The notes under the pieces were generated by a model. That model was not told the origin of the DNA. It saw nothing but the letters and a program-made list of their open reading frames with translations, and ran no database searches. The translations under genes and the position numbers were made by a program. This document shows positions 1-64,000 of a stretch of DNA of 64,000 nucleotides, in pieces; within the stretch, counting starts at the first letter, position 1, and each line of letters opens with the position of its first letter. The stretch is from Oegoconia quadripuncta (lineage: Eukaryota; Arthropoda; Insecta; Lepidoptera; Autostichidae): the NCBI GenBank assembly GCA_949316235.1, contig OX438747.1:36223601-36287600 (forward strand), in the 5' to 3' direction.

Positions 1-2072
1 ACAGATTTTAGAAGGGGGTCCAGCAGGAGGTTCCAGAGTATTGGCCCCCCAATGGAACCTTGGACACACCCTTTGCTCGTCTCCTTATCGAACTGCTCTC
101 CGGCGTATCTGACTGAGACCTTTCGTTCTTGGAGATAGCTATCCAGGACCCGCCTCAAGTTGACTGGGCATTTCTCGTCCGCCAGTCGGACTCTTATGGC
201 TGGCCACCAAGCGCTATCGAAGGCTCCCTCTATATCCAACGAGACAAGTGCTACAATTCTCTTTTTGTCCAGCTTGTGATTGATGTGCTTCATGAGATTA
301 TAGAGGGAGTCTTCGGTGCTTCGCTGTGGCATGAATCCGTACTGGCTCGTGCTCATCTTTGGCAACAGATGGTGTTTGAGGCGGGCCACTAGCATCTTTT
401 CATAAATTTTTCCGAGTATCGGCAGCAGTCCAATTGGTCTAAAAGATTTCGGGTTTGCATAACTATCTTTTCCCGGTTTTCTCAATATAATGACTGCTGC
501 CTGCTTCCATGGTCTAGGGAAGTGGTGGTACTCCAGGCACTTGTTCAGCAAGGCGAGGAACAGTTCGGGGTTATTGTTCACGACATGGCTACAAATGTCG
601 GCTGTGAAGCCGTCTATTCCCGGAGCTTTCTTCGGATTGAAGGACTGGGATGCGCGCATGAGTTCTGCCATTGTGAACGGCGGGTCACATTGCTCAGCAT
701 GTTCCTTGTCATTCACGACTTCGGCTTTGGCTCTGATGGATCGGTGGTAGGTGTTGTCGCTATCTTTGAGGTCTTCAGGGTAAAAAGTCTGTGCCAATAG
801 TTTTACTGAACCTTTTGCATCCAACACTTTCCCATCCTTCTCCAGTGGTACATCCTCTTCCCTTCGTTTCGTCCTTCCGATCACTCTATAAATCCCTTCC
901 CAAACCCCCTCCCTGTCCTGTTTCCCACAGAACTCTTTCCAGCTCTCCGTTTGAGCTCTGACTGCCTCCGTTTCATATTTCTCTTTTTGTTTCAGGTACT
1001 CTTCGACTACCCCGGGTCTGCGGATTGGTGCGGCGCATCGGATTCTACGCTTCTTAGTGGCGACTTCCTTCTTCAGCTCGGCGAGTTTCTCGGACCACCA
1101 CGGCAAGGTAAGTTGATCTTTACATTTTTTAGTTGGTAGAGTTTGCATGCAGGTTTCTTCGATTGCTTTTGTATAATTTTTTATAGCTATTTCAATTTTT
1201 TCTACATTGGTAATTTCTTCAATTTTTGTTTTTGTAATTTTAGATTCTGTTGTTAGCTGGCCTAGCTTCTCATGAAATCTAGGCCAGTTAGCTTTTTTAG
1301 TATTATATTTCCTAGTGGTTCGTTCTACTTGGAAACCTTTAGATTTTTGCAGGAGAATTTTGAAGACAATGCCGTTGTGGTCCGAGCCCGTGAGACCCTC
1401 ATCAACTCTCCAGTCATCCACCAAGTTCAGCAAGTCCGTGGAGCAGGCTGTTATGTCCACATAACTGCTGTATCGCACTCCGCCCCGAATGGTGTCGAAG
1501 GTAGGGATTTTGCCATTGTTGAGTATGTCCAGTCCCAGCTCTCCAAGGGTCCCCATCAACTCCTCACCTCTGTGATCCACTATCGGGCTGCCCCACCAAG
1601 TGCTTTTTGCGTTGGCGTCCCCTCCAATTATTAGCGCTTTCGGACGTAGCTCAAGCTCTATCGCCTTCAGGGATTCAAGGTAACTGTCCATGGGCTTGTC
1701 TGGCTCAAAATAGAAAGACACAAGCGTGATCTCCCAGGCACTGGTTTGGATTCCCACCACGACGATGTTATTTGTGGTGAGTTTCGGGTACTGTATTACG
1801 ACTAGATCGTGATTGAAGACGGCTATTGCCGCTTTTACAGTCCCATCTCCTATGCCAGTGTTCTGGAAGACCCTTACGCCCTTGTGATTACCCATAACTT
1901 TGTTCCCGCCCACGTATGGCTCCTGAAGGAGTGCTGCAGCTATTTTCCGCTTTTGAGCCTCGACAATTAACTCAGTAGTGGCCAATTTTTTCCTCTGGAG
2001 GTTTGCCTGCAGGAACCCATAGTGGGTTTTTTCCACAGGGACGCCCTTAGCAATAGGCAACCGTCGAGCGAG
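1..2072 (-). CDS. ORF2 endonuclease-reverse transcriptase, partial (R1L)
   Basis: Open on the minus strand from 2,072 to the window edge with no stop that I could find, about 690 codons. An AP-type endonuclease comes first, with the motifs FLQANLQ, LLQEPYVG, IGGDANAKS and GSDHNG. The RT follows, with KPGKD, FRPIGLL, QYGFMPQR, SLDIEGAFD (about 210-235) and KGCVQGSIGG. The window ends before the expected xADD box. The frame overlaps the end of ORF1 by 26 bases in the +1 frame, and the first in-frame ATG (1,895) lies inside the endonuclease. Translation must therefore start at a non-AUG codon, by reinitiation or by frameshifting, or this copy has lost its start. The product would nick target DNA and prime cDNA synthesis. 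Confidence 0.85.
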
Positions 2073-3555
2073 CTATGTCGTCCCATTTTCTCCGCACTGG
2101 ACAGTCGCGGCTAAAAGCATTGTGGGCGGCATTTGGCAGCTTTGCACGGTTGCAGTTTACGCACTCTGGAACGTCACCTGTTACCTTGTTTGGGCACTCC
2201 TGTATTAAATGCAGACCGCCGCAGTGACTACAAATGTCAGCCGGTTCTTTGCAGAACCTTCTGCCATGTCCGTAGCCCAGGCAGCGGGTACATTGCACCA
2301 GGGGGGACTGGTCTTCCACGGTCACTCGCTGGAGGTCTATGCGCAGTTTTGTGGCCTCTATTGAGCGCCTCCAGATAGTGGGTGAGACGCTCATTACGAT
2401 ATGCCCGTTGTGTGGATTTCTTGCCCTGCGGCGATATTTAATTTCAGCTCTATTTTCACTGTCGGGGAGGCCTTTGAACAGCTCCTTGTTCTGGTTTCTG
2501 AGGGCCGCCAGAACGTCCTCATCGCTGTGGATGGTAAGGACGTCCCTCAGAATCAAGAGTGGGTCCTTGTTCTTGACATCCTCGACAGTGAGATGTTGTC
2601 CTGCTGTTTCAATTCGCTGTCTTACTTTCTTTCTTTCTTCTTCCGTGCTGCATCCCACAATGATTTTCCGGTCCTTGCCTTTCCTCACTCTCTCGACAGT
2701 AACCCAACCATCTCTAGCATCTACCGCCTTCCTAATCCTCTCAAGTACCTCATCGGCGGTCTCCTCCTCCTTTGTGGATGTAACCACTACCGAGTGGAGC
2801 GCTGGCGGTCGGGCATCCCTTTTGGTGGGTTGGTTGGCCGCGATGCTCGCGTACGATACCTTCCGCACTACGTCTGTCTGAAGTTCGAGGACCTCCTTCA
2901 GTTCTTCGAGCTTCCTACTATTCTCTTGTAGAATCTTATTTTGTTCCTCGAACTTCTCCTCTATCACCTTTCTAAGACGTTCATCTTGTTTGGGTGAGGG
3001 GGGTGGGACTTCCACCCTTACGCCGCTTTGGTCTTTTCTACCTGCCATTTCCGCCTCCTGGACAAGTTGGTAGAGCCTGTCTATTGCCTGGATCACCTCA
3101 CTCTTGATCTCCGTCTTGAGATTTCTCGAGTTATTGAGATGGGTCTTGGCCTTGTGGAGACAGGCTCTAGCCTCCCTTATCCTGTCAGGTTGTTTAGCCC
3201 TCTGGCTAGATTTTATGGGGCTGGTTGCAGTCCCTTCGGGCTCTACCGATGTACTCCTCGCGGTAGCTGTACTATTTTGGCTCAGGGACGGCCCTGGCTT
3301 CGGCTTCGGCCTTGAAAGAACTCCCGCGGACTCGACGCTGCACATCTCCCATTCTCCAATGCTCCTCCTCACTCTTGTCGTACCGGAGGGGCCTGCCCTC
3401 TCCATGTCGCTGGCAGTGGGGGAGGAGTTTGAGGTGGAGGTGCTCGCCTGTTGGTCGGAGCCGGTGCGGGTTGTCCTTTTGACGGGTGTGCGGTAGCCTA
3501 TCATGTTCCGATCTGTGTTGGAGGTTGCGTCAGTGGGTGTAGAGAGCCCAGTCAT
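2047..3555 (-). CDS. ORF1 Gag-like zinc-knuckle protein (R1L)
   Basis: Intact 502-residue frame from an ATG at 3,555 to a TAA at 2,047. The N-terminal third is rich in Ser, Thr and Pro. A charged, probably coiled-coil stretch follows at about residues 190-245 (many Glu/Lys with spaced Leu). Three zinc knuckles lie near the C terminus at about residues 420-490: CX2CX4HX4C, CX2CX3HX4C and a third starting CVNC. This is the standard layout of R1/TRAS-group ORF1 proteins, which bind element RNA and form RNPs. The tail overlaps the open ORF2 frame. Confidence 0.85.
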   Translation of the reverse strand: MTGLSTPTDATSNTDRNMIGYRTPVKRTTRTGSDQQASTSTSNSSPTASDMERAGPSGTTRVRRSIGEWEMCSVESAGVLSRPKPKPGPSLSQNSTATARSTSVEPEGTATSPIKSSQRAKQPDRIREARACLHKAKTHLNNSRNLKTEIKSEVIQAIDRLYQLVQEAEMAGRKDQSGVRVEVPPPSPKQDERLRKVIEEKFEEQNKILQENSRKLEELKEVLELQTDVVRKVSYASIAANQPTKRDARPPALHSVVVTSTKEEETADEVLERIRKAVDARDGWVTVERVRKGKDRKIIVGCSTEEERKKVRQRIETAGQHLTVEDVKNKDPLLILRDVLTIHSDEDVLAALRNQNKELFKGLPDSENRAEIKYRRRARNPHNGHIVMSVSPTIWRRSIEATKLRIDLQRVTVEDQSPLVQCTRCLGYGHGRRFCKEPADICSHCGGLHLIQECPNKVTGDVPECVNCNRAKLPNAAHNAFSRDCPVRRKWDDIARSTVAYC

Positions 3556-3599
3556 AAAATTTTTCCCAAAAAGTGGGGACTCGGTATACGTAATATAAT

Positions 3600-3835
3600 A
3601 TTTTGTAAAGTTGTAAATATAGTCAAATGCTCAAGTAAAGAAAACACAGTAAATAATATTAAAATGAGTCAAAATTCTTATTTAGTCATTTAAAACTACG
3701 TTGCTACTACTACACAGTGTCAGATAAAAAATTTTACAAAAATTTTCTTTTTCAAAATTTTTCAAAAAATTTTTCAAAAAATTTTCAAAAATACTTTGTC
3801 AAGATTAGCGGGTCCACTTATAGAGCGCTTTCAGC
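3600..3835. other. AT-rich non-coding flank
   Basis: Strongly AT-rich spacer with short runs such as AAAATTTTT repeated between about 3,730 and 3,795. I see no gene. It may include the 5' end of the R1L element or its insertion flank. Confidence 0.5.
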
Positions 3836-4800
3836 CCTTTCCAACAGTCCAAACCAGAGCCCTCTGCGCCTCCCGGTTGCTGAGCTATGATGATTTGAAG
3901 TTTTCCAAGATGGCCGACCTTATGTCAAAATCCTGGAAGAACTTGGTATATCTCAGCTTCTAGACGTCGCAGAAGGATATGGCTTTCGGTTTCGGGCTCG
4001 TCTCGACCTCCTCAATGAGGTGGCTCAGGAAATGACTCTACAAAATGTAGAGTCTCAAATATGAATTTACGATGCGGGAGTCGAAAGCCCCCAGCCCACC
4101 AACTATGCCAGTCAAAATCCCGGCTCTCCACGCCTCCTGGTCTCGGAGCTATCAACGGTTAAAGATTTTCAAAATGGCGGACGAACTGTCAAATTCAATG
4201 TTCAATCGTTGATATCTCCGGTGTCCGACGTCGTAGAGACCCAGGACTTGGAGTGCTGCGATGCTCGTGACCTCCCCCCTTCGCTCGTTACAAAAATAGA
4301 GCCGAAAATTTTGACAGCTCGGATTCAACAATTTTGGGTCCGGTGCGATACTACACAAGTTTCTAAGCCTACTAGTCCAAACCGCAGCTTTCTAGCTCGC
4401 TGGAGTACCGCGCCAGACCAAAAACAAAATTAACAAGATGGCCGTCGAACTGTCAAAACCCGGGCGTGAACCGCTATATCTCCGGAACGGTTAGTCCGAT
4501 TGCTCTGAAAATCGATATCTGAGCTGGCCTTGATGTCCTCTATCCGATAAGATCGAAAAAACAATGTCCAATTTTTTCACAAAAAAGTCCAACTTTTTTG
4601 GTCCAACTCGGTTCCCCTAGTCACGCTGATGGTAATAGTGAAAATCCCGACTCTGTACGACAAACGGTTTGCCCGCTAGCCGTGTTTAAAATTTTCAAGA
4701 TGGCGGACAAAATGGCCGCCAAAATGCTATCTCAGGCTGTGGGTGAGCTAGGGGGTCCAACTTTGGACTCAAATAGTGGGAGACGGCTCCAGTAACACAT
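3836..4800 (+). repeat. Diverged tandem repeat, unit ~265 bp, about four units
   Basis: The motif AAGATGGC or AAAATGGC with variants recurs near 3,907, 4,171, 4,435 and 4,697, a spacing of about 262-266 bases. Neighbouring phrases recur in the same order: CAGTC(C)AAA..., then the AAGATGGCSGAC-like block, then TGTCAAAA and a TATATCTC block. Units are strongly diverged, so this is an old satellite-like subtelomeric repeat. Short reading frames across it are not conserved between units. Confidence 0.6.
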
Positions 4801-5690
4801 GGGATTTGGACAAATTGGGATATTTCTATTTATTTAGTATTTATTTGGGAAAAACCTTAAAAATGCTGTAATAATTTTATTTATTTATGAAAAATTTTGG
4901 AAAATTAGGGAAAATGTATATAAAATTGACCTTTATCAACTGACTATTTACAATTTTAGAAAACTTTACTTTTGAGCAGTTTAGGAAAAGTAGGTATTTA
5001 CTAATATGTAAATACGCGCGGATTTTAATGAGGTAAAAATCTAATTTTTTCACTAATGGATAGTCTATAAGGATGCACATTAAACTCTAACTAAAAAACC
5101 ATGTGTCACTCGATCCGTTTCGTCACTAAACTAATTGCAAACTTAACTAAACTTTAAATTTATACTAATACTTAAATAAAAACTTAACTATGTGTCCCAC
5201 GTCGATAATCTTTTCGGGTCTTGTCTTGGGGCTGCTGTAGGCTCCTGATGGCGTTTTCGCTGTCTTCCTAGCTGTTCTCCTTCCAAAAAAGGCACCACGT
5301 GCGTTTTGAAGAAAAATGTCCAGGACTCGTAGGGGCGCGGCGCTAAAAATCTGGACTTGATGTCAAAAGATGGTCCTCCTCGAGGCCCAAAAAGTAGCAG
5401 TCGAAAATTGGTGGGGCATCGCTTTAGTTTAGGCGACGCACGCGTTTTTGTTCACAAGTTTTTCCACTTTTTCGCTTCCTAACCTCAAAAAATCCTGTTT
5501 TCACTTAATAACTTTTGAGGGCACTTCGCGATTTACACTGCACTGCAATCCAAGGGTGGGGCACAAAATTCCACACACTTTGATATATTGCACGACACGA
5601 TACGACGAAAATAACCCTTTTTTGGGAATTTTTAACTGCGGAGCGACTTGGAAAGTGATGCGTTCTCCTCGAGGGGTGAAGCGGGACTTG
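4801..5690. other. Subtelomeric AT-rich spacer, no gene seen
   Basis: AT-rich to about 5,200, then mixed composition up to the first telomere repeat at 5,691. Only short uncharacterised frames occur, and none shows a recognisable motif. This is the boundary between chromosomal DNA and the telomeric array. Confidence 0.6.
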
Positions 5691-5729
5691 GGTTAGGTTA
5701 GGTTAGGTTAGGTTAGGTTAGGTTAGGTT
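5691..5729 (+). repeat. Telomere repeat (TTAGG)n
   Basis: About eight units of TTAGG, 39 bp. It is the innermost telomere repeat in the window and the 5' flank of GAG-A1. Confidence 0.97.
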
Positions 5730-5888
5730 GGGGTGCGACGTCAGACAACCTCCTCGTGTGCTCGGTGGTTACTTGTCCTCCTGGATACGTCTGGGAGGAA
5801 CGGTAGCTGCTGGGCCGGTGCACCCTGGGCATCGGCCAATAACTTCCCACTTTAAGGGTTCTTATTGGCCGATGGCGAATAGTCTGAC
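5730..5888 (+). ncRNA. HDV-like self-cleaving ribozyme, GAG-A1
   Basis: P1 pairs GGGGTGC (5,730-5,736) with GCACCCT (5,820-5,826), with a terminal G-U wobble. P2 pairs GTCAGAC (5,740-5,746) with GTCTGAC (5,882-5,888). P3 pairs ACC (5,748-5,750) with GGT (5,817-5,819). L3 begins TCCTCG (5,751). GGG follows P1 and could form P1.1. P4 is a perfect 13-bp stem, CATCGGCCAATAA (5,830-5,842) with TTATTGGCCGATG (5,862-5,874). Joining segment CGAA contains the predicted catalytic C at 5,876. Predicted cleavage is just before 5,730, at the telomere repeat/element boundary. L3 holds an extra hairpin (5,767-5,808). Confidence 0.85.
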
Positions 5889-6409
5889 AAGGGGGGTGCC
5901 CCTCCCAGTGTCCCTCTGATTTCAGAGGGCACAGCGGGATGGGGCAGGGGGTGGGTCCCTATGTGGGACAGGGGCGGGTCGGCTCCCGCCAATTTGGTGG
6001 GATGTCCGGCAGGCGCTATGTGCGCCGCCGTCGGAGGAGGGGCTTCGCCACCCGCTCGCGTTCCGTAACCGGCGATCACACCTCAACGACCCCGCTGGTG
6101 GCTCCAGTGGGAGATGTCGTGTGTTTCGCTGGCCGGAGGGCTTGCCTTAATTGGCCGGCCCGCGGGAAGGAAAACCCTATAAAACCAGCCCAAGTTTCGG
6201 CGCTGGGGCACGCGGCGCCGAATGCCCTCGTCGTCCTACTTTCTTTCGAAAGTGGGATGACGAGGGAGGGTGGAGGGCATACTCCACCCACTAGCGGCCA
6301 CCCTGGGGTACCGCCCGCCCCCCCAGGCGTAATAGGGTTACCCGGGTGCAGAGGGCACCGCCCGGGTGGACCACGTATTTCCCTCCTGCTCGTGGGAACA
6401 CTAATCCAG

Positions 6410-8821
6410 ATGTTCAGATCCCCCCCCCAAAAAACAAGATCAGATAAGACCTACAGTTCTAAAGGCCGAACACCGCCCACCAGGGTGTTCGTAAACAGCA
6501 TGCAGAGGGAGGTCGAGGAGTCGGGTGCGGATGGAGGGTGTAAAGACCTCCTCGGGCCCTCCCATGAGCCGACAGCACCGCAGGGTGTCCAGCCAGTCCA
6601 GGTGCTGTCGGACTCCGATAACTCAGTGTCGTCACCGGCTTTGTTACTGTCGTCACCGGCCCCGGGGATTCCGCCCCGGAGCCGAAGACGACAACAACTC
6701 CTGGTGAAGCCGGCGACCAGTAAAGTGGTACTGGACGTTGACAGGAGTGTTGCGGCAGGGAGTGAGGAGTTCTTCTCTCCGCGGAAGGTCCTACCTAGGG
6801 ATCTCCCGGAGGAGGCACTTCTCACCCCCGAACCAAAAAGCAAGACGGCGCCGGAATTCCCGGTGCAAACCGACCTTGCTAGGAAGAGGTTGAGGGCGTC
6901 CGCTTCGTCGCAGTCGGATGAGTCGTCGAGTGGCGTCGACTCGTCCGACCCAAGACCGATGGCGAGGCCCCGAGTAGAAGGGCCCGCCAAACGGGGCAAA
7001 AAAGGACGCCCTCCCACTACTGGACGCTACGTGGGGCTGTCCAAAGCCAAAGCGGAGTTCCTGGAGCTCAGGCGCCAGGAACTCCAGCTGCAGGCAGAGG
7101 AGGAGGCGGCGGAGATGGTCCGCGAAGTGAGCAGCAGGAGGATGGCTCGTATCGCGGATGCATCTCCGACGACGCTAAGCAGCGGAGCGGGGGAGGATGG
7201 TGGCAGCACTGCCGAGGCCCTGGATAAACAGGTCCAAAGCAGTGTTGAGACTATCCTCCATATTGCTACGAAGTCAGGCAACCTTAAGGGCACTTTTGTG
7301 AAAGCCCTTAAGGTTGCCGCCGCCTCGATCAAGGAGGCTACGGAGGAACTGAGGCAGCGCACTGCCTCAGAGGAGACAGCGAGACTGACCCGGGAAAATG
7401 CTCGCCTAAAAGCCGAGATGGCCGAGCTCCGTAAGGAGCTCGGTGAGCTCCGGGTCAGTCTCGAGCAGACGAGGGTGCAGGTGCAGTTCTCCCCCCCAGG
7501 GAAGGACCAGGACCTCGAGCGCACCATCATGGAGCGAATCGGCACCATGGTGGGGGCTAGGCTCGAGGCCCTGGAGGGGAGACTGCTCCCTGCAAGTAGA
7601 GAGAGGCCGCCGTTAGCGGCGGACAACAGGAGGTCGGCCAGCCCACTTAGGCCGTCTACGTCCGGCGCGGCCACTGTCGCCGCCCCAAGCAGGCGCTCAC
7701 CAACGCCTGCAATAAGCGCTGTGCCCCCCTCTCCGGTACAAACCATCGCGCCGGGGAATAAGGGCACTAAAAAGAGAGGGAAGGGTCCGGCGAAGAAAGG
7801 GTCTGCCGGACCCTCCAAGCAGGCTCCCAAGGAGCCCAGGCCACTGCCACCCGCGCCCGCGTCCATGGACGAGAGCTGGGCGGCGGTGGCGAAAAAGAAG
7901 AAGAAGCCCCGGGCGCAAAGCTCCGGGACTCAGTCTGCGGCTGCTAGACCTCCCGCCCCCCCCTCACAAACACCGAGGGGGAAGAAGAAGAGGAAGGGAG
8001 GTTCTAGGAAGAAGCAAGGGGCCGGGTTGAGGCCCCCGCGGTCGGCGGCAATCGTCCTGACCCTCCAACCGGGGGCTCAGGACAGGGGGGTGACGTACAA
8101 GGCGGTGATGCTCAAAGCTCAGGCCAGCATCCAGCTGGACAGCCTCGGCATCACCGCCTTGAGGTCACGTACCGCGAGGACGGGGGCCCAGATCCTGGAG
8201 CTCCCGGGCGCCACCAGCGGCGCCAAAGCGGACTCCCTCGCCGCGAGGATGAGGGAGGTCCTTGACGAGGCCGATGTGCGAGTAACCAGGCCCATGAAGT
8301 GCGTAGAGTTACGCATTTCGGGCCTGGACGAGTCGGCCTCGTCGGAGGGGGTCGCCGCTGCGGTGGCGAAAGCGGGGGCGTGTGCGGTCGAGGCGGTCAA
8401 AGCTGGCCAAATCGTCCGCACACCCTTCTCGCAGGGGACCTGCTGGGTCCGGTGCCCGGTGGCGGCCGCCAAAACGGTGGCCGCGGGGCGATTGTTGGTG
8501 GGCTGGGTCTCCGCCCAAGTCAAGTTGTTGGAGACCCAGCCGACGAGGTGCTACCGCTGCCATATGTGTGGTCACATAAGGCAGCGGTGCACCTCGACGA
8601 TCGACCGCAGCGGGGAATGCTTCCGCTGCGGTGAAACGGGCCACATGGCCAGGGACTGCTCGGCCGCCCCCCGCTGCTCACTGTGTGTGGCAGCGGGAAA
8701 GCCCGCCGACCACAGGGCAGGGAGCAAGGCATGCACGGGGGCGATAGGCCCCAGACGTGCAGCCCCAAAAGCGACCGGACGGATTCCGGCCGCTGCTGCT
8801 CCTAATCAGGACCGAGGGTGA
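6410..8821 (+). CDS. ORF1 Gag-like protein (GAG-A1)
   Basis: 803 residues. The start is the ATG at 6,410, because the MxxxPPxK N terminus with a C-rich codon run recurs in the other copies; the frame is open further upstream (from 5,939) but that extension is not conserved. Order of parts: Ser/Pro-rich N terminus; RGRPPTTG-type basic motif; leucine-heptad coiled coil at about residues 320-365; Lys/Pro-rich linker; an RRM-like or self-association core; three zinc knuckles at C714 (CX2CX4HX4C), C737 (CX2CX4HX4C) and C756 (CX2CX8HX6C). Family role: RNA binding, RNP assembly and telomere targeting. No ORF2 follows, so RT must come from elsewhere. The frame is intact, which suggests selection. Confidence 0.88.
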   Translation: MFRSPPQKTRSDKTYSSKGRTPPTRVFVNSMQREVEESGADGGCKDLLGPSHEPTAPQGVQPVQVLSDSDNSVSSPALLLSSPAPGIPPRSRRRQQLLVKPATSKVVLDVDRSVAAGSEEFFSPRKVLPRDLPEEALLTPEPKSKTAPEFPVQTDLARKRLRASASSQSDESSSGVDSSDPRPMARPRVEGPAKRGKKGRPPTTGRYVGLSKAKAEFLELRRQELQLQAEEEAAEMVREVSSRRMARIADASPTTLSSGAGEDGGSTAEALDKQVQSSVETILHIATKSGNLKGTFVKALKVAAASIKEATEELRQRTASEETARLTRENARLKAEMAELRKELGELRVSLEQTRVQVQFSPPGKDQDLERTIMERIGTMVGARLEALEGRLLPASRERPPLAADNRRSASPLRPSTSGAATVAAPSRRSPTPAISAVPPSPVQTIAPGNKGTKKRGKGPAKKGSAGPSKQAPKEPRPLPPAPASMDESWAAVAKKKKKPRAQSSGTQSAAARPPAPPSQTPRGKKKRKGGSRKKQGAGLRPPRSAAIVLTLQPGAQDRGVTYKAVMLKAQASIQLDSLGITALRSRTARTGAQILELPGATSGAKADSLAARMREVLDEADVRVTRPMKCVELRISGLDESASSEGVAAAVAKAGACAVEAVKAGQIVRTPFSQGTCWVRCPVAAAKTVAAGRLLVGWVSAQVKLLETQPTRCYRCHMCGHIRQRCTSTIDRSGECFRCGETGHMARDCSAAPRCSLCVAAGKPADHRAGSKACTGAIGPRRAAPKATGRIPAAAAPNQDRG

Positions 8822-8833
8822 TTTCCACCCTTT

Positions 8834-9112
8834 GGGGTCCTGGGGCTGCCGCGAGGACATGGCGCTACACACCCCTGAGGAATGCCCAGTTTGGGCAGGG
8901 GAGCGCCATGACCCCGCGTCGCAGCGGTAGGGGGACGACCTCTCCTCCCGGCCATAGCTTAAGCTGTGGCCGGTGACGAGAGGTCGTAGGAAGTGGTTCT
9001 CTCCTCCTGCGAGATCGCGGTCTCGCAGGGGGAGGCGGCGGAGAGTGAGATCCCTCCTCTCCGCCGCAGCAGTGCTGGGACCCGGAGGAGATGTGTATAT
9101 CTCCTCCCCCTA
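8834..9112 (+). pseudogene. Remnant of SART ORF2 C terminus (GAG-A1)
   Basis: After the ORF1 stop the DNA aligns with the last ~90 codons of SART-A ORF2. It covers the end of the CCHC motif (His-x4-Cys, then PVW and a GER), the AVGDD-like stretch and the distal part. The frame is broken. It shows that GAG-A arose by deleting roughly codons 1-955 of ORF2. The sequence is retained as 3'UTR in all three GAG-A copies (also about 30,303-30,582 and 34,136-34,415), so it may have an RNA role. Confidence 0.75.
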
Positions 9113-9487
9113 CCAGGCGGGGCCTGGGTGGTGATCCGGGGGGATCACCGCCCACACATAGGCCCCGCGAGAAGGCGCGCGTGGTGTTTCCCACGCGCCT
9201 TCTAGAGGTGGCTGGACCAGGCGATTCCTCCCTGCTCCAGCCCAGAGGAGGGCCCGCCGCCGCCGTTATCCTGGCGGCGGGCATCGCGCTGGCGTGGCTG
9301 CGGACGAATACCGAGATGGTACCCGTGGCCACGTCGCATAGGTGTGCGCGAGGGAACACCGGTGGGTTTTTAGTGGGTATTCCGCCTCCTACCATCCGTT
9401 GGTCATGGAGGCGGGGAGTCCCACATATCCCTGCTGCGGGCCCCCGCCTGCGGCAGGTCGAACGCGTAAATGCGTTTTCCCACCGTC
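9113..9487 (+). other. Structured 3'UTR of GAG-A1
   Basis: Contains GGTGATCC/GGATCACC, the long hairpin GAAGGCGCGCGTGG/CCACGCGCCTTC (9,171-9,202), a GCCGCC/GGCGGC stem, a GGAACACC...GTTTTTAGT core (9,353-9,380) shared by all families here, and a terminal GCGTTTTCCC motif before poly(A). In SART1 of Bombyx the 3'UTR is needed for recognition by the RT, so these are candidate RT-binding structures. Confidence 0.65.
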
Positions 9488-9512
9488 AAAAAAAAAAAAA
9501 AAAAAAAAAAAA

Positions 9513-9530
9513 GGTTAGGTTAGGTTAGGT
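9513..9530 (+). repeat. Telomere repeat (TTAGG)n
   Basis: About 18 bp between the poly(A) of GAG-A1 and the oligo-T of TRAS-H. The two elements meet 3' end to 3' end here. Confidence 0.95.
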
Positions 9531-9547
9531 TTTTTTTTTTTTTTTTT

Positions 9548-9811
9548 AAAAAAAATACATATAAAATCCACAGACTTTTTGTCCGTGCCTTTGTTTTATT
9601 AGTTTTGATTTGTTATAGTGTTAATTTTATGCTTATACTATACAGCGTACTGCTAGGTCGCACTTGTGTTACAGCATGCGTGATTTTCGCAAGTGCGACC
9701 CCAACTTAAAACTACGGGATGCGTTATTTTTTTTTATTTTTTTTTTTTGTTTTTTGTTTTTTTTTTGTTTTTGTTTTTTTTTTTTTTTTTTGTTTTTTTT
9801 TTTTTTTTTTT

Positions 9812-9842
<31 letters not shown>

Positions 9843-10013
9843 CCAGAGAGCATGCATTGATTTTTTTTTATTTTTTTTTTTTTTTTTCCTTAAGTTATAT
9901 ACATACATATTGAATTCAATTTTATCTTATCTTATCTTATAATTTATTTATAAATGTTTATAAATGTGTGGGCAATTCATCCGAGGACGCGGCGCTCGCA
10001 GGATCGTTGTAGG
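9548..10013 (-). other. 3'UTR of TRAS-H with A-rich tract and hairpin
   Basis: On the element's sense strand this carries an A-rich tract of about 115 bases (9,727-9,842 as T runs with single G or A interruptions). A perfect 10-bp hairpin, GGTCGCACTT (9,656-9,665) with AAGTGCGACC (9,691-9,700), lies 110-150 bases from the poly(A). A few TTATC-like pentamers lie near 9,920. No gene. Confidence 0.7.
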
Positions 10014-13000
10014 TCAGTCCGTGACCTCGCGTACCGCTAATAGTTTTTCCACTACAGCCGCGTTACGGTTCCTTATTGCCATTTTCAGATTGTACTCGAG
10101 AATAGAGTTCTTTGTGGCTGAAACTGCAAGGCTTATAAGGCGTCCCGTCGCATCCTCACTGTCGTCTGTGTAGTATACACAGCTTTTAGTGTGGCGTGAC
10201 ACTGCCACTACTGCGTGCGGGACGCTGTCGTGCAGTTTTGTCCTCTTGGTGGCTGCGCGCACTATCACAACCCTCTCGTAGGTAAGTCCCTGGGCCTCAT
10301 GTATCGTGAGAGTGCGTGATCCTTCTCCCTCCCCGTAGCCCTTGCTTTTAAGGGCTTCCTTATCCGCCTGCGTGTGTACCAGGAAAAGAGTGTTGGGGAG
10401 AGTGTGAGGTATCATTGCGTCCGAATACCTATCGAGTCGCAGGGATCTCACTCGGAGTGTGGACGCATACACGCCATTGTAGACTTCGCTAAGGGCGTAT
10501 GCAACGTCCATCGGGCTGCGATGCGTGCACAGAAGCTCCTGCGTGAATGTTGCCAGGAGGCTTGGGCGGTTATATCGCAGGGGGAAGAGATTCTCCCTGT
10601 CGATATAAGGCAGCTGGTTTATGTCTCCGATGAGGAGGATGTTTTCCGCTCCAGTGAGCCGAGTCGCGAGTACTATGGCCCCAAAGTGGTTCATGAGGGC
10701 CTCATCGACCATCAGTCTTTCACTCGTCCCTCTCTCGGACTCTTTCAGGCCGTTGACTAGGACGGAGGCCATAGTTCTCACTCTTCTCTCAGCTGCTCGG
10801 CCCACCCTGGATATGAGTATCTTTTTAAGATCCTTAGCTGCCTCGGTGGTCGTGGTGATGATAATGTCTTTATCAGCGTTAAAGTTGGCCACCACCCAGG
10901 TTGTTTTGCCGCAGCCGGGGACCCCGTTGACCCAATCAATTTTCGGCACCGCCCATGACACGAAGGCGTCTCCTGCTTCCAACGCAGATTCCTCCTCCTC
11001 TATTCTCTTAAGGATCTGTTCGTCTAGCATTACCTTCGTGCATCGGGCAGTGACAACTATCGGGTCACCAGGGGGGGTCTTATAAGTCATTCTGCCTGTG
11101 TTTTCCGTCTTTTCATCGTCGAGCGGGACGAAACCATCGGTTCCACTAAACGCCATCATATGACGACTCATTTGTGTCCCCTTAAGAACTTGGGAAGAGT
11201 CGTTGTTATATATGGTGGCGTCCGCTGCCTCGAGTTTCTCCTTCAATAGTTGGATCTGGATTTTTGATCCTCTCTCACCCAGGTGGTAGGCTTGCAGGAT
11301 GCTCTGGCAAGTCAGGGTGTTTGCCGTCCTGTTGGCTAATGTTACGGCTTTGAACTCGAGGAAAGCGTTAATATAGTGGTCCAGCGGCCCCGCAGCGGTT
11401 CGGAGGACGGGCGGAATGACCTGTCCCATGTCGGCTTTGGTTCGTGCCACCGGGGGTTCCATCCATTCCCGAGTGGTCTCTTTGGAGCTGGAGGCTGCTT
11501 GCACTGGTGCCAAGGATCCTATTTGTTTTTTCCTTTTTGTTGGAAAGCTTTGTGATATTGCGTTGAGCGCACTGCACATCGCTTTCAGCGTCTGGGTATT
11601 CTTCTTGTGGGCTGGACGCCCGGACTCCGCCGCCCTTGCCTCCGTGATCTTTTGTTGGAGGCGTTCAGAGCCGCTGACTACTGCCGGATTGGGTGTCGGG
11701 TGGCCTCTGCTGTCTGTGGGCCGGGTGAGAGTGCCTGGTTGCCGCGGTATTAGGTAGTTCAGGTTTCCCCCTCTCTCCTCATACGCGACCACCTCATGGT
11801 GTTCTGAGGCTCTCACGCACCCTATATAATCTGCGGCCGTCCCTTTGATGAAACCTATCACAGCAGCGTCAACGCTGATAACTCTGGGTGCGGCGTCGGC
11901 CGTCTTTGCCGTCTGTCCCATTTTGGTTAGCACACTACACGCTTGGGCGAACTGGGATTCTTCTGGACTGCCTTCGAATAGTACGATCGTCTTGTTTTTT
12001 GATCGGACCAGTCGACAGCGTCTGCCCGCCAATTCTACCTCGGCAAGCGCGTTGAGCACTTTGCGCTTCATTGTGATCTTGTGTGTGCCACCATTGAGTA
12101 AGACGGCCAGGCCCGGAGAAATCTCTACGCTCCTCCCACCCACAGGGTTGCAGAAGCCTATGCCCAGTCTCTCTGTGTTGTTGTCCATGAATAGTGCCAC
12201 CCCGCGGACCCGTATTCCTGGCGTTCCAATCTCCCCGCAATCCAAGATTTGTAATTCTGTGGTGCGGTTTGACAAGCTTTTCGTGGCTGCCGGGGTCGCT
12301 GTGGTGGCCTGATGTTGTGTGTCTGGATGTCCTTGTGAGGTTCGTACAGAAGCGCAGGTGGCGTTTCTCTTGGTTGCTATCCGGAAGATGTGCTCCGCGT
12401 ATGCCAAGAAAAACGGTCTCTTCTTGTCGTCGTGCATGATGCCGCTAAGGCTATCCGCGTCCACTTTCTGATCCAGTATGGCTTCCAGATCCATACGTGC
12501 CGCCAGGAAGCGGGGGCATTCCAAAGTCACGTGCCATACGGACTCTATGACTTCCGCGTCACACTCGCATCCGGGGCTGTCCTTCAGCTTAAATCGGTGC
12601 AGGTATTCCGCGATCCCTCCGTGGCCCGTCAAAACTTGTACATGTATGGGCGTCAGTTTCGTCTTTCTGACCATGCGGTATGCTAGGTCCACATATGGGA
12701 GAAAGATCTTGGTGACTGTCCCTGTACTGGAGGTTTCGTATCTGGCTTGCCAGATTCGTATGGATTCCTCCCTGATTTTCCTTTTGACGTATGACAGAGG
12801 GACTCGGTCGTAGTCCGCATGGGTGTTCGACTTGTGCGCCGCCGCTTTTGCTAGTTCGTCTGCGCGTTCGTTGCCAGCTGTCCCCATGTGAGCTCTGAGC
12901 CAAAACAGGTGTACTTCTCCTCCTCTTTTCCTAATTTCCCTTATGTTGTCCTTGATGGATTTCGCCAAGGGATGGCTTGTACGTGGATTTTTGAGGAGAT

Positions 13001-14860
13001 CCAGTGAGGATCTAGAGTCAGATAGTACACTGGCTGTTCGCACACCACTGAACTTCACCTGCCTGACCGCTCTGTATAGAGCGTATAGCTCCGATTGGAA
13101 AACCGTGCATGCAGAACCTAGTTGGAATGACAGGGAGTCGACTTCCTTGCCATCCTCCCACCATGTCATTGCTGCTCCCACTTTCCCTTCGTTTTTGCTA
13201 CCGTCCGTGTATATTTGGGGGCCGGCAATTTGGTGTTCGTCCAGGGATTCCACTAGCTCATACTCCGTTGTTATGAGTCTGGAAGGATGGGGCTGGTCGG
13301 CGTGGCTTGCCCGACTTTCGAGCTGTTTGCCTGGCGGCAAGTAATCCTGTGATCGCCCTGTTTTGACTTTATAGAGGGTGGCCGCCTCCTTGATTTTTAG
13401 GTCAAGGGGCAATAACCCCGAGAGAACCAGCGCGGAAGTAAGCGACACCGTGCGGTATGCCTTGCAGATTTTCTGTGCAAATCTCCGCTGCAGCGCATTA
13501 AGTTGGGTCTTGACCATCTCCAGCTCCACCGCTGGAGCCCATACTGCCGCGGCATACATCACGATGGGTTCGATTACAGCGACGTATATGGTTCTGATGA
13601 TGTCTCCATTTAAGCCCCAGGTCACCTTTGCGGCGCATGCGAGTTGTTTGTAGATGTCCGCTGATTTTCTGCATACCGCGGATACGTGCGCTTTGAAGGT
13701 GAGTCTGTGGTCTATTATGAGCCCAAGGAGCTTCATTTCCTTGACAAAAGTCAACCTTTTGCCTGCCATATATAGTTCGGGGTCTTTGTACTTGAGCTTC
13801 TTTGTGATGACCATGGCGTTGGTCTTATGTGGTGCAAAGTTTAGCTTGTTCCGCTGGCCCCATTTCACTACGGTGTCTAAGGTAGTGTTGGCTGAAAGCT
13901 CCAGGACGTCGGCCGAGTGATCCGAGAACACCATCACCACGTCGTCCGCGAACGCCTGAGCGTAAACTCCCGCCTCAGTGAGTTTGTGAAGTAGCGAGTC
14001 CAAGATCACGTTCCAAAAAGTTGGACCTCCAATGGAGCCCTGTACGCAACCTTTTGTCGTCTTTTTCTCGGAGGTCGCTCTAGCGTAGTTAACTGTGATG
14101 CTACGTTCACTGAGATAGGAGTCCACCAGGGCATATAGGTTTCTGGGGCACCTCTTGGCAACGAGTTGTTTTTTTAGGGCTGGCCACCATGCGTTGTCAA
14201 AGGCCCCCTCTATGTCTAGGGAGATTATAAGGATTATCTTCTTTGCGTTAATCTCCTTATGAACATGCTCCATCAGGTCATAGAGGGCGTCCTCGGTTCC
14301 ACGCTGCGGCATGAAGCCATACTGTCTGTCGTTTAGTGTTGGAAGGATGTGCCAATGGAGTCGACCCACCATCAGTTTCTCTACGATCTTCCCTAGCACT
14401 GATAGCAGGCCTATTGGTCTGTAAGACTTCGGCTGGGTGTAGTCGTCCTTTCCAGGTTTGCGGATGATGACGACATGAGCCACTTTCCACTGCTTTGGGA
14501 AGTACGCTAGCTCTAGACATTTGTTGGCCAGTGCCACGAATGCTTCCTTTCCGCTGCGGATCGCGGCTATGCAGATGTCAGCTGTTAATCCATCCGGTCC
14601 GGGTGCTTTTTTAGGATTCAGTGTCTGTAATACTGATTCCAGCTCCTCCGGAGAGAAAGGAGGATCATCTTCGGCCAAATCCGCTATCTGTTTGGCCGGT
14701 ACACCATCCGTCCGCCTTCGGATGCGCATGTGTTGGATTGTGTCGGTGGCGGGTGAGTCGTCAGGGTAGAAAGTCCTGGACAGGAGTTTGGCGGATTCCT
14801 CCGGACTCAACGTGCTTCCATCGACGCCTCGGAGCAAGGTGTCCTCCTGTCTTCTAGCCG
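10014..14860 (-). CDS. ORF2: RT, RNase H and SF1 helicase, 5'-truncated (TRAS-H)
   Basis: Continuous frame of about 1,615 codons from the truncation point to a TGA at 10,014. There is no true start; counting from a TTG at 14,837: RT at about 20-480 with SLDIEGAFD (~200) and FADDVV (~293); RNase H at about 540-680 starting YTDGS; a cysteine motif CECD...H...C (~770); an unassigned region (~860-1,270); then a complete superfamily 1 helicase. Helicase motifs, all intact: GxPGCGKTT (Walker A, 10,896-10,931), VDEA (about 10,700), GDINQLP, THRS, HEAQG and VSRH. This helicase type is typical of positive-strand RNA viruses. Published work reports virus-derived SF1 helicases fused to TRAS-family ORF2 in insects. 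Role in retrotransposition unknown; unwinding of RNA or of the RNA-DNA hybrid is a guess. Confidence 0.9.
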
Positions 14861-14912
14861 TTAGGTTAGGTTAGGTTAGGTTAGGTTAGGTTAGGTTAGG
14901 TTAGGTTAGGTT
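14861..14912 (+). repeat. Telomere repeat (TTAGG)n
   Basis: 52 bp, about ten units, between the truncated 5' side of TRAS-H and the ribozyme of S1. Confidence 0.97.
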
Positions 14913-15069
14913 GGGGTGCGATGTCAGACAACCTCCTCGTGTGCCTGATGGCTACTTGTCCCCCTGGATACGTCTGGGGGGAACGGTAGTCGTTGGGCCG
15001 GTGCACCCTGGGCATCGGTCAACAACTTCCCTTTAAGGGTTCTTGTTGACCGATGGCTAATAGTCTGAC
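14913..15069 (+). ncRNA. HDV-like ribozyme, S1
   Basis: Same fold as in GAG-A1. P4 is CATCGGTCAACAA with TTGTTGACCGATG: two base pairs differ from the GAG-A form and both partners changed. The joining segment is CTAA instead of CGAA, still fitting the C-N-R-A pattern. Confidence 0.82.
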
Positions 15070-16305
15070 GGGGTGGGCTCCTCCGCGTGTCCCTCTGGTT
15101 TAGCAGAGGGCACTGCGGATGGAGCAGGAGACGCTCCCCTCCTAGTGGGGGAGTAAGGGTGGGCTCGGTGTGCACTCGCACTGCCGCCGAGCAGGCCTGG
15201 GGAGGAGGTTTGGGGTGAACCTCCTACCCCTTGCCACCGCCGGGCTCGTAATCCGGGACCGCGGCTTTCAGCTGCAGTCCGGGACCGAGGGTCTTGGCTT
15301 AACCGCCCGGACTGCGAGGAAGGAAAACCTCTATAAAAAACCAGCCCAAGTCTCGGCTCCGAGGCCTGCCTCGGCGCCGAGATGCCCTCGTCGTCCCACT
15401 CCCGAAAATTCGTTTTCGGGAGTGGAGCGACGAGGGATGGTGGAGGGCGAATTCCACCACAGCGGGCTGCGGCGAGGAAGCGGCGCTCCCTGAGGAATGC
15501 CCATATATCCATATGGGCAGGGGACGCCGTGGAATCGTCTGCAGCACTTGGGCGACCTCTCCTTGACGACTGCAGCTAAGGCTGCGGCCGTCGACGAGAG
15601 GTCGTGGGAAGCGGCCCTCTCCCTCTGCTCGCAGGGGGAGACGGCGGGGGGGTTGGGGGGGCGGTTTTCCCCCGCCTCCTCTCCGGGCCTCCCGCTGTTG
15701 CAGGCCGCTATGGTAGGGGACGACCTCTCTGCTGAGAGGTCGTAGCCGTGCGGGACGGCCACTCTTTGCCGGCCGCAGCCAGGTTCGAGCTGCGGACGCC
15801 AAGGAGAGGCCGTGGAAAGCGGTCCTCTCTCTTTGCGAGGTCACTCGCAGAGCGAGGGGAGATGCAGCCGCATGGGGGGCACGGAGGAGAGCTTATCTTT
15901 AATGATAGGCGATCCTCTGCCCCCCCTACCCTGCGGGGCCGTGGGTGGCGATCCGGGGGGATCACCGCCCACACATAGGCCCCGCGAGAAGGCGCGCGCG
16001 GTGTTTTCCGCGCGCCTTCTAGAGGTGGCTGGACCAGGCGATTCCTCCCTGCTCCAGCCCAGAGGTGGGCCTGCCGCCGCTTTTGTCCTGGCGGCGGGCA
16101 CCGCGCTGGCGTGGCTGCGGACGAATACCAGATGGTACCCGCGGCCACGCCGTCAACGGCGCGCGCGAGGGAACACCCAGGAGTTTTTAGTCGGTAGGCC
16201 GGCACCTTCTGTGCCGGAGTCCGACATAATCCGCCCCCCTCCCCCGAGGAGGGCGGATAAGCATGAGCGTTTCTCCTGGTAAAAAAAAAAAAAAAAAAAA
16301 AAAAA
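14913..16305 (+). mobile_element. S1: short non-autonomous SART-derived element
   Basis: 1,393 bp with ribozyme at 14,913-15,069, structured 5'UTR, a scrambled remnant of the ORF2 C terminus (near 15,490), a SART-A-type 3'UTR and poly(A) 16,281-16,305. Reading frames exist on both strands but none matches a known family and they are not conserved as proteins. The 3' terminal 100 bases match SART-A (CCGGCAC/GTGCCGG and ATCCGCCC/GGGCGGAT hairpins), so SART-A RT is the likely helper. Confidence 0.88.
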
Positions 16306-16324
16306 GGTTAGGTTAGGTTAGGTT
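16306..16324 (+). repeat. Telomere repeat (TTAGG)n
   Basis: 19 bp between the poly(A) of S1 and GAG-B. Confidence 0.95.
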
Positions 16325-16453
16325 CCCCCCCGACGTGTCGCCACCTTGCCGTGGTGGGGGGGCTTGCGTGTCTCGAGGACGCCCAGGGCTACGCCGGATA
16401 GGGCTTCCCATACCGGACAGGCCTGGGTCGAGAGGCCAGACAAAGAGCGGCAC
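16325..16453 (+). ncRNA. Possible divergent HDV-like fold at 5' end of GAG-B
   Basis: Same order of stems: C7 (16,325-16,331) with G7 (16,356-16,362) as P1; GTGTCG (16,335-16,340) with CGGCAC (16,448-16,453) as P2; CCAC/GTGG (16,341-16,354) as P3; TCTCGA plus CCCAGG with CCTGGG plus TCGAGA (16,371-16,433) as P4. A CAGA at 16,437-16,440 could supply the catalytic C. It departs from the norm in starting with C rather than G and in a long joining segment, so activity is uncertain. Confidence 0.45.
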
Positions 16454-16741
16454 ACACGAGGGTTCTCCGCGTGTCCCCCTGTTCAGCAGAGGGCACTGCG
16501 GATGCAACGAGTGGACCCGGGGCGATCTGCCCCTGGGTCGGAGGGTTAAACTGGGACCCTTGGCTGCTGCAGTTCTGTGGCAGTCATTGGGCTCTGGTAT
16601 TTTTGTAGGAAGAAAACCTCGATAAAAAATCACCCCGTAATCCCTCCAGCGGCTCAACGCAGCGCTGGAGGAGAATTGCTGGCGGGTATCCAGCCTTAAC
16701 TGCGTGCCGGCAGCCCCGGCACCAATAGACGATGATGGAGA

Positions 16742-18943
16742 ATGAGTACCGATAAAAAGAAACTACCCCAGGGAGGTACCCGAAAGGGAGAATCCTCCCC
16801 TGCGCTCATTAGCGCAGGCTGCCCCTCGTATTCTGGGGGGGGCGATTCTGTACTCTCACGTTCACACACCGACGACTTTGGCAAATGCTACACTGACTCC
16901 GATGATTGCTCCAGCGATATGGCAAAAGGATTAGGAACGGACGCGGCGATGGACTCGGACGCGAGTCAGGTCTCCGTCACGTCCAAACGGGTTCGGACGG
17001 CCAAGGGCCAAACTTTGAAGACCCCAAGAGGGAAGAGGCGCCGTGTAAGCGGCTCTAGCTCCGCCTCATCCGACGACGGAGAGCAGCAAACCTGCAGCTC
17101 TCCAGTCACAAGGGGGAGAGGTAGACCGCCTACAACCGGCCAGTACGTCGGCTTGGCTAAGGCGAAAGAAGCCCTTAACAAAGCTAAAAGGGAGGAGCTG
17201 CGGCTCAAAGCCGAAGAGGAGGTCGCGGAGGCGAGCCAGGCGGTCCAAAGGGCCAGGATCGCTCGCTTCGCGGCCGCCGTTAACCAGGAGACACCGTCGG
17301 TGGCCAAATCCGCCACCGACCTCACAAAAGCGGTTATGGATAGTGTGACCATCATAGAGCAGGTGGCCACAAAATCCTCCCAGTTGAAGGGCACGTTTGT
17401 GCGTGCCCTGAAAGTCTCGGCCGCGTCCATCGCTGACGCCGTCTCGGAGTTGAGCACTCGCTCCGTCAGCGATGAGACTGCGCGCCTTCACGAGGATAAT
17501 GCCCGGCTCCAATCCGAGCTTACGAAAATTAAGGAGGAGGTGGCCCAACTCAGGGCCGAGCTGGAAAAAGGGCGAAGGCTGAATAGCCCCCACCCTCCTA
17601 CCATCCCGGATGTTTCAATGAGGGAGATGCCTCTCCCGCAATCCTCAGAGGAACTGCTGCGTTCCGTCATGTCCCAAGTTGGGGACATGATGAACGCCAG
17701 GCTTGAAGCTCTGGAGGAGAGGCTTCTCCCCGAGAAGCGCCTGCGGCCTCCTCTGGCCGCGGACCGCAAGAGGGACGCAGCCCAGGCTGCTATTGACGAG
17801 GTCCCTATGGCCAGTCCCGCGCGCCCACCTGCTCCAGCGGCAGCACCAAAGGTGCAGCAAGCCGCACCCCTCGAGCCCCCTAAGGGGCGGAAGGGGAAGA
17901 GAGGCGGGCGCAAAACAAAGAAAAGCAAGGCCGCCGGTCCCCCGGCCGCCCAGGCAGAGCCCCGGATCCTGCCACCCGCCCCCACGTCCATGGATGTCGA
18001 CTGGAGCGTGGTGGTCAGGAGGGGCGCCAAAAGCAAGAAGCCCGCTCCGGCCCCGGCTGAAGGCAACCGTCCGCCTCCGCCGCCGCCGCCGCCCAAAAAG
18101 AAGGCCGCCCGCAACAGGGCCCGACGCATGCGTCCTCCTCGCTCCTCGGCTGTAGTGATTTCATTGCAGCCGGGAGCAGTAGAGAATGGTGCCACTTACG
18201 ACCAAGTGTTGCGGGTGGCAAAAAGTAGGGTCGACATCGCCAGCCTGGGCATCCAGGCGCTCCGCGTCCGCCGAACGGCGACTGGAGCGCGCCTACTGGA
18301 GGTGCCCGGTGCAACCAGCGGCGACAAAGCGGACTCCCTGGCTGCCAAGCTACGGGAGTCCCTCGGTGAGGACACCGTAAGAATCTCCAGGCCCACGATC
18401 TGCGCAGATCTGCGCATCTCGGGCCTGGACGACTCCGTCACAACGGCGGAGGTAATTGCGGCGGTGGCCCGTGTCGGGGCCTGCACGGAGGAGTCCATAA
18501 AGACCGGTGGAATCCGTCAAGATTTCACCGGTCTTTTCTCAATGTGGGCGCGCTGCCCGGTGTCGGCGGCAAAAAAGGTGGCCCTGGCCGGTCGCCTCTT
18601 AGTTGGGTGGGTTGCGGCCCAAGTTAGGCTGCTCGACCCCAGGCCCCGGCGTTGTTACCGGTGTCTGCAGGTCGGGCACGCCCGAGAAATGTGTTCGGCT
18701 GAGGTGGACCGCAGCGGTCAATGCTACCGCTGCGGCCAACTCGGCCATAAGGCAGCTCAGTGCTCGGCCGATCCACACTGCACTCTGTGTGCGGCCGACA
18801 ATAAGCCGGCCGAACACAGAGTCGGCAGCAAGCTGTGCGCTGCCCCCTCCACACTAAGGAGGGGAAAAAAGAGTGTCGCCCCCTCCAAGGCGCAGACGGC
18901 CGACACACGGCCGAGGCGCGCCCAGGCGGGCAGAAGGCCATAA
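16742..18943 (+). CDS. ORF1 Gag-like protein (GAG-B)
   Basis: 733 residues from ATG 16,742 to TAA 18,941-18,943. N terminus charged and Ser-rich; GRPPTTGQYVGL motif shared with SART-A; coiled coil at about residues 245-280 (leucine heptads in the LHEDNARLQSEL stretch); Pro/Lys-rich linker; conserved core; three zinc knuckles starting with CYRC, CYRC and CTLC. About half the residues in the C-terminal third match SART-A and GAG-A ORF1. Role by family: binding of element RNA and telomere targeting. No ORF2 follows; the next element starts after 34 bp of TTAGG. Confidence 0.87.
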   Translation: MSTDKKKLPQGGTRKGESSPALISAGCPSYSGGGDSVLSRSHTDDFGKCYTDSDDCSSDMAKGLGTDAAMDSDASQVSVTSKRVRTAKGQTLKTPRGKRRRVSGSSSASSDDGEQQTCSSPVTRGRGRPPTTGQYVGLAKAKEALNKAKREELRLKAEEEVAEASQAVQRARIARFAAAVNQETPSVAKSATDLTKAVMDSVTIIEQVATKSSQLKGTFVRALKVSAASIADAVSELSTRSVSDETARLHEDNARLQSELTKIKEEVAQLRAELEKGRRLNSPHPPTIPDVSMREMPLPQSSEELLRSVMSQVGDMMNARLEALEERLLPEKRLRPPLAADRKRDAAQAAIDEVPMASPARPPAPAAAPKVQQAAPLEPPKGRKGKRGGRKTKKSKAAGPPAAQAEPRILPPAPTSMDVDWSVVVRRGAKSKKPAPAPAEGNRPPPPPPPPKKKAARNRARRMRPPRSSAVVISLQPGAVENGATYDQVLRVAKSRVDIASLGIQALRVRRTATGARLLEVPGATSGDKADSLAAKLRESLGEDTVRISRPTICADLRISGLDDSVTTAEVIAAVARVGACTEESIKTGGIRQDFTGLFSMWARCPVSAAKKVALAGRLLVGWVAAQVRLLDPRPRRCYRCLQVGHAREMCSAEVDRSGQCYRCGQLGHKAAQCSADPHCTLCAADNKPAEHRVGSKLCAAPSTLRRGKKSVAPSKAQTADTRPRRAQAGRRP

Positions 18944-19242
18944 GGCCGTGATGTCTGTCGACGCGCCCAAGTGTTCCGGGCGCGTCGACACACGTGGTGG
19001 TAGAGACCTAGCGACGGTCTCCGAGAGGGGTCCGATCTTCGGACGTCCGCTGGCGGGGTTGCAGTAGGCGTGCAGAGCAATCCTGGGCCCCGCCACTAGG
19101 CGGCGTGTTGGAACACCGAGGAGTTTTAGTGGGTAGTCCCGCCACTCTGGCGGGGAGTCCCACATACTCCCGTCACTGTGGTCTGTGGCGGGAGACGCGT
19201 AAAAGCGTTTCTCCTCGTAAAAAAAAAAAAAAAAAAAAAAAA

Positions 19243-19276
19243 GGTTAGGTTAGGTTAGGTTAGGTTAGGTTAGGTT
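19243..19276 (+). repeat. Telomere repeat (TTAGG)n
   Basis: 34 bp between GAG-B and the truncated SART-C. Confidence 0.96.
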
Positions 19277-22200
19277 TGGCGGATGCCCGACCGAGTCCGT
19301 GCGGGCTGGCGAAATTCGCCAAAACCAATCGGGTCTCGGCTCAGTAATGGTGCGTTGCCCAATCGTGGCGGCCAATAAAATTAAGGTCGGCGGGAGGCTA
19401 CTGATTGGGTGGGTGTCCGCCCAAGTGCGGCTTCTGGAGCCCCGCCCTCTCAGGTGCTATCGCTGCCTGGAGGTCGGGCACGTGCGAGAGCAGTGCTCCG
19501 CCGAGGTTGACCGTAGCGATCAGTGCTACTGCTGCGGTCGGCCTGGGCATAAGGCTGGACAGTGCTCCGAGCAGCCGCGCTGCTCTGTGTGCGAGGCGGC
19601 GGGAAAGTCGGCTAACCACAGACTGGGCAGCAAAACATGTGCTGCCCCGCGCCGAACCATAAGCAGGAGAAACGGCGGCGATGGCCCTCGGGCCCCCTCG
19701 CAGCCGGTCCGCCCGTCCACTAGCACTAAAGCTCCGGGCGGGGCCGAGGCGGTTTCGATGGACATCGCCATTTAAATGGATCTCCGGGTACTGCAGGCGA
19801 ATATAAACCACTCCGCCAGAGCTCAGGATCTCTTGACCCAGAGCATGGCGGAGTGGCTTATCCAGGTGGCAATAGTGTCCGAGCCGTATTACGTCCCTCC
19901 GCGGGATAACTGGGCCTCGGACCACGAGGGCGTGGTTGCGATCGTCACCCAGGTTTCGGCCGGCTCCCCTCCCCTGGAAAGAGTAAGGAAGGGTCGAGGG
20001 TTCGTAGCGGCATACCTGGGTGACGTTATGGTCGTTGGGGCCTACTTCTCGCCAAATCGGAGCCTGGCGGACTTCGAACAGTTCCTGGTCGAAGTCGGGG
20101 CCCTGATTGGCCAAAGTCGCCCTAATTTGGTGCTCGTCGCTGGGGATCTCAACGCCAAATCTTTGGCGTGGGGATCTCCTACGGCGAACGCGCGCGGCGA
20201 AGCCCTGGAAGACTGGGCGGTCGCCACAGGTCTCGTGGTTTTAAACCGGGGCTCCGTGAACACATGCGTGCGGCAACAGGGCGGCTCTATTGTAGACGTT
20301 ACGTTTGCAAACGCCGCCCTGGCGCGCCGTGTCCACGGCTGGGGGGTAAGGGAGGATGTCGAGACCCTGTCCGACCACCGGTACATCCAGTACACCCTGT
20401 CGGCGCTTCGGTCGATCTCGAGCGACCCGAGCCTCCAGAGACGGGACGGCCCTCGCTGGTCTATCAAAAAGTTAGACAGGGAGGCGCTGCTCGAGGCTGC
20501 CATCGTTCAGGCTTGGGTTGCTGGTTCCGAGGTCCCGGAAGACGTGGAGTGCGAAGCGGTGCGGCTCGTTAAGGCCATGTCACATGTCTGTGACGCGGCC
20601 ATGCCCCGCGTCAAACCAGTCCCACACAGGCGGAAAGTGTACTGGTGGTCCGAGGAACTCGCTCAACTGCGCAAGGCGTGCATTGCCGCCAGACGTCCCT
20701 ACACGCGGTACAGGAGACGGAGGCAGAGGGACGAGGCCGAAGAGGCCAGGCTATACGCCGTTTACCGGGAAGCCGTTACGACCCTACAAACGGCTATAGC
20801 CAGGGCCAAGTCGTTGGCGGAAGAGGAAATGCTGGAGACTCTCAACAAGGATCCGTGGGGGAGGCCGTACAGGATGGTGAGGCAAAAGCTTCGCCCCTGG
20901 GCCCCCCCTCTGACGCAGAGTCTCCAGCCGCAGCTTCTCGAGCAAGTGGTAGAAGCCCTGTTCCCCAATAGGGCCGATTATGTTCCTCCTCCGATGGCGT
21001 CGCTGGAGGTGACTAATGATGAGGGTGCAGAAGATGCGGACGCTCCTGAAATCTCGGGAGGAGAGCTCGGTGCGGCTGTGTTGCGGCTTCGCGCCAAAAA
21101 TACTGCCCCTGGCCCAGACGGAATCCCTGGGCGAGCCTGGGTCCTGGCAGCGAATGATCCGCTGGAGCCGCAAACGAGGAGGCTCTTCTCAGAGTGCCTG
21201 AAGAGGGGCCAGTTTCCTCGCATATGGAAAACGGGGAAACTGGTACTGATAAAGAAGGAGGGACGCCCTGCTGACTCGCCCTCAGCATACAGGCCGATTG
21301 TCCTGCTCGACGAGGCGGGCAAGCTCCTGGAGCGTATAATTGCGGCTCGCCTCGTCAGGCACTTGGAGGGTTCGGGTCCAGACCTGAGTGCTAACCAGTT
21401 CGGTTTCCGCCGGGGCAGGTCCACCATCGACGCTATTGCGCGGGTGAGGGCCCTGGCGGACGGAGCCGTGTCCCGGGGTGAGGTTGTCTTGGCGGTGTCC
21501 CTCGACATCGCCAATGCCTTTAACACCCTCCCCTGGGGCACGATAAGAGGGGCACTCAGGCATCATTGCGTGCCTTTGTACCTGCGGCGGGTAGTGGATA
21601 ACTACCTCTCAGAGAGAGCCGTCACGTATCCGACCCGGGATACGTGGCGAAATAAAGAGATGGCATGCGGTGTTCCACAGGGGTCGGTTCTTGGACCGCT
21701 CCTGTGGAACATCGGATATGATTGGGTACTGCGCGGGGCCAACTTGCGAGGCGTTGAAGTCGTTTGCTACGCCGACGACACCATGGTGTTGGCCCGCGCT
21801 CGCTCATACAGAGAGGTGGTTATCCTGGCTACGGCCGGTGTGGCCCAAGTGGTGGCGAGGATCCGGCGGTTGGGTCTGGAGGTTGCTTTAAATAAATCCG
21901 AGGCGCTGTGTTTTCACGGCCCTCGGAGAGCTCCTCCCGCCGGGTCCCGGATCGTAGTTGGGGGTGTGTCCATTGCTGTCGAGTCGACGATGCGGTATCT
22001 TGGCCTCGTCCTCGACAGCCGCTGGAATTTTAGGGCACATTTTGAGCGCATGGCGCCCAAACTCGTGGGTGCTGCTGCGGCGCTAAGTCGCCTCCTCCCA
22101 AACGTGGGAGAGCCGAAGAGCAGCTGCCGCCGACTGTACGCCGGAGTGGTGCGGTCGATGGCACTCTATGGGGCACCCATCTGGGTGAACGCTCTGACCG

Positions 22201-22411
22201 CCACTAATCGGGCCCTATTGCGGAGACCGCAGCGGGTCATGGCGGTCAGGCTTATAAGAGGGTACCGCACCATTTCGTGCGACGCGGCATGCGTGCTAGC
22301 CGGCACCCCGCCCTGGGAGTTAGAGGCCGAAGTGCTGGCCGATGTTTATCGGCGGGTTGCGCACTTGCGGGCTCGTGGATCCGAGCCGCTTCCGGAGGAG
22401 ATAAAGCGTCC
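19277..22411 (+). mobile_element. SART-C: SART-type element truncated at both ends
   Basis: Begins inside ORF1 directly after TTAGG (ordinary 5' truncation) and ends inside ORF2 at about 22,409, where the sequence switches without poly(A) or TTAGG into the ORF1 of SART-A0. It is a third subfamily: its ORF1 tail and ORF2 differ clearly from SART-A and GAG-B. Confidence 0.82.
19278..19775 (+). CDS. ORF1 C-terminal fragment (SART-C)
   Basis: About 165 codons, open from the truncation point, ending in TAA at 19,773-19,775. It holds the last part of the conserved core (RLLIGWVSAQVRLLE) and three zinc knuckles (CYRC, CYCC, CSVC). No start codon belongs to it. The stop is followed immediately by the ATG of ORF2 (TAAATG), unlike the overlapping TGATG of SART-A. 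Confidence 0.8.
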   Translation, partial: GGCPTESVRAGEIRQNQSGLGSVMVRCPIVAANKIKVGGRLLIGWVSAQVRLLEPRPLRCYRCLEVGHVREQCSAEVDRSDQCYCCGRPGHKAGQCSEQPRCSVCEAAGKSANHRLGSKTCAAPRRTISRRNGGDGPRAPSQPVRPSTSTKAPGGAEAVSMDIAI

Positions 22412-22421
22412 GGCGCCATAA
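19776..22421 (+). CDS. ORF2 endonuclease-RT, 3'-truncated (SART-C)
   Basis: 881 codons. Endonuclease motifs: LQANINH, SEPYYVPP, AGDLNAKS and LSDHRYIQ. RT motifs: APGPDGIPG, YRPIVLLDE, FGFRRGRST, SLDIANAFN, GVPQGSVLGP and CYADDTMV. The frame ends just past the fusion point: the last few codons and the stop (22,419-22,421) come from the joined SART-A0 sequence read in another frame. The C-terminal cysteine motif is missing, so this copy is unlikely to be fully functional. Confidence 0.85.
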   Translation: MDLRVLQANINHSARAQDLLTQSMAEWLIQVAIVSEPYYVPPRDNWASDHEGVVAIVTQVSAGSPPLERVRKGRGFVAAYLGDVMVVGAYFSPNRSLADFEQFLVEVGALIGQSRPNLVLVAGDLNAKSLAWGSPTANARGEALEDWAVATGLVVLNRGSVNTCVRQQGGSIVDVTFANAALARRVHGWGVREDVETLSDHRYIQYTLSALRSISSDPSLQRRDGPRWSIKKLDREALLEAAIVQAWVAGSEVPEDVECEAVRLVKAMSHVCDAAMPRVKPVPHRRKVYWWSEELAQLRKACIAARRPYTRYRRRRQRDEAEEARLYAVYREAVTTLQTAIARAKSLAEEEMLETLNKDPWGRPYRMVRQKLRPWAPPLTQSLQPQLLEQVVEALFPNRADYVPPPMASLEVTNDEGAEDADAPEISGGELGAAVLRLRAKNTAPGPDGIPGRAWVLAANDPLEPQTRRLFSECLKRGQFPRIWKTGKLVLIKKEGRPADSPSAYRPIVLLDEAGKLLERIIAARLVRHLEGSGPDLSANQFGFRRGRSTIDAIARVRALADGAVSRGEVVLAVSLDIANAFNTLPWGTIRGALRHHCVPLYLRRVVDNYLSERAVTYPTRDTWRNKEMACGVPQGSVLGPLLWNIGYDWVLRGANLRGVEVVCYADDTMVLARARSYREVVILATAGVAQVVARIRRLGLEVALNKSEALCFHGPRRAPPAGSRIVVGGVSIAVESTMRYLGLVLDSRWNFRAHFERMAPKLVGAAAALSRLLPNVGEPKSSCRRLYAGVVRSMALYGAPIWVNALTATNRALLRRPQRVMAVRLIRGYRTISCDAACVLAGTPPWELEAEVLADVYRRVAHLRARGSEPLPEEIKRPAP

Positions 22422-23590
22422 CAAGCGCGCCACCGGCTAGACGCTCGCCGACCCTGTCGCCTGTAGTAGGCGCTGCGCCCAAAGCCCCGGCACCAAACAT
22501 CCTGCCGGGGCCTAAGGGCAAAAAGAAGAAGGGGAAGGGTCCGGCTAAAAAGAAAGGGCCAGCCGGACCCTCCAAACCACCACCTCCTCGACCACTGCCA
22601 CCCGCGCCAACGTCCATGGACGAAAGCTGGGTGACAGTGGTCAAGAAGAATAAGAAGCAGGCGCCCCGGGCACAAAGCTCCGGGGCTAAGAAGACGATGG
22701 CGGCTGCTGGACCTTCCGCCCCCCCCTCACAAACATCGAGGGGAAAGGGGACAAAGGGAGGTCCAGCTAAGAAGGGGGCTGGGCTGAGGGCCCCCCGATC
22801 CGCAGCGGTTGTCCTGACCCTCCAGCCGGGGGCTCAGGACCGAGGCGTCACGTATAAGTCGGTGATGCTCGAGGCCAGGTCCAAGATTGATTTGGACGGC
22901 CTCGGGATCACCGGCTTAAGGTCACGCACTGCGCGGACGGGGGCCCAAATCCTTGAGGTCCCGGGCGCCACCAGCGGCGCAAAGGCAGACTCCCTCGCCA
23001 CAAGGCTGAGGGAGGTCCTCGGCGAGGCCGACGTCCGAGTTACCAGGCCCACGAAATGCGCAGATCTGCGCGTTTCGGGCCTGGATGACTCGGTCTCGCC
23101 CGAGGATGTCGCCGCCGCGGTGGCTAAGGTGGGGGGGTGTGCGGTCGAGGAGGTCAAGGCTGGCCAAGTCGTCCGCACACCCTTCGCACAAGGGACCTCC
23201 TGGGTCCAGTGCCCAGTGGCAGCCGCCAGGAGGGTGGCCAAGGGGCGTCTGTTGGTGGGCTGGGTCTCCGCCCAGGTAAAACTGATGGAGACCCGGCCCA
23301 CGAGGTGCTACCGCTGCCTCATGCTTGGGCATGTGAGGCAGGGGTGCACCTCGGCGATCGACCGCAGCGGAGAGTGTTTCCGCTGCGGTGCAACAGGCCA
23401 CTTGGCCAGGGAGTGCTCGGCCGCTCCGCGCTGCTCACTGTGCGTGGCAGCGGGGAAGCCCGCCGAGCATCGGGCGGGGAGCAGGGTCTGCACGGGGGCG
23501 ATAGCCCCCAAACGTGCAGGCCTCAAGGCGGCCGGACGGACCCCGGCTGCCGTTGCTCCCGATAAGGATCCTGTGAATGCGGCCAAGTGA
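22409..23590 (+). CDS. ORF1 C-terminal half (SART-A0)
   Basis: Open from the fusion point, beginning in the SGA...PPxRR segment that sits mid-ORF1 in SART-A1. It contains the Lys/Pro-rich linker, the conserved core and three zinc knuckles. It ends at TGA 23,588-23,590, which overlaps the ORF2 ATG. The frame is also open upstream across the junction (from 22,277), but that part is the wrong frame of SART-C ORF2. Confidence 0.8.
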   Translation, partial: SGAITSAPPARRSPTLSPVVGAAPKAPAPNILPGPKGKKKKGKGPAKKKGPAGPSKPPPPRPLPPAPTSMDESWVTVVKKNKKQAPRAQSSGAKKTMAAAGPSAPPSQTSRGKGTKGGPAKKGAGLRAPRSAAVVLTLQPGAQDRGVTYKSVMLEARSKIDLDGLGITGLRSRTARTGAQILEVPGATSGAKADSLATRLREVLGEADVRVTRPTKCADLRVSGLDDSVSPEDVAAAVAKVGGCAVEEVKAGQVVRTPFAQGTSWVQCPVAAARRVAKGRLLVGWVSAQVKLMETRPTRCYRCLMLGHVRQGCTSAIDRSGECFRCGATGHLARECSAAPRCSLCVAAGKPAEHRAGSRVCTGAIAPKRAGLKAAGRTPAAVAPDKDPVNAAK

Positions 23591-26500
23591 TGGGCATTCA
23601 CAGGATCTTACAGGCGAACATCAACCACTGCGCCGGTGCGCAGGACCTCCTCCTGCAATCCATGGCGCAGTGGTCGATCGATGTCGCCGTGGCCGCCGAG
23701 CCCTACTACGTCCCCCCCAGCGATAGCTGGGCAGCGGACGTGGACGGCTCGGTGGCCATAATAACTAAAAGAGGGGCAGAGGGCATAATGCCCCCTCCCA
23801 CCTTGTCGAGGGGCCGAGGCTTTGTGGCGATCCGCTGGGGAGAGATATGCCTAATTGGGGTGTATTTCTCCCCCAACAGGAGTCTCGCCGAGTTCGAAGC
23901 GTTCCTGGACCAGGTAGGGGCCCTCATTGGGCAGACCCTACCGTGTCCGGCGCTCGTCGTGGGCGACCTCAACGCCAAGTCATTGGCTTGGGGCTGTCCC
24001 GCGACGGATACTCGGGGAGATCTCCTTGCGGAGTGGGCGACGGCTGCCGGCCTCGTGGTTCTGAACCAGGGGTCGGCCAACACCTGCGTGCGCTGGCAGG
24101 GGGGGTCCATCGTGGACGTTTCGTTCACGACCCCCGCCGTCGCACGGCGTGTCCGTGAGTGGAGGGTTCTGGAGGATGTGGAGACGTTGTCGGACCATTT
24201 GTATGTCCGGTTCGACGTCTCCACAGCCACAGAACGCGCGGACACGCGCCGTCGTCCCGACAGCCGAGCCTCGGCCCGATGGGCCTTGTCCAGCCTAGAT
24301 CGCGAAGCGGTGGAGATTGCTTCCATCGTCCAGGCCTGGGTAACACCTTCCAGGCCTGTGGAGGTCGAGGTCGAGAGTGAATGGTTCCGGGTCGCGCTGT
24401 CGCATATTTGCGACGCGAGCATGACCCGGGCCAAGCCTCGACCTCCGAAGCGTCAGGTGTACTGGTGGTCTCAGGGGATCGGAGAAATCCGGTCCCGCTG
24501 CGTTGCAGCGAGACGCCAGTACACCCGGGCCCGCCGTAGGCGGGTCCGTGACGCCGACATGGAAGCCCAGCTGTACGGTGCCTATCGAGAGGTTAAGAAG
24601 GCCCTACAGCTCTCCATCGCAGACGCGAAGGCGAGTGCCAGAGCGGAGCTCCTCGAGACTCTAAACCGTGATCCATGGGGGAGGCCGTATAAGATGGTCA
24701 GGGGCAAATTACGCCCCTGGTCGCCCCCCCTGACGGAGAGTCTCGAGCCTCGACTGCTGGAGGAGGTTGTTTCGTCGCTGTTTCCGAACAGGGCGGAACA
24801 TCTCCCTCCAGCGATGGCGCCCCCGCGACGTCAAGCTGACGTCGCGGATGCGAGCGCGGAAGTCGAGGTCCCTCCGGTAACGGAGGGAGAGCTAGGCGCG
24901 GCCGTGTTGAGGATGAAATCCAAAAACACGGCTCCGGGACCCGATGGGGTCCCGGGACGCGTCCTGGCTCTGGCACTGGAGGCCCTCGGGGGGAGATTCC
25001 GTGGTCTACTGGACGCCTGTCTTCGATCCGGCCGTTTTCCAGCCATCTGGAAAATCGGCCGGCTCGTCCTGATCAAGAAAGACGGGCGCCCCGCGGAATC
25101 CCCCTCAGCCTACCGTCCGATCGTGCTACTGGACGAGGTCGACAAGCTCTTTGAGCGCATTATATGCTGTCGCCTCGTCAAGCACCTCCGAGACGTAGGC
25201 CCCGATCTGTCCGAACATCAGTTCGGATTCCGGGAGGGAAGGTCGACCGTGGATGCGGTCGGCCGGGTCAAAGCCCTCTCGGAAGAGGCGGCCGCCCAGG
25301 GCGGGGTGTTGCTGGCGGTGTCATTGGACATCGCTAACGCCTTTAACACCCTTCCCTGGGCCTGCATTATGGAGGCACTCCGCCATCATAACGTGCCTCC
25401 ATACCTGCGCCTCATGGTCGGGGCCTACCTCTCGCAGAGATACGTTGAGTATCCGGTCCGGGACGGTAGGCTGGCAAGGTGGGAAACGTCGTGCGGTGTT
25501 CCGCAGGGGTCGGTTTTAGGCCCTCTCCTGTGGAACATCGGCTACGACTGGGTGCTGCGGGGCGAGCTCCTCCCCGGAGCAGCGGTCACCTGCTATGCAG
25601 ATGACACGCTGGTGACCTCCCGGGGGAGCTCGTACCGAGAAGCGGCACGCCTCGCCACTGTGTCGGTAGCACAGGTGGTGAGGCGCATAAGGATGCTCGG
25701 CCTGGAGGTGGCCCTACATAAGTCCGAGGCGCTGTGTTTTCACGGCGCCCGGAAGGGGCCACCTCCCGGCGCGAGCATCCAGGTTGGTGGCACTCGAATC
25801 GAGGTCAAGCCCGAGATGAGGTATCTCGGACTTGTCCTCGACCCGCGCTGGAGTTTCCGTGGGCACTTCGCCCGCCTGGCCCCCCGATTGATCGCGGCAT
25901 CGGCTGCCCTAAGGCGGCTGATGCCAAACATCGGGGGGCCCGAGTCGGCAAGCCGCCGCCTCTACATGGGGGTGGTGCGGTCGATGGCCCTTTACGGGGC
26001 CCCGATCTGGGCGGAGACCCTGACGGCCCGTAGTAATATCACCCTTCTGAGAAAACCTCAGAGGGTGATGGCCGTCAGCGTCATACGCGGATACCGCACC
26101 ATTTCTTTTGAGGCGGCGTGCGCATTGGCGGGCTCACCTCCCTGGGACCTGGAGGCGGAGGCCCAGGCGTCACTGTATAAGTGGCGCAAGGGCCTCCTCC
26201 TCCGGGGCGAACATCCTTCTCCAAGGGAGGTGGAAGTGCGGAAACTCCAGGCTCGACAGTCCGTGCTGGGGATCTGGGGGGTAAGGCTGGCCTCGCCAGA
26301 GGCCGGCCGCCGGACTGTTGAGGCGCTCCGTCCGGTAATAAGGGACTGGACGGAGCGCATGCGGGGCTCGCTGACCTTCCGCGCGGTGCAGGTTCTCTCG
26401 GGCCATGGATGCTTCGGGAGGTACCTGCACCGCATCGCCGGAAGGGAGGCGACCGATGAGTGCCACCATTGTGGCTGCCACGAGGACACGGCGCAGCACA

Positions 26501-26766
26501 CCCTCGAGGAATGCCCAGCCTGGGCGGGGGAGCGCCGCGACCTCGTCGCAGCGGTAGGGGACGATCTCTCCTTGCCGGCCGTAGTCAAGGCTATGGTTGG
26601 CGACGAGAGGTCGTGGAAAGCGGTCCTCTCCTTCTGCGAGTGCGTGCTCACGCAGAAGGAGGCGGCGGAGAGAGAGAGGGAAAACGATCCCTCCTCTCAG
26701 CCAATCCGCCGCAGACGCACAGGGACCAGGAGAAGGGCGTATGCCCACCTTCTCCCCCCTACCTAG
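23590..26766 (+). CDS. ORF2 endonuclease-RT (SART-A0)
   Basis: 1,058 residues, intact, starting at the ATG of the TGATG overlap. Endonuclease residues N10, E37, D126, N128, D202 and H203 are present. RT catalytic aspartates fall at about 580 (SLDIANAFN) and 671-672 (CYADDTLV). The C-terminal motif CX2CX8HX4C starts at about 958. Length and domain order are those of SART1-type ORF2. The endonuclease of this family cuts telomere repeats and the RT primes on the nick. Because ORF1 is truncated, this copy could act only if expressed from an upstream start. Confidence 0.9.
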   Translation: MGIHRILQANINHCAGAQDLLLQSMAQWSIDVAVAAEPYYVPPSDSWAADVDGSVAIITKRGAEGIMPPPTLSRGRGFVAIRWGEICLIGVYFSPNRSLAEFEAFLDQVGALIGQTLPCPALVVGDLNAKSLAWGCPATDTRGDLLAEWATAAGLVVLNQGSANTCVRWQGGSIVDVSFTTPAVARRVREWRVLEDVETLSDHLYVRFDVSTATERADTRRRPDSRASARWALSSLDREAVEIASIVQAWVTPSRPVEVEVESEWFRVALSHICDASMTRAKPRPPKRQVYWWSQGIGEIRSRCVAARRQYTRARRRRVRDADMEAQLYGAYREVKKALQLSIADAKASARAELLETLNRDPWGRPYKMVRGKLRPWSPPLTESLEPRLLEEVVSSLFPNRAEHLPPAMAPPRRQADVADASAEVEVPPVTEGELGAAVLRMKSKNTAPGPDGVPGRVLALALEALGGRFRGLLDACLRSGRFPAIWKIGRLVLIKKDGRPAESPSAYRPIVLLDEVDKLFERIICCRLVKHLRDVGPDLSEHQFGFREGRSTVDAVGRVKALSEEAAAQGGVLLAVSLDIANAFNTLPWACIMEALRHHNVPPYLRLMVGAYLSQRYVEYPVRDGRLARWETSCGVPQGSVLGPLLWNIGYDWVLRGELLPGAAVTCYADDTLVTSRGSSYREAARLATVSVAQVVRRIRMLGLEVALHKSEALCFHGARKGPPPGASIQVGGTRIEVKPEMRYLGLVLDPRWSFRGHFARLAPRLIAASAALRRLMPNIGGPESASRRLYMGVVRSMALYGAPIWAETLTARSNITLLRKPQRVMAVSVIRGYRTISFEAACALAGSPPWDLEAEAQASLYKWRKGLLLRGEHPSPREVEVRKLQARQSVLGIWGVRLASPEAGRRTVEALRPVIRDWTERMRGSLTFRAVQVLSGHGCFGRYLHRIAGREATDECHHCGCHEDTAQHTLEECPAWAGERRDLVAAVGDDLSLPAVVKAMVGDERSWKAVLSFCECVLTQKEAAERERENDPSSQPIRRRRTGTRRRAYAHLLPPT

Positions 26767-27140
26767 CGAGGCTGGGTGGTGACTCGGGGGGGTCACCACC
26801 CTCACGCAAGCCTCGCGAGAAGGCGCGCGTGGTGTTCCCACGCGCCTTCTTGAGGTGGCTGGACCGGGGGTATTCCTCCCCGCTCCAGCCCAGAGGAGGG
26901 CCCGCCGCCGCTATTAGCCGTGGCGGCGGGCACCGCGCTGGCGTGGCTGCGGACGAATACCAGATGGTACCCGTGGCCACGTCGTCAACGGTGCGCCCGA
27001 AGGAACACCCAGGAGTTTTTAGTCGGTAGGCCGGCACCTTCTGTGCCGGAGTCCGACATAATCCGCCCCCCTCCCCCGAGGAGGGCGGATAAGCATGAGC
27101 GTTTCTCCTGGCTAAAAAAAAAAAAAAAAAAAAAAAAAAA

Positions 27141-27224
27141 GGTTAGGTTAGGTTAGGTTAGGTTAGGTTAGGTTAGGTTAGGTTAGGTTAGGTTAGGTTA
27201 GGTTAGGTTAGGTTAGGTTAGGTT
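27141..27224 (+). repeat. Telomere repeat (TTAGG)n
   Basis: 84 bp, about 17 perfect units; with 41,513-41,596 the longest tract in the window. Confidence 0.97.
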
Positions 27225-27383
27225 GGGGTGCGACGTCAGACAACCTCCTCGTGTGCTCGGTGGTTACTTGTCCTCCTGGATACGTCTGGGGGGAACGGTA
27301 GCTGCTGGGCCGGTGCACCCTGGGCATCGGCCAATAACTTCCCACTTTAAGGGTTCTTATTGGCCGATGGCGAATAGTCTGAC
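27225..27383 (+). ncRNA. HDV-like ribozyme, GAG-A2
   Basis: Same pairings as in GAG-A1, CGAA joining segment, P4 of the GGCCAATAA type. Confidence 0.85.
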
Positions 27384-27903
27384 AAGGGGGGTGCCCCTCC
27401 CAGTGTCCCTCTGATTTCAGAGGGCACAACGGGATGGGGCAGGGGGTAGGTCCCTATGTGGGACAGGGGCGGGTCGGCTCCCGCCAATTGGTGGGATGTC
27501 CGGCAGGCGCTATGTGCGCCACCGTCGGAGGAGGGGTTCTCGCCACCCCCTCGCGTTCCGTAACCGGCGAACCCACTTCAACGACCCCGCTGGTGGCTCC
27601 AGTGGGAGATGTCGTGGGTTTCGCTGGCCGGAGGGCTTGCCTTAATTGGCCGGCCCGCGGGAAGGAAAACCCTTTAAAACCAGCCCAAGTTTCGGCGCTG
27701 GGGCAACGCGGCGCCGAATGCCCTCGTCGTCCTACTTTCTTTCGAAAGTGGGAGGACGAGGGAAGGTGGAGGGCATACTCCATCATGAGCGGCCACCCTG
27801 GGGTACCGCCCGACCCCCCAGGCGTAATAGGGTTACCCAGGTGCAGAGGGCACCGCCTGGGTGGACCGAGTATTTCCCTCATACTCGTGGGATCAGTATT
27901 AAG

Positions 27904-30291
27904 ATGTTTAAAACCCCCCCCAAACCAAAAAAGTCACCAGCATCCAATAAGACCTACAGTAACAAAGGCCGAACCCCGCCCACGCGGGTGTTCGTAAATT
28001 CGCAGAGGGAGGTCGAGGAGTCGGGCGCGGATGGAGGGTATAAAGACCTCCTCGGGCCCTCCCACGAGCCGACAGCACCGCAGGGCGTTCAGCCAATTGT
28101 GCTGTCGGACTCCGATATATCGTTGTCGTCGCCGGCTTTAATGCTGTCGTCACCGGCCCCAGGGATACCGCCTTGGAGCCGAGGACGACAACAGGTTCTG
28201 GTGAAACCGGCGACCAAATTCACGGACGAGACAGATGGGAGCGAGGAGTTCTTCTCTCCGCGGAGGGTCCTGTCAAGGGACCTCCCGGAGGAGGCACTCC
28301 TCACCCCGGATCCCAAAGAAGGGGCGGCGCCACAATTTCTGGCGCCCACGGACCAGGCCCGCAAGAGGTCCAGAGCGTCCGCAACACAGTCGGAGGGGTC
28401 GTCAAGTGACGGCTCCTCCGACTCGAGACCCCTGGTGAGGCCCAGAGTATCGGGGCCCGCCAAGCGGGGTAAGCGAGGACGCCCACCTACTACTGGACAG
28501 TACGTGGGCCTGTCCAAAGCCAAGGCGGAGTTCCTGGAGCTGAGGCGCCAGGAACTCCGACTGCAGGCAGAGGAGGAGGCGGCGGAGATGGTCCGCGAGA
28601 CGAGCATTAGGAGAGCGGCCCGTCTTTCGGACGCATCCCCGATGCTAAGCGGCGTCGAGTCGGAGGGGACCAACACTGTTGAGGCCCTGAATAAGCAGGT
28701 GCTCGACAGTGTTGGGTCCATTTTGCACGTAGCGGCAAAGTCCGGCAGCCTGAAGGGCACGTTTGTGAAAGCCCTGAAGGTTGCCGCCGCCTCTATTAAG
28801 GAGGCTACCGAGGAGCTGAGGCAGCGTACTGCCTCAGAAGAGACAGCGAGACTGACCCGTGAAAATGCTCGCCTAAAAGCCGAGATGGCCGAGCTCCGTA
28901 AGGAGCTCGGCGAGCTCCGGGTCAGTCTCGAGCAGACGAGGGTGCAGGTGCAGTTCTCCCCCCCAGGGAAGGACCAGGACCTCGAGCGCACCATCATGGA
29001 GCGAATCGGCACCATGGTGGGGGCTAGGCTCGAGGCCCTGGAGGGGAGACTGCTCCCTGCGAGGAGAGAGAGACCGCCGTTAGCGGCGGACAACAGGAGG
29101 TCGGCCAGCCCACATAGGCCGTCTACGTCCGGCGCGGCCACTGTCGCCGCCCCAATCAGGCGCTCACCAACGCCTGTAGTAAGCGATGTGCCCCCTTCCC
29201 CGGTACAAACCACCGCGCCGGGGAAAAAGGGCAATAAAAAGAGAGGGAAGGGTCCGGCGAAAAAAGGGTCTGCCGGACCCTCCAAGCAGGCTCTTAAAGA
29301 GCCCAGGCCACTGCCACCCGCGCCCACGTCTATGGACGAGAGCTGGGTGGCGGTAGCCAAAAAGAAGAAGGAGAGGCCCCGGGCGCAAAGCTCCGGGACT
29401 CAGCCTGCGGCAGCTGGACCTCCCGCTCCCCCCTCAACAACACCGAGGGGGAAGAAGAAGAAAAAGGGAGGTCCTAGCAAGAAGCAAGGCGCGGGGCTGA
29501 GGCCCCCGCGGTCGGCGGCAATCGTCCTGACCCTCCAATCGGGGGCTCAGGACAGAGGGGTCACGTACAAGGCGGTGATGTTAAAGGCTCAGTCCAGCAT
29601 TCAGCTGGACAGCCTCGGCATCACCGCCTTGAGGTCACGGACCGCGAGAACGGGGGCCCAGATCCTGGAGCTCCCGGGCGCCACCAGTGGCGCCAAAGCG
29701 GACGCCCTCGCCGCAAGGATGAGGGAGGTCCTTGACGAGGCCGATGTGCGTGTGACCAGGCCCATGAAGTGCGTAGAGGTACGCATTTCGGGCCTGGACG
29801 AGTCGGCCTCGTCGGAGGGGGTCGCCGCTGCGGTGGCGAAAGCGGGGGCGTGTGCGGTCGAGGCGGTCAAAGCTGGCCAAATCGTCCGCACACCCTTCTC
29901 GCAGGGGACCTGCTGGGTCCGGTGCCCGGTGGCGGCCGCCAAAACGGTGGCCGCGGGGCGATTGTTGGTGGGCTGGGTCTCCGCCCAAGTCAAGTTGCTG
30001 GAGACCCAGCCGACGAGGTGCTACCGCTGCCATATGTGTGGTCATATAAGGCAGCAGTGCACCTCGACGATCGACCGCAGCGGAGAATGCTTCCGCTGCG
30101 GTGAAACGGGCCACATGGCCAGGGACTGCTCGGCCGCCCCCCGCTGCTCACTGTGTGTGGCAGCGGGAAAGCCCGCCGACCACAGGGCAGGGAGCAAGGC
30201 CTGCACGGGGGCGATAGGCCCCAGACGTGCAGCCCCACGGGCGGCCGGACGGATTCCGGCCGCCGCTGCTCCAAATCAGGACCGAGGGTGA
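27904..30291 (+). CDS. ORF1 Gag-like protein (GAG-A2)
   Basis: 795 residues; start at ATG 27,904 (MFKTPP-type N terminus, as in the other copies) although the frame is open from 27,646. It has the acidic/Ser-rich N terminus, the GRPPTTGQYVGL motif, a coiled coil, a basic Pro-rich linker, the conserved core and three zinc knuckles (CYRC, CFRC, CSLC). It differs from GAG-A1 mostly by substitutions and small in-frame indels in the first 300 residues. Stop TGA 30,289-30,291 is followed by an ORF2 remnant, not by ORF2. Confidence 0.88.
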   Translation: MFKTPPKPKKSPASNKTYSNKGRTPPTRVFVNSQREVEESGADGGYKDLLGPSHEPTAPQGVQPIVLSDSDISLSSPALMLSSPAPGIPPWSRGRQQVLVKPATKFTDETDGSEEFFSPRRVLSRDLPEEALLTPDPKEGAAPQFLAPTDQARKRSRASATQSEGSSSDGSSDSRPLVRPRVSGPAKRGKRGRPPTTGQYVGLSKAKAEFLELRRQELRLQAEEEAAEMVRETSIRRAARLSDASPMLSGVESEGTNTVEALNKQVLDSVGSILHVAAKSGSLKGTFVKALKVAAASIKEATEELRQRTASEETARLTRENARLKAEMAELRKELGELRVSLEQTRVQVQFSPPGKDQDLERTIMERIGTMVGARLEALEGRLLPARRERPPLAADNRRSASPHRPSTSGAATVAAPIRRSPTPVVSDVPPSPVQTTAPGKKGNKKRGKGPAKKGSAGPSKQALKEPRPLPPAPTSMDESWVAVAKKKKERPRAQSSGTQPAAAGPPAPPSTTPRGKKKKKGGPSKKQGAGLRPPRSAAIVLTLQSGAQDRGVTYKAVMLKAQSSIQLDSLGITALRSRTARTGAQILELPGATSGAKADALAARMREVLDEADVRVTRPMKCVEVRISGLDESASSEGVAAAVAKAGACAVEAVKAGQIVRTPFSQGTCWVRCPVAAAKTVAAGRLLVGWVSAQVKLLETQPTRCYRCHMCGHIRQQCTSTIDRSGECFRCGETGHMARDCSAAPRCSLCVAAGKPADHRAGSKACTGAIGPRRAAPRAAGRIPAAAAPNQDRG

Positions 30292-30952
30292 TTTCCACCC
30301 TCGGGGTCCTGGGGCTGCCGCGAGGACATGGCGCTACACACCCCTGAGGAATGCCCAGTTTGGGCAGGGGAGCGCCATGACCCCGCGTCGCAGCGGTAGG
30401 GGGACGACCTCTCCTCCCGGCCATAGCCCATGCTGTGGCCGGTGACGAGAGGTCGTAGGAAGTGGTTCTCTCCCCCTGCGAGATCGCGATCTCGCAGGGG
30501 GAGCCGGCGGAGAGTTAGATCCCTCCTCTCCGCCGCAGCAGTGCTGGGACCCGGAGGAGATGTGTATATCTCCTCCCCCTACCAGGCGGGGCCTGGGTGG
30601 TGATCCGGGGGGATCACCGCCCACACATAGGCCCCGCGAGAAGGCGCGCGTGGTGTTCCCACGCGCCTTCTAGAGGTGGCTGGACCAGGCGATTCCTCCC
30701 TGCTCCAGCCCAGAGGAGGGCCCGCCGCCGCCTGTTCTGGCGGCGGGCATCGCGCTGGCGTGGCTGCGGACGAATACCGAGATGGTACCCGTGGCCACGT
30801 CGCATAGGTGTGCGCGAGGGAACACCGGTGGGTTTTTAGTGGGTATTCCGCCTCCTACCATCCGTTGGTCATGGAGGCGGGGAGTCCCACATATCCCTGC
30901 TGCGGGCCCCCGCCTGCGGCAGGTCGAACGCGTAAATGCGTTTTCCCACCGT

Positions 30953-31018
<66 letters not shown>

Positions 31019-31020
<2 letters not shown>

Positions 31021-31032
31021 TTAGGTTAGGTT
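31019..31032 (+). repeat. Telomere repeat, short
   Basis: GGTTAGGTTAGGTT, 14 bp between poly(A) and the next ribozyme. Confidence 0.95.
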
Positions 31033-31191
31033 GGGGTGCGACGTCAGACAACCTCCTCGTGTGCTCGGTGGTTACTTGTCCTCCTGGATACGTCTGGGGG
31101 GAACGGTAGCTGCTGGGCCGGTGCACCCTGGGCATCGGCCAATAACTTCCCACTTTAAGGGTTCTTATTGGCCGATGGCGAATAGTCTGAC
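31033..31191 (+). ncRNA. HDV-like ribozyme, GAG-A3
   Basis: All stems as in GAG-A1; CGAA joining segment. Confidence 0.85.
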
Positions 31192-31712
31192 AAGGGGGGT
31201 GCCCCTCCCAGTGTCCCTCTGATTTCAGAGGGCACAGCGGGATGGGGCAGGGGGTAGGTCCCTATGAGGGACAGGGGCGGGTCGGCTCCCGCCAATTGGT
31301 GGGATGTCCGACAGGCGCTATGGGCGCCGCCGTCGGAGGAGGGGCTTCGCCACCCACTCGCGTTCCGTAACCGGCGAACCCACTTCAACGACCCCGCTGG
31401 TGGCTCCAGTGGGAGATGTCGTGGGTTTCGCTGGCCGGAGGGCTTGCCTTAATTGGCCGGCCCGCGGGAAGGAAAACCCTTTAAAACCAGCCCAAGTTTC
31501 GGCGCTGGGGCAACGCGGCGCCGAATGCCCTCGTCGTCCTACTTTCTTTCGAAAGTGGGAGGACGAGGGAAGGTAGAGGGCATACTCTACCACTAGCGGC
31601 CACACCCTGGGGTACCGCCCGACCCCCCAGGCGTAATAGGGTTACCCGGGTGCAGAGGGCACCGCCCGGGTGGACGACCCCTTCCCTCCTGATCGTGGGA
31701 ACAAAAATCAAG

Positions 31713-34124
31713 ATGCTCAGAACCCCCCCCAAAAACAAATCACCAGATAAGTCCTACAGTTATAAAGGCCGAACCCCGCAAACGCGGGTGTTCGTTAACA
31801 AGCAGAGGGAGGTCGAGGAGTCGGGTGCGGTTGGAGGGTTTTCAGACCTCCTCGGGCCCTCCCACGAGCCGACAGCACCGCAGGGTGTCCAGCCAGTCGT
31901 GCTGTCGGACTCCGATATATCGGTGTCGTCACCGGCTCTGTTGCTGTCGTCACCGGCCCCGGGGGTTCTGCCCCGGAGCCGAGGACGACAACCACTTCTG
32001 GTGAAGCCGGCGACCAGAGCCAGAATCATGGACGAGGACAGTAGCGGTGCTGCAGGGAGCGAGGAGTTCTTCTCTCCGCGCAAGGTCCTACCTAGGGACC
32101 TGCCGGAGGAGGCACTCCTCACCCCCGATCCTAAGGGAAAAGTGGTACCGGATTTCCCGGAGATGACGGACCAGGCCCGCAAGAGGCTGCGGGCGTCCGC
32201 GTCACAGTCGGAGGGGTCGTCAAGTGGCGACTCCACCGACTCAAGACCCCCGGTGAGGCCCAGGCTATATGGGCCCGCCAAGCGGGGTAAGAGAGGACGC
32301 CCGCCTACAACCGGTCAGTTTGTGGGCCTGGCAAGAGCCAAAGCTGAACTCCTGGAGCTCAGGCGCCAGGAGCTTCAGCTGGAGGCAGAAGAGGAGGTGG
32401 CGGGGATGGTCCGCGAGGCGAGTGGCAGGAGGATTGCGCGCCTTGCGGACTCATCTCCGAACTTGAGCGGCGGAGAGGAGGGGGGTGGTGCCGGCGCTGA
32501 GGCCCTGAACAAACAGGTGCAGAGCAGTGTCGACACCATCCTCCACATTGCTAGTAAGTCGGGCAACCTTAAGGGTACCTTTGTAAAGGCCCTTAAGGTC
32601 GCCGCCGCCTCAATACGGGAGGCTACTGAGGAGTTGCGGCTAAGGTCCGCAACAGAAGAGACGGCCAGGTTGGCCGCGGAGAACGCCCGCCATAAGGCTG
32701 AGCTAGCTGAACTCCGTAAGGAGGTGGCGGAGCTGCGGGCCAACCTGGACACTGAGCGGTCCCTTAGGGAGTCGCAGGTGACGCAGCGGTTCTCTCCTCC
32801 AGGGAAGGAGCAGGACTTCGAGCGCACCATCATGGAGCGAGTAGGCACCATGATGGGGGCGAGGCTCGAGGCCCTGGAGGAGAGGCTGCTCCCCGCGAGG
32901 AGGGAGAGGCCGCCGTTAGCGGCGGACTTGAGGAGTCCGCCCAGGCCGTCCCCGCCCGGCGTGAGCACCATCGCTGCTTCAAGCAGGCGCTCACCACCAT
33001 CGTCGCTGCCCACGGCAGGAGTTGTGTCCCCTTCCCCGGCACAAACCACCGTGCCGGGACAAAAGGGCAAAAAGAAGAGAGGGAAGGGTCCGGCGAAGAA
33101 AGGGTCGGCCGGACCCTCCAAGCAGGCTCCTAAAGAGCCCAGGCCACTGCCACCCGCGCCCTCGTCTATGGACGAGAGCTGGGTGGCGGTGGTCAAAAAG
33201 AGAAAGCCCCGAGCACAAAGCTCCGGGGCAAATAAGGTGGCTGCCAGACCTCCCGCCCCCCCCTCAAAAACATCGAGGGGGAAGAAGAAGAAGGAAAAGG
33301 GAGGTCCTAGCAAAAAGCAGGGGGCTGGGTTAAGGGCCCCCCGCTCGGCGGCGATTACCCTGACCCTCCTACCGGGGGCCATTGAAAGAGGGGTAACATA
33401 CAAGGCGGTGATGCTCGAGGCTCAGGCCAGGATTGAACTGGCCAGCCTCGGCATCACCTCCTTGAGGTCACGCACGGCGCGAACTGGCGCCCAGATCCTG
33501 GAGGTCCCGGGCGCCACAAGCGACGTTAAAGCAGACTCCCTCGCCACAAGGCTGAGGGAGGTCCTCGATGAGGACGTGGTTCGAGTGTCCAGGCCCACGA
33601 AGTGCGTAGAGTTACGCATTTCGGGCCTGGACGAATCGGTCGAGCCGGAGGTGGTTGCCGCCGCGGTGGCGAGAACGGGGGAGTGTGCGGTCGAGGCGGT
33701 CAGGGCTGGCCAAGTCGTCCGCACACGCTTCGCTCAGGGGACCTGCTGGGTCAGGTGCCCGGTGGCGGCCGCCAAAAAGGTGGCCGCGGGACGTTTGTTG
33801 GTGGGCTGGGTCTCCGCCCAGGTCAAGCTGTTGGAGACCCAGCCGACGCGGTGCTACAGGTGCCATATGACTGGTCACGTCAGGCACCAGTGCACGTCGG
33901 CGATTGACCGCAGCGGGGAATGTTTCCGTTGCGGTCAAACTGGTCATATGGCCAAGGAGTGCTCGGCCGACCCCCGCTGTTCACTGTGTGTGGCAGCGGG
34001 TAAGCCCGCCGACCATCGGGCAGGGAGCAAGGTCTGCACGGGGGCGAAAGGCCCCAGACGTGCAGCCCCATGGGCGGCCGAACGATACACGGCCGCCTCT
34101 GCTCCTAATCAGGACCGAGGGTGA
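31713..34124 (+). CDS. ORF1 Gag-like protein (GAG-A3)
   Basis: 803 residues from ATG 31,713 (frame open from 31,650). Same domain order as GAG-A1. The segment around residues 190-300 (GRPPTTGQFVGLARAKAEL onward) is closer to SART-A1 ORF1 than to GAG-A1, which points to exchange between families. Zinc knuckles CYRC, CFRC and CSLC are complete. The frame is intact despite many substitutions relative to its siblings, as expected if the Gag product is under selection. Confidence 0.88.
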   Translation: MLRTPPKNKSPDKSYSYKGRTPQTRVFVNKQREVEESGAVGGFSDLLGPSHEPTAPQGVQPVVLSDSDISVSSPALLLSSPAPGVLPRSRGRQPLLVKPATRARIMDEDSSGAAGSEEFFSPRKVLPRDLPEEALLTPDPKGKVVPDFPEMTDQARKRLRASASQSEGSSSGDSTDSRPPVRPRLYGPAKRGKRGRPPTTGQFVGLARAKAELLELRRQELQLEAEEEVAGMVREASGRRIARLADSSPNLSGGEEGGGAGAEALNKQVQSSVDTILHIASKSGNLKGTFVKALKVAAASIREATEELRLRSATEETARLAAENARHKAELAELRKEVAELRANLDTERSLRESQVTQRFSPPGKEQDFERTIMERVGTMMGARLEALEERLLPARRERPPLAADLRSPPRPSPPGVSTIAASSRRSPPSSLPTAGVVSPSPAQTTVPGQKGKKKRGKGPAKKGSAGPSKQAPKEPRPLPPAPSSMDESWVAVVKKRKPRAQSSGANKVAARPPAPPSKTSRGKKKKEKGGPSKKQGAGLRAPRSAAITLTLLPGAIERGVTYKAVMLEAQARIELASLGITSLRSRTARTGAQILEVPGATSDVKADSLATRLREVLDEDVVRVSRPTKCVELRISGLDESVEPEVVAAAVARTGECAVEAVRAGQVVRTRFAQGTCWVRCPVAAAKKVAAGRLLVGWVSAQVKLLETQPTRCYRCHMTGHVRHQCTSAIDRSGECFRCGQTGHMAKECSADPRCSLCVAAGKPADHRAGSKVCTGAKGPRRAAPWAAERYTAASAPNQDRG

Positions 34125-34786
34125 TTTCCACCCTCGGGGTCCTGGGGCTGCCGCGAGGACATGGCGCTGCACACCCCTGAGGGATGCCCAGTTTGGGCAG
34201 GGGAGCGCCATGACCCCGCGTCGCAGCGGTAGGGGGACGACCTCTCCTCCCGGCCATAGCCCAAGCTGTGGCCGGTGACGAGAGGTCGTAGGAAGTGGTT
34301 CTCTCCCCCTGCGAGATCGCGATCTCGCAGGGGGAGCCGGCGGAGAGTGAGATCCCTCCTCTCCGCCGCAGCAGTGCTGGGACCCGGAGGAGATGTGCAC
34401 ATCTCCTCCCCCTACCAGGCGGGGCCTGGGTGGTGATCCGGGGGGATCACCGCCCACACATAGGCCCCGCGAGAAGGCGCGCGTGGTGTTCCCACGCGCC
34501 TTCTAGAGGTGGCTGGACCAGGCGATTCCTCCCTGCTCCAGCCCAGAGGAGGGCCCGCCGCCGCCGTTATCCTGGCGGCGGGCATCGCGCTGGCGTGGCT
34601 GCGGAGGAATACCGAGATGGTACCCGTGGCCACGTCGCATAGGTGTGCGCGAGGGAACACCGGTGGGTTTTTAGTGGGTATTCCGCCTCCTACCATCCGT
34701 TGGTCATGGGGGCGGGGAGTCCCACATATCCCTGCTGCGGGCCCCCGCCTGCGGCAGGTCGAACGCGTAAATGCGTTTTCCCACCG

Positions 34787-34839
<53 letters not shown>

Positions 34840-34841
<2 letters not shown>

Positions 34842-34863
34842 TTAGGTTAGGTTAGGTTAGGTT
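34840..34863 (+). repeat. Telomere repeat (TTAGG)n
   Basis: 24 bp between GAG-A3 and SART-A1. Confidence 0.96.
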
Positions 34864-35022
34864 GGGGTGCGACGTCAGACAACCTCCTCGTGTGCTCGGT
34901 GGTTACTTGTCCTCCTGGATACGTCTGGGGGGAACGGTAGCTGCTGGGCCGGTGCACCCTGGGCATCGGCCAATAACTTCCCACTTTAAGGGCTCTTATT
35001 GGCCGATGGCGAATAGTCTGAC
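34864..35022 (+). ncRNA. HDV-like ribozyme, SART-A1
   Basis: P1, P2, P3, P4 and the CGAA joining segment as in GAG-A1. P4 stem is perfect; the loop differs by one base (GGGCTC for GGGTTC). Confidence 0.85.
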
Positions 35023-35545
35023 AAGGGGGGTGCCCCTCCGCGTGTCCCTCTGATTGCAGAGGGCACAGCGTGATGGGGCAGGGGGTAGGTCCCTATGTGG
35101 GACAGGGGCGGGTCGGCTCCCGCCAATTGGTGGGATGTCCGGCAGGCGCTATGTGCGCCGCCGCCGGAGGAGGGGCTTCGCCACCCCCTCGCGTTCCGTA
35201 ACCGGCGAACCCACTTCAACGACCCCGCTGGTGGCTCCAGTGGGAGATGTCGTGGGTTTCGCTGGCCGGAGGGCTTGCCTTAATTGGCCGGCCCACGTGG
35301 AAGGAAAACCACTATAAAAACCAGCCCAAGTTTCGGCGTTGGGGCAACGCGGCGCCGAATGCCCTCGTCGTCCTACTTTCTTTCGAAAGTGGGAGGACGA
35401 GGGAAGGTGGAGGGCATAATCCACCCACTAGCGGCCACCCTGGGGTACCGCCCGACCCCCCAGGCGTAAAAGGGTTACCCAGGTGCAGAGGGCACCGCCT
35501 GGGTGGACTTTTTAGATCCCTCATACTCGTGGGAACAAAAATAGT

Positions 35546-37960
35546 ATGAGAATTTTTAAATCCCCCCCCCAAAACCAAACGAGAACCTACGTCAGCAGGC
35601 ACGTAGGCCGAACCCCGACCACCAGGGGTTCAAACAATACGCAGAGGGAGGTAGAGGAGCCGGGCAGGGTAGGCGGGTCAAGCCTCCTCGAGCCCTCCCA
35701 CGAGCCGACAGTATTGCAGGGCGTAGTGCCGATCATACTGTCGGACTCCGAAGGGTCAGCGTCGTCTCCGGCATTGTTGTCGTCGTCACCGGCCCCGAGG
35801 ATTTCACCTCGGAGCCGAGAACGACCACACCTTCTCATAAAGCCGGCGACCCGGCTGATAGATGAAGCGGCTGGGTGCGAAGAGTTCTTCTCTCCACGGA
35901 AAGTCCTACCCAGGGACCTCCCGGAAGAGGAACTCTTCACTCCCGAACCAAAAGGAGGGGCGGCGCCGATTTTTCCGGCGCCCCAGGACCAGGCTCGCAA
36001 ACGGCTGCGGGCGTCCGCATCGCCGCGGTCAGACGAGTCGCAGAGTGACTCGTCCGACTCCCGACCGCCGGTGAGGCCCAAGTCAACGGGGCCCGCCAAA
36101 CAGGCGAAGAGAGGACGGCCCCCTACTACGGGCCAATATGTGGGCTTGGCGAGGGCCAAGGCTGAACTCCTGGAGCTTAGGCGCCAGGAGCTTCAGCTGG
36201 AGGCAGAGGAGGAGGTGGCGGGGATGGTCCGCGAGGCGAGTGGCAAAAGGATTGCGCGCCTTGCGGACTCATCTCCGAACTTGAGTAGCGGAGAGGAGGG
36301 GGGTGGTGCCGACACTGCCGATGCCCTGAACAAACAGGTGCGGAGCAGTGTCGATACCATCCTTCACATAGCAAACAAGTCCGGCAACCTTAAGGGTACC
36401 TTTGTAAAGGCCCTAAAGGTTGCCGCCGCCTCCATCCAGGAGGCGACCGACGAGTTAAAGAGGAGGAGTGTCTCCGATGAGACCGCTCGGCTGGCCGCCG
36501 AGAATGATCGCCTAAAGGCCGAAATGGCCGGGCTCCGTAAGGAGATGGGCGATCTGCGGGCCAGTCTGGAGCGATCTCGGGCGGAGACGCAGGTGCAGGG
36601 GCAGTTCTCTCCTCCAGGGAGAGACCAGGACCTCGAGCGCACCATCATGGAGCGAGTTGGCACCATGGTGGGGGCGAGGCTCGAGGCCCTGGAGGAGAGA
36701 CTGCTTCCAGCGAGGCGGGAGAGGCCGCCTCTGGCGGCGGACGTTAAGAGGACGGCAACTCCTTTCAGGCCGTCCTCATCCGGCGCGGTAACCGTCGCGC
36801 CACCGATCAGGCGCCAATCTCCGCCTGCCGCACCAACGGCCCCCAAACCCCCGGCACAAACCATCCCGCCGGGGAAGAAGGGGAAAAAGAAGAAGGGGAA
36901 GGGTCCGGCTCAAAAGAAAGGGCCAGCCGGACCCTCCAAACCACCACCTCCTCGACCACTGCCACCCGCGCCAACGTCCATGGACGAAAGCTGGGTGACA
37001 GTGGTCAAGAAGAATAAAAAGCGGGCGCCCCGGGCACAAAGCTCCGGGGCTAATAATAAGAAGACGTTGGCGGCTGCCGGACCTTCCGCCCCCCCCTCAA
37101 AAACACCGAGGGGAAAGGGGACAAAGGGAGGTCCAGCTAAGAAGGGGGCTGGGCTGAGGGCCCCCCGATCCGCAGCGGTCGTCCTGACCCTCCAGCCGGG
37201 GGCTCAGGACCGAGGCGTCACCTACAAGTCGGTGATGCTCGAGGCCAGGTCCAAAATCGATTTGGACGGCCTCGGGATCACCGGCTTAAGGTCACGCACT
37301 GCGCGGACGGGGGCCCAAATCCTTGAGGTCCCGGGCGCCACCAGCGGCGCAAAGGCAGACTCCCTCGCCACAAGGCTGAGGGAGGTCCTCGGCGAGGCCG
37401 ACGTCCGAGTTACCAGGCCCACGAAATGCGCAGATCTGCGCGTTTCGGGCCTGGATGACTCGGTCTCGCCCGAGGATGTCGCCGCCGCGGTGGCCAAGGT
37501 GGGGGGGTGTGCGGTCGAGGAGGTCAAGGCTGGCCAAGTCGTCCGCACACCCTTCGCACAAGGGACCTCGTGGGTCCAGTGCCCTGTGGCAGCCGCCAAA
37601 AGGGTGGCCGGGGGGCGTCTGTTGGTCGGCTGGGTCTCCGCCCAGGTAAAACTGATGGAGACCCGGCCCACGAGGTGCTACCGCTGCCTCATGCTTGGGC
37701 ATGTGAGGCAGGGGTGCACCTCGGCGATCGACCGCAGCGGAGAGTGCTTCCGCTGCGGTGCAACAGGCCACCTGGCCAGGGAGTGCTCGGCCGCTCCCCG
37801 CTGCTCACTATGTGTGGCAGCGGGGAAGCCCGCCGAGCACCGGGCGGGGAGCAGGGCCTGCACGGGGGCGATAGCCCCCAAACGTGCAGGCCTTAAGGCG
37901 GCCGGAAGGACCCCGGCCGCCGTTGCTCCCGATAAGGATCCTGTGAATGCGGCCAAGTGA
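35546..37960 (+). CDS. ORF1 Gag-like protein (SART-A1)
   Basis: 804 residues from ATG 35,546. Ser/Pro-rich N terminus; GRPPTTGQYVGL motif at about 195; coiled coil at about 310-350; Pro/Lys-rich linker with a KKGKGPAQKKGP stretch; conserved core; zinc knuckles from C711 (CX2CX4HX4C twice, then CX2CX8HX6C). In SART1 this protein binds RNA and carries the ORF2 product to telomeres. The stop TGA (37,958-37,960) shares its last base with the ORF2 ATG, the arrangement used for stop-restart translation in Bombyx SART1 (there UAAUG). Confidence 0.92.
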   Translation: MRIFKSPPQNQTRTYVSRHVGRTPTTRGSNNTQREVEEPGRVGGSSLLEPSHEPTVLQGVVPIILSDSEGSASSPALLSSSPAPRISPRSRERPHLLIKPATRLIDEAAGCEEFFSPRKVLPRDLPEEELFTPEPKGGAAPIFPAPQDQARKRLRASASPRSDESQSDSSDSRPPVRPKSTGPAKQAKRGRPPTTGQYVGLARAKAELLELRRQELQLEAEEEVAGMVREASGKRIARLADSSPNLSSGEEGGGADTADALNKQVRSSVDTILHIANKSGNLKGTFVKALKVAAASIQEATDELKRRSVSDETARLAAENDRLKAEMAGLRKEMGDLRASLERSRAETQVQGQFSPPGRDQDLERTIMERVGTMVGARLEALEERLLPARRERPPLAADVKRTATPFRPSSSGAVTVAPPIRRQSPPAAPTAPKPPAQTIPPGKKGKKKKGKGPAQKKGPAGPSKPPPPRPLPPAPTSMDESWVTVVKKNKKRAPRAQSSGANNKKTLAAAGPSAPPSKTPRGKGTKGGPAKKGAGLRAPRSAAVVLTLQPGAQDRGVTYKSVMLEARSKIDLDGLGITGLRSRTARTGAQILEVPGATSGAKADSLATRLREVLGEADVRVTRPTKCADLRVSGLDDSVSPEDVAAAVAKVGGCAVEEVKAGQVVRTPFAQGTSWVQCPVAAAKRVAGGRLLVGWVSAQVKLMETRPTRCYRCLMLGHVRQGCTSAIDRSGECFRCGATGHLARECSAAPRCSLCVAAGKPAEHRAGSRACTGAIAPKRAGLKAAGRTPAAVAPDKDPVNAAK

Positions 37961-40900
37961 TGGGCATTCACAGGATCCTCCAGGCGAATATCAACCACTG
38001 CGCCGGGGCGCAGGACCTCCTCCTGCAATCCATGGCGCAGTGGTCGATAGACGTCGCGGTGGCCGCCGAGCCCTACTACGTCCCCCCCAGTGATAACTGG
38101 GCAGCGGACGTGGACGGCTCGGTGGCCATCATAACTAAAAGAGGGGCAGAGGGCATAATGCCCCCTCCCACCTTGTCGAGGGGCCGAGGCTTTGTGGCGA
38201 TCCGCTGGGGAGAGATATGCCTTATTGGGGTGTATTTCTCCCCCAACAGGAGTCTCGCCGAGTTCGAAGCGTTCCTGGACCAGGTAGGGGCCCTCATTGG
38301 GCAGACCCTACCGTGCCCGGCGCTCGTCGTGGGCGACCTCAACGCCAAGTCATTGGCTTGGGGCTGTCCCGCGACGGATACTCGGGGAGATCTTCTTGCG
38401 GAGTGGGCGACGGCTGCCGGCCTCGTGGTTCTGAACCAGGGGTCGGCCAACACCTGCGTGCGCTGGCAGGGGGGGTCCATCGTGGACGTTTCGTTCACGA
38501 CCCCCGCCGTCGCACGGCGTGTCCGTGAGTGGAGGGTTCTGGAGGATGTGGAGACGTTGTCGGACCATTTGTATGTCCGGTTCGACGTCTCCACAGCCAC
38601 AGAACGCGCGGACACGCGCCGTCGTCCCGACAGCCGAGCCTCGGCCCGATGGGCCTTGTCCAGCCTAAATCGCGAAGCGGTGGAGATTGCTTCCATTGTC
38701 CAGGCCTGGGTAACACCTTCCAGGCCTGTGGAGGTCGAGGTCGAGAGTGAATGGTTCCGGGTCGCGCTGTCGCATATTTGCGACGCGAGCATGACCCGGG
38801 CCAAGCCTCGACCTCCGAAGCGTCAGGTGTACTGGTGGTCTCAGGGGATCGGAGAAATCCGGTCCCGTTGTGTAGCGGTGAGACGCCAGTACACTAGGGC
38901 CCGCCGTAGGCGGGTCCGCGACGTTGACATGGAAGCCCAGCTGTACGGTGCCTATCGAGAGGTTAAGAAGGCCCTACAGCTCTCCATCGCCGACGCGAAG
39001 GCGAGTGCCAGAGCGGAGCTCCTCGAGACTCTAAACCGTGATCCATGGGGGAGGCCGTATAAGATGGTCAGGGGCAAATTACGCCCCTGGTCGCCCCCCC
39101 TGACGGAGAGTCTCGAGCCTCGACTGCTGGAGGAGGTTGTTTCGTCGCTGTTTCCGAACAGGGCGGAACACCTCCCTCCAGCGATGGCGCCCCCGCGACG
39201 TCAAGCTGGCGTCGCGGATGCGAGCGCGGAAGTCGAGGTCCCTCCGGTAACGGAGGGAGAGCTAGGCGCGGCCGTGTTGAGGATGAAATCCAAAAACACG
39301 GCTCCGGGACCCGACGGGGTCCCGGGACGCGTCCTGGCTCTGGCACTGGAGGCCCTCGGGGGGAGATTCCGTGGTCTACTGGACGCCTGTCTTCGATCCG
39401 GCCGTTTTCCAGGAATCTGGAAAATCGGCCGGCTCGTCCTCATCAGGAAAGACGGGCGTCCCGCGGAATCCCCCTCAGCCTACCGTCCGATCGTGCTACT
39501 GGACGAGGTCGACAAGCTCTTTGAGCGCATTATATGCTGTCGCCTCGTCAAGCACCTCCGAGACGTAGGCCCCGATCTGTCCGAACATCAGTTCGGATTC
39601 CGGGAGGGAAGGTCGACCGTCGACGCGGTCGGCCGTGTCAAAGCCCTCTCGGAAGAGGCGGCCGCCCAGGGCGGGGTGTTGCTGGCGGTGTCATTGGACA
39701 TCGCTAACGCCTTTAACACCCTTCCCTGGGCCTGCATTATGGAGGCACTCCGTCATCATAACGTGCCTCCATACCTGCGCCTCATGGTCGGGGCCTACCT
39801 CTCGCAGAGATACGTTGAGTATCCGGTCCGGGACGGTAGGCTGGCAAGGTGGGAAACGTCGTGCGGTGTTCCGCAGGGGTCGGTTTTAGGCCCTCTCCTG
39901 TGGAACGTCGGCTACGACTGGGTGCTGCGGGGCGAGCTCCTTCCCGGAGCAGAGGTCACCTGCTATGCTGATGATACGCTGGTGACCTCCCGGGGGAGCT
40001 CGTACCGAGAAGCGGCACGCCTCGCCACTGTGTCAGTAGCACAGGTGGTGAGGCGCATAAGGATGCTCGGCCTGGAGGTGGCCCTCCATAAGTCCGAGGC
40101 GCTGTGTTTTCACGGCGCCCGGAAGGGGCCACCTCCCGGCGCGAGCATCCAGGTTGGTGGCACTCGAATCGAGGTCAAGCCCGAGATGAGGTATCTCGGA
40201 CTTGTCCTCGACCCGCGCTGGAGTTTCCGTGGGCACTTCGCCCGCCTGGCCCCCCGATTGATCGCGGCATCGGCTGCCTTAAGGCGGCTGATGCCAAACA
40301 TCGGGGGGCCCGAGTCGGCAAGCCGCCGCCTCTACATGGGGGTGGTGCGGTCGATGGCCCTGTACGGGGCCCCGATCTGGGCGGAGACCCTGACGGCCCG
40401 TAGGAATGTCACTCTTCTGAGACGTCCTCAGAGGGTGATGGCCGTCAGCGTCATACGCGGATACCGCACCATCTCTTTTGAGGCGGCGTGCGCATTGGCG
40501 GGCACACCTCCCTGGGACCTGGAGGCGGAGGCCCAGGCGTCACTGTATAAGTGGCGCAAGGACCTCCTCCTCCGGGGCGATCATCCCACTCCAAGGGAGG
40601 TGGAAGTGCGGAAACTCCAGGCTCGGCAGTCCGTGCTGGGGATCTGGGGGGTAAGGCTGGCCTCGCCTGAGGCCGGCCGCCGGACTGTCGAGGCGCTCCG
40701 TCCGGTAATAAGGGACTGGACGGAGCGCATGCGGGGCTCGCTGACCTTCCGCGCGGTGCAGGTTCTCTCAGGCCATGGGTGCTTCGGGAGGTACCTGCAC
40801 CGCATCGCCGGAAGGGAGGCGACCGACGAGTGCCACCATTGTGGCTGCCACGAGGACACGGCGCAGCACACCCTCGAGGAATGCCCAGCTTGGGCGGGGG

Positions 40901-41136
40901 AGCGCCGCGACCTCGTCGCAGCGGTAGGGGACGATCTCTCCTTGCCGGCCGTAGTTAAGGCTATGGTTGGCGACGAGAGGTCGTGGAAAGCGGTCCTCTC
41001 CTTCTGCGAGTGCGTGCTCTTGCAGAAGGAGGCGGCGGAGAGAGAGAGGGAGAACGATCCCTCCTCTCAGCACATCCGCCGCAGACGCACAGGGACCCGG
41101 AGAAGGGCTTATGCCCACCTTCTCCCCCCTACCTAG
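37960..41136 (+). CDS. ORF2 endonuclease-RT (SART-A1)
   Basis: 1,058 residues. The start is the ATG at 37,960 in TGATG; a GTG one codon earlier is not needed. AP-type endonuclease (1 to ~225) with N10, E37, D126, N128, D202 and H203; RT with D580 in SLDIANAFN and D671-D672 in CYADDTLV; C-terminal CCHC motif C958, C961, H970, C975. All catalytic residues are present, so the protein is predicted to be competent to nick TTAGG repeats and copy element RNA. It is also the best candidate RT for the GAG and S elements nearby. Confidence 0.93.
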   Translation: MGIHRILQANINHCAGAQDLLLQSMAQWSIDVAVAAEPYYVPPSDNWAADVDGSVAIITKRGAEGIMPPPTLSRGRGFVAIRWGEICLIGVYFSPNRSLAEFEAFLDQVGALIGQTLPCPALVVGDLNAKSLAWGCPATDTRGDLLAEWATAAGLVVLNQGSANTCVRWQGGSIVDVSFTTPAVARRVREWRVLEDVETLSDHLYVRFDVSTATERADTRRRPDSRASARWALSSLNREAVEIASIVQAWVTPSRPVEVEVESEWFRVALSHICDASMTRAKPRPPKRQVYWWSQGIGEIRSRCVAVRRQYTRARRRRVRDVDMEAQLYGAYREVKKALQLSIADAKASARAELLETLNRDPWGRPYKMVRGKLRPWSPPLTESLEPRLLEEVVSSLFPNRAEHLPPAMAPPRRQAGVADASAEVEVPPVTEGELGAAVLRMKSKNTAPGPDGVPGRVLALALEALGGRFRGLLDACLRSGRFPGIWKIGRLVLIRKDGRPAESPSAYRPIVLLDEVDKLFERIICCRLVKHLRDVGPDLSEHQFGFREGRSTVDAVGRVKALSEEAAAQGGVLLAVSLDIANAFNTLPWACIMEALRHHNVPPYLRLMVGAYLSQRYVEYPVRDGRLARWETSCGVPQGSVLGPLLWNVGYDWVLRGELLPGAEVTCYADDTLVTSRGSSYREAARLATVSVAQVVRRIRMLGLEVALHKSEALCFHGARKGPPPGASIQVGGTRIEVKPEMRYLGLVLDPRWSFRGHFARLAPRLIAASAALRRLMPNIGGPESASRRLYMGVVRSMALYGAPIWAETLTARRNVTLLRRPQRVMAVSVIRGYRTISFEAACALAGTPPWDLEAEAQASLYKWRKDLLLRGDHPTPREVEVRKLQARQSVLGIWGVRLASPEAGRRTVEALRPVIRDWTERMRGSLTFRAVQVLSGHGCFGRYLHRIAGREATDECHHCGCHEDTAQHTLEECPAWAGERRDLVAAVGDDLSLPAVVKAMVGDERSWKAVLSFCECVLLQKEAAERERENDPSSQHIRRRRTGTRRRAYAHLLPPT

Positions 41137-41480
41137 CGAGGCTGGGTGGTGACTCGGGGGGGTCACCACCCTCACGCAAGCCTCGCGAGAAGGCGCGCGT
41201 GGTGTTCCCACGCGCCTTCTTGAGGTGGCTGGACCGGGGGTATTCCTCCCCGCTCCAGCCCAGAGGAGGGCCCGCCGCCGCTGTAGCCATGGCGGCGGGC
41301 ACCGCGCTGGCGTGGCTGCGGACGAATACCAGATGGTACCCGTGGCCACGCCGTCAACGGTGCGCCCGAAGGAACACCCAGGAGTTTTTAGTCGGTAGGC
41401 CGGCACCTTCTGTGCCGGAGTCCGACATAATCCGCCCCCCTCCCCCGAGGAGGGCGGATAAGCATGAGCGTTTCTCCTGG

Positions 41481-41482
<2 letters not shown>
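41137..41482 (+). other. Structured 3'UTR of SART-A1
   Basis: Successive hairpins: GGTGAC/GTCACC (near 41,147); GAAGGCGCGCGTGG with CCACGCGCCTTC (41,189-41,219); GCCGCCGC...GGCGGC (near 41,273); CCGGCAC/GTGCCGG (41,400-41,418); ATCCGCCC/GGGCGGAT (41,430-41,459). The last two and the flanking AGCGTTTCTCCTGG are shared with every S element. The core GGAACACC...GGAGTTTTTAGT lies at 41,371-41,392. Confidence 0.75.
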
Positions 41483-41512
<30 letters not shown>

Positions 41513-41514
<2 letters not shown>

Positions 41515-41596
41515 TTAGGTTAGGTTAGGTTAGGTTAGGTTAGGTTAGGTTAGGTTAGGTTAGGTTAGGTTAGGTTAGGTTAGGTTAGGTTAGGTT
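41513..41596 (+). repeat. Telomere repeat (TTAGG)n
   Basis: 84 bp of near-perfect repeat between SART-A1 and a truncated S copy. Confidence 0.97.
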
Positions 41597-41822
41597 GGGT
41601 CAGCCCAGAGGTGGGCCTGCCGCCGTGTGTTTATGGCGGCGGGCACCGCGCTGGCGTGGCTGCGGACGAATACCAGATGGTACCCGCGGCCACGCCGTCA
41701 ACGGCGCGCGCGAGGAAACACCCAGGAGTTTTTAGTCGGTAGGCCGGCACCTTCAGTGCCGGAGTCCGACATAATTCGCCCCCCTCCCCCGAGGAGGGCG
41801 GATAAGCATGAGCGTTTCTCCT

Positions 41823-41856
<34 letters not shown>
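41597..41856 (+). mobile_element. 5'-truncated S element
   Basis: Only the last ~225 bases of an S element (homology starts at 41,601) plus poly(A) 41,826-41,856. The junction with TTAGG at the left is a clean 5' truncation, typical of incomplete target-primed reverse transcription. This shows that S elements move by the LINE mechanism. Confidence 0.88.
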
Positions 41857-41858
<2 letters not shown>

Positions 41859-41870
41859 TTAGGTTGGGTT
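41857..41870 (+). repeat. Telomere repeat, degenerate
   Basis: GGTTAGGTTGGGTT: one TTAGG followed by a TTGGG variant, directly before the S2 ribozyme. Confidence 0.9.
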
Positions 41871-42028
41871 GGGGTGCGATGTCAGACAACCTCCTCGTGT
41901 GCCTGATGGCTACTTGTCCCCCTGGATACGTCTGGGGGGAACGGTAGTCGTTGGGCCGGTGCACCCTGGGCATCGGTCAACAACTTCCCTTTTAAGGGTT
42001 CTTGTTGACCGATGGCGAATAGTCTGAC
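41871..42028 (+). ncRNA. HDV-like ribozyme, S2
   Basis: P4 GGTCAACAA/TTGTTGACC, CGAA joining segment; other stems as in GAG-A1. Confidence 0.83.
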
Positions 42029-43234
42029 ACCGGGGGGCTCCTCCGCGTGTCCCTCTGGTTTAGCAGAGGGCACTGCGGATGGAGCAGGAGACGCTCCCCT
42101 CCTAGTGGGGGAGTAAGGGTGGGCTCGGTGTGCACTCGCACTGCCGCCGAGCAGGCCTGGGGAGGAGGTTTGGGGTGAACCTCCTACCCCTGGCCACCGC
42201 CGGGCTCGTAATCCGGGACCGCGGCTTTCAGCTGCAGTCCGGGACCGAGGGTCTTGGCTTAACCGCCCGGACCGCGAGGAAGGAAAACCTCTATAAAAAA
42301 CCAGCCCAAGTCTCGGCTCCGAGGCCCGCCTCGGCGCCGAGATGCCCTCGTCGTCCCACTCCCGAAAATTCGTTTTCGGGAGTGGAGCGACTAGGGATGG
42401 TGGAGGGCGAATTCCACCACAGTGGGCTGCGGCGAGGAAGCGGCGCTCCCTGAGGAATGCCCATATGTCCATATGGGCAGGGGACGCCGTGGAATCGTCC
42501 GCAGCACTTGGGCGACCTCTCCTTGACGACTGCAGCTAAGGCTGCGGCCGTCGACGAGAGGTCGCGGGAAGCGGCTTTCTCCCTCTGCTCGCAGGGGGAG
42601 ACGGCGGGAGGGTTGGGGGGGCGGTTTTCCCCCGCCTCCTCTCCGGGCCTCCCGCTGTTGCAGGCCGCTATGGTAGGGGACGACCTCTCTGCTGAGAGGT
42701 CGTAGCCGTGCGGGACGGCCACTCTTTGCCGGCCGCAGCCAGGTTCGAGCTGCGGACGCCAAGGAGAGGCCGTGGAAAGCGGTCCTCTCTCTTTGCGAGG
42801 TCACTCGCAGAGCGAGGGGAGATGCAGCCGCATGGGGGGCCCGGAGGAGAGCTTATCTTTAATGATAGGCGATCCTCTGCCCCCCTACCCTGCGGGGCCG
42901 TGGGTGGCGATCCGGGGGGATCACCGCCCACACATAGGCCCCGCGAGAAGGCGCGCGCGGTGTTTTCCGCGCGCCTTCTAGAGGTGGCTGGACCAGGCGA
43001 TTCCTCCCTGCTCCAGCCCAGAGGTGGGCCTGCCGCCGCTTTGTCCTGGCGGCGGGCACCGCGCTGGCGTGGCTGCGGACGAATACCAGATGGTACCCGC
43101 GGCCACGCCGTCAACGGCGCGCGCGAGGGAACACCCAGGAGTTTTTAGTCGGTAGGCCGGCACCTTCTGTGCCGGAGTCCGACATAATCCGCCCCCCTCC
43201 CCCGAGGAGGGCGGATAAGCATGAGCGTTTCTCC

Positions 43235-43266
<32 letters not shown>
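41871..43266 (+). mobile_element. S2: short non-autonomous element
   Basis: 1,396 bp, poly(A) 43,240-43,266, same plan as S1. It appears practically identical to S3, which starts 1,415 bp later. The 3' hairpin is GAAGGCGCGCGCGG/CCGCGCGCCTTC (42,947-42,978), with C-G where SART-A has T-A. Confidence 0.9.
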
Positions 43267-43268
<2 letters not shown>

Positions 43269-43285
43269 TTAGGTTGGGTTGGGGT
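43267..43285 (+). repeat. Telomere repeat drifting to TTGGG/TTGGGG
   Basis: GGTTAGGTTGGGTTGGGGT, 19 bp: TTAGG, then TTGGG, then TTGGGG before the ribozyme. Confidence 0.9.
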
Positions 43286-43443
43286 GGGGTGCGATGTCAG
43301 ACAACCTCCTCGTGTGCCTGATGGCTACTTGTCCCCCTGGATACGTCTGGGGGGAACGGTAGTCGTTGGGCCGGTGCACCCTGGGCATCGGTCAACAACT
43401 TCCCTTTTAAGGGTTCTTGTTGACCGATGGCGAATAGTCTGAC
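43286..43443 (+). ncRNA. HDV-like ribozyme, S3
   Basis: As in S2. Confidence 0.83.
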
Positions 43444-44649
43444 ACCGGGGGGCTCCTCCGCGTGTCCCTCTGGTTTAGCAGAGGGCACTGCGGATGGAGC
43501 AGGAGACGCTCCCCTCCTAGTGGGGGAGTAAGGGTGGGCTCGGTGTGCACTCGCACTGCCGCCGAGCAGGCCTGGGGAGGAGGTTTGGGGTGAACCTCCT
43601 ACCCCTGGCCACCGCCGGGCTCGTAATCCGGGACCGCGGCTTTCAGCTGCAGTCCGGGACCGAGGGTCTTGGCTTAACCGCCCGGACCGCGAGGAAGGAA
43701 AACCTCTATAAAAAACCAGCCCAAGTCTCGGCTCCGAGGCCCGCCTCGGCGCCGAGATGCCCTCGTCGTCCCACTCCCGAAAATTCGTTTTCGGGAGTGG
43801 AGCGACTAGGGATGGTGGAGGGCGAATTCCACCACAGTGGGCTGCGGCGAGGAAGCGGCGCTCCCTGAGGAATGCCCATATGTCCATATGGGCAGGGGAC
43901 GCCGTGGAATCGTCCGCAGCACTTGGGCGACCTCTCCTTGACGACTGCAGCTAAGGCTGCGGCCGTCGACGAGAGGTCGCGGGAAGCGGCTTTCTCCCTC
44001 TGCTCGCAGGGGGAGACGGCGGGAGGGTTGGGGGGGCGGTTTTCCCCCGCCTCCTCTCCGGGCCTCCCGCTGTTGCAGGCCGCTATGGTAGGGGACGACC
44101 TCTCTGCTGAGAGGTCGTAGCCGTGCGGGACGGCCACTCTTTGCCGGCCGCAGCCAGGTTCGAGCTGCGGACGCCAAGGAGAGGCCGTGGAAAGCGGTCC
44201 TCTCTCTTTGCGAGGTCACTCGCAGAGCGAGGGGAGATGCAGCCGCATGGGGGGCCCGGAGGAGAGCTTATCTTTAATGATAGGCGATCCTCTGCCCCCC
44301 TACCCTGCGGGGCCGTGGGTGGCGATCCGGGGGGATCACCGCCCACACATAGGCCCCGCGAGAAGGCGCGCGCGGTGTTTTCCGCGCGCCTTCTAGAGGT
44401 GGCTGGACCAGGCGATTCCTCCCTGCTCCAGCCCAGAGGTGGGCCTGCCGCCGCTTTGTCCTGGCGGCGGGCACCGCGCTGGCGTGGCTGCGGACGAATA
44501 CCAGATGGTACCCGCGGCCACGCCGTCAACGGCGCGCGCGAGGGAACACCCAGGAGTTTTTAGTCGGTAGGCCGGCACCTTCTGTGCCGGAGTCCGACAT
44601 AATCCGCCCCCCTCCCCCGAGGAGGGCGGATAAGCATGAGCGTTTCTCC

Positions 44650-44684
<35 letters not shown>
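43286..44684 (+). mobile_element. S3: short non-autonomous element
   Basis: 1,399 bp, poly(A) 44,655-44,684. All reading frames equal those of S2; the main visible difference is poly(A) length (30 against 27). Confidence 0.9.
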
Positions 44685-44686
<2 letters not shown>

Positions 44687-44698
44687 TTGGGTTGGGGT
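44685..44698 (+). repeat. Degenerate telomere repeat
   Basis: GGTTGGGTTGGGGT: no canonical TTAGG remains. Confidence 0.85.
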
Positions 44699-44855
44699 GG
44701 GGTGCGATGTCAGACAACCTCCTCGTGTGCCTGATGGCTACTTGTCCCCCTGGATACGTCTGGGGGGAACGGTAGTCGTTGGGCCGGTGCACCCTGGGCA
44801 TCGGTCAACAACTTCCCTTTAAGGGTTCTTGTTGACCGATGGCTAATAGTCTGAC
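44699..44855 (+). ncRNA. HDV-like ribozyme, S4
   Basis: CTAA joining segment as in S1; P4 GGTCAACAA/TTGTTGACC. Confidence 0.82.
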
Positions 44856-46090
44856 GGGGTGGGCTCCTCCGCGTGTCCCTCTGGTTTAGCAGAGGGCACT
44901 GCGGATGGAGCAGGAGACGCTCCCCTCCTAGTGGGGGAGTAAGGGTGGGCTCGGTGTGCACTCGCACTGCCGCCGAGCAGGCCTGGGGAGGAGGTTTGGG
45001 GTGAACCTCCTACCCCTTGCCACCGCCGGGCTCGTAATCCGGGACCGCGGCTTTCAGCTGCAGTCCGGGACCGAGGGTCTTGGCTTAACCGCCCGGACCG
45101 CGAGGAAGGAAAACCTCTATAAAAAACCAGCCCAAGTCTCGGCTCCGAGGCCCGCCTCGGCGCCGAGATGCCCTCGTCGTCCCACTCCTGAAAATTCGTT
45201 TTCGGGAGTGGAGCGACGAGGGATGGTGGAGGGCGAATTCCACCACAGCGGGCTGCGGCGAGGAAGCGGCGCTCCCTGAGGAATGCCCATATGTCCATAT
45301 GGGCAGGGGACGCCGTGGAATCGTCTGCAGCACTTGGGCGACCTCTCCTTGACGACTGCAGCTAAGGCTGCGGCCGTCGACGAGAGGTCGTGGGAAGCGG
45401 CCCTCTCCCTCTGCTCGCAGGGGGAGACGGCGGGAGGGTTGGGGGGGCGGTTTTCCCCCGCCTCCTCTCCGGGCCTCCCGCTGTTGCAGGCCGCTATGGT
45501 AGGGGACGACCTCTCTGCTGAGAGGTCGTAGCCGTGCGGGACGGCCACTCTTTGCCGGCCGCAGCCAGGTTCGAGCTGCGGACGCCAAGGAGAGGCCGTG
45601 GAAAGCGGTCCTCTCTCTTTGCGAGGTCACTCGCAGAGCGAGGGGAGATGCAGCCGCATGGGGGGCACGGAGGAGAGCTTATCTTTAATGATAGGCGATC
45701 CTCTGCCCCCCTACCCTGCGGGGCCGTGGGTGGCGATCCGGGGGGATCACCGCCCACACATAGGCCCCGCGAGAAGGCGCGCGCGGTGTTTTCCGCGCGC
45801 CTTCTAGAGGTGGCTGGACCAGGCGATTCCTCCCTGCTCCAGCCCAGAGGTGGGCCTGCCGCCGCTTTTGTCCTGGCGGCGGGCACCGCGCTGGCGTGGC
45901 TGCGGACGAATACCAGATGGTACCCGCGGCCACGCCGTCAACGGCGCGCGCGAGGGAACACCCAGGAGTTTTTAGTCGGTAGGCCGGCACCTTCTGTGCC
46001 GGAGTCCGACATAATCCGCCCCCCTCCCCCGAGGAGGGCGGATAAGCATGAGCGTTTCTCCTGGTAAAAAAAAAAAAAAAAAAAAAAAAA
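44699..46090 (+). mobile_element. S4: short non-autonomous element
   Basis: 1,392 bp, poly(A) 46,066-46,090. It is closest to S1: both have the CTAA joining segment and a CGGGGTGGGCTC sequence after the ribozyme. One hairpin base differs (CTCCTGAAAATTC for CTCCCGAAAATTC). Confidence 0.9.
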
Positions 46091-46109
46091 GGTTGGGTTG
46101 GGGTGGGGT
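46091..46109 (+). repeat. Degenerate telomere repeat, G-rich
   Basis: GGTTGGGTTGGGGTGGGGT, no TTAGG unit; two GGGGT copies abut the ribozyme. Confidence 0.85.
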
Positions 46110-46267
46110 GGGGTGCGATGTCAGACAACCTCCTCGTGTGCCTGATGGCTACTTGTCCCCCTGGATACGTCTGGGGGGAACGGTAGTCGTTGGGCCGGTG
46201 CACCCTGGGCATCGGTCAACAACTTCCCTTTTAAGGGTTCTTGTTGGCCGATGGCGAATAGTCTGAC
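46110..46267 (+). ncRNA. HDV-like ribozyme, S5
   Basis: P4 is GGTCAACAA with TTGTTGGCC, giving one T-G wobble: an intermediate between the two compensated forms. CGAA joining segment. Confidence 0.82.
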
Positions 46268-46934
46268 ACCGGGGGGCTCCTCCGCGTGTCCTCTGGTTTA
46301 GCAGAGGGCACTGCGGATGGAGCAGGAGACGCTCCCCTCCTAGCGGGGGAGTAAGGGTGGGCTCGGTGTGCACTCGCACTGCCGCCGAGCAGGCCTGGGG
46401 AGGAGGTTAGGGGGAACCTCCTACCCCTTGCCACCGCCGGGCTCGTAATCCGGGACCGCGGCTTTCAGCTGCAGTCCGGGACCGAGGGTCTTGGCCTAAC
46501 CGCCCGGACCGCGAGGAAGGAAAACCTCTATAAAAAACCAGCCCAAGTCTCGGCTCCGAGGCCCGCCTCGGCGCCGAGATGCCCTCGTCGTTCCACTCCC
46601 GAAAATTCGTTTTCGGGAGTGGAGCGGCGGGGGATGGTGGAGGGCGAATTCCACCACAGCGGGCTGCGGCGAGGAAGCGGCGCTCCCTGAGGAATGCCCA
46701 TATATCCATATGGGCAGGGGACGCCGTGAAATCGTCTGCAGCACTTGGGCGACCTCTCCTTGACGACTGCAGCTAAGGCTGCGGCCGTCGACGAGAGGTC
46801 GTGGGAAGCGGCCCTCTCCCTCTGCTCGCAGGGGGGGAGACGGCGGGCGGGCGGAGGGGCGGTGGCGTCAAACGCCGCTCCTCCGGGTCTCCCGCTGTTG
46901 TAGGCCGCTATGGTAGGGGACGACCTCTCTGTTG

Positions 46935-47020
46935 AGGGGCCGTCCCCTGCCACATCATACGGTGGGAAATGCGCTCCTTACCGTGTGGTGTGGTGGGGGA
47001 CGGCCTCTCTGTTGTGGAGA
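46935..47020 (+). repeat. Long imperfect inverted repeat in S5
   Basis: Arms GGCCGTCCCCTGCCAC... and ...GTGTGGTGGGGGACGGCC fold into a stem of about 25 bp. S9 carries the same structure at about 59,340-59,420 with paired changes (CGGT/ACCG in S5, TGGT/ACCA in S9). Confidence 0.7.
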
Positions 47021-47594
47021 GGTCGTAGCCGTGCGGGACGGCCACCCTTTGACGCCCGCAGCCAGGTTTGAGCTGCGGACGCCAAGGGGAGGCCGTGGAA
47101 AGCGGTCCTCTCTCTCTGCGAGGGTCACGCACAGACCTCGCGGAGCGAGGGGAGATGCAGCCGCATGGGGGGCCCGGAGGAGAGCTTATCTTTAATGATA
47201 GGCGATCCTCTGCCCCCCTACCCTGCGGGGCCGTGGGTGGCGATCCGGGGGGATCACCGCCCACACATAGGCCCCGCGAGAAGGCGCGCGCGGTGTTTTC
47301 CGCGCGCCTTCTAGAGGTGGCTGGACCAGGCGATTCCTCCCTGCTCCAGCCCAGAGGTGGGCCTGCCGCCGTTTGTCCTGGCGGCGGGCACCGCGCTGGC
47401 GTGGCTGCGGACGAATACCAGATGGTACCCGCGGCCACGCCGTCAACGGCGCGCGCGAGGGAACACCCAGGAGTTTTTAGTCGGTATGCCGGCACCTTCT
47501 GTGCCGGAGTCCGACATAATCCGCCCCCCTCCCCCGAGGAGGGCGGATAAGCATGAGCGTTTCTCCTGGTAAAAAAAAAAAAAAAAAAAAAAAA

Positions 47595-47603
47595 GGTTGG
47601 GGT
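47595..47603 (+). repeat. Minimal linker GGTTGGGGT
   Basis: Nine bases between poly(A) of S5 and the S6 ribozyme; no TTAGG unit left. Confidence 0.85.
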
Positions 47604-47761
47604 GGGGTGCGATGTCAGACAACCTCCTCGTGTGCCTGATGGCTACTTGTCCCCCTGGATACGTCTGGGGGGAACGGTAGTCGTTGGGCCGGTGCACCCT
47701 GGGCATCGGTCAACAACTTCCCTTTTAAGGGTTCTTGTTGGCCGATGGCGAATAGTCTGAC
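47604..47761 (+). ncRNA. HDV-like ribozyme, S6
   Basis: P4 with the T-G wobble form as in S5; CGAA joining segment. Confidence 0.82.
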
Positions 47762-48993
47762 ACCGGGGGGCTCCTCCGCGTGTCCCTCTGGTTTAGCGGA
47801 GGGCACTGCGGATGGAGCAGGAGACGCTCCCCTCCTAGTGGGGGAGTAAGGGTGGGCTCGGTGTGCACTCGCACTGCCGCCGAGCAGGCGTGGGGAGGAG
47901 GAACCTCCTGGTGGGGAACTTCCTACCCCTTGCCACCGCCGGGCTCGTAATCCGGGACCGCGGCTTTCAGCTGCAGTCCGGGACCGAGGGTCTTGGCTTA
48001 ACCGCCCGGACCGCGAGGAAGGAAAACCTCTATAAAAAACCAGCCCAAGTTTCGGCTCCGAGGCCCGCCTCGGCGCCGAAATGCCCTCGTCGTCCCACTC
48101 CCGAAAATTCGTTTTCGGGAGTGGAACGACGAGGGATGGTGGAGGGCGAATTCCACCACAGCGGGCTGCGGCGAGGAAGCGGCGCTCCCTGAGGAATGCC
48201 CATCTGGGCAGGGGACGCCGTGGAATCGTCTGCAGCACTTGGGCGACCTCTCCTTGACGACTGCAGCTAAGGCTGCGGCCGTCGACGAGAGGTCGTGGGA
48301 AGCGGCCCTCTCCCTCTGTTCGCAGGGGGAGACGGCGGGAGGGTTGGAGGGGCGGTGTTCACCCCGCCTCCTCTCCGGGCCTCCCGCCGCTGTTGCGGGC
48401 CGCTATGGTAGGGGACGACCTCTCTGTTGAGAGGTCGTAGCCGTGCGGGACGGCCACTCTTTGCCGGCCGCAGCCAGGTCCGAGCTGCGGACGCCAAGGA
48501 GAGGCCGTGGAAAGCGGTCCTCTCTCTCTGCGAGGTCACTCGCAGAGCGAGGGGAGATGCAGCCGCATGGGGGGCACGGAGGAGAGCTTATCTTTAATGA
48601 TAGGCGATCCTCTGCCCCCCTACCCTGCGGGGCCGTGGGTGGCGATCCGGGGGGATCACCGCCCACACATAGGCCCCGCGAGAAGGCGCGCGCGGTGTTT
48701 CCGCGCGCCTTCTAGAGGTGGCTGGACCAGGCGATTCCTCCCTGCTCCAGCCCAGAGGTGGGCCTGCCGCCGCTGTTGTTCGGCGGCGGGCATCGCGCCG
48801 GCGTGGCTGCGGACGAATACCAGATGGTACCCGTGGCCACGCCGCACAGGCGCGCGCGAAGGAACACCCAGGAGTTTTTAGTCGGTAGGCCGGCACCTTC
48901 TGTGCCGGAGTCCGACATAATCCGCCCCCCTCCCCCGAGGAGGGCGGATAAGCATGAGCGTTTCTCCTGGTAAAAAAAAAAAAAAAAAAAAAA
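47604..48993 (+). mobile_element. S6: short non-autonomous element
   Basis: 1,390 bp, poly(A) 48,972-48,993. Carries small differences: a GAACCTCC duplication near 47,900, loss of a CATATG repeat near 48,200, and a shorter loop in the GCGCGCGG hairpin. Confidence 0.9.
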
Positions 48994-49002
48994 GGTTAGG
49001 TT
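48994..49002 (+). repeat. Single telomere repeat
   Basis: GGTTAGGTT, nine bases, before SART-A2. Confidence 0.92.
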
Positions 49003-49161
49003 GGGGTGCGACGTCAGACAACCTCCTCGTGTGCTCGGTGGTTACTTGTCCTCCTGGATACGTCTGGGGGGAACGGTAGCTGCTGGGCCGGTGCACCCTG
49101 GGCATCGGCCAATAACTTCCCACTTTAAGGGTTCTTATTGGCCGATGGCGAATAGTCTGAC
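49003..49161 (+). ncRNA. HDV-like ribozyme, SART-A2
   Basis: Same fold as SART-A1. Confidence 0.85.
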
Positions 49162-49675
49162 AAGGGGGGTGCCCCTCCGCGTGTCCCTCTGATTGCAGAG
49201 GGCACAGCGTGATGGGGCAGGGGTAGGTCCCTATGGGGGACAGGGGCGGGTCGGCTCCCGCCAATTGGTGGGATGTCCGGCAGGCGCTATGTGCGCCGCC
49301 GCCGGAGGAGGGGCTTCGCCACCCCCTCGCGTTCCGTAACCGGCGAACCCACTTCAACGACCCCGCTGGTGGCTCCAGTGGGAGATGTCGTGGATTTCGC
49401 TGGCCGGAGGGCTTGCCTTAATTGGCCGGCCCGCGGGAAGGAAAACCCTGTAAAACCAGCCCAAGTTTCGGCGTTGGGGCAACGCGGCGCCGAATGCCCT
49501 CGTCGTCCTACTTTCTTTCGAAAGTGGGAGGACGAGGGAAGGTGGAGGGCATAATCCACCCACTAGCGGCCACCCTGGGGTACCGCCCGACCCCCCAGGC
49601 GTAAAAGGGTTACCCGGGTGCAGAGGGCACCGCCCGGGTGGACTGAGTATTTCCCTCATACTCGTGGGACGAAAA

Positions 49676-52117
49676 ATGAGTACGATTAGAACCCCCCCCA
49701 AAAAACAAAAAACACCTAGTAAGACCTACAGTAATACAGGCCGAACCCCGCCCACCACCACCACTAGGGTGTTCGTAAACAGAAAGCAGAGGGAGGTAGA
49801 GGAGTCGGGTGCGGAAGGAGGGATTAACCTCCTCGAGCCCTCCCACGAGCCGACAGTGCCGCAGGGCGTTTTGCCGATCGCACTGTCGGACTCCGATGCC
49901 TCGTCGCCAGCACTGTTGCTGTCGTCACCGGCCCCGGGGACTCCTCCCCGGAGCCGTGGACGGCAGCAACTTCAAGTGCTCATTAAGCCGGCGACGAGAA
50001 TGATAGATGTGGCGGCTGGGAATGAAGAGTGCTTCTCCCCAGGAAGGGTCCTGTTCGGGGACCTTCCTGAGGAGCTCTTCACCCCGGAGCCCAAAGGAGG
50101 GGCGGCGCCGGAATTCCCGGCGCCCTTGGACCAGGCCCGCAAAAGGCTGCGGGCGTCCGGATCCTCACAGTCGGACGCGTCGCTAAGTGGCGACTCGTCT
50201 GACTCAAGGCCATTGGTGAGGCCCGTAACATCGGGGCCCGCCAAAAGGCCTAAGAGGGGACGCCCGCCCACAACGGGCCAATATGTGGGCCTGGCCAAAG
50301 CGAAGGCGGAGCTCCTGGCACTCAGACGAGAGGAGCTCCGCCTCCAAGCGGAGGAGGAGACCGTCGGGATGATCCGCGAGGCAAACACCAGGAGAACGGC
50401 TTGCCTTGCGGATTCGTCCCCAAGTTCCAGCGGCGCTGAGGTGGAGCGTGGTGGCCATGTGACGGGCGCCGATACTGCGGAGGATCTGAACCAACGGGTC
50501 CTCGACAGTGTCGGCACAATTTTGCACATCGCCACGAAGTCCGGCAACCTCAAGGGTACATTTGTCAAGGCCCTCAAGGTTGCCGCCACCTCAATCAGGG
50601 AGACGACCGAGGAGCTAAAGAGACGGTCGGTCTCCGACGAGACCGCCCGGCTGGCCGCAGAGAACAGCCGCCTAAAAGCCGATATGGCAGACCTCCGCAA
50701 GGAGTTAGGCGAGCTGAAGGCCAGCCTCGAGCGGTCTCGGACGGAGACACAGGTGCAGGGGCGGTTCTCTCCTCCAGGGAAGGACCAGGACCTCGAGCGC
50801 ACCATCATGGAGCGAGTAGGCACCATGGTGGGGGCGAGGCTCGAGGCCCTGGAGGAGAGACTGCTGCCAGCAAGGCGGGAGAGGCCGCCTCTGGCGGCGG
50901 ACGTAAAGAGGGCGGCAACACCATTCAGGCCGTCCTCATCCGGTGCGGTGACCGTCGCGCCACCGATCAGGCGCCAATCTCCGCCTGCTGCACCAGCTGC
51001 GCCCCAAGCCCCGGCACCAACCATCTTGCCGGGGCCTAAGGGCAAAAAGAAGAAGGGGAAGGGTCCGGCTAAAAAGAAAGGGCCAGCCGGACCCTCCAAA
51101 CCACCACCTCCTCGACCACTGCCACCCGCGCCAACGTCCATGGACGAAAGCTGGGTGACAGTGGTCAAGAAGAGGAAGACGAAGGAGTCCCGGGCGCAAA
51201 GCTCTGGGGCTAAAAATAAGACGATGGCGGCTGCCGGACCTTCCGCCCCCCCTTCAAAAACACCGAAGGGAAAGGGGACAAAGGGAGGTCCAGCAAAGAA
51301 GGGTGCTGGATTAAGGGCCCCTCGATCCGCTGCCGTAGTCCTGACCCTCCAGCCGGGGGCTCAGGACAGAGGCGTCACCTACAAGTCGGTGATGCTCGAG
51401 GCCAGGTCCAAGATTGAATTGGACGGCCTCGGGATCACCGGCTTAAGGTCACGCACGGCGCGGACGGGGGCCCAGATTCTGGAGGTCCCAGGCGCCACAA
51501 GCGGAGATAAGGCAGACTCCCTCGCCGCAAGGCTGAGGGAGGTCCTCGGCGAGACTGATGTCCGTATAACCAGGCCCATGAAGTGCGCAGATCTGCGCAT
51601 TTCGGGCCTGGATGACTCGGTCTCGCCCGAGGATGTCGCCGCCGCGGTGGCTAAGGTGGGGGGGTGTGCGGTCGAGGAGGTCAAGGCTGGCCAAGTCGTC
51701 CGCACACCCTTCGCACAAGGGACCTCCTGGGTCCAGTGCCCAGTGGCAGCCGCCAGGAGGGTGGCCAAGGGGCGTCTGTTGGTGGGCTGGGTCTCCGCCC
51801 AGGTAAAACTGATGGAGACCCGGCCCACGAGGTGCTACCGCTGCCTCATGCTTGGGCATGTGAGGCAGGGGTGCACCTCGGCGATCGACCGCAGCGGAGA
51901 GTGCTTCCGCTGCGGTGCAACAGGCCACTTGGCCAGGGAGTGCTCGGCCGCTCCGCGCTGCTCACTGTGCGTGGCAGCGGGGAAGCCCGCCGAGCATCGG
52001 GTGGGGAGCAGGGTCTGCACGGGGGCGATAGCCCCCAAACGTGCAGGCCTCAAGGCGGCCGGACGGACCCCGGCCGCCGTTGCTCCCGATAAGGATCCTG
52101 TGAATGCGGCCAAGTGA
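49676..52117 (+). CDS. ORF1 Gag-like protein (SART-A2)
   Basis: 813 residues from ATG 49,676 (a GTG four codons upstream is in frame but not conserved as a start). N-terminal part differs from SART-A1: LAKAKAELLALRREELRLQ replaces LARAKAELLELRRQELQLE, and a longer acidic stretch follows. From the coiled coil onwards it is very close to SART-A1. Three zinc knuckles (CYRC, CFRC, CSLC). Stop TGA 52,115-52,117 overlaps the ORF2 ATG. Confidence 0.92.
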   Translation: MSTIRTPPKKQKTPSKTYSNTGRTPPTTTTRVFVNRKQREVEESGAEGGINLLEPSHEPTVPQGVLPIALSDSDASSPALLLSSPAPGTPPRSRGRQQLQVLIKPATRMIDVAAGNEECFSPGRVLFGDLPEELFTPEPKGGAAPEFPAPLDQARKRLRASGSSQSDASLSGDSSDSRPLVRPVTSGPAKRPKRGRPPTTGQYVGLAKAKAELLALRREELRLQAEEETVGMIREANTRRTACLADSSPSSSGAEVERGGHVTGADTAEDLNQRVLDSVGTILHIATKSGNLKGTFVKALKVAATSIRETTEELKRRSVSDETARLAAENSRLKADMADLRKELGELKASLERSRTETQVQGRFSPPGKDQDLERTIMERVGTMVGARLEALEERLLPARRERPPLAADVKRAATPFRPSSSGAVTVAPPIRRQSPPAAPAAPQAPAPTILPGPKGKKKKGKGPAKKKGPAGPSKPPPPRPLPPAPTSMDESWVTVVKKRKTKESRAQSSGAKNKTMAAAGPSAPPSKTPKGKGTKGGPAKKGAGLRAPRSAAVVLTLQPGAQDRGVTYKSVMLEARSKIELDGLGITGLRSRTARTGAQILEVPGATSGDKADSLAARLREVLGETDVRITRPMKCADLRISGLDDSVSPEDVAAAVAKVGGCAVEEVKAGQVVRTPFAQGTSWVQCPVAAARRVAKGRLLVGWVSAQVKLMETRPTRCYRCLMLGHVRQGCTSAIDRSGECFRCGATGHLARECSAAPRCSLCVAAGKPAEHRVGSRVCTGAIAPKRAGLKAAGRTPAAVAPDKDPVNAAK

Positions 52118-55100
52118 TGGGCATTCACAGGATCTTACAGGCGAACATCAACCACTGCGCCGGTGCGCAGGACCTCCTCCTGCAATCCATGGCGCAGTGG
52201 TCGATCGATGTCGCCGTGGCCGCCGAGCCCTACTACGTCCCCCCCAGTGATAACTGGGCAGCGGACGTGGACGGCTCGGTGGCCATAATAACTAAAAGAG
52301 GGGCAGAGGGCATAATGCCCCCTCCCACCTTGTCGAGGGGCCGAGGCTTTGTGGCGATCCGCTGGGGAGAGATATGCCTGATAGGGGTGTATTTCTCCCC
52401 CAACAGGAGTCTCGCCGAGTTCGAAGCGTTCCTGGACCAGGTAGGGGCCCTCATTGGGCAGACCCTACCGTGTCCGGCGCTCGTCGTGGGCGACCTCAAC
52501 GCCAAGTCATTGGCTTGGGGCTGTCCCGCGACGGATACTCGGGGAGATCTTCTTGCGGAGTGGGCGACGGCTGCCGGCCTCGTGGTTCTGAACCAGGGGT
52601 CGGCCAACACCTGCGTGCGATGGCAGGGGGGGTCCATCGTGGACATTTCGTTCACGACCCCCGCCGTCGCACAGCGTGTCCGTGAGTGGAGGGTTCTGGA
52701 GGATGTGGAGACGTTGTCGGACCATTTGTATGTCCGGTTCGACGTCTCCACAGCCACAGAACGCGCGGACACGCGCCGTCGTCCCGACAGCCGAGCCTCG
52801 GCCCGATGGGCCTTGTCCAGCCTAAATCGCGAAGCGGTGGAGATTGCTTCCATTGTCCAGGCCTGGGTAACACCTTCCAGGCCTGTGGAGGTCGAGGTCG
52901 AGAGTGAATGGTTCCGGGTCGCGCTGTCGCATATTTGCGACGCGAGCATGACCCGGGCCAAGCCTCGACCTCCGAAGCGTCAGGTGTACTGGTGGTCTCA
53001 GGGGATCGGAGAAATCCGGTCCCGTTGTGTGGAGGCGAGACGCCAGTACACCCGGGCCCGCCGTAGGCGGGTCCGTGACGCCGACATGGAAGCCCAGCTG
53101 TACGGTGCCTATCGAGAGGTTAAGAAGGCCCTACAGCTCTCCATCGCCGACGCGAAGGCGAGTGCCAGAGCGGAGCTCCTCGAGACTCTAAACCGTGATC
53201 CATGGGGGAGGCCGTATAAGATGGTCAGGGGCAAATTACGCCCCTGGTCGCCCCCCCTGACGGAGAGTCTCGAGCCTCGACTGCTGGAGGAGGTTGTTTC
53301 GTCGCTGTTTCCGAACAGGGCGGAACATCTCCCTCCAGCGATGGCGCCCCCGCGACGTCAAGCTGACGTCGCGGATGCGAGCGCGGAAGTCGAGGTCCCT
53401 CCGGTAACGGAGGGAGAGCTAGGCGCGGCCGTGTTGAGGATGAAATCCAAAAACACGGCTCCGGGACCCGATGGGGTCCCGGGACGCGTCCTGGCTCTGG
53501 CACTGGAGGCCCTCGGGGGGAGATTCCGTGGTCTACTGGACGCCTGTCTTCGATCCGGCCGTTTTCCAGCCATCTGGAAAATCGGCCGGCTCGTCCTGAT
53601 CAAGAAAGACGGGCGTCCCGCGGAATCCCCCTCAGCCTACCGTCCGATCGTGCTACTGGACGAGGTCGACAAGCTCTTTGAGCGCATTATATGCTGTCGC
53701 CTCGTCAAGCACCTCCGAGACGTAGGCCCCGATTTGTCCGAACGTCAGTTCGGATTCCGAGAGGGAAGGTCGACCGTAGATGCGGTCGGCCGTGTCAAAG
53801 CCCTCTCGGAAGAGGCGGCCGCCCAAGGCGGGGTGTTGCTGGCGGTGTCGCTGGATATAGCGAACGCCTTTAACACCCTTCCCTGGGCCTGCATTATGGA
53901 GGCACTCCACTATCATAACGTGCCTCCATACCTGCGCCTCATGGTCGGGGCCTACCTCTCGCAGAGATACGTTGAGTATCCGGTCCGGGACGGTAGGCTG
54001 GCAAGGTGGGAAACGTCGTGCGGTGTTCCGCAGGGGTCGGTTTTAGGCCCTCTCCTGTGGAACGTCGGCTACGACTGGGTGCTGCGGGGCGAGCTCCTTC
54101 CCGGAGCAGAGGTCACCTGCTATGCGGATGATACGCTGGTGACCTCCCGGGGGAGCTCGTACCGAGAAGCAGCACGCCTCGCCACTGTGTCGGTAGCACA
54201 AGTGGTGAGGCGCATAAGGATGCTCGGCCTGGAGGTGGCCCTTCATAAGTCCGAGGCGCTGTGTTTTCACGGCGCCCGGAAGGGGCCACCTCCCGGCGCG
54301 AGCATCCAGGTTGGTGGCACTCGAATCGAGGTCAAGCCCGAGATGAGGTACCTCGGACTTGTCCTCGACCCGCGCTGGAGTTTCCGTGGGCACTTCGCCC
54401 GCCTGGCCCCCCGATTGATCGCGGCATCGGCTGCCCTAAGGCGGCTGATGCCAAACATCGGGGGGCCCGAGTCGGCAAGCCGCCGCCTCTACATGGGGGT
54501 GGTGCGATCGATGGCCCTATATGGGGCCCCGATCTGGGCGGAGACCCTGACGGCCCGTAGGAATGTCACCCTTCTGAGACATCCTCAGAGGGTGATGGCC
54601 GTCAGCGTCATACGCGGATATCGCACCATCTCCTTCGAGGCGGCGTGCGCATTGGCGGGCACATCTCCCTGGGACCTGGAGGCGGAGGCCCAGGCGTCAC
54701 TGTATAAGTGGCGCAAGGACCTCCTCCTCCGGGGCGAGCAACCTGCTCCAAGGGAGGTGGAAGTGCGGAAACTCCAGGCTCGGCAGTCCGTGCTGGGGAT
54801 CTGGGGGGTAAGGCTGGCCTCGCCTGAGGCCGGCCGCCGGACTGTCGAGGCGCTCCGTCCGGTAATAAGGGACTGGACGGAGCGCATGCGGGGCTCGCTG
54901 ACCTTCCGCGCGGTGCAGGTTCTCTCAGGCCATGGGTGCTTCGGGAGGTACCTGCACCGCATCGCCGGAAGGGAGGCGACCGACGAGTGCCACCATTGTG
55001 GCTGCCACGAGGACACGGCGCAGCACACCCTCGAGGAATGCCCAGCTTGGGCGGGGGAGCGCCGCGACCTCGTCGCAGCGGTAGGGGACGATCTCTCCTT

Positions 55101-55293
55101 GCCGGCCGTAGTTAAGGCTATGGTTGGCGACGAGAGGTCGTGGAAAGCGGTCCTCTCCTTCTGCGAGTGCGTGCTCTTGCAGAAGGAGGCGGCGGAGAGA
55201 GAGAGGGAGAACGATCCCTCCTCTCAGCACATCCGCCGCAGACGCACAGGGACCCGGAGAAGGGCTTATGCCCACCTTCTCCCCCCTACCTAG
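52117..55293 (+). CDS. ORF2 endonuclease-RT (SART-A2)
   Basis: 1,058 residues, all endonuclease and RT catalytic residues present at the same positions as in SART-A1, C-terminal CCHC motif intact, stop TAG 55,291-55,293. It differs from SART-A1 by only a few substitutions, for example histidine for arginine in FGFREGR-proximal SERQFGF, indicating recent common descent. Confidence 0.93.
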   Translation: MGIHRILQANINHCAGAQDLLLQSMAQWSIDVAVAAEPYYVPPSDNWAADVDGSVAIITKRGAEGIMPPPTLSRGRGFVAIRWGEICLIGVYFSPNRSLAEFEAFLDQVGALIGQTLPCPALVVGDLNAKSLAWGCPATDTRGDLLAEWATAAGLVVLNQGSANTCVRWQGGSIVDISFTTPAVAQRVREWRVLEDVETLSDHLYVRFDVSTATERADTRRRPDSRASARWALSSLNREAVEIASIVQAWVTPSRPVEVEVESEWFRVALSHICDASMTRAKPRPPKRQVYWWSQGIGEIRSRCVEARRQYTRARRRRVRDADMEAQLYGAYREVKKALQLSIADAKASARAELLETLNRDPWGRPYKMVRGKLRPWSPPLTESLEPRLLEEVVSSLFPNRAEHLPPAMAPPRRQADVADASAEVEVPPVTEGELGAAVLRMKSKNTAPGPDGVPGRVLALALEALGGRFRGLLDACLRSGRFPAIWKIGRLVLIKKDGRPAESPSAYRPIVLLDEVDKLFERIICCRLVKHLRDVGPDLSERQFGFREGRSTVDAVGRVKALSEEAAAQGGVLLAVSLDIANAFNTLPWACIMEALHYHNVPPYLRLMVGAYLSQRYVEYPVRDGRLARWETSCGVPQGSVLGPLLWNVGYDWVLRGELLPGAEVTCYADDTLVTSRGSSYREAARLATVSVAQVVRRIRMLGLEVALHKSEALCFHGARKGPPPGASIQVGGTRIEVKPEMRYLGLVLDPRWSFRGHFARLAPRLIAASAALRRLMPNIGGPESASRRLYMGVVRSMALYGAPIWAETLTARRNVTLLRHPQRVMAVSVIRGYRTISFEAACALAGTSPWDLEAEAQASLYKWRKDLLLRGEQPAPREVEVRKLQARQSVLGIWGVRLASPEAGRRTVEALRPVIRDWTERMRGSLTFRAVQVLSGHGCFGRYLHRIAGREATDECHHCGCHEDTAQHTLEECPAWAGERRDLVAAVGDDLSLPAVVKAMVGDERSWKAVLSFCECVLLQKEAAERERENDPSSQHIRRRRTGTRRRAYAHLLPPT

Positions 55294-55638
55294 CGAGGCT
55301 GGGTGGTGACTCGGGGGGGTCACCACCCTCACGCAAGCCTCGCGAGAAGGCGCGCGTGGTGTTCCCACGCGCCTTCTTGAGGTGGCTGGACCGGGGGTAT
55401 TCCTCCCCGCTCCAGCCCAGAGGAGGGCCCGCCGCCGCTGTAGCCATGGCGGCGGGCACCGCGCTGGCGTGGCTGCGGACGAATACCAGATGGTACCCGT
55501 GGCCACGCCGTCAACGGTGCGCCCGAAGGAACACCCAGGAGTTTTTAGTCGGTAGGCCGGCACCTTCTGTGCCGGAGTCCGACATAATCCGCCCCCCTCC
55601 CCCGAGGAGGGCGGATAAGCATGAGCGTTTCTCCTGGC

Positions 55639-55667
<29 letters not shown>

Positions 55668-55669
<2 letters not shown>

Positions 55670-55686
55670 TTAGGTTAGGTTGGGGT
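55668..55686 (+). repeat. Telomere repeat with G-rich end
   Basis: GGTTAGGTTAGGTTGGGGT, 19 bp. Confidence 0.92.
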
Positions 55687-55844
55687 GGGGTGCGATGTTA
55701 GACAACCTCCTCGTGTGCCTGATGGCTACTTGTCCCCCTGGATACGTCTGGGGGGAACGGTAGTCGTTGGGCCGGTGCACCCTGGGCATCGGTCAACAAC
55801 TTCCCTTTTAAGGGTTCTTGTTGACCGATGGCGAATAGTCTGAC
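55687..55844 (+). ncRNA. HDV-like ribozyme, S7
   Basis: P2 5' strand is GTTAGAC instead of GTCAGAC, which turns one C-G pair into T-G; the fold is kept but may be weaker. Confidence 0.8.
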
Positions 55845-57053
55845 ACCGGGGGGCTCCTCCGCGTGTCCCTCTGGTTTAGCAGAGGGCACTGCGGATGGAG
55901 CAGGAGACGCTCCCCTCCTAGTGGGGGAGTAAGGGTGGGCTCGGTGTGCACTCGCACTGCCGCCGAGCAGGCCTGGGGAGGAGGTTTGGGGTGAACCTCC
56001 TACCCCTTGCCACCGCCGGGCTCGTAATCCGGGACCGCGGCTTTCAGCTGCAGTCCGGGACCGAGGGTCTTGGCTTAACCGCCCGGACCGCGAGGAAGGA
56101 AAACCTCTATAAAAAACCAGCCCAAGTCTCGGCTCCGAGGCCCGCCTCGGCGCCGAGATGCCCTCGTCGTCCCACTCCCGAAAATTCGTTTTCGGGAGTG
56201 GAGCGACTAGGGATGGTGGAGGGCGAATTCCACCACAGCGGGCTGCGGCGAGGAAGCGGCGCTCCCTGAGGAATGCCCATATGTCCATATGGGCAGGGGA
56301 CGCCGTGGAATCGTCTGCAGCACTTGGGCGACCTCTCCTTGACGACTGCAGCTAAGGCTGCGGCCGTCGACGAGAGGTCGTGGGAAGCGGCCCTCTCCCT
56401 CTGCTCGCAGGGGGAGACGGCGGGAGGGTTGGGGGGGCGGTTTTCCCCCGCCTCCTCTCCGGGCCTCCCGCTGTTGCAGGCCGCTATGGTAGGGGACGAC
56501 CTCTCTGCTGAGAGGTCGTAGCCGTGCGGGACGGCCACTCTTTGCCGGCCGCAGCCAGGTTCGAGCTGCGGACGCCAAGGAGAGGCCGTGGAAAGCGGTC
56601 CTCTCTCTTTGCGAGGTCACTCGCAGAGCGAGGGGAGATGCAGCCGCATGGGGGGCCCGGAGGAGAGCTTATCTTTAATGATAGGCGATCCTCTGCCCCC
56701 CCTACCCTGCGGGGCCGTGGGTGGCGATCCGGGGGGATCACCGCCCACACATAGGCCCCGCGAGAAGGCGCGCGCGGTGTTTTCCGCGCGCCTTCTAGAG
56801 GTGGCTGGACCAGGCGATTCCTCCCTGCTCCAGCCCAGAGGTGGGCCTGCCGCCGCTTTTGTCCTGGCGGCGGGCACCGCGCTGGCGTGGCTGCGGACGA
56901 ATACCAGATGGTACCCGCGGCCACGCCGTCAACGGCGCGCGCGAGGGAACACCCAGGAGTTTTTAGTCGGTAGGCCGGCACCTTCTGTGCCGGAGTCCGA
57001 CATAATCCGCCCTCCTCCCCCGAGGAGGGCGGATAAGCATGAGCGTTTCTCCT

Positions 57054-57087
<34 letters not shown>
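55687..57087 (+). mobile_element. S7: short non-autonomous element
   Basis: 1,401 bp, poly(A) 57,057-57,087. Very close to S8, S2 and S3. Confidence 0.9.
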
Positions 57088-57089
<2 letters not shown>

Positions 57090-57101
57090 TTAGGTTGGGG
57101 T
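57088..57101 (+). repeat. Telomere repeat, short
   Basis: GGTTAGGTTGGGGT, 14 bp. Confidence 0.92.
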
Positions 57102-57259
57102 GGGGTGCGATGTCAGACAACCTCCTCGTGTGCCTGATGGCTACTTGTCCCCCTGGATACGTCTGGGGGGAACGGTAGTCGTTGGGCCGGTGCACCCTGG
57201 GCATCGGTCAACAACTTCCCTTTTAAGGGTTCTTGTTGACCGATGGCGAATAGTCTGAC
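57102..57259 (+). ncRNA. HDV-like ribozyme, S8
   Basis: As in S2. Confidence 0.83.
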
Positions 57260-58465
57260 ACCGGGGGGCTCCTCCGCGTGTCCCTCTGGTTTAGCAGAGG
57301 GCACTGCGGATGGAGCAGGAGACGCTCCCCTCCTAGTGGGGGAGTAAGGGTGGGCTCGGTGTGCACTCGCACTGCCGCCGAGCAGGCCTGGGGAGGAGGT
57401 TTGGGGTGAACCTCCTACCCCTTGCCACCGCCGGGCTCGTAATCCGGGACCGCGGCTTTCAGCTGCAGTCCGGGACCGAGGGTCTTGGCTTAACCGCCCG
57501 GACCGCGAGGAAGGAAAACCTCTATAAAAAACCAGCCCAAGTCTCGGCTCCGAGGCCCGCCTCGGCGCCGAGATGCCCTCGTCGTCCCACTCCCGAAAAT
57601 TCGTTTTCGGGAGTGGAGCGACTAGGGATGGTGGAGGGCGAATTCCACCACAGCGGGCTGCGGCGAGGAAGCGGCGCTCCCTGAGGAATGCCCATATGTC
57701 CATATGGGCAGGGGACGCCGTGGAATCGTCTGCAGCACTTGGGCGACCTCTCCTTGACGACTGCAGCTAAGGCTGCGGCCGTCGACGAGAGGTCGTGGGA
57801 AGCGGCCCTCTCCCTCTGCTCGCAGGGGGAGACGGCGGGAGGGTTGGGGGGGCGGTTTTCCCCCGCCTCCTCTCCGGGCCTCCCGCTGTTGCAGGCCGCT
57901 ATGGTAGGGGACGACCTCTCTGCTGAGAGGTCGTAGCCGTGCGGGACGGCCACTCTTTGCCGGCCGCAGCCAGGTTCGAGCTGCGGACGCCAAGGAGAGG
58001 CCGTGGAAAGCGGTCCCCTCTCTTTGCGAGGTCACTCGCAGAGCGAGGGGAGATGCAGCCGCATGGGGGGCCCGGAGGAGAGCTTATCTTTAATGATAGG
58101 CGATCCTCTGCCCCCCTACCCTGCGGGGCCGTGGGTGGCGATCCGGGGGGATCACCGCCCACACATAGGCCCCGCGAGAAGGCGCGCGCGGTGTTTTCCG
58201 CGCGCCTTCTAGAGGTGGCTGGACCAGGCGATTCCTCCCTGCTCCAGCCCAGAGGTGGGCCTGCCGCCGCTTTGTCCTGGCGGCGGGCACCGCGCTGGCG
58301 TGGCTGCGGACGAATACCAGATGGTACCCGCGGCCACGCCGTCAACGGCGCGCGCGAGGGAACACCCAGGAGTTTTTAGTCGGTAGGCCGGCACCTTCTG
58401 TGCCGGAGTCCGACATAATCCGCCCCCCTCCCCCGAGGAGGGCGGATAAGCATGAGCGTTTCTCC

Positions 58466-58496
<31 letters not shown>
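57102..58496 (+). mobile_element. S8: short non-autonomous element
   Basis: 1,395 bp, poly(A) 58,471-58,496. It starts 1,415 bp after S7, the same period as S2 to S3; a few substitutions separate it from S7. Confidence 0.9.
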
Positions 58497-58510
58497 GGTT
58501 AGGTTGGGGT
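58497..58510 (+). repeat. Telomere repeat, short
   Basis: GGTTAGGTTGGGGT, 14 bp. Confidence 0.92.
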
Positions 58511-58668
58511 GGGGTGCGATGTCAGACAACCTCCTCGTGTGCCTGATGGCTACTTGTCCCCCTGGATACGTCTGGGGGGAACGGTAGTCGTTGGGCCGGT
58601 GCACCCTGGGCATCGGTCAACAACTTCCCTTTTAAGGGTTCTTGTTGGCCGATGGCGAATAGTCTGAC
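58511..58668 (+). ncRNA. HDV-like ribozyme, S9
   Basis: P4 in the T-G wobble form as in S5 and S6; CGAA joining segment. Confidence 0.82.
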
Positions 58669-59971
58669 ACCGGGGGGCTCCTCCGCGTGTCCTCTGGTTT
58701 AGCAGAGGGCACTGCGGATGGAGCAGGAGACGCTCCCCTCCTAGCGGGGGAGTAAGGGTGGGCTCGGTGTGCACTCGCACTGCCGCCGAGCAGGCCTGGG
58801 GAGGAGGTTAGGGGGAACCTCCTACCCCTTGCCACCGCCGGGCTCGTAATCCGGGACCGCGGCTTTCAGCTGCAGTCCGGGACCGAGGGTCTTGGCCTAA
58901 CCGCCCGGACCGCGAGGAAGGAAAACCTCTATAAAAAACCAGCCCAAGTCTCGGCTCCGAGGCCCGCCTCGGCGCCGAGATGCCCTCGTCGTCCCACTCC
59001 CGAAAATTCGCTTTCGGGAGTGGAGCGACGAGGGATGGTGGAGGGCGAATTCCACCACAGCGGGCTGCGGCGAGGAAGCGGCGCTCCCTGAGGAATGCCC
59101 ATATGTCCATATGGGCAGGGGACGCCGCGGAATCGTCTGCAGCACGTGGGCGACCTCTCCTCTACGACTGCAGCTAAGGCTGCGGCCGTCGACGAGAGGT
59201 CGTGGGAAGCGCCCCCCCCCCCCCCCTCTGTTCGGGGGGGGGGGAGACGGCGGGAGGTTTGGAGGGGCGGTTCGAAGGATGGCTGCCTCTCCGGGCCTCC
59301 CGCTGGTGTAGGCCGCTATGGTGGGGGACGACCTCTCTGTTGGGAGGCTGTCCCCTGCCATACCATATGGTGGTAACCCTTAGCTACCATGTGGTGTGGC
59401 GGGGGGCTGCCTCTCTGTTATGGAGAGGTCGTAGCCGTGCGGGGCGGCCACTCCTTGCCGCCCGCAGCTAGTACAAAGGCTGCGGACGCCAGGGGGAGGC
59501 CGTGGAAGGCGGTCCTCTCTCTCTGCGAGACGAGGTCACTCGCGGAGCGAGGGGAGGCCCAGCCGCTCGGGGGGCACGGAGGAGAGCTTATCTTTGGTGA
59601 TAGGCGATCCTCTGCCCCCCCTACCCTGCGGGGCCGTGGGTGGCGATCCGGGGGGATCACCGCCCACACATAGGCCCCGCGAGAAGGCGCGCGCGGTGTT
59701 TTCCGCGCGCCTTCTAGAGGTGGCTGGACCAGGCGATTCCTCCCTGCTCCAGCCCAGAGGTGGGCCTGCCGCCGCTTTGTCCAGGCGGCGGGCACCGCGC
59801 TGGCGTGGCTGCGGACGAATACCAGATGGTACCCGCGGCCACGCCGTCAACGGCGCGCGTGAGGGAACACCCAGGAGTTTTTAGTCGGTAGGCCGGCACC
59901 TTCTGTGCCGGAGTCCGACATAATCCGCCCCCCTCCCCCGAGGAGGGCGGATAAGCATGAGCGTTTCTCCT

Positions 59972-60002
<31 letters not shown>
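58511..60002 (+). mobile_element. S9: short element with extra hairpin
   Basis: 1,492 bp, poly(A) 59,975-60,002. It shares the extra inverted repeat (about 59,340-59,420) with S5, and a one-base deletion in GTGTCCTCTGG. It has a private C-run/G-run pair at 59,212-59,243 (about 14 C, then about 12 G after CTCTGTTC) that would form another hairpin. Confidence 0.88.
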
Positions 60003-60004
<2 letters not shown>

Positions 60005-60011
60005 TTAGGTT
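60003..60011 (+). repeat. Single telomere repeat
   Basis: GGTTAGGTT, nine bases, the last telomere repeat in the window. Confidence 0.92.
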
Positions 60012-60170
60012 GGGGTGCGACGTCAGACAACCTCCTCGTGTGCTCGGTGGTTACTTGTCCTCCTGGATACGTCTGGGGGGAACGGTAGCTGCTGGGCCGG
60101 TGCACCCTGGGCATCGGCCAATAACTTCCCACTTTAAGGGTTCTTATTGGCCGATGGCGAATAGTCTGAC
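60012..60170 (+). ncRNA. HDV-like ribozyme, SART-A3
   Basis: Same fold as SART-A1. Confidence 0.85.
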
Positions 60171-60687
60171 AAGGGGGGTGCCCCTCCACGTGTCCCTCTG
60201 ATTGCAGAGGGCACAGCAGGATGGGGCAGGGGGTAGGTCCCTATGTGGGACAGGGGCGGGTCGGCTCCCGCCAATTGGTGGGATGTCCGGCAGGCGCTAT
60301 GTGCGCCGCCGCCGGAGGAGGGGCTTCGCCACCCCCTCGCGTTCCGTAACCGGCGAACCCACTTCAACGACCCCGCTGGTGGCTCCAGTGGGAGATGTCG
60401 TGGGTTTCGCTGGCCGGAGGGCTTGCCTTAATTGGCCGGCCCACGTGGAAGGAAAACCACTATAAAAACCAGCCCAAGTTTCGGCGTTGGGGCAACGCGG
60501 CGCCGAATGCCCTCGTCGTCCTACTTTCTTTCGAAAGTGGGATGACGAGGGAGGGTGGAGGGCATACTCCACCCACTAGCGGCCACCCTGGGGTACCGCC
60601 CGACCCCCCAGGCGTAATAGGGTTACCCGGGTGCAGAGGGCACCGCCCGGGTGGACCATCCTTTCCCTCATACTCGTGGGATGAACA

Positions 60688-63118
60688 ATGAGCACTTTAA
60701 GAACCCCCCCCAAAAAGCAAAAAACTCCACCAAGTAAGACCTACAGTAATACAGGCCGAACCCCGCCCACCAGGGTGTTCGTAAATCGTACGCAGAGGGA
60801 GGTAGAGGAGCCGGGTGCGGATGGAGGGATCAACCTCCTCGAGCCCTCCCACGAACCGACAGCACCGCTGGGCGTAGTACCGATCGTGCTGTCGGATTCC
60901 GACATGTCGTCGCCAGCACTCCTGTTGTCGTCACCGGCCCCGGGGATTCCCCCCCGGAGCCGAGGACGACAGCCGTTACAAGTGCTCGTACAGCCGGCGA
61001 CGAGACTCATAGATGTGGCGGCTGGGAGTGAAGAGTGCTTCTCCCCAGGAAGGGTCCTGTTCGGGGACCTTCCTGAGGAGCTCTTCACTCCGGAGCCCAA
61101 AGGAGGGGTGGCGCCGGAATTCCCGGCGCCCTTGGACCAGGCCCGCAAAAGGCTGCGGGCGTCCGGATCCTCACAGTCGGACGCGTCGCTAAGTGGCGAC
61201 TCGTCCGACTCAAGGCCATTGGTGAGGCCCGTAACATCGGGGCCCGCCAAAAGGCCTAAGAGGGGACGCCCGCCCACAACGGGCCAATATGTGGGCCTGG
61301 CCAAAGCGAAGGCGGAGCTCCTGGCACTCAGACGAGAGGAGCTCCGCCTCCAAGCGGAGGAGGAGACCGTCGGGATGATCCGCGAGGCGAATACCAGGAG
61401 AACGGCTCGCCTTGCGGATTCGTCCCCAAGCTCCAGCGGCGCTGAGGTGGAGCGTGGTGGCGAGGTGACGGGTGCCGATACTGCGGAGGATCTGAACCAA
61501 CGGGTCCTCGACAGTGTCGGCACAATTCTACACATCGCCACGAAGTCCGGCAACCTCAAGGGCACATTTGTCAAGGCCCTCAAGGTTGCCGCCACCTCAA
61601 TCAAAGAGACGACCGAGGAGCTAAAGCGACGGTCTGTCTCCGACGAGACCGCCCGGCTGGCCGCAGAAAACAGCCGCCTAAAAGCCGATATGGCAGACCT
61701 CCGCAAGGAGCTAGGCGAGCTGAAGGCCAGTCTGGAGCGGTCTCAGGCGGAGAAACAGGTGCGGGTTCAACCTTCTCCTCCAGGGAAGGACCAGGACCTC
61801 GAGCGCACCATCATGGAGCGAGTAGGCTTCATGATGGGGGCGAGGCTCGAGGCCCTGGAGGAGAGGTTGCTCCCCGCGAAGAGGGAGCGGCCGCCATTGG
61901 CGGCCGATAAGAGGACGGCAACTCCATTCAGGCCGTCCTCATCCGGCGCAGTGACGGCTGCGCCACCGATCAGGCGCCAATCTCCGCCTGCTACAGAGGG
62001 AGGCCCAAAATCCCCGGCACAAACCATCCCGCCGGGGAAGAAGGGAAAAAAGAAGAAGGGGAAGGGTCCGGCTCAAAAGAAGCCAGCCGGACCCTCCAAA
62101 CCACCACCTCCTCGACCACTGCCACCCGCGCCAACGTCCATGGACGAAAGCTGGGTGACAGTGGTCAAGAAGAATAAGAGGCAGGAGCCCCGGGCGCAAA
62201 GCTCTGGGGCTAAAAATAAGACGATGGCGGCTGCCGGACCTTCCGCCCCCCCCTTCAAAAACACCGAAGGGAAAGGGGACAAAGGGAGGTCCAGCAAAGA
62301 AGGGTGCTGGATTAAGGGCCCCTCGATCCGCTGCCGTAGTCCTGACCCTCCAGCCGGGGGCTCAGGACAGAGGCGTCACCTACAAGTCGGTGATGCTCGA
62401 GGCCAGGTCCAAAATTGAATTGGACGGCCTCGGGATCACCGGCTTAAGGTCACGCACGGCGCGGACGGGGGCCCAGATTCTGGAGGTCCCAGGCGCCACA
62501 AGCGGAGACAAGGCAGACTCCCTTGCCGCAAGGCTGAGGGAGGTCCTCGGCGAGACTGATGTCCGCATAACCAGGCCCACGAAATGCGCAGATCTGCGCG
62601 TTTCGGGCCTGGATGACTCGGTCTCGCCCGAGGATGTTGCCGCCGCGGTGGCTAAGGTGGGGGGGTGTGCGGTCGAGGAGGTCAAGGCTGGCCAAGTCGT
62701 CCGCACACCCTTCGCACAAGGGACCTCCTGGGTCCAGTGCCCAGTGGCAGCCGCCAGGAGGGTGGCCAAGGGGCGTCTGTTGGTCGGCTGGGTCTCCGCC
62801 CAGGTAAAACTGATGGAGACCCGGCCCACGAGGTGCTACCGCTGCCTCATGCTTGGGCATGTGAGGCAGGGGTGCACCTCGGAGATCGACCGCAGCGGAG
62901 AGTGTTTCCGCTGCGGTGCAACAGGCCACTTGGCCAGGGAGTGCTCGGCCGCTCCGCGCTGCTCACTGTGCGTGGCAGCGGGGAAGCCTGCCGAGCACCG
63001 GGTGGGGAGCAGGGTCTGCACGGGGGCGATAGCCCCCAAACGTGCAGGCCTCAAGGCGGCCGGACGGACCCCGGCCGCCGTTGCTCCCGATAAGGATCCT
63101 GTGAATGCGGCCAAGTGA
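60688..63118 (+). pseudogene. ORF1 Gag-like, single-base frameshift (SART-A3)
   Basis: ATG 60,688. The frame follows SART-A2 ORF1 until a run of eight C at 62,246-62,253, where SART-A2 has seven. After it the original frame ends at 62,418, and the correct continuation is found in the next frame through the core and zinc knuckles to TGA 63,116-63,118. The lesion is one base in a homopolymer, so it may be a real mutation or a sequencing error. Everything else in the reading frame looks intact. Confidence 0.82.
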
Positions 63119-64000
63119 TGGGCATTCACAGGATCTTACAGGCGAACATCAACCACTGCGCCGGTGCGCAGGACCTCCTCCTGCAATCCATGGCGCAGTG
63201 GTCGATCGATGTCGCCGTGGCCGCCGAGCCCTACTACGTCCCCCCCAGTGATAACTGGGCAGCGGACGTGGACGGCTCGGTGGCCATAATAACTAAAAGA
63301 GGGGCAGAGGGCATAATGCCCCCTCCCACCTTGTCGAGGGGCCGAGGCTTTGTGGCGATCCGCTGGGGAGAGATATGCCTGATAGGGGTGTATTTCTCCC
63401 CCAACAGGAGTCTCGCCGAGTTCGAAGCGTTCCTGGACCAGGTAGGGGCCCTCATTGGGCAGACCCTACCGTGTCCGGCGCTCGTCGTGGGCGACCTCAA
63501 CGCCAAGTCATTGGCTTGGGGCTGTCCCGCGACGGATACTCGGGGAGATCTCCTTGCGGAGTGGGCGACGGCTGCCGGCCTCGTGGTTCTGAACCAGGGG
63601 TCGGCCAACACCTGCGTGCGCTGGCAGGGGGGGTCCATCGTGGACGTTTCGTTCACGACCCCCGCCGTCGCACGGCGTGTCCGTGAGTGGAGGGTTCTGG
63701 AGGATGTGGAGACGTTGTCGGACCATTTGTATGTCCGGTTCGACGTCTCCACAGCCACAGAACGCGCGGACACGCGCCGTCGTCCCGACAGCCGAGCCTC
63801 GGCCCGATGGGCCTTGTCCAGCCTAAATCGCGAAGCGGTGGAGATTGCTTCCATTGTCCAGGCCTGGGTAACACCTTCCAGGCCTGTGGAGGTCGAGGTC
63901 GAGAGTGAATGGTTCCGGGTCGCGCTGTCGCATATTTGCGACGCGAGCATGACCCGGGCCAAGCCTCGACCTCCGAAGCGTCAGGTGTACTGGTGGTCTC
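63118..64000 (+). CDS. ORF2 endonuclease-RT, partial (SART-A3)
   Basis: Starts at ATG 63,118 in the TGATG overlap; 294 codons in view cover the whole endonuclease domain (N10, E37, D126, N128, D202, H203 all present) and end before the RT. Nearly identical to SART-A1 and SART-A2. Confidence 0.9.
   Translation, partial: MGIHRILQANINHCAGAQDLLLQSMAQWSIDVAVAAEPYYVPPSDNWAADVDGSVAIITKRGAEGIMPPPTLSRGRGFVAIRWGEICLIGVYFSPNRSLAEFEAFLDQVGALIGQTLPCPALVVGDLNAKSLAWGCPATDTRGDLLAEWATAAGLVVLNQGSANTCVRWQGGSIVDVSFTTPAVARRVREWRVLEDVETLSDHLYVRFDVSTATERADTRRRPDSRASARWALSSLNREAVEIASIVQAWVTPSRPVEVEVESEWFRVALSHICDASMTRAKPRPPKRQVYWWS

Follow-up and report, generated by a model that had tools for sequence, protein, structure and literature searches.

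The 64,000-nt stretch of DNA analyzed here (the window) comes from Oegoconia quadripuncta (Lepidoptera; Autostichidae; assembly GCA_949316235.1, contig OX438747.1, positions 36,223,601 to 36,287,600 of the forward strand). Positions below are window coordinates unless another frame is named, all features lie on the + strand, and genome-wide counts are pattern searches of the window's own genome. The window contains three copies of an element, GAG-A, that begin after ...GGTT and whose terminal poly(A) abuts GGTTA repeats. GAG-A copy 1 (GA1; 5726 to 9512, poly(A) 25 nt) consists of ORF1, which encodes Gag (6410 to 8821, 803 codons counted from the homologous ATG), a deletion junction whose filler carries an inverted repeat spanning the TGA stop (8808 to 8844), an ORF2 remnant plus proximal 3'UTR (8844 to 9358), and a 3' cloverleaf RNA with a closing stem and three hairpins (9359 to 9487). 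Copy 2 (GA2; 27221 to 31018, poly(A) 65 nt) has an ORF1 of 795 codons (27904 to 30291), the junction at 30278 to 30313, and the cloverleaf at 30825 to 30953. In copy 3 (GA3; 31029 to 34839, poly(A) 53 nt), the corresponding parts are an ORF1 of 803 codons with a zf-CCHC at residues 736 to 751 (31713 to 34124), the junction (34111 to 34146), and the cloverleaf (34660 to 34786). A reading of the sequence alone had proposed that all three copies encode an intact Gag of about 800 residues, and each of these ORF1s is indeed free of stops.

Related elements lie elsewhere in the window, and the same arrays bring together autonomous SARTs, UTR-only short forms, and gag-only copies. Full-length SART-A elements are FL1 (34860 to 41512; ORF1 35546 to 37960; ORF2 37960 to 41136, with endonuclease [EN] and reverse transcriptase [RT]) and FL2 (49000 to 55667; ORF1 49676 to 52117; ORF2 52117 to 55293); FL3 (60008 to 64000) is a SART-A cut by the window end, with ORF1 split over two frames. 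X1 (19273 to 27140) joins a SART-B fragment (19273 to about 22420, EN and RT) to the 3' part of a SART-A (ORF2 23590 to 26766), and T1 (41593 to 41856) is a 5'-truncated SART-A-type 3' fragment. Short UTR-only derivatives occur as U1 (14909 to 16305), which has a SART-A 3' end, and as the tandem groups U2 to U6 (41867 to 48993) and U7 to U9 (55678 to 60002). Because these U elements lack any Gag, encoding Gag is not strictly needed for movement.

GB1 (16321 to 19242), which the sequence-only reading did not include, is a second gag-only element from another SART family, with an ORF1 of 733 amino acids (16742 to 18943) and a poly(A) 276 nt downstream of the stop codon. An initial GB pattern (20 matches) reached just 14 nt past the ORF1 stop and was rejected as proof of gag-only copies; a longer pattern was therefore used, and it found the GB boundary 19 times genome-wide, identifying a second gag-only lineage. 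Two GB ends in fetched loci were also read.

Alignment of GA1, GA2, and GA3 to FL1 runs up to FL1 position 3079, the end of ORF1, and resumes at FL1 position 5981, in the last ~300 nt of ORF2. Thus, about 2.9 kb carrying EN and RT (FL1 3080 to 5980) is missing at an identical place from every copy, and the three share one deletion junction. The junction contains a filler of ~30 nt whose inverted repeat spans the ORF1 stop, and all three copies have a common 2-nt insertion in the ORF2 remnant. These observations confirm the existence of GAG-A as a gag-only element with a shared junction. The last ~300 nt of ORF2 are kept. As a correction to the sequence-only reading, the terminal ~130 nt are unlike those of FL1 and the other full-length elements here. 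The 5'UTR and ORF1 together are 79 to 81% identical to SART-A in nucleotide sequence, and the 5'UTR is 94 to 96% identical along its whole length. Since the EN/RT segment is absent, GAG-A is a SART derivative and not an autonomous SART.

Genome-wide distribution and the Gag reading frame

A search for the junction, as the sequence-only reading had suggested, returned 77 matches genome-wide and none for a reversed-pattern control, so the junction is not a product of chance. (A tail pattern matched 408 places and was not taken as a copy census.) On long contigs, 71 of 74 junction copies lay within 200 kb of a contig end; three matches on short contigs were excluded from this count. Sixty-six of the 71 end-proximal copies share one orientation relative to the end, with the poly(A) facing the terminus, and junction-bearing copies also occur at three internal places.

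We read 43 of the 77 copies (40 fetched plus the 3 in the window), all with the exact junction; outside this set are 4 exact-junction copies and 30 with 1 to 3 junction mismatches. Internal stops or frameshifts in ORF1 were found in 0 of the 43. A complete, open ORF1 of 773 to 809 codons was present in 39 copies, with two CCHC-type motifs in 39/39. The other four are 5'-truncated with the remainder colinear in one frame; an early reading of these as broken was dropped because they are merely truncated. In L025, which is intact, the usual first ATG is absent, and translation would begin 30 codons further on. Among the 30 copies with junction mismatches, parts of L066, L067, and L068 were read; these diverged copies are all internal and truncated or frame-broken, and carry the same junction.

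Indels in ORF1 preserve the frame. In an unguided nucleotide alignment of 10 representatives, 0 of 39 gap blocks in ORF1 were frameshifting; in the flanks, 24 of 28 were (11/14 in 43 tails and 13/14 in 34 5'UTRs). The dN/dS ratio was 0.24 to 0.35 between 10 Gag subfamilies and ~0.33 within subfamilies, where 18 multi-step codons were dropped before counting, a few sub-lineage splits dominate the counts, and the most recent substitutions are not numerous enough for a separate test of selection. GAG-A and full-length elements have traded ORF1 segments, so dN/dS cannot by itself demonstrate that selection acts on gag-only copies as such, and the values for the three window copies are insufficient as proof of it since their ORF1s are mosaic. 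Neither of the results named in the sequence-only reading as counting against selection for Gag, mostly broken frames and dN/dS near 1, appeared in the copies read; its premise of simple divergence needs correcting, as the copies are mosaics.

Taken with the location and structure described above, these data support the interpretation offered by the sequence-only reading: GAG-A is likely a gag-only, non-autonomous SART-type LINE of the TTAGG arrays at chromosome ends, which borrows RT in trans and whose Gag is under purifying selection. GAG-A RNA would be transcribed from the 5'UTR held in common with SART-A, would yield an intact CCHC Gag, and would end in the structured 3' cloverleaf and poly(A). 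The EN and RT of a co-resident autonomous SART would then bind in trans to this end, open the target at TT^AGG, and insert a copy of the RNA by target-primed reverse transcription. The deletion probably arose just once and long ago; it is now found with 10 or more distinct Gags, which would be held under purifying selection and have swapped segments with full-length elements. Gag may be kept for the element's own RNA, and GAG-A may have a role at the telomere.

The 3' end and the candidate RT donor

The GAG-A 3' end forms a covarying RNA cloverleaf. Closing-stem pairs, counted by script, were 7/7 in 13/13 3' ends, several of which are close copies, and 4 of the 7 pairs showed two-sided changes between families. 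Two SART-B ends were 71% and 76% identical to the GAG-A 3' end and SART-A was 60% identical, and the modern SL1 apex of GAG-A is nearly the same as in one SART-B-class element. Of the complete 3' ends, 42 were examined, and every one was of the GAG-A type; L048, which has no 3' end because the contig ends there, was excluded from the 3' and flank counts. SART1Bm proteins are described as mobilizing a reporter RNA bearing their 3'UTR in trans and as requiring that 3'UTR (PMC7265360). Because the cloverleaf is closer to SART-B than to SART-A, a SART-B-class element is the most likely source of the borrowed RT.

It is possible, though less likely, that the donor is instead SART-A, with which GAG-A shares its 5'UTR, and that the SART-B-like 3' end is irrelevant. 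The identity of the 5'UTRs fits this idea, as does the abundance of SART-A RT copies: none of the best 91 SART-A RT matches had a stop in the matched part, and 72 lay within 200 kb of an end. In addition, L068, which is gag-only and internal, has a 3' end of the SART-A type, so more than one donor may serve, or there may have been a change of donor. The uniformly GAG-A-type complete 3' ends, with their lower identity to SART-A, and the SL1 apex nevertheless argue for a SART-B-class donor. Among the best 91 SART-B-class RT matches, one had a stop, and 76 of 78 on long contigs were near an end.

The sequence-only reading would have been undermined by copies with an intact RT that share the GAG-A 3' end; none were found among the best 91 SART-A and best 91 SART-B RT matches. 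We used 92 GAG-A-type 3' ends, leaving out 5 three-mismatch matches; 22 ends lacked the canonical junction, and upstream sequence was read in all but 15 of these. No SART-A RT among those matches lay within 2.5 kb upstream of the 92 ends. For two of the ends a SART-B RT match did lie upstream; in each case it belonged to a SART-B element that has its own 3' end and poly(A), with a 5'-truncated GAG-A behind it. One is L057 (a SART-B-class ORF2 at C4:38.888 Mb), for which the adjoining L061 shows the element's own 3' end and poly(A), with a 216-bp truncated GAG-A directly after it; the other is locus L046 on C17. Both were rejected as RT-bearing GAG-A. Since each RT list holds the best 91 matches, these searches cover close matches to either class and could overlook an RT intermediate in similarity.

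A variable Gag in a uniform chassis and its spread

Among the window copies, variation in ORF1 is far greater than in either flank. Median synonymous divergence of ORF1 was 0.42 between representatives, compared with 0.009 to 0.034 for the tail, and most of the 5'UTR was also far lower; much of the history of ORF1 may thus lie outside the present gag-only background. Constraint as the cause of low chassis divergence was ruled out for the ORF2 remnant: it differs from SART-A by 0.28 to 0.30, about like ORF1 (0.22 to 0.32), but among GAG-A copies by only 0.02 to 0.03. Exchange between GAG-A and full-length elements is visible, as GA3 and FL1 reach 96% identity where GA3 and GA2 show 73%, and the observed clustering of compatible sites was attained in 0 of 500 permutations. 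GAG-A combines a uniform chassis with a Gag cassette that is divergent and recombining.

These features raise the alternative that Gag is a passenger, with recombination repeatedly supplying the gag-only chassis with the ORF1 of full-length SARTs, and with the observed purifying selection having acted on those donors. The excess of ORF1 synonymous divergence, the visible exchange, and two copies (L036 and L044) that carry segments from other subfamilies are consistent with it. We nevertheless consider it somewhat unlikely. Over the 3'-most ~960 nt of ORF1, the commonest pattern, at 63 sites, groups the three window GAG-A copies against the three full-length elements; the best 40 of 323 candidate ORF1 relatives (87 to 100% identity) all end at the junction and so are gag-only; and frames were unbroken in every copy read.

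More tentatively, the arrays may embody a division of labor in which gag-only elements, with two or more separate origins (GAG-A, which has at least 10 coexisting Gags, and GB), are kept for Gag while autonomous SARTs provide the enzyme. GAG-A would then be a chimera of a SART-A-type Gag and promoter with a SART-B-class cloverleaf, tracking its RT host by swapping cloverleaf parts and renewing Gag by exchange of ORF1 segments. If true, GAG-A would be a case of convergence on HeT-A in which switching of the RT host can be seen.

Spread by telomeric DNA-level processes (unequal exchange or break-induced replication) in the manner of MoTeR arrays, rather than by retrotransposition, seems improbable. 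One such event did occur: GA1 and L024, which have the same poly(A) and flanks 31,984 bp apart on one chromosome, are a DNA-level duplication, and GAG-A, GB, and SART-B matches recur at the same offset on C6. Identical ORF1 copies on several chromosomes and the precedent of MoTeR in the blast fungus, as described in PMC7367193, also speak for this route. Against it, the 42 copies show 41 distinct poly(A)/flank signatures (poly(A) 21 to 90 nt), two 5'-truncated copies start immediately after the poly(A) and GGTT repeats of a different element, and junction-bearing copies sit at the three internal places.

That these elements are dead internal-deletion products arising repeatedly from full-length SARTs is scarcely credible, since, although other deletion forms exist (U, GB, and GAG-C at L058/L062), one junction with the same filler recurs in 77 copies, including the diverged internal L066 to L068, and Gag is unbroken in the 43 read.

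Comparison with other telomeric and ORF1-only elements

Among telomeric elements, HeT-A has been the reference case of one that retains Gag alone. It is Jockey-like and is added to the chromosome end with its poly(A) facing inward, toward the centromere. GAG-A differs in being SART-like, inserted into TTAGG repeats, and oriented with its poly(A) toward the terminus; by alignment, and not by a tree, it derives from the SART-A of the window, whose ORF2 matches include an R1DM-type protein. HeT-A is described as encoding Gag but no enzymes, probably obtaining RT from TART or TAHRE, and forming same-orientation arrays at chromosome ends, with a highly variable gag of several subfamilies whose frames are open in the RNAs studied (PMC5537684, PMC3235214). 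GAG-A likewise encodes Gag without RT or EN and has variable gag subfamilies with open frames; of its 74 copies on long contigs, 71 are within 200 kb of an end, 66 of these in one orientation, and 3 are internal. The proposed parallel thus holds for lifestyle but not for mechanism. In HeT-A, gag and 3'UTR subfamilies are reported to correspond (PMC3235214), whereas in GAG-A the gag and 3' parts do not. A second such case, in another LINE family and at telomeres that still have TTAGG repeats, would allow one to ask what Gag is kept for, and the near-constant chassis makes fast evolution of telomeric Gags directly testable in the hypervariable cassette.

Gag-only LINEs as such are already known (HeT-A, HAL1); no gag-only SART was found in the literature searched. 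HAL1 is not known to carry the 3' end of another family. HAL1 (half-L1) of mammals is a LINE derivative coding only ORF1p, with several independent origins (PMC5753468). GAG-A is likewise a multicopy, ORF1-only LINE derivative, but HAL1 derives from L1 and GAG-A from SART, and telomere targeting does not figure in the available portion of that HAL1 account. MoTeR2 of Magnaporthe telomeres, an element of telomere repeats without RT that shares its termini with an RT-bearing partner (PMC7367193), resembles GAG-A, which is also RT-less, located in telomere repeats, and shares terminal parts with RT-bearing SARTs. As that source describes it, however, MoTeR2 has its RT region replaced by unrelated sequence of no obvious function, has no intact Gag, and points its 5' end toward the chromosome end.

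SART elements such as SART1Bm are described as targeting TTAGG with a TT^AGG junction and poly(A), their 3'UTR being recognized in trans (PMC7265360). GAG-A agrees in target and poly(A) and differs in the loss of EN and RT; GGTT(A) repeats follow the poly(A) in most copies, the exceptions among the 42 3' ends being L052 and L055, followed by other sequence, and L041, followed by GTTAGG. The cell assay for SART1Bm trans-retrotransposition reported in that work already exists for testing the purpose of Gag. SIDEs such as Persaeus (CR1, Lepidoptera), which are internally deleted derivatives with a LINE partner (PMC6740152), resemble the U elements of the window; GAG-A differs in keeping a full coding Gag. 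A scan of IMG/VR with ORF2 gave zero matches, and the sole Rfam match in the window was mir-3389, inside ORF2.

GAG-A structure in the array and across the genome

SART-type LINEs inserted in (TTAGG)n fill most of the window, arranged head-to-tail on the + strand with poly(A) abutting GGTT(A) repeats. Alignment identified full-length SART-A elements (FL1, FL2, and FL3, the last truncated by the window end), T1 (one copy of a short, 5'-truncated SART-A-type 3' fragment), and X1 (19273-27140), a SART-B fragment fused to a SART-A 3' part, each with ORF2 open as far as present. The same strand carries three copies of the gag-only GAG-A lineage (GA1, 5726-9512; GA2, 27221-31018; GA3, 31029-34839), one gag-only element of another SART family (GB1, 16321-19242), and UTR-only derivatives of ~1.4 to 1.5 kb each (U1 to U9; 14909-16305, 41867-48993, and 55678-60002), which have SART-A 3' ends. 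The U elements are up to 99.9% alike, and extra GGGGT units open several of them. The ORF1 of FL3 (60688-63118) is spread over two frames and is the sole broken one among the three SART-A ORF1s starting in the window. Matches to Rfam mir-3389 above the cut-off lie antisense within SART-A ORF2 in three copies (25485-25551, 39855-39921, and 54012-54078, - strand), and what Rfam lists as a microRNA family may thus be transposon sequence. Reading frames of other elements occupy 2047-3555 and 10014-14729 on the - strand; the latter is a 1571-aa open frame with RT, RNase H, and viral superfamily-1 helicase domains, and it fits the TRAS elements bearing a viral helicase that are described in Lepidoptera (PMC5563155). 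Named protein matches for the window were mainly lepidopteran, with some from ants, and the top identity (78%, covering 38% of ORF2) was to a Leguminivora protein.

The sequence-only reading had proposed three Gag-encoding copies sharing one deletion, and this was borne out. Alignment of GAG-A with FL1 runs to the end of ORF1 and restarts in the final ~300 nt of ORF2; ~2.9 kb of FL1 is absent at the same place in GA1, GA2, and GA3, and ORF1 is open in all three. At this junction, the ORF1 stop sits within an inverted repeat carried by the filler, and the three copies have a 2-nt insertion in the ORF2 remnant in common.

The host genome (622,649,726 bases in 45 contigs; the window is C6:36223601-36287600) was searched with a 24-nt junction pattern allowing up to 3 mismatches, with the reversed pattern as a control. 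The junction is abundant, with 77 places against 0 for the control, and terminal: 71 of the 74 matches on long contigs lie <200 kb from an end, where 1.3% would be expected. They are spread over 26 ends at a median distance of 27 kb, and poly(A) points to the terminus in 66 of these 71. The remaining 3 long-contig matches are internal, and another 3 are on short contigs. Among the 43 copies read, every one with an exact junction, ORF1 is open across 773 to 809 codons in 39, including the 773-codon L025, which is without the usual first ATG; the other 4 are 5' truncated, with leftover ORF1 colinear in one frame and 97 to 100% identical to an intact copy. The GAG-A-type 3' end is present in all 42 copies with a complete 3' end. 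Poly(A) and flank signatures were distinct in 41 cases across 42 copies, a sign of independent insertion. The identical pair, GA1 and L024, lies 31,984 bp apart (C6:36232407 and 36200423), and GB and SART-B matches there share this offset; therefore, a stretch of the telomeric array has been duplicated on C6.

Three diverged internal loci bear on the age of the junction. L066 (C5) and L067 (C18) have the junction without the 2-nt insertion, retain merely the last few tens of nucleotides of ORF1, and are 81 to 88% identical to GAG-A and 83 to 84% identical to each other. L068 (C4) has the junction and a near-full ORF1 that contains a single frameshift; its 3' end is of SART-A type, and a rearrangement lies beyond it. 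A 26-nt pattern for the GAG-A-type 3' end found no match in any of the three. The junction therefore predates today's uniform GAG-A copies.

GB is a second gag-only lineage. GB1 has a 733-aa ORF1 and a ~275-nt 3'UTR with its own cloverleaf. Its ORF1-end pattern occurs at 20 places in the genome, and a version extended deeper into the 3'UTR occurs at 19 (control, 0). Three copies, GB1, L053, and L055, were read through to poly(A), which begins 261 to 262 nt past the pattern in each and leaves no space for ORF2.

Selection on Gag and exchange of Gag sequences

The frame of GAG-A ORF1 is preserved. When 10 representatives were aligned as nucleotides without a guide, 0 of 39 ORF1 gap blocks shifted the frame, whereas 11 of 14 did so in the tails (43 copies) and 13 of 14 in the 5'UTRs (34 copies); this contrast did not come from picking intact copies, because none of the 43 was dropped for a frameshift. 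Across 10 Gag subfamilies, dN/dS is 0.24 to 0.35 (median, 0.30). Within subfamilies, we counted 72 nonsynonymous and 100 synonymous single-step codon changes after dropping 18 multi-step codons, a nonsynonymous fraction of 0.42 versus 0.69 ± 0.035 in neutral simulation (ratio, ~0.33). However, a handful of splits between sub-lineages account for most of these changes, and segments in two copies are nearer to another subfamily; both points count against reading the changes as selection.

Median synonymous divergence between subfamilies is 0.40 (39 ORF1s), versus 0.019 for the ORF2 remnant plus 3'UTR and 0.042 for the 5'UTR (34 copies, all pairs). Among the values listed, median dS between representatives reaches 0.57 to 0.95 at ORF1 alignment columns 120 to 360 and is mostly lower elsewhere. 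FL1 and FL2 likewise differ more in ORF1 (dS, 0.36) than in ORF2 (dS, 0.06), and the full-length SART-A ORF1s (35546-37960 and 49676-52117) are also hypervariable, with dS peaking at 1.8 within a stretch of 100 columns. Constraint cannot account for the uniform remnant, because the remnant is as far from SART-A as ORF1 is. Exchange is visible directly: over a ~100-nt stretch, GA3 is 96% identical to FL1 versus 73% to GA2, and compatibility of neighboring informative sites exceeded all 500 permutations. With ORF1 exchanged and its flanks uniform, different Gag sequences have therefore been combined with one gag-only chassis (5'UTR, ORF2 remnant, and 3'UTR), and dN/dS is partly a record of earlier backgrounds. 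The selection for Gag suggested by the sequence-only reading agrees with the low ratios between and within subfamilies, but part of that signal was acquired before the present combinations. The nearest 40 relatives of GA3 ORF1 scored (of 323 candidates; 87 to 100% identical) all stop at the junction, which speaks in favor of a gag-only history.

The 3' end, the source of RT, and known systems

A cloverleaf fold, with one closing stem and three hairpins, spans the 103 to 129 nt preceding poly(A) in each of the 13 ends examined; SART-A has just 2 bp in its third hairpin. All 7 closing-stem pairs are kept in 13 of 13 ends, with two-sided changes between families at 4 of 7, although several ends are close copies. 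In the GAG-A copy L027, a run of ~30 T lies within the cloverleaf, just below this stem. In identity, the GAG-A end is nearest to SART-B (71% and 76% for two SART-B-class ends), followed by GB1 (68%) and SART-A (60%), and one of the SART-B-class ends has almost the same first-hairpin apex. SART1Bm proteins are reported to mobilize reporter RNA in trans solely when it carries the SART1Bm 3'UTR (PMC7265360). Given this requirement and the nearer SART-B end, we infer that a SART-B-class RT moves GAG-A.

A junction match lies 450 to 560 nt upstream of 70 of the 92 GAG-A-type 3' ends. Seven of the other 22 were examined, and six could be classed: one is a GAG-A copy that lacks its 5' part and follows a SART-B-class element, three resemble GAG-A with a diverged junction, and two are GAG-C, a further gag-only form with ORF1 fused straight to the 3'UTR (for the second, the matching ORF1 alone was read). 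In L062 (C6:36316401-36317150), a GAG-C copy, ORF1 meets the 3'UTR near the ORF2 stop, and the 3' end is of GAG-A type. Among the RT matches listed (91 SART-A and 91 SART-B-class), no RT-bearing copy shares the GAG-A 3' end: SART-A RT lies within 2.5 kb upstream of 0 of the 92 ends and SART-B-class RT upstream of 2, both belonging to neighboring elements. The SART-A-type ORF2 tail pattern occurs at 408 places, many of them internal among the matches listed (e.g., C1:5004038), and SART-A RT is internal in 10 of 91 matches listed; a close SART-A relative seems to reside outside telomeres.

GAG-A resembles HeT-A, which encodes only Gag and probably borrows RT from TART or TAHRE (PMC5537684, PMC4700185); HAL1, an ORF1-only LINE of several origins but derived from L1 rather than SART (PMC5753468); and MoTeR2, which sits at telomeres, lacks RT, and has its ends in common with MoTeR1 (PMC7367193). 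Bombyx has further SART lineages (PMC10088271), and a term search of that article found no non-autonomous SART. The sequence-only reading took a gag-only SART to be probably undescribed, and none, nor any other non-autonomous SART, was recognized in the portions of the CC-licensed PMC literature covered. Since gag-only LINEs are already known, GAG-A is a variant rather than a new kind; those portions gave no counterpart to a SART that targets TTAGG, encodes only Gag, and ends in the 3' type of a different family.

In the mechanism we propose, the SART-A-like 5'UTR would drive GAG-A RNA, Gag would bind and import it, and EN and RT would come in trans for target-primed reverse transcription at TT^AGG. 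The U elements move without Gag, so movement in these arrays does not strictly require an encoded Gag.
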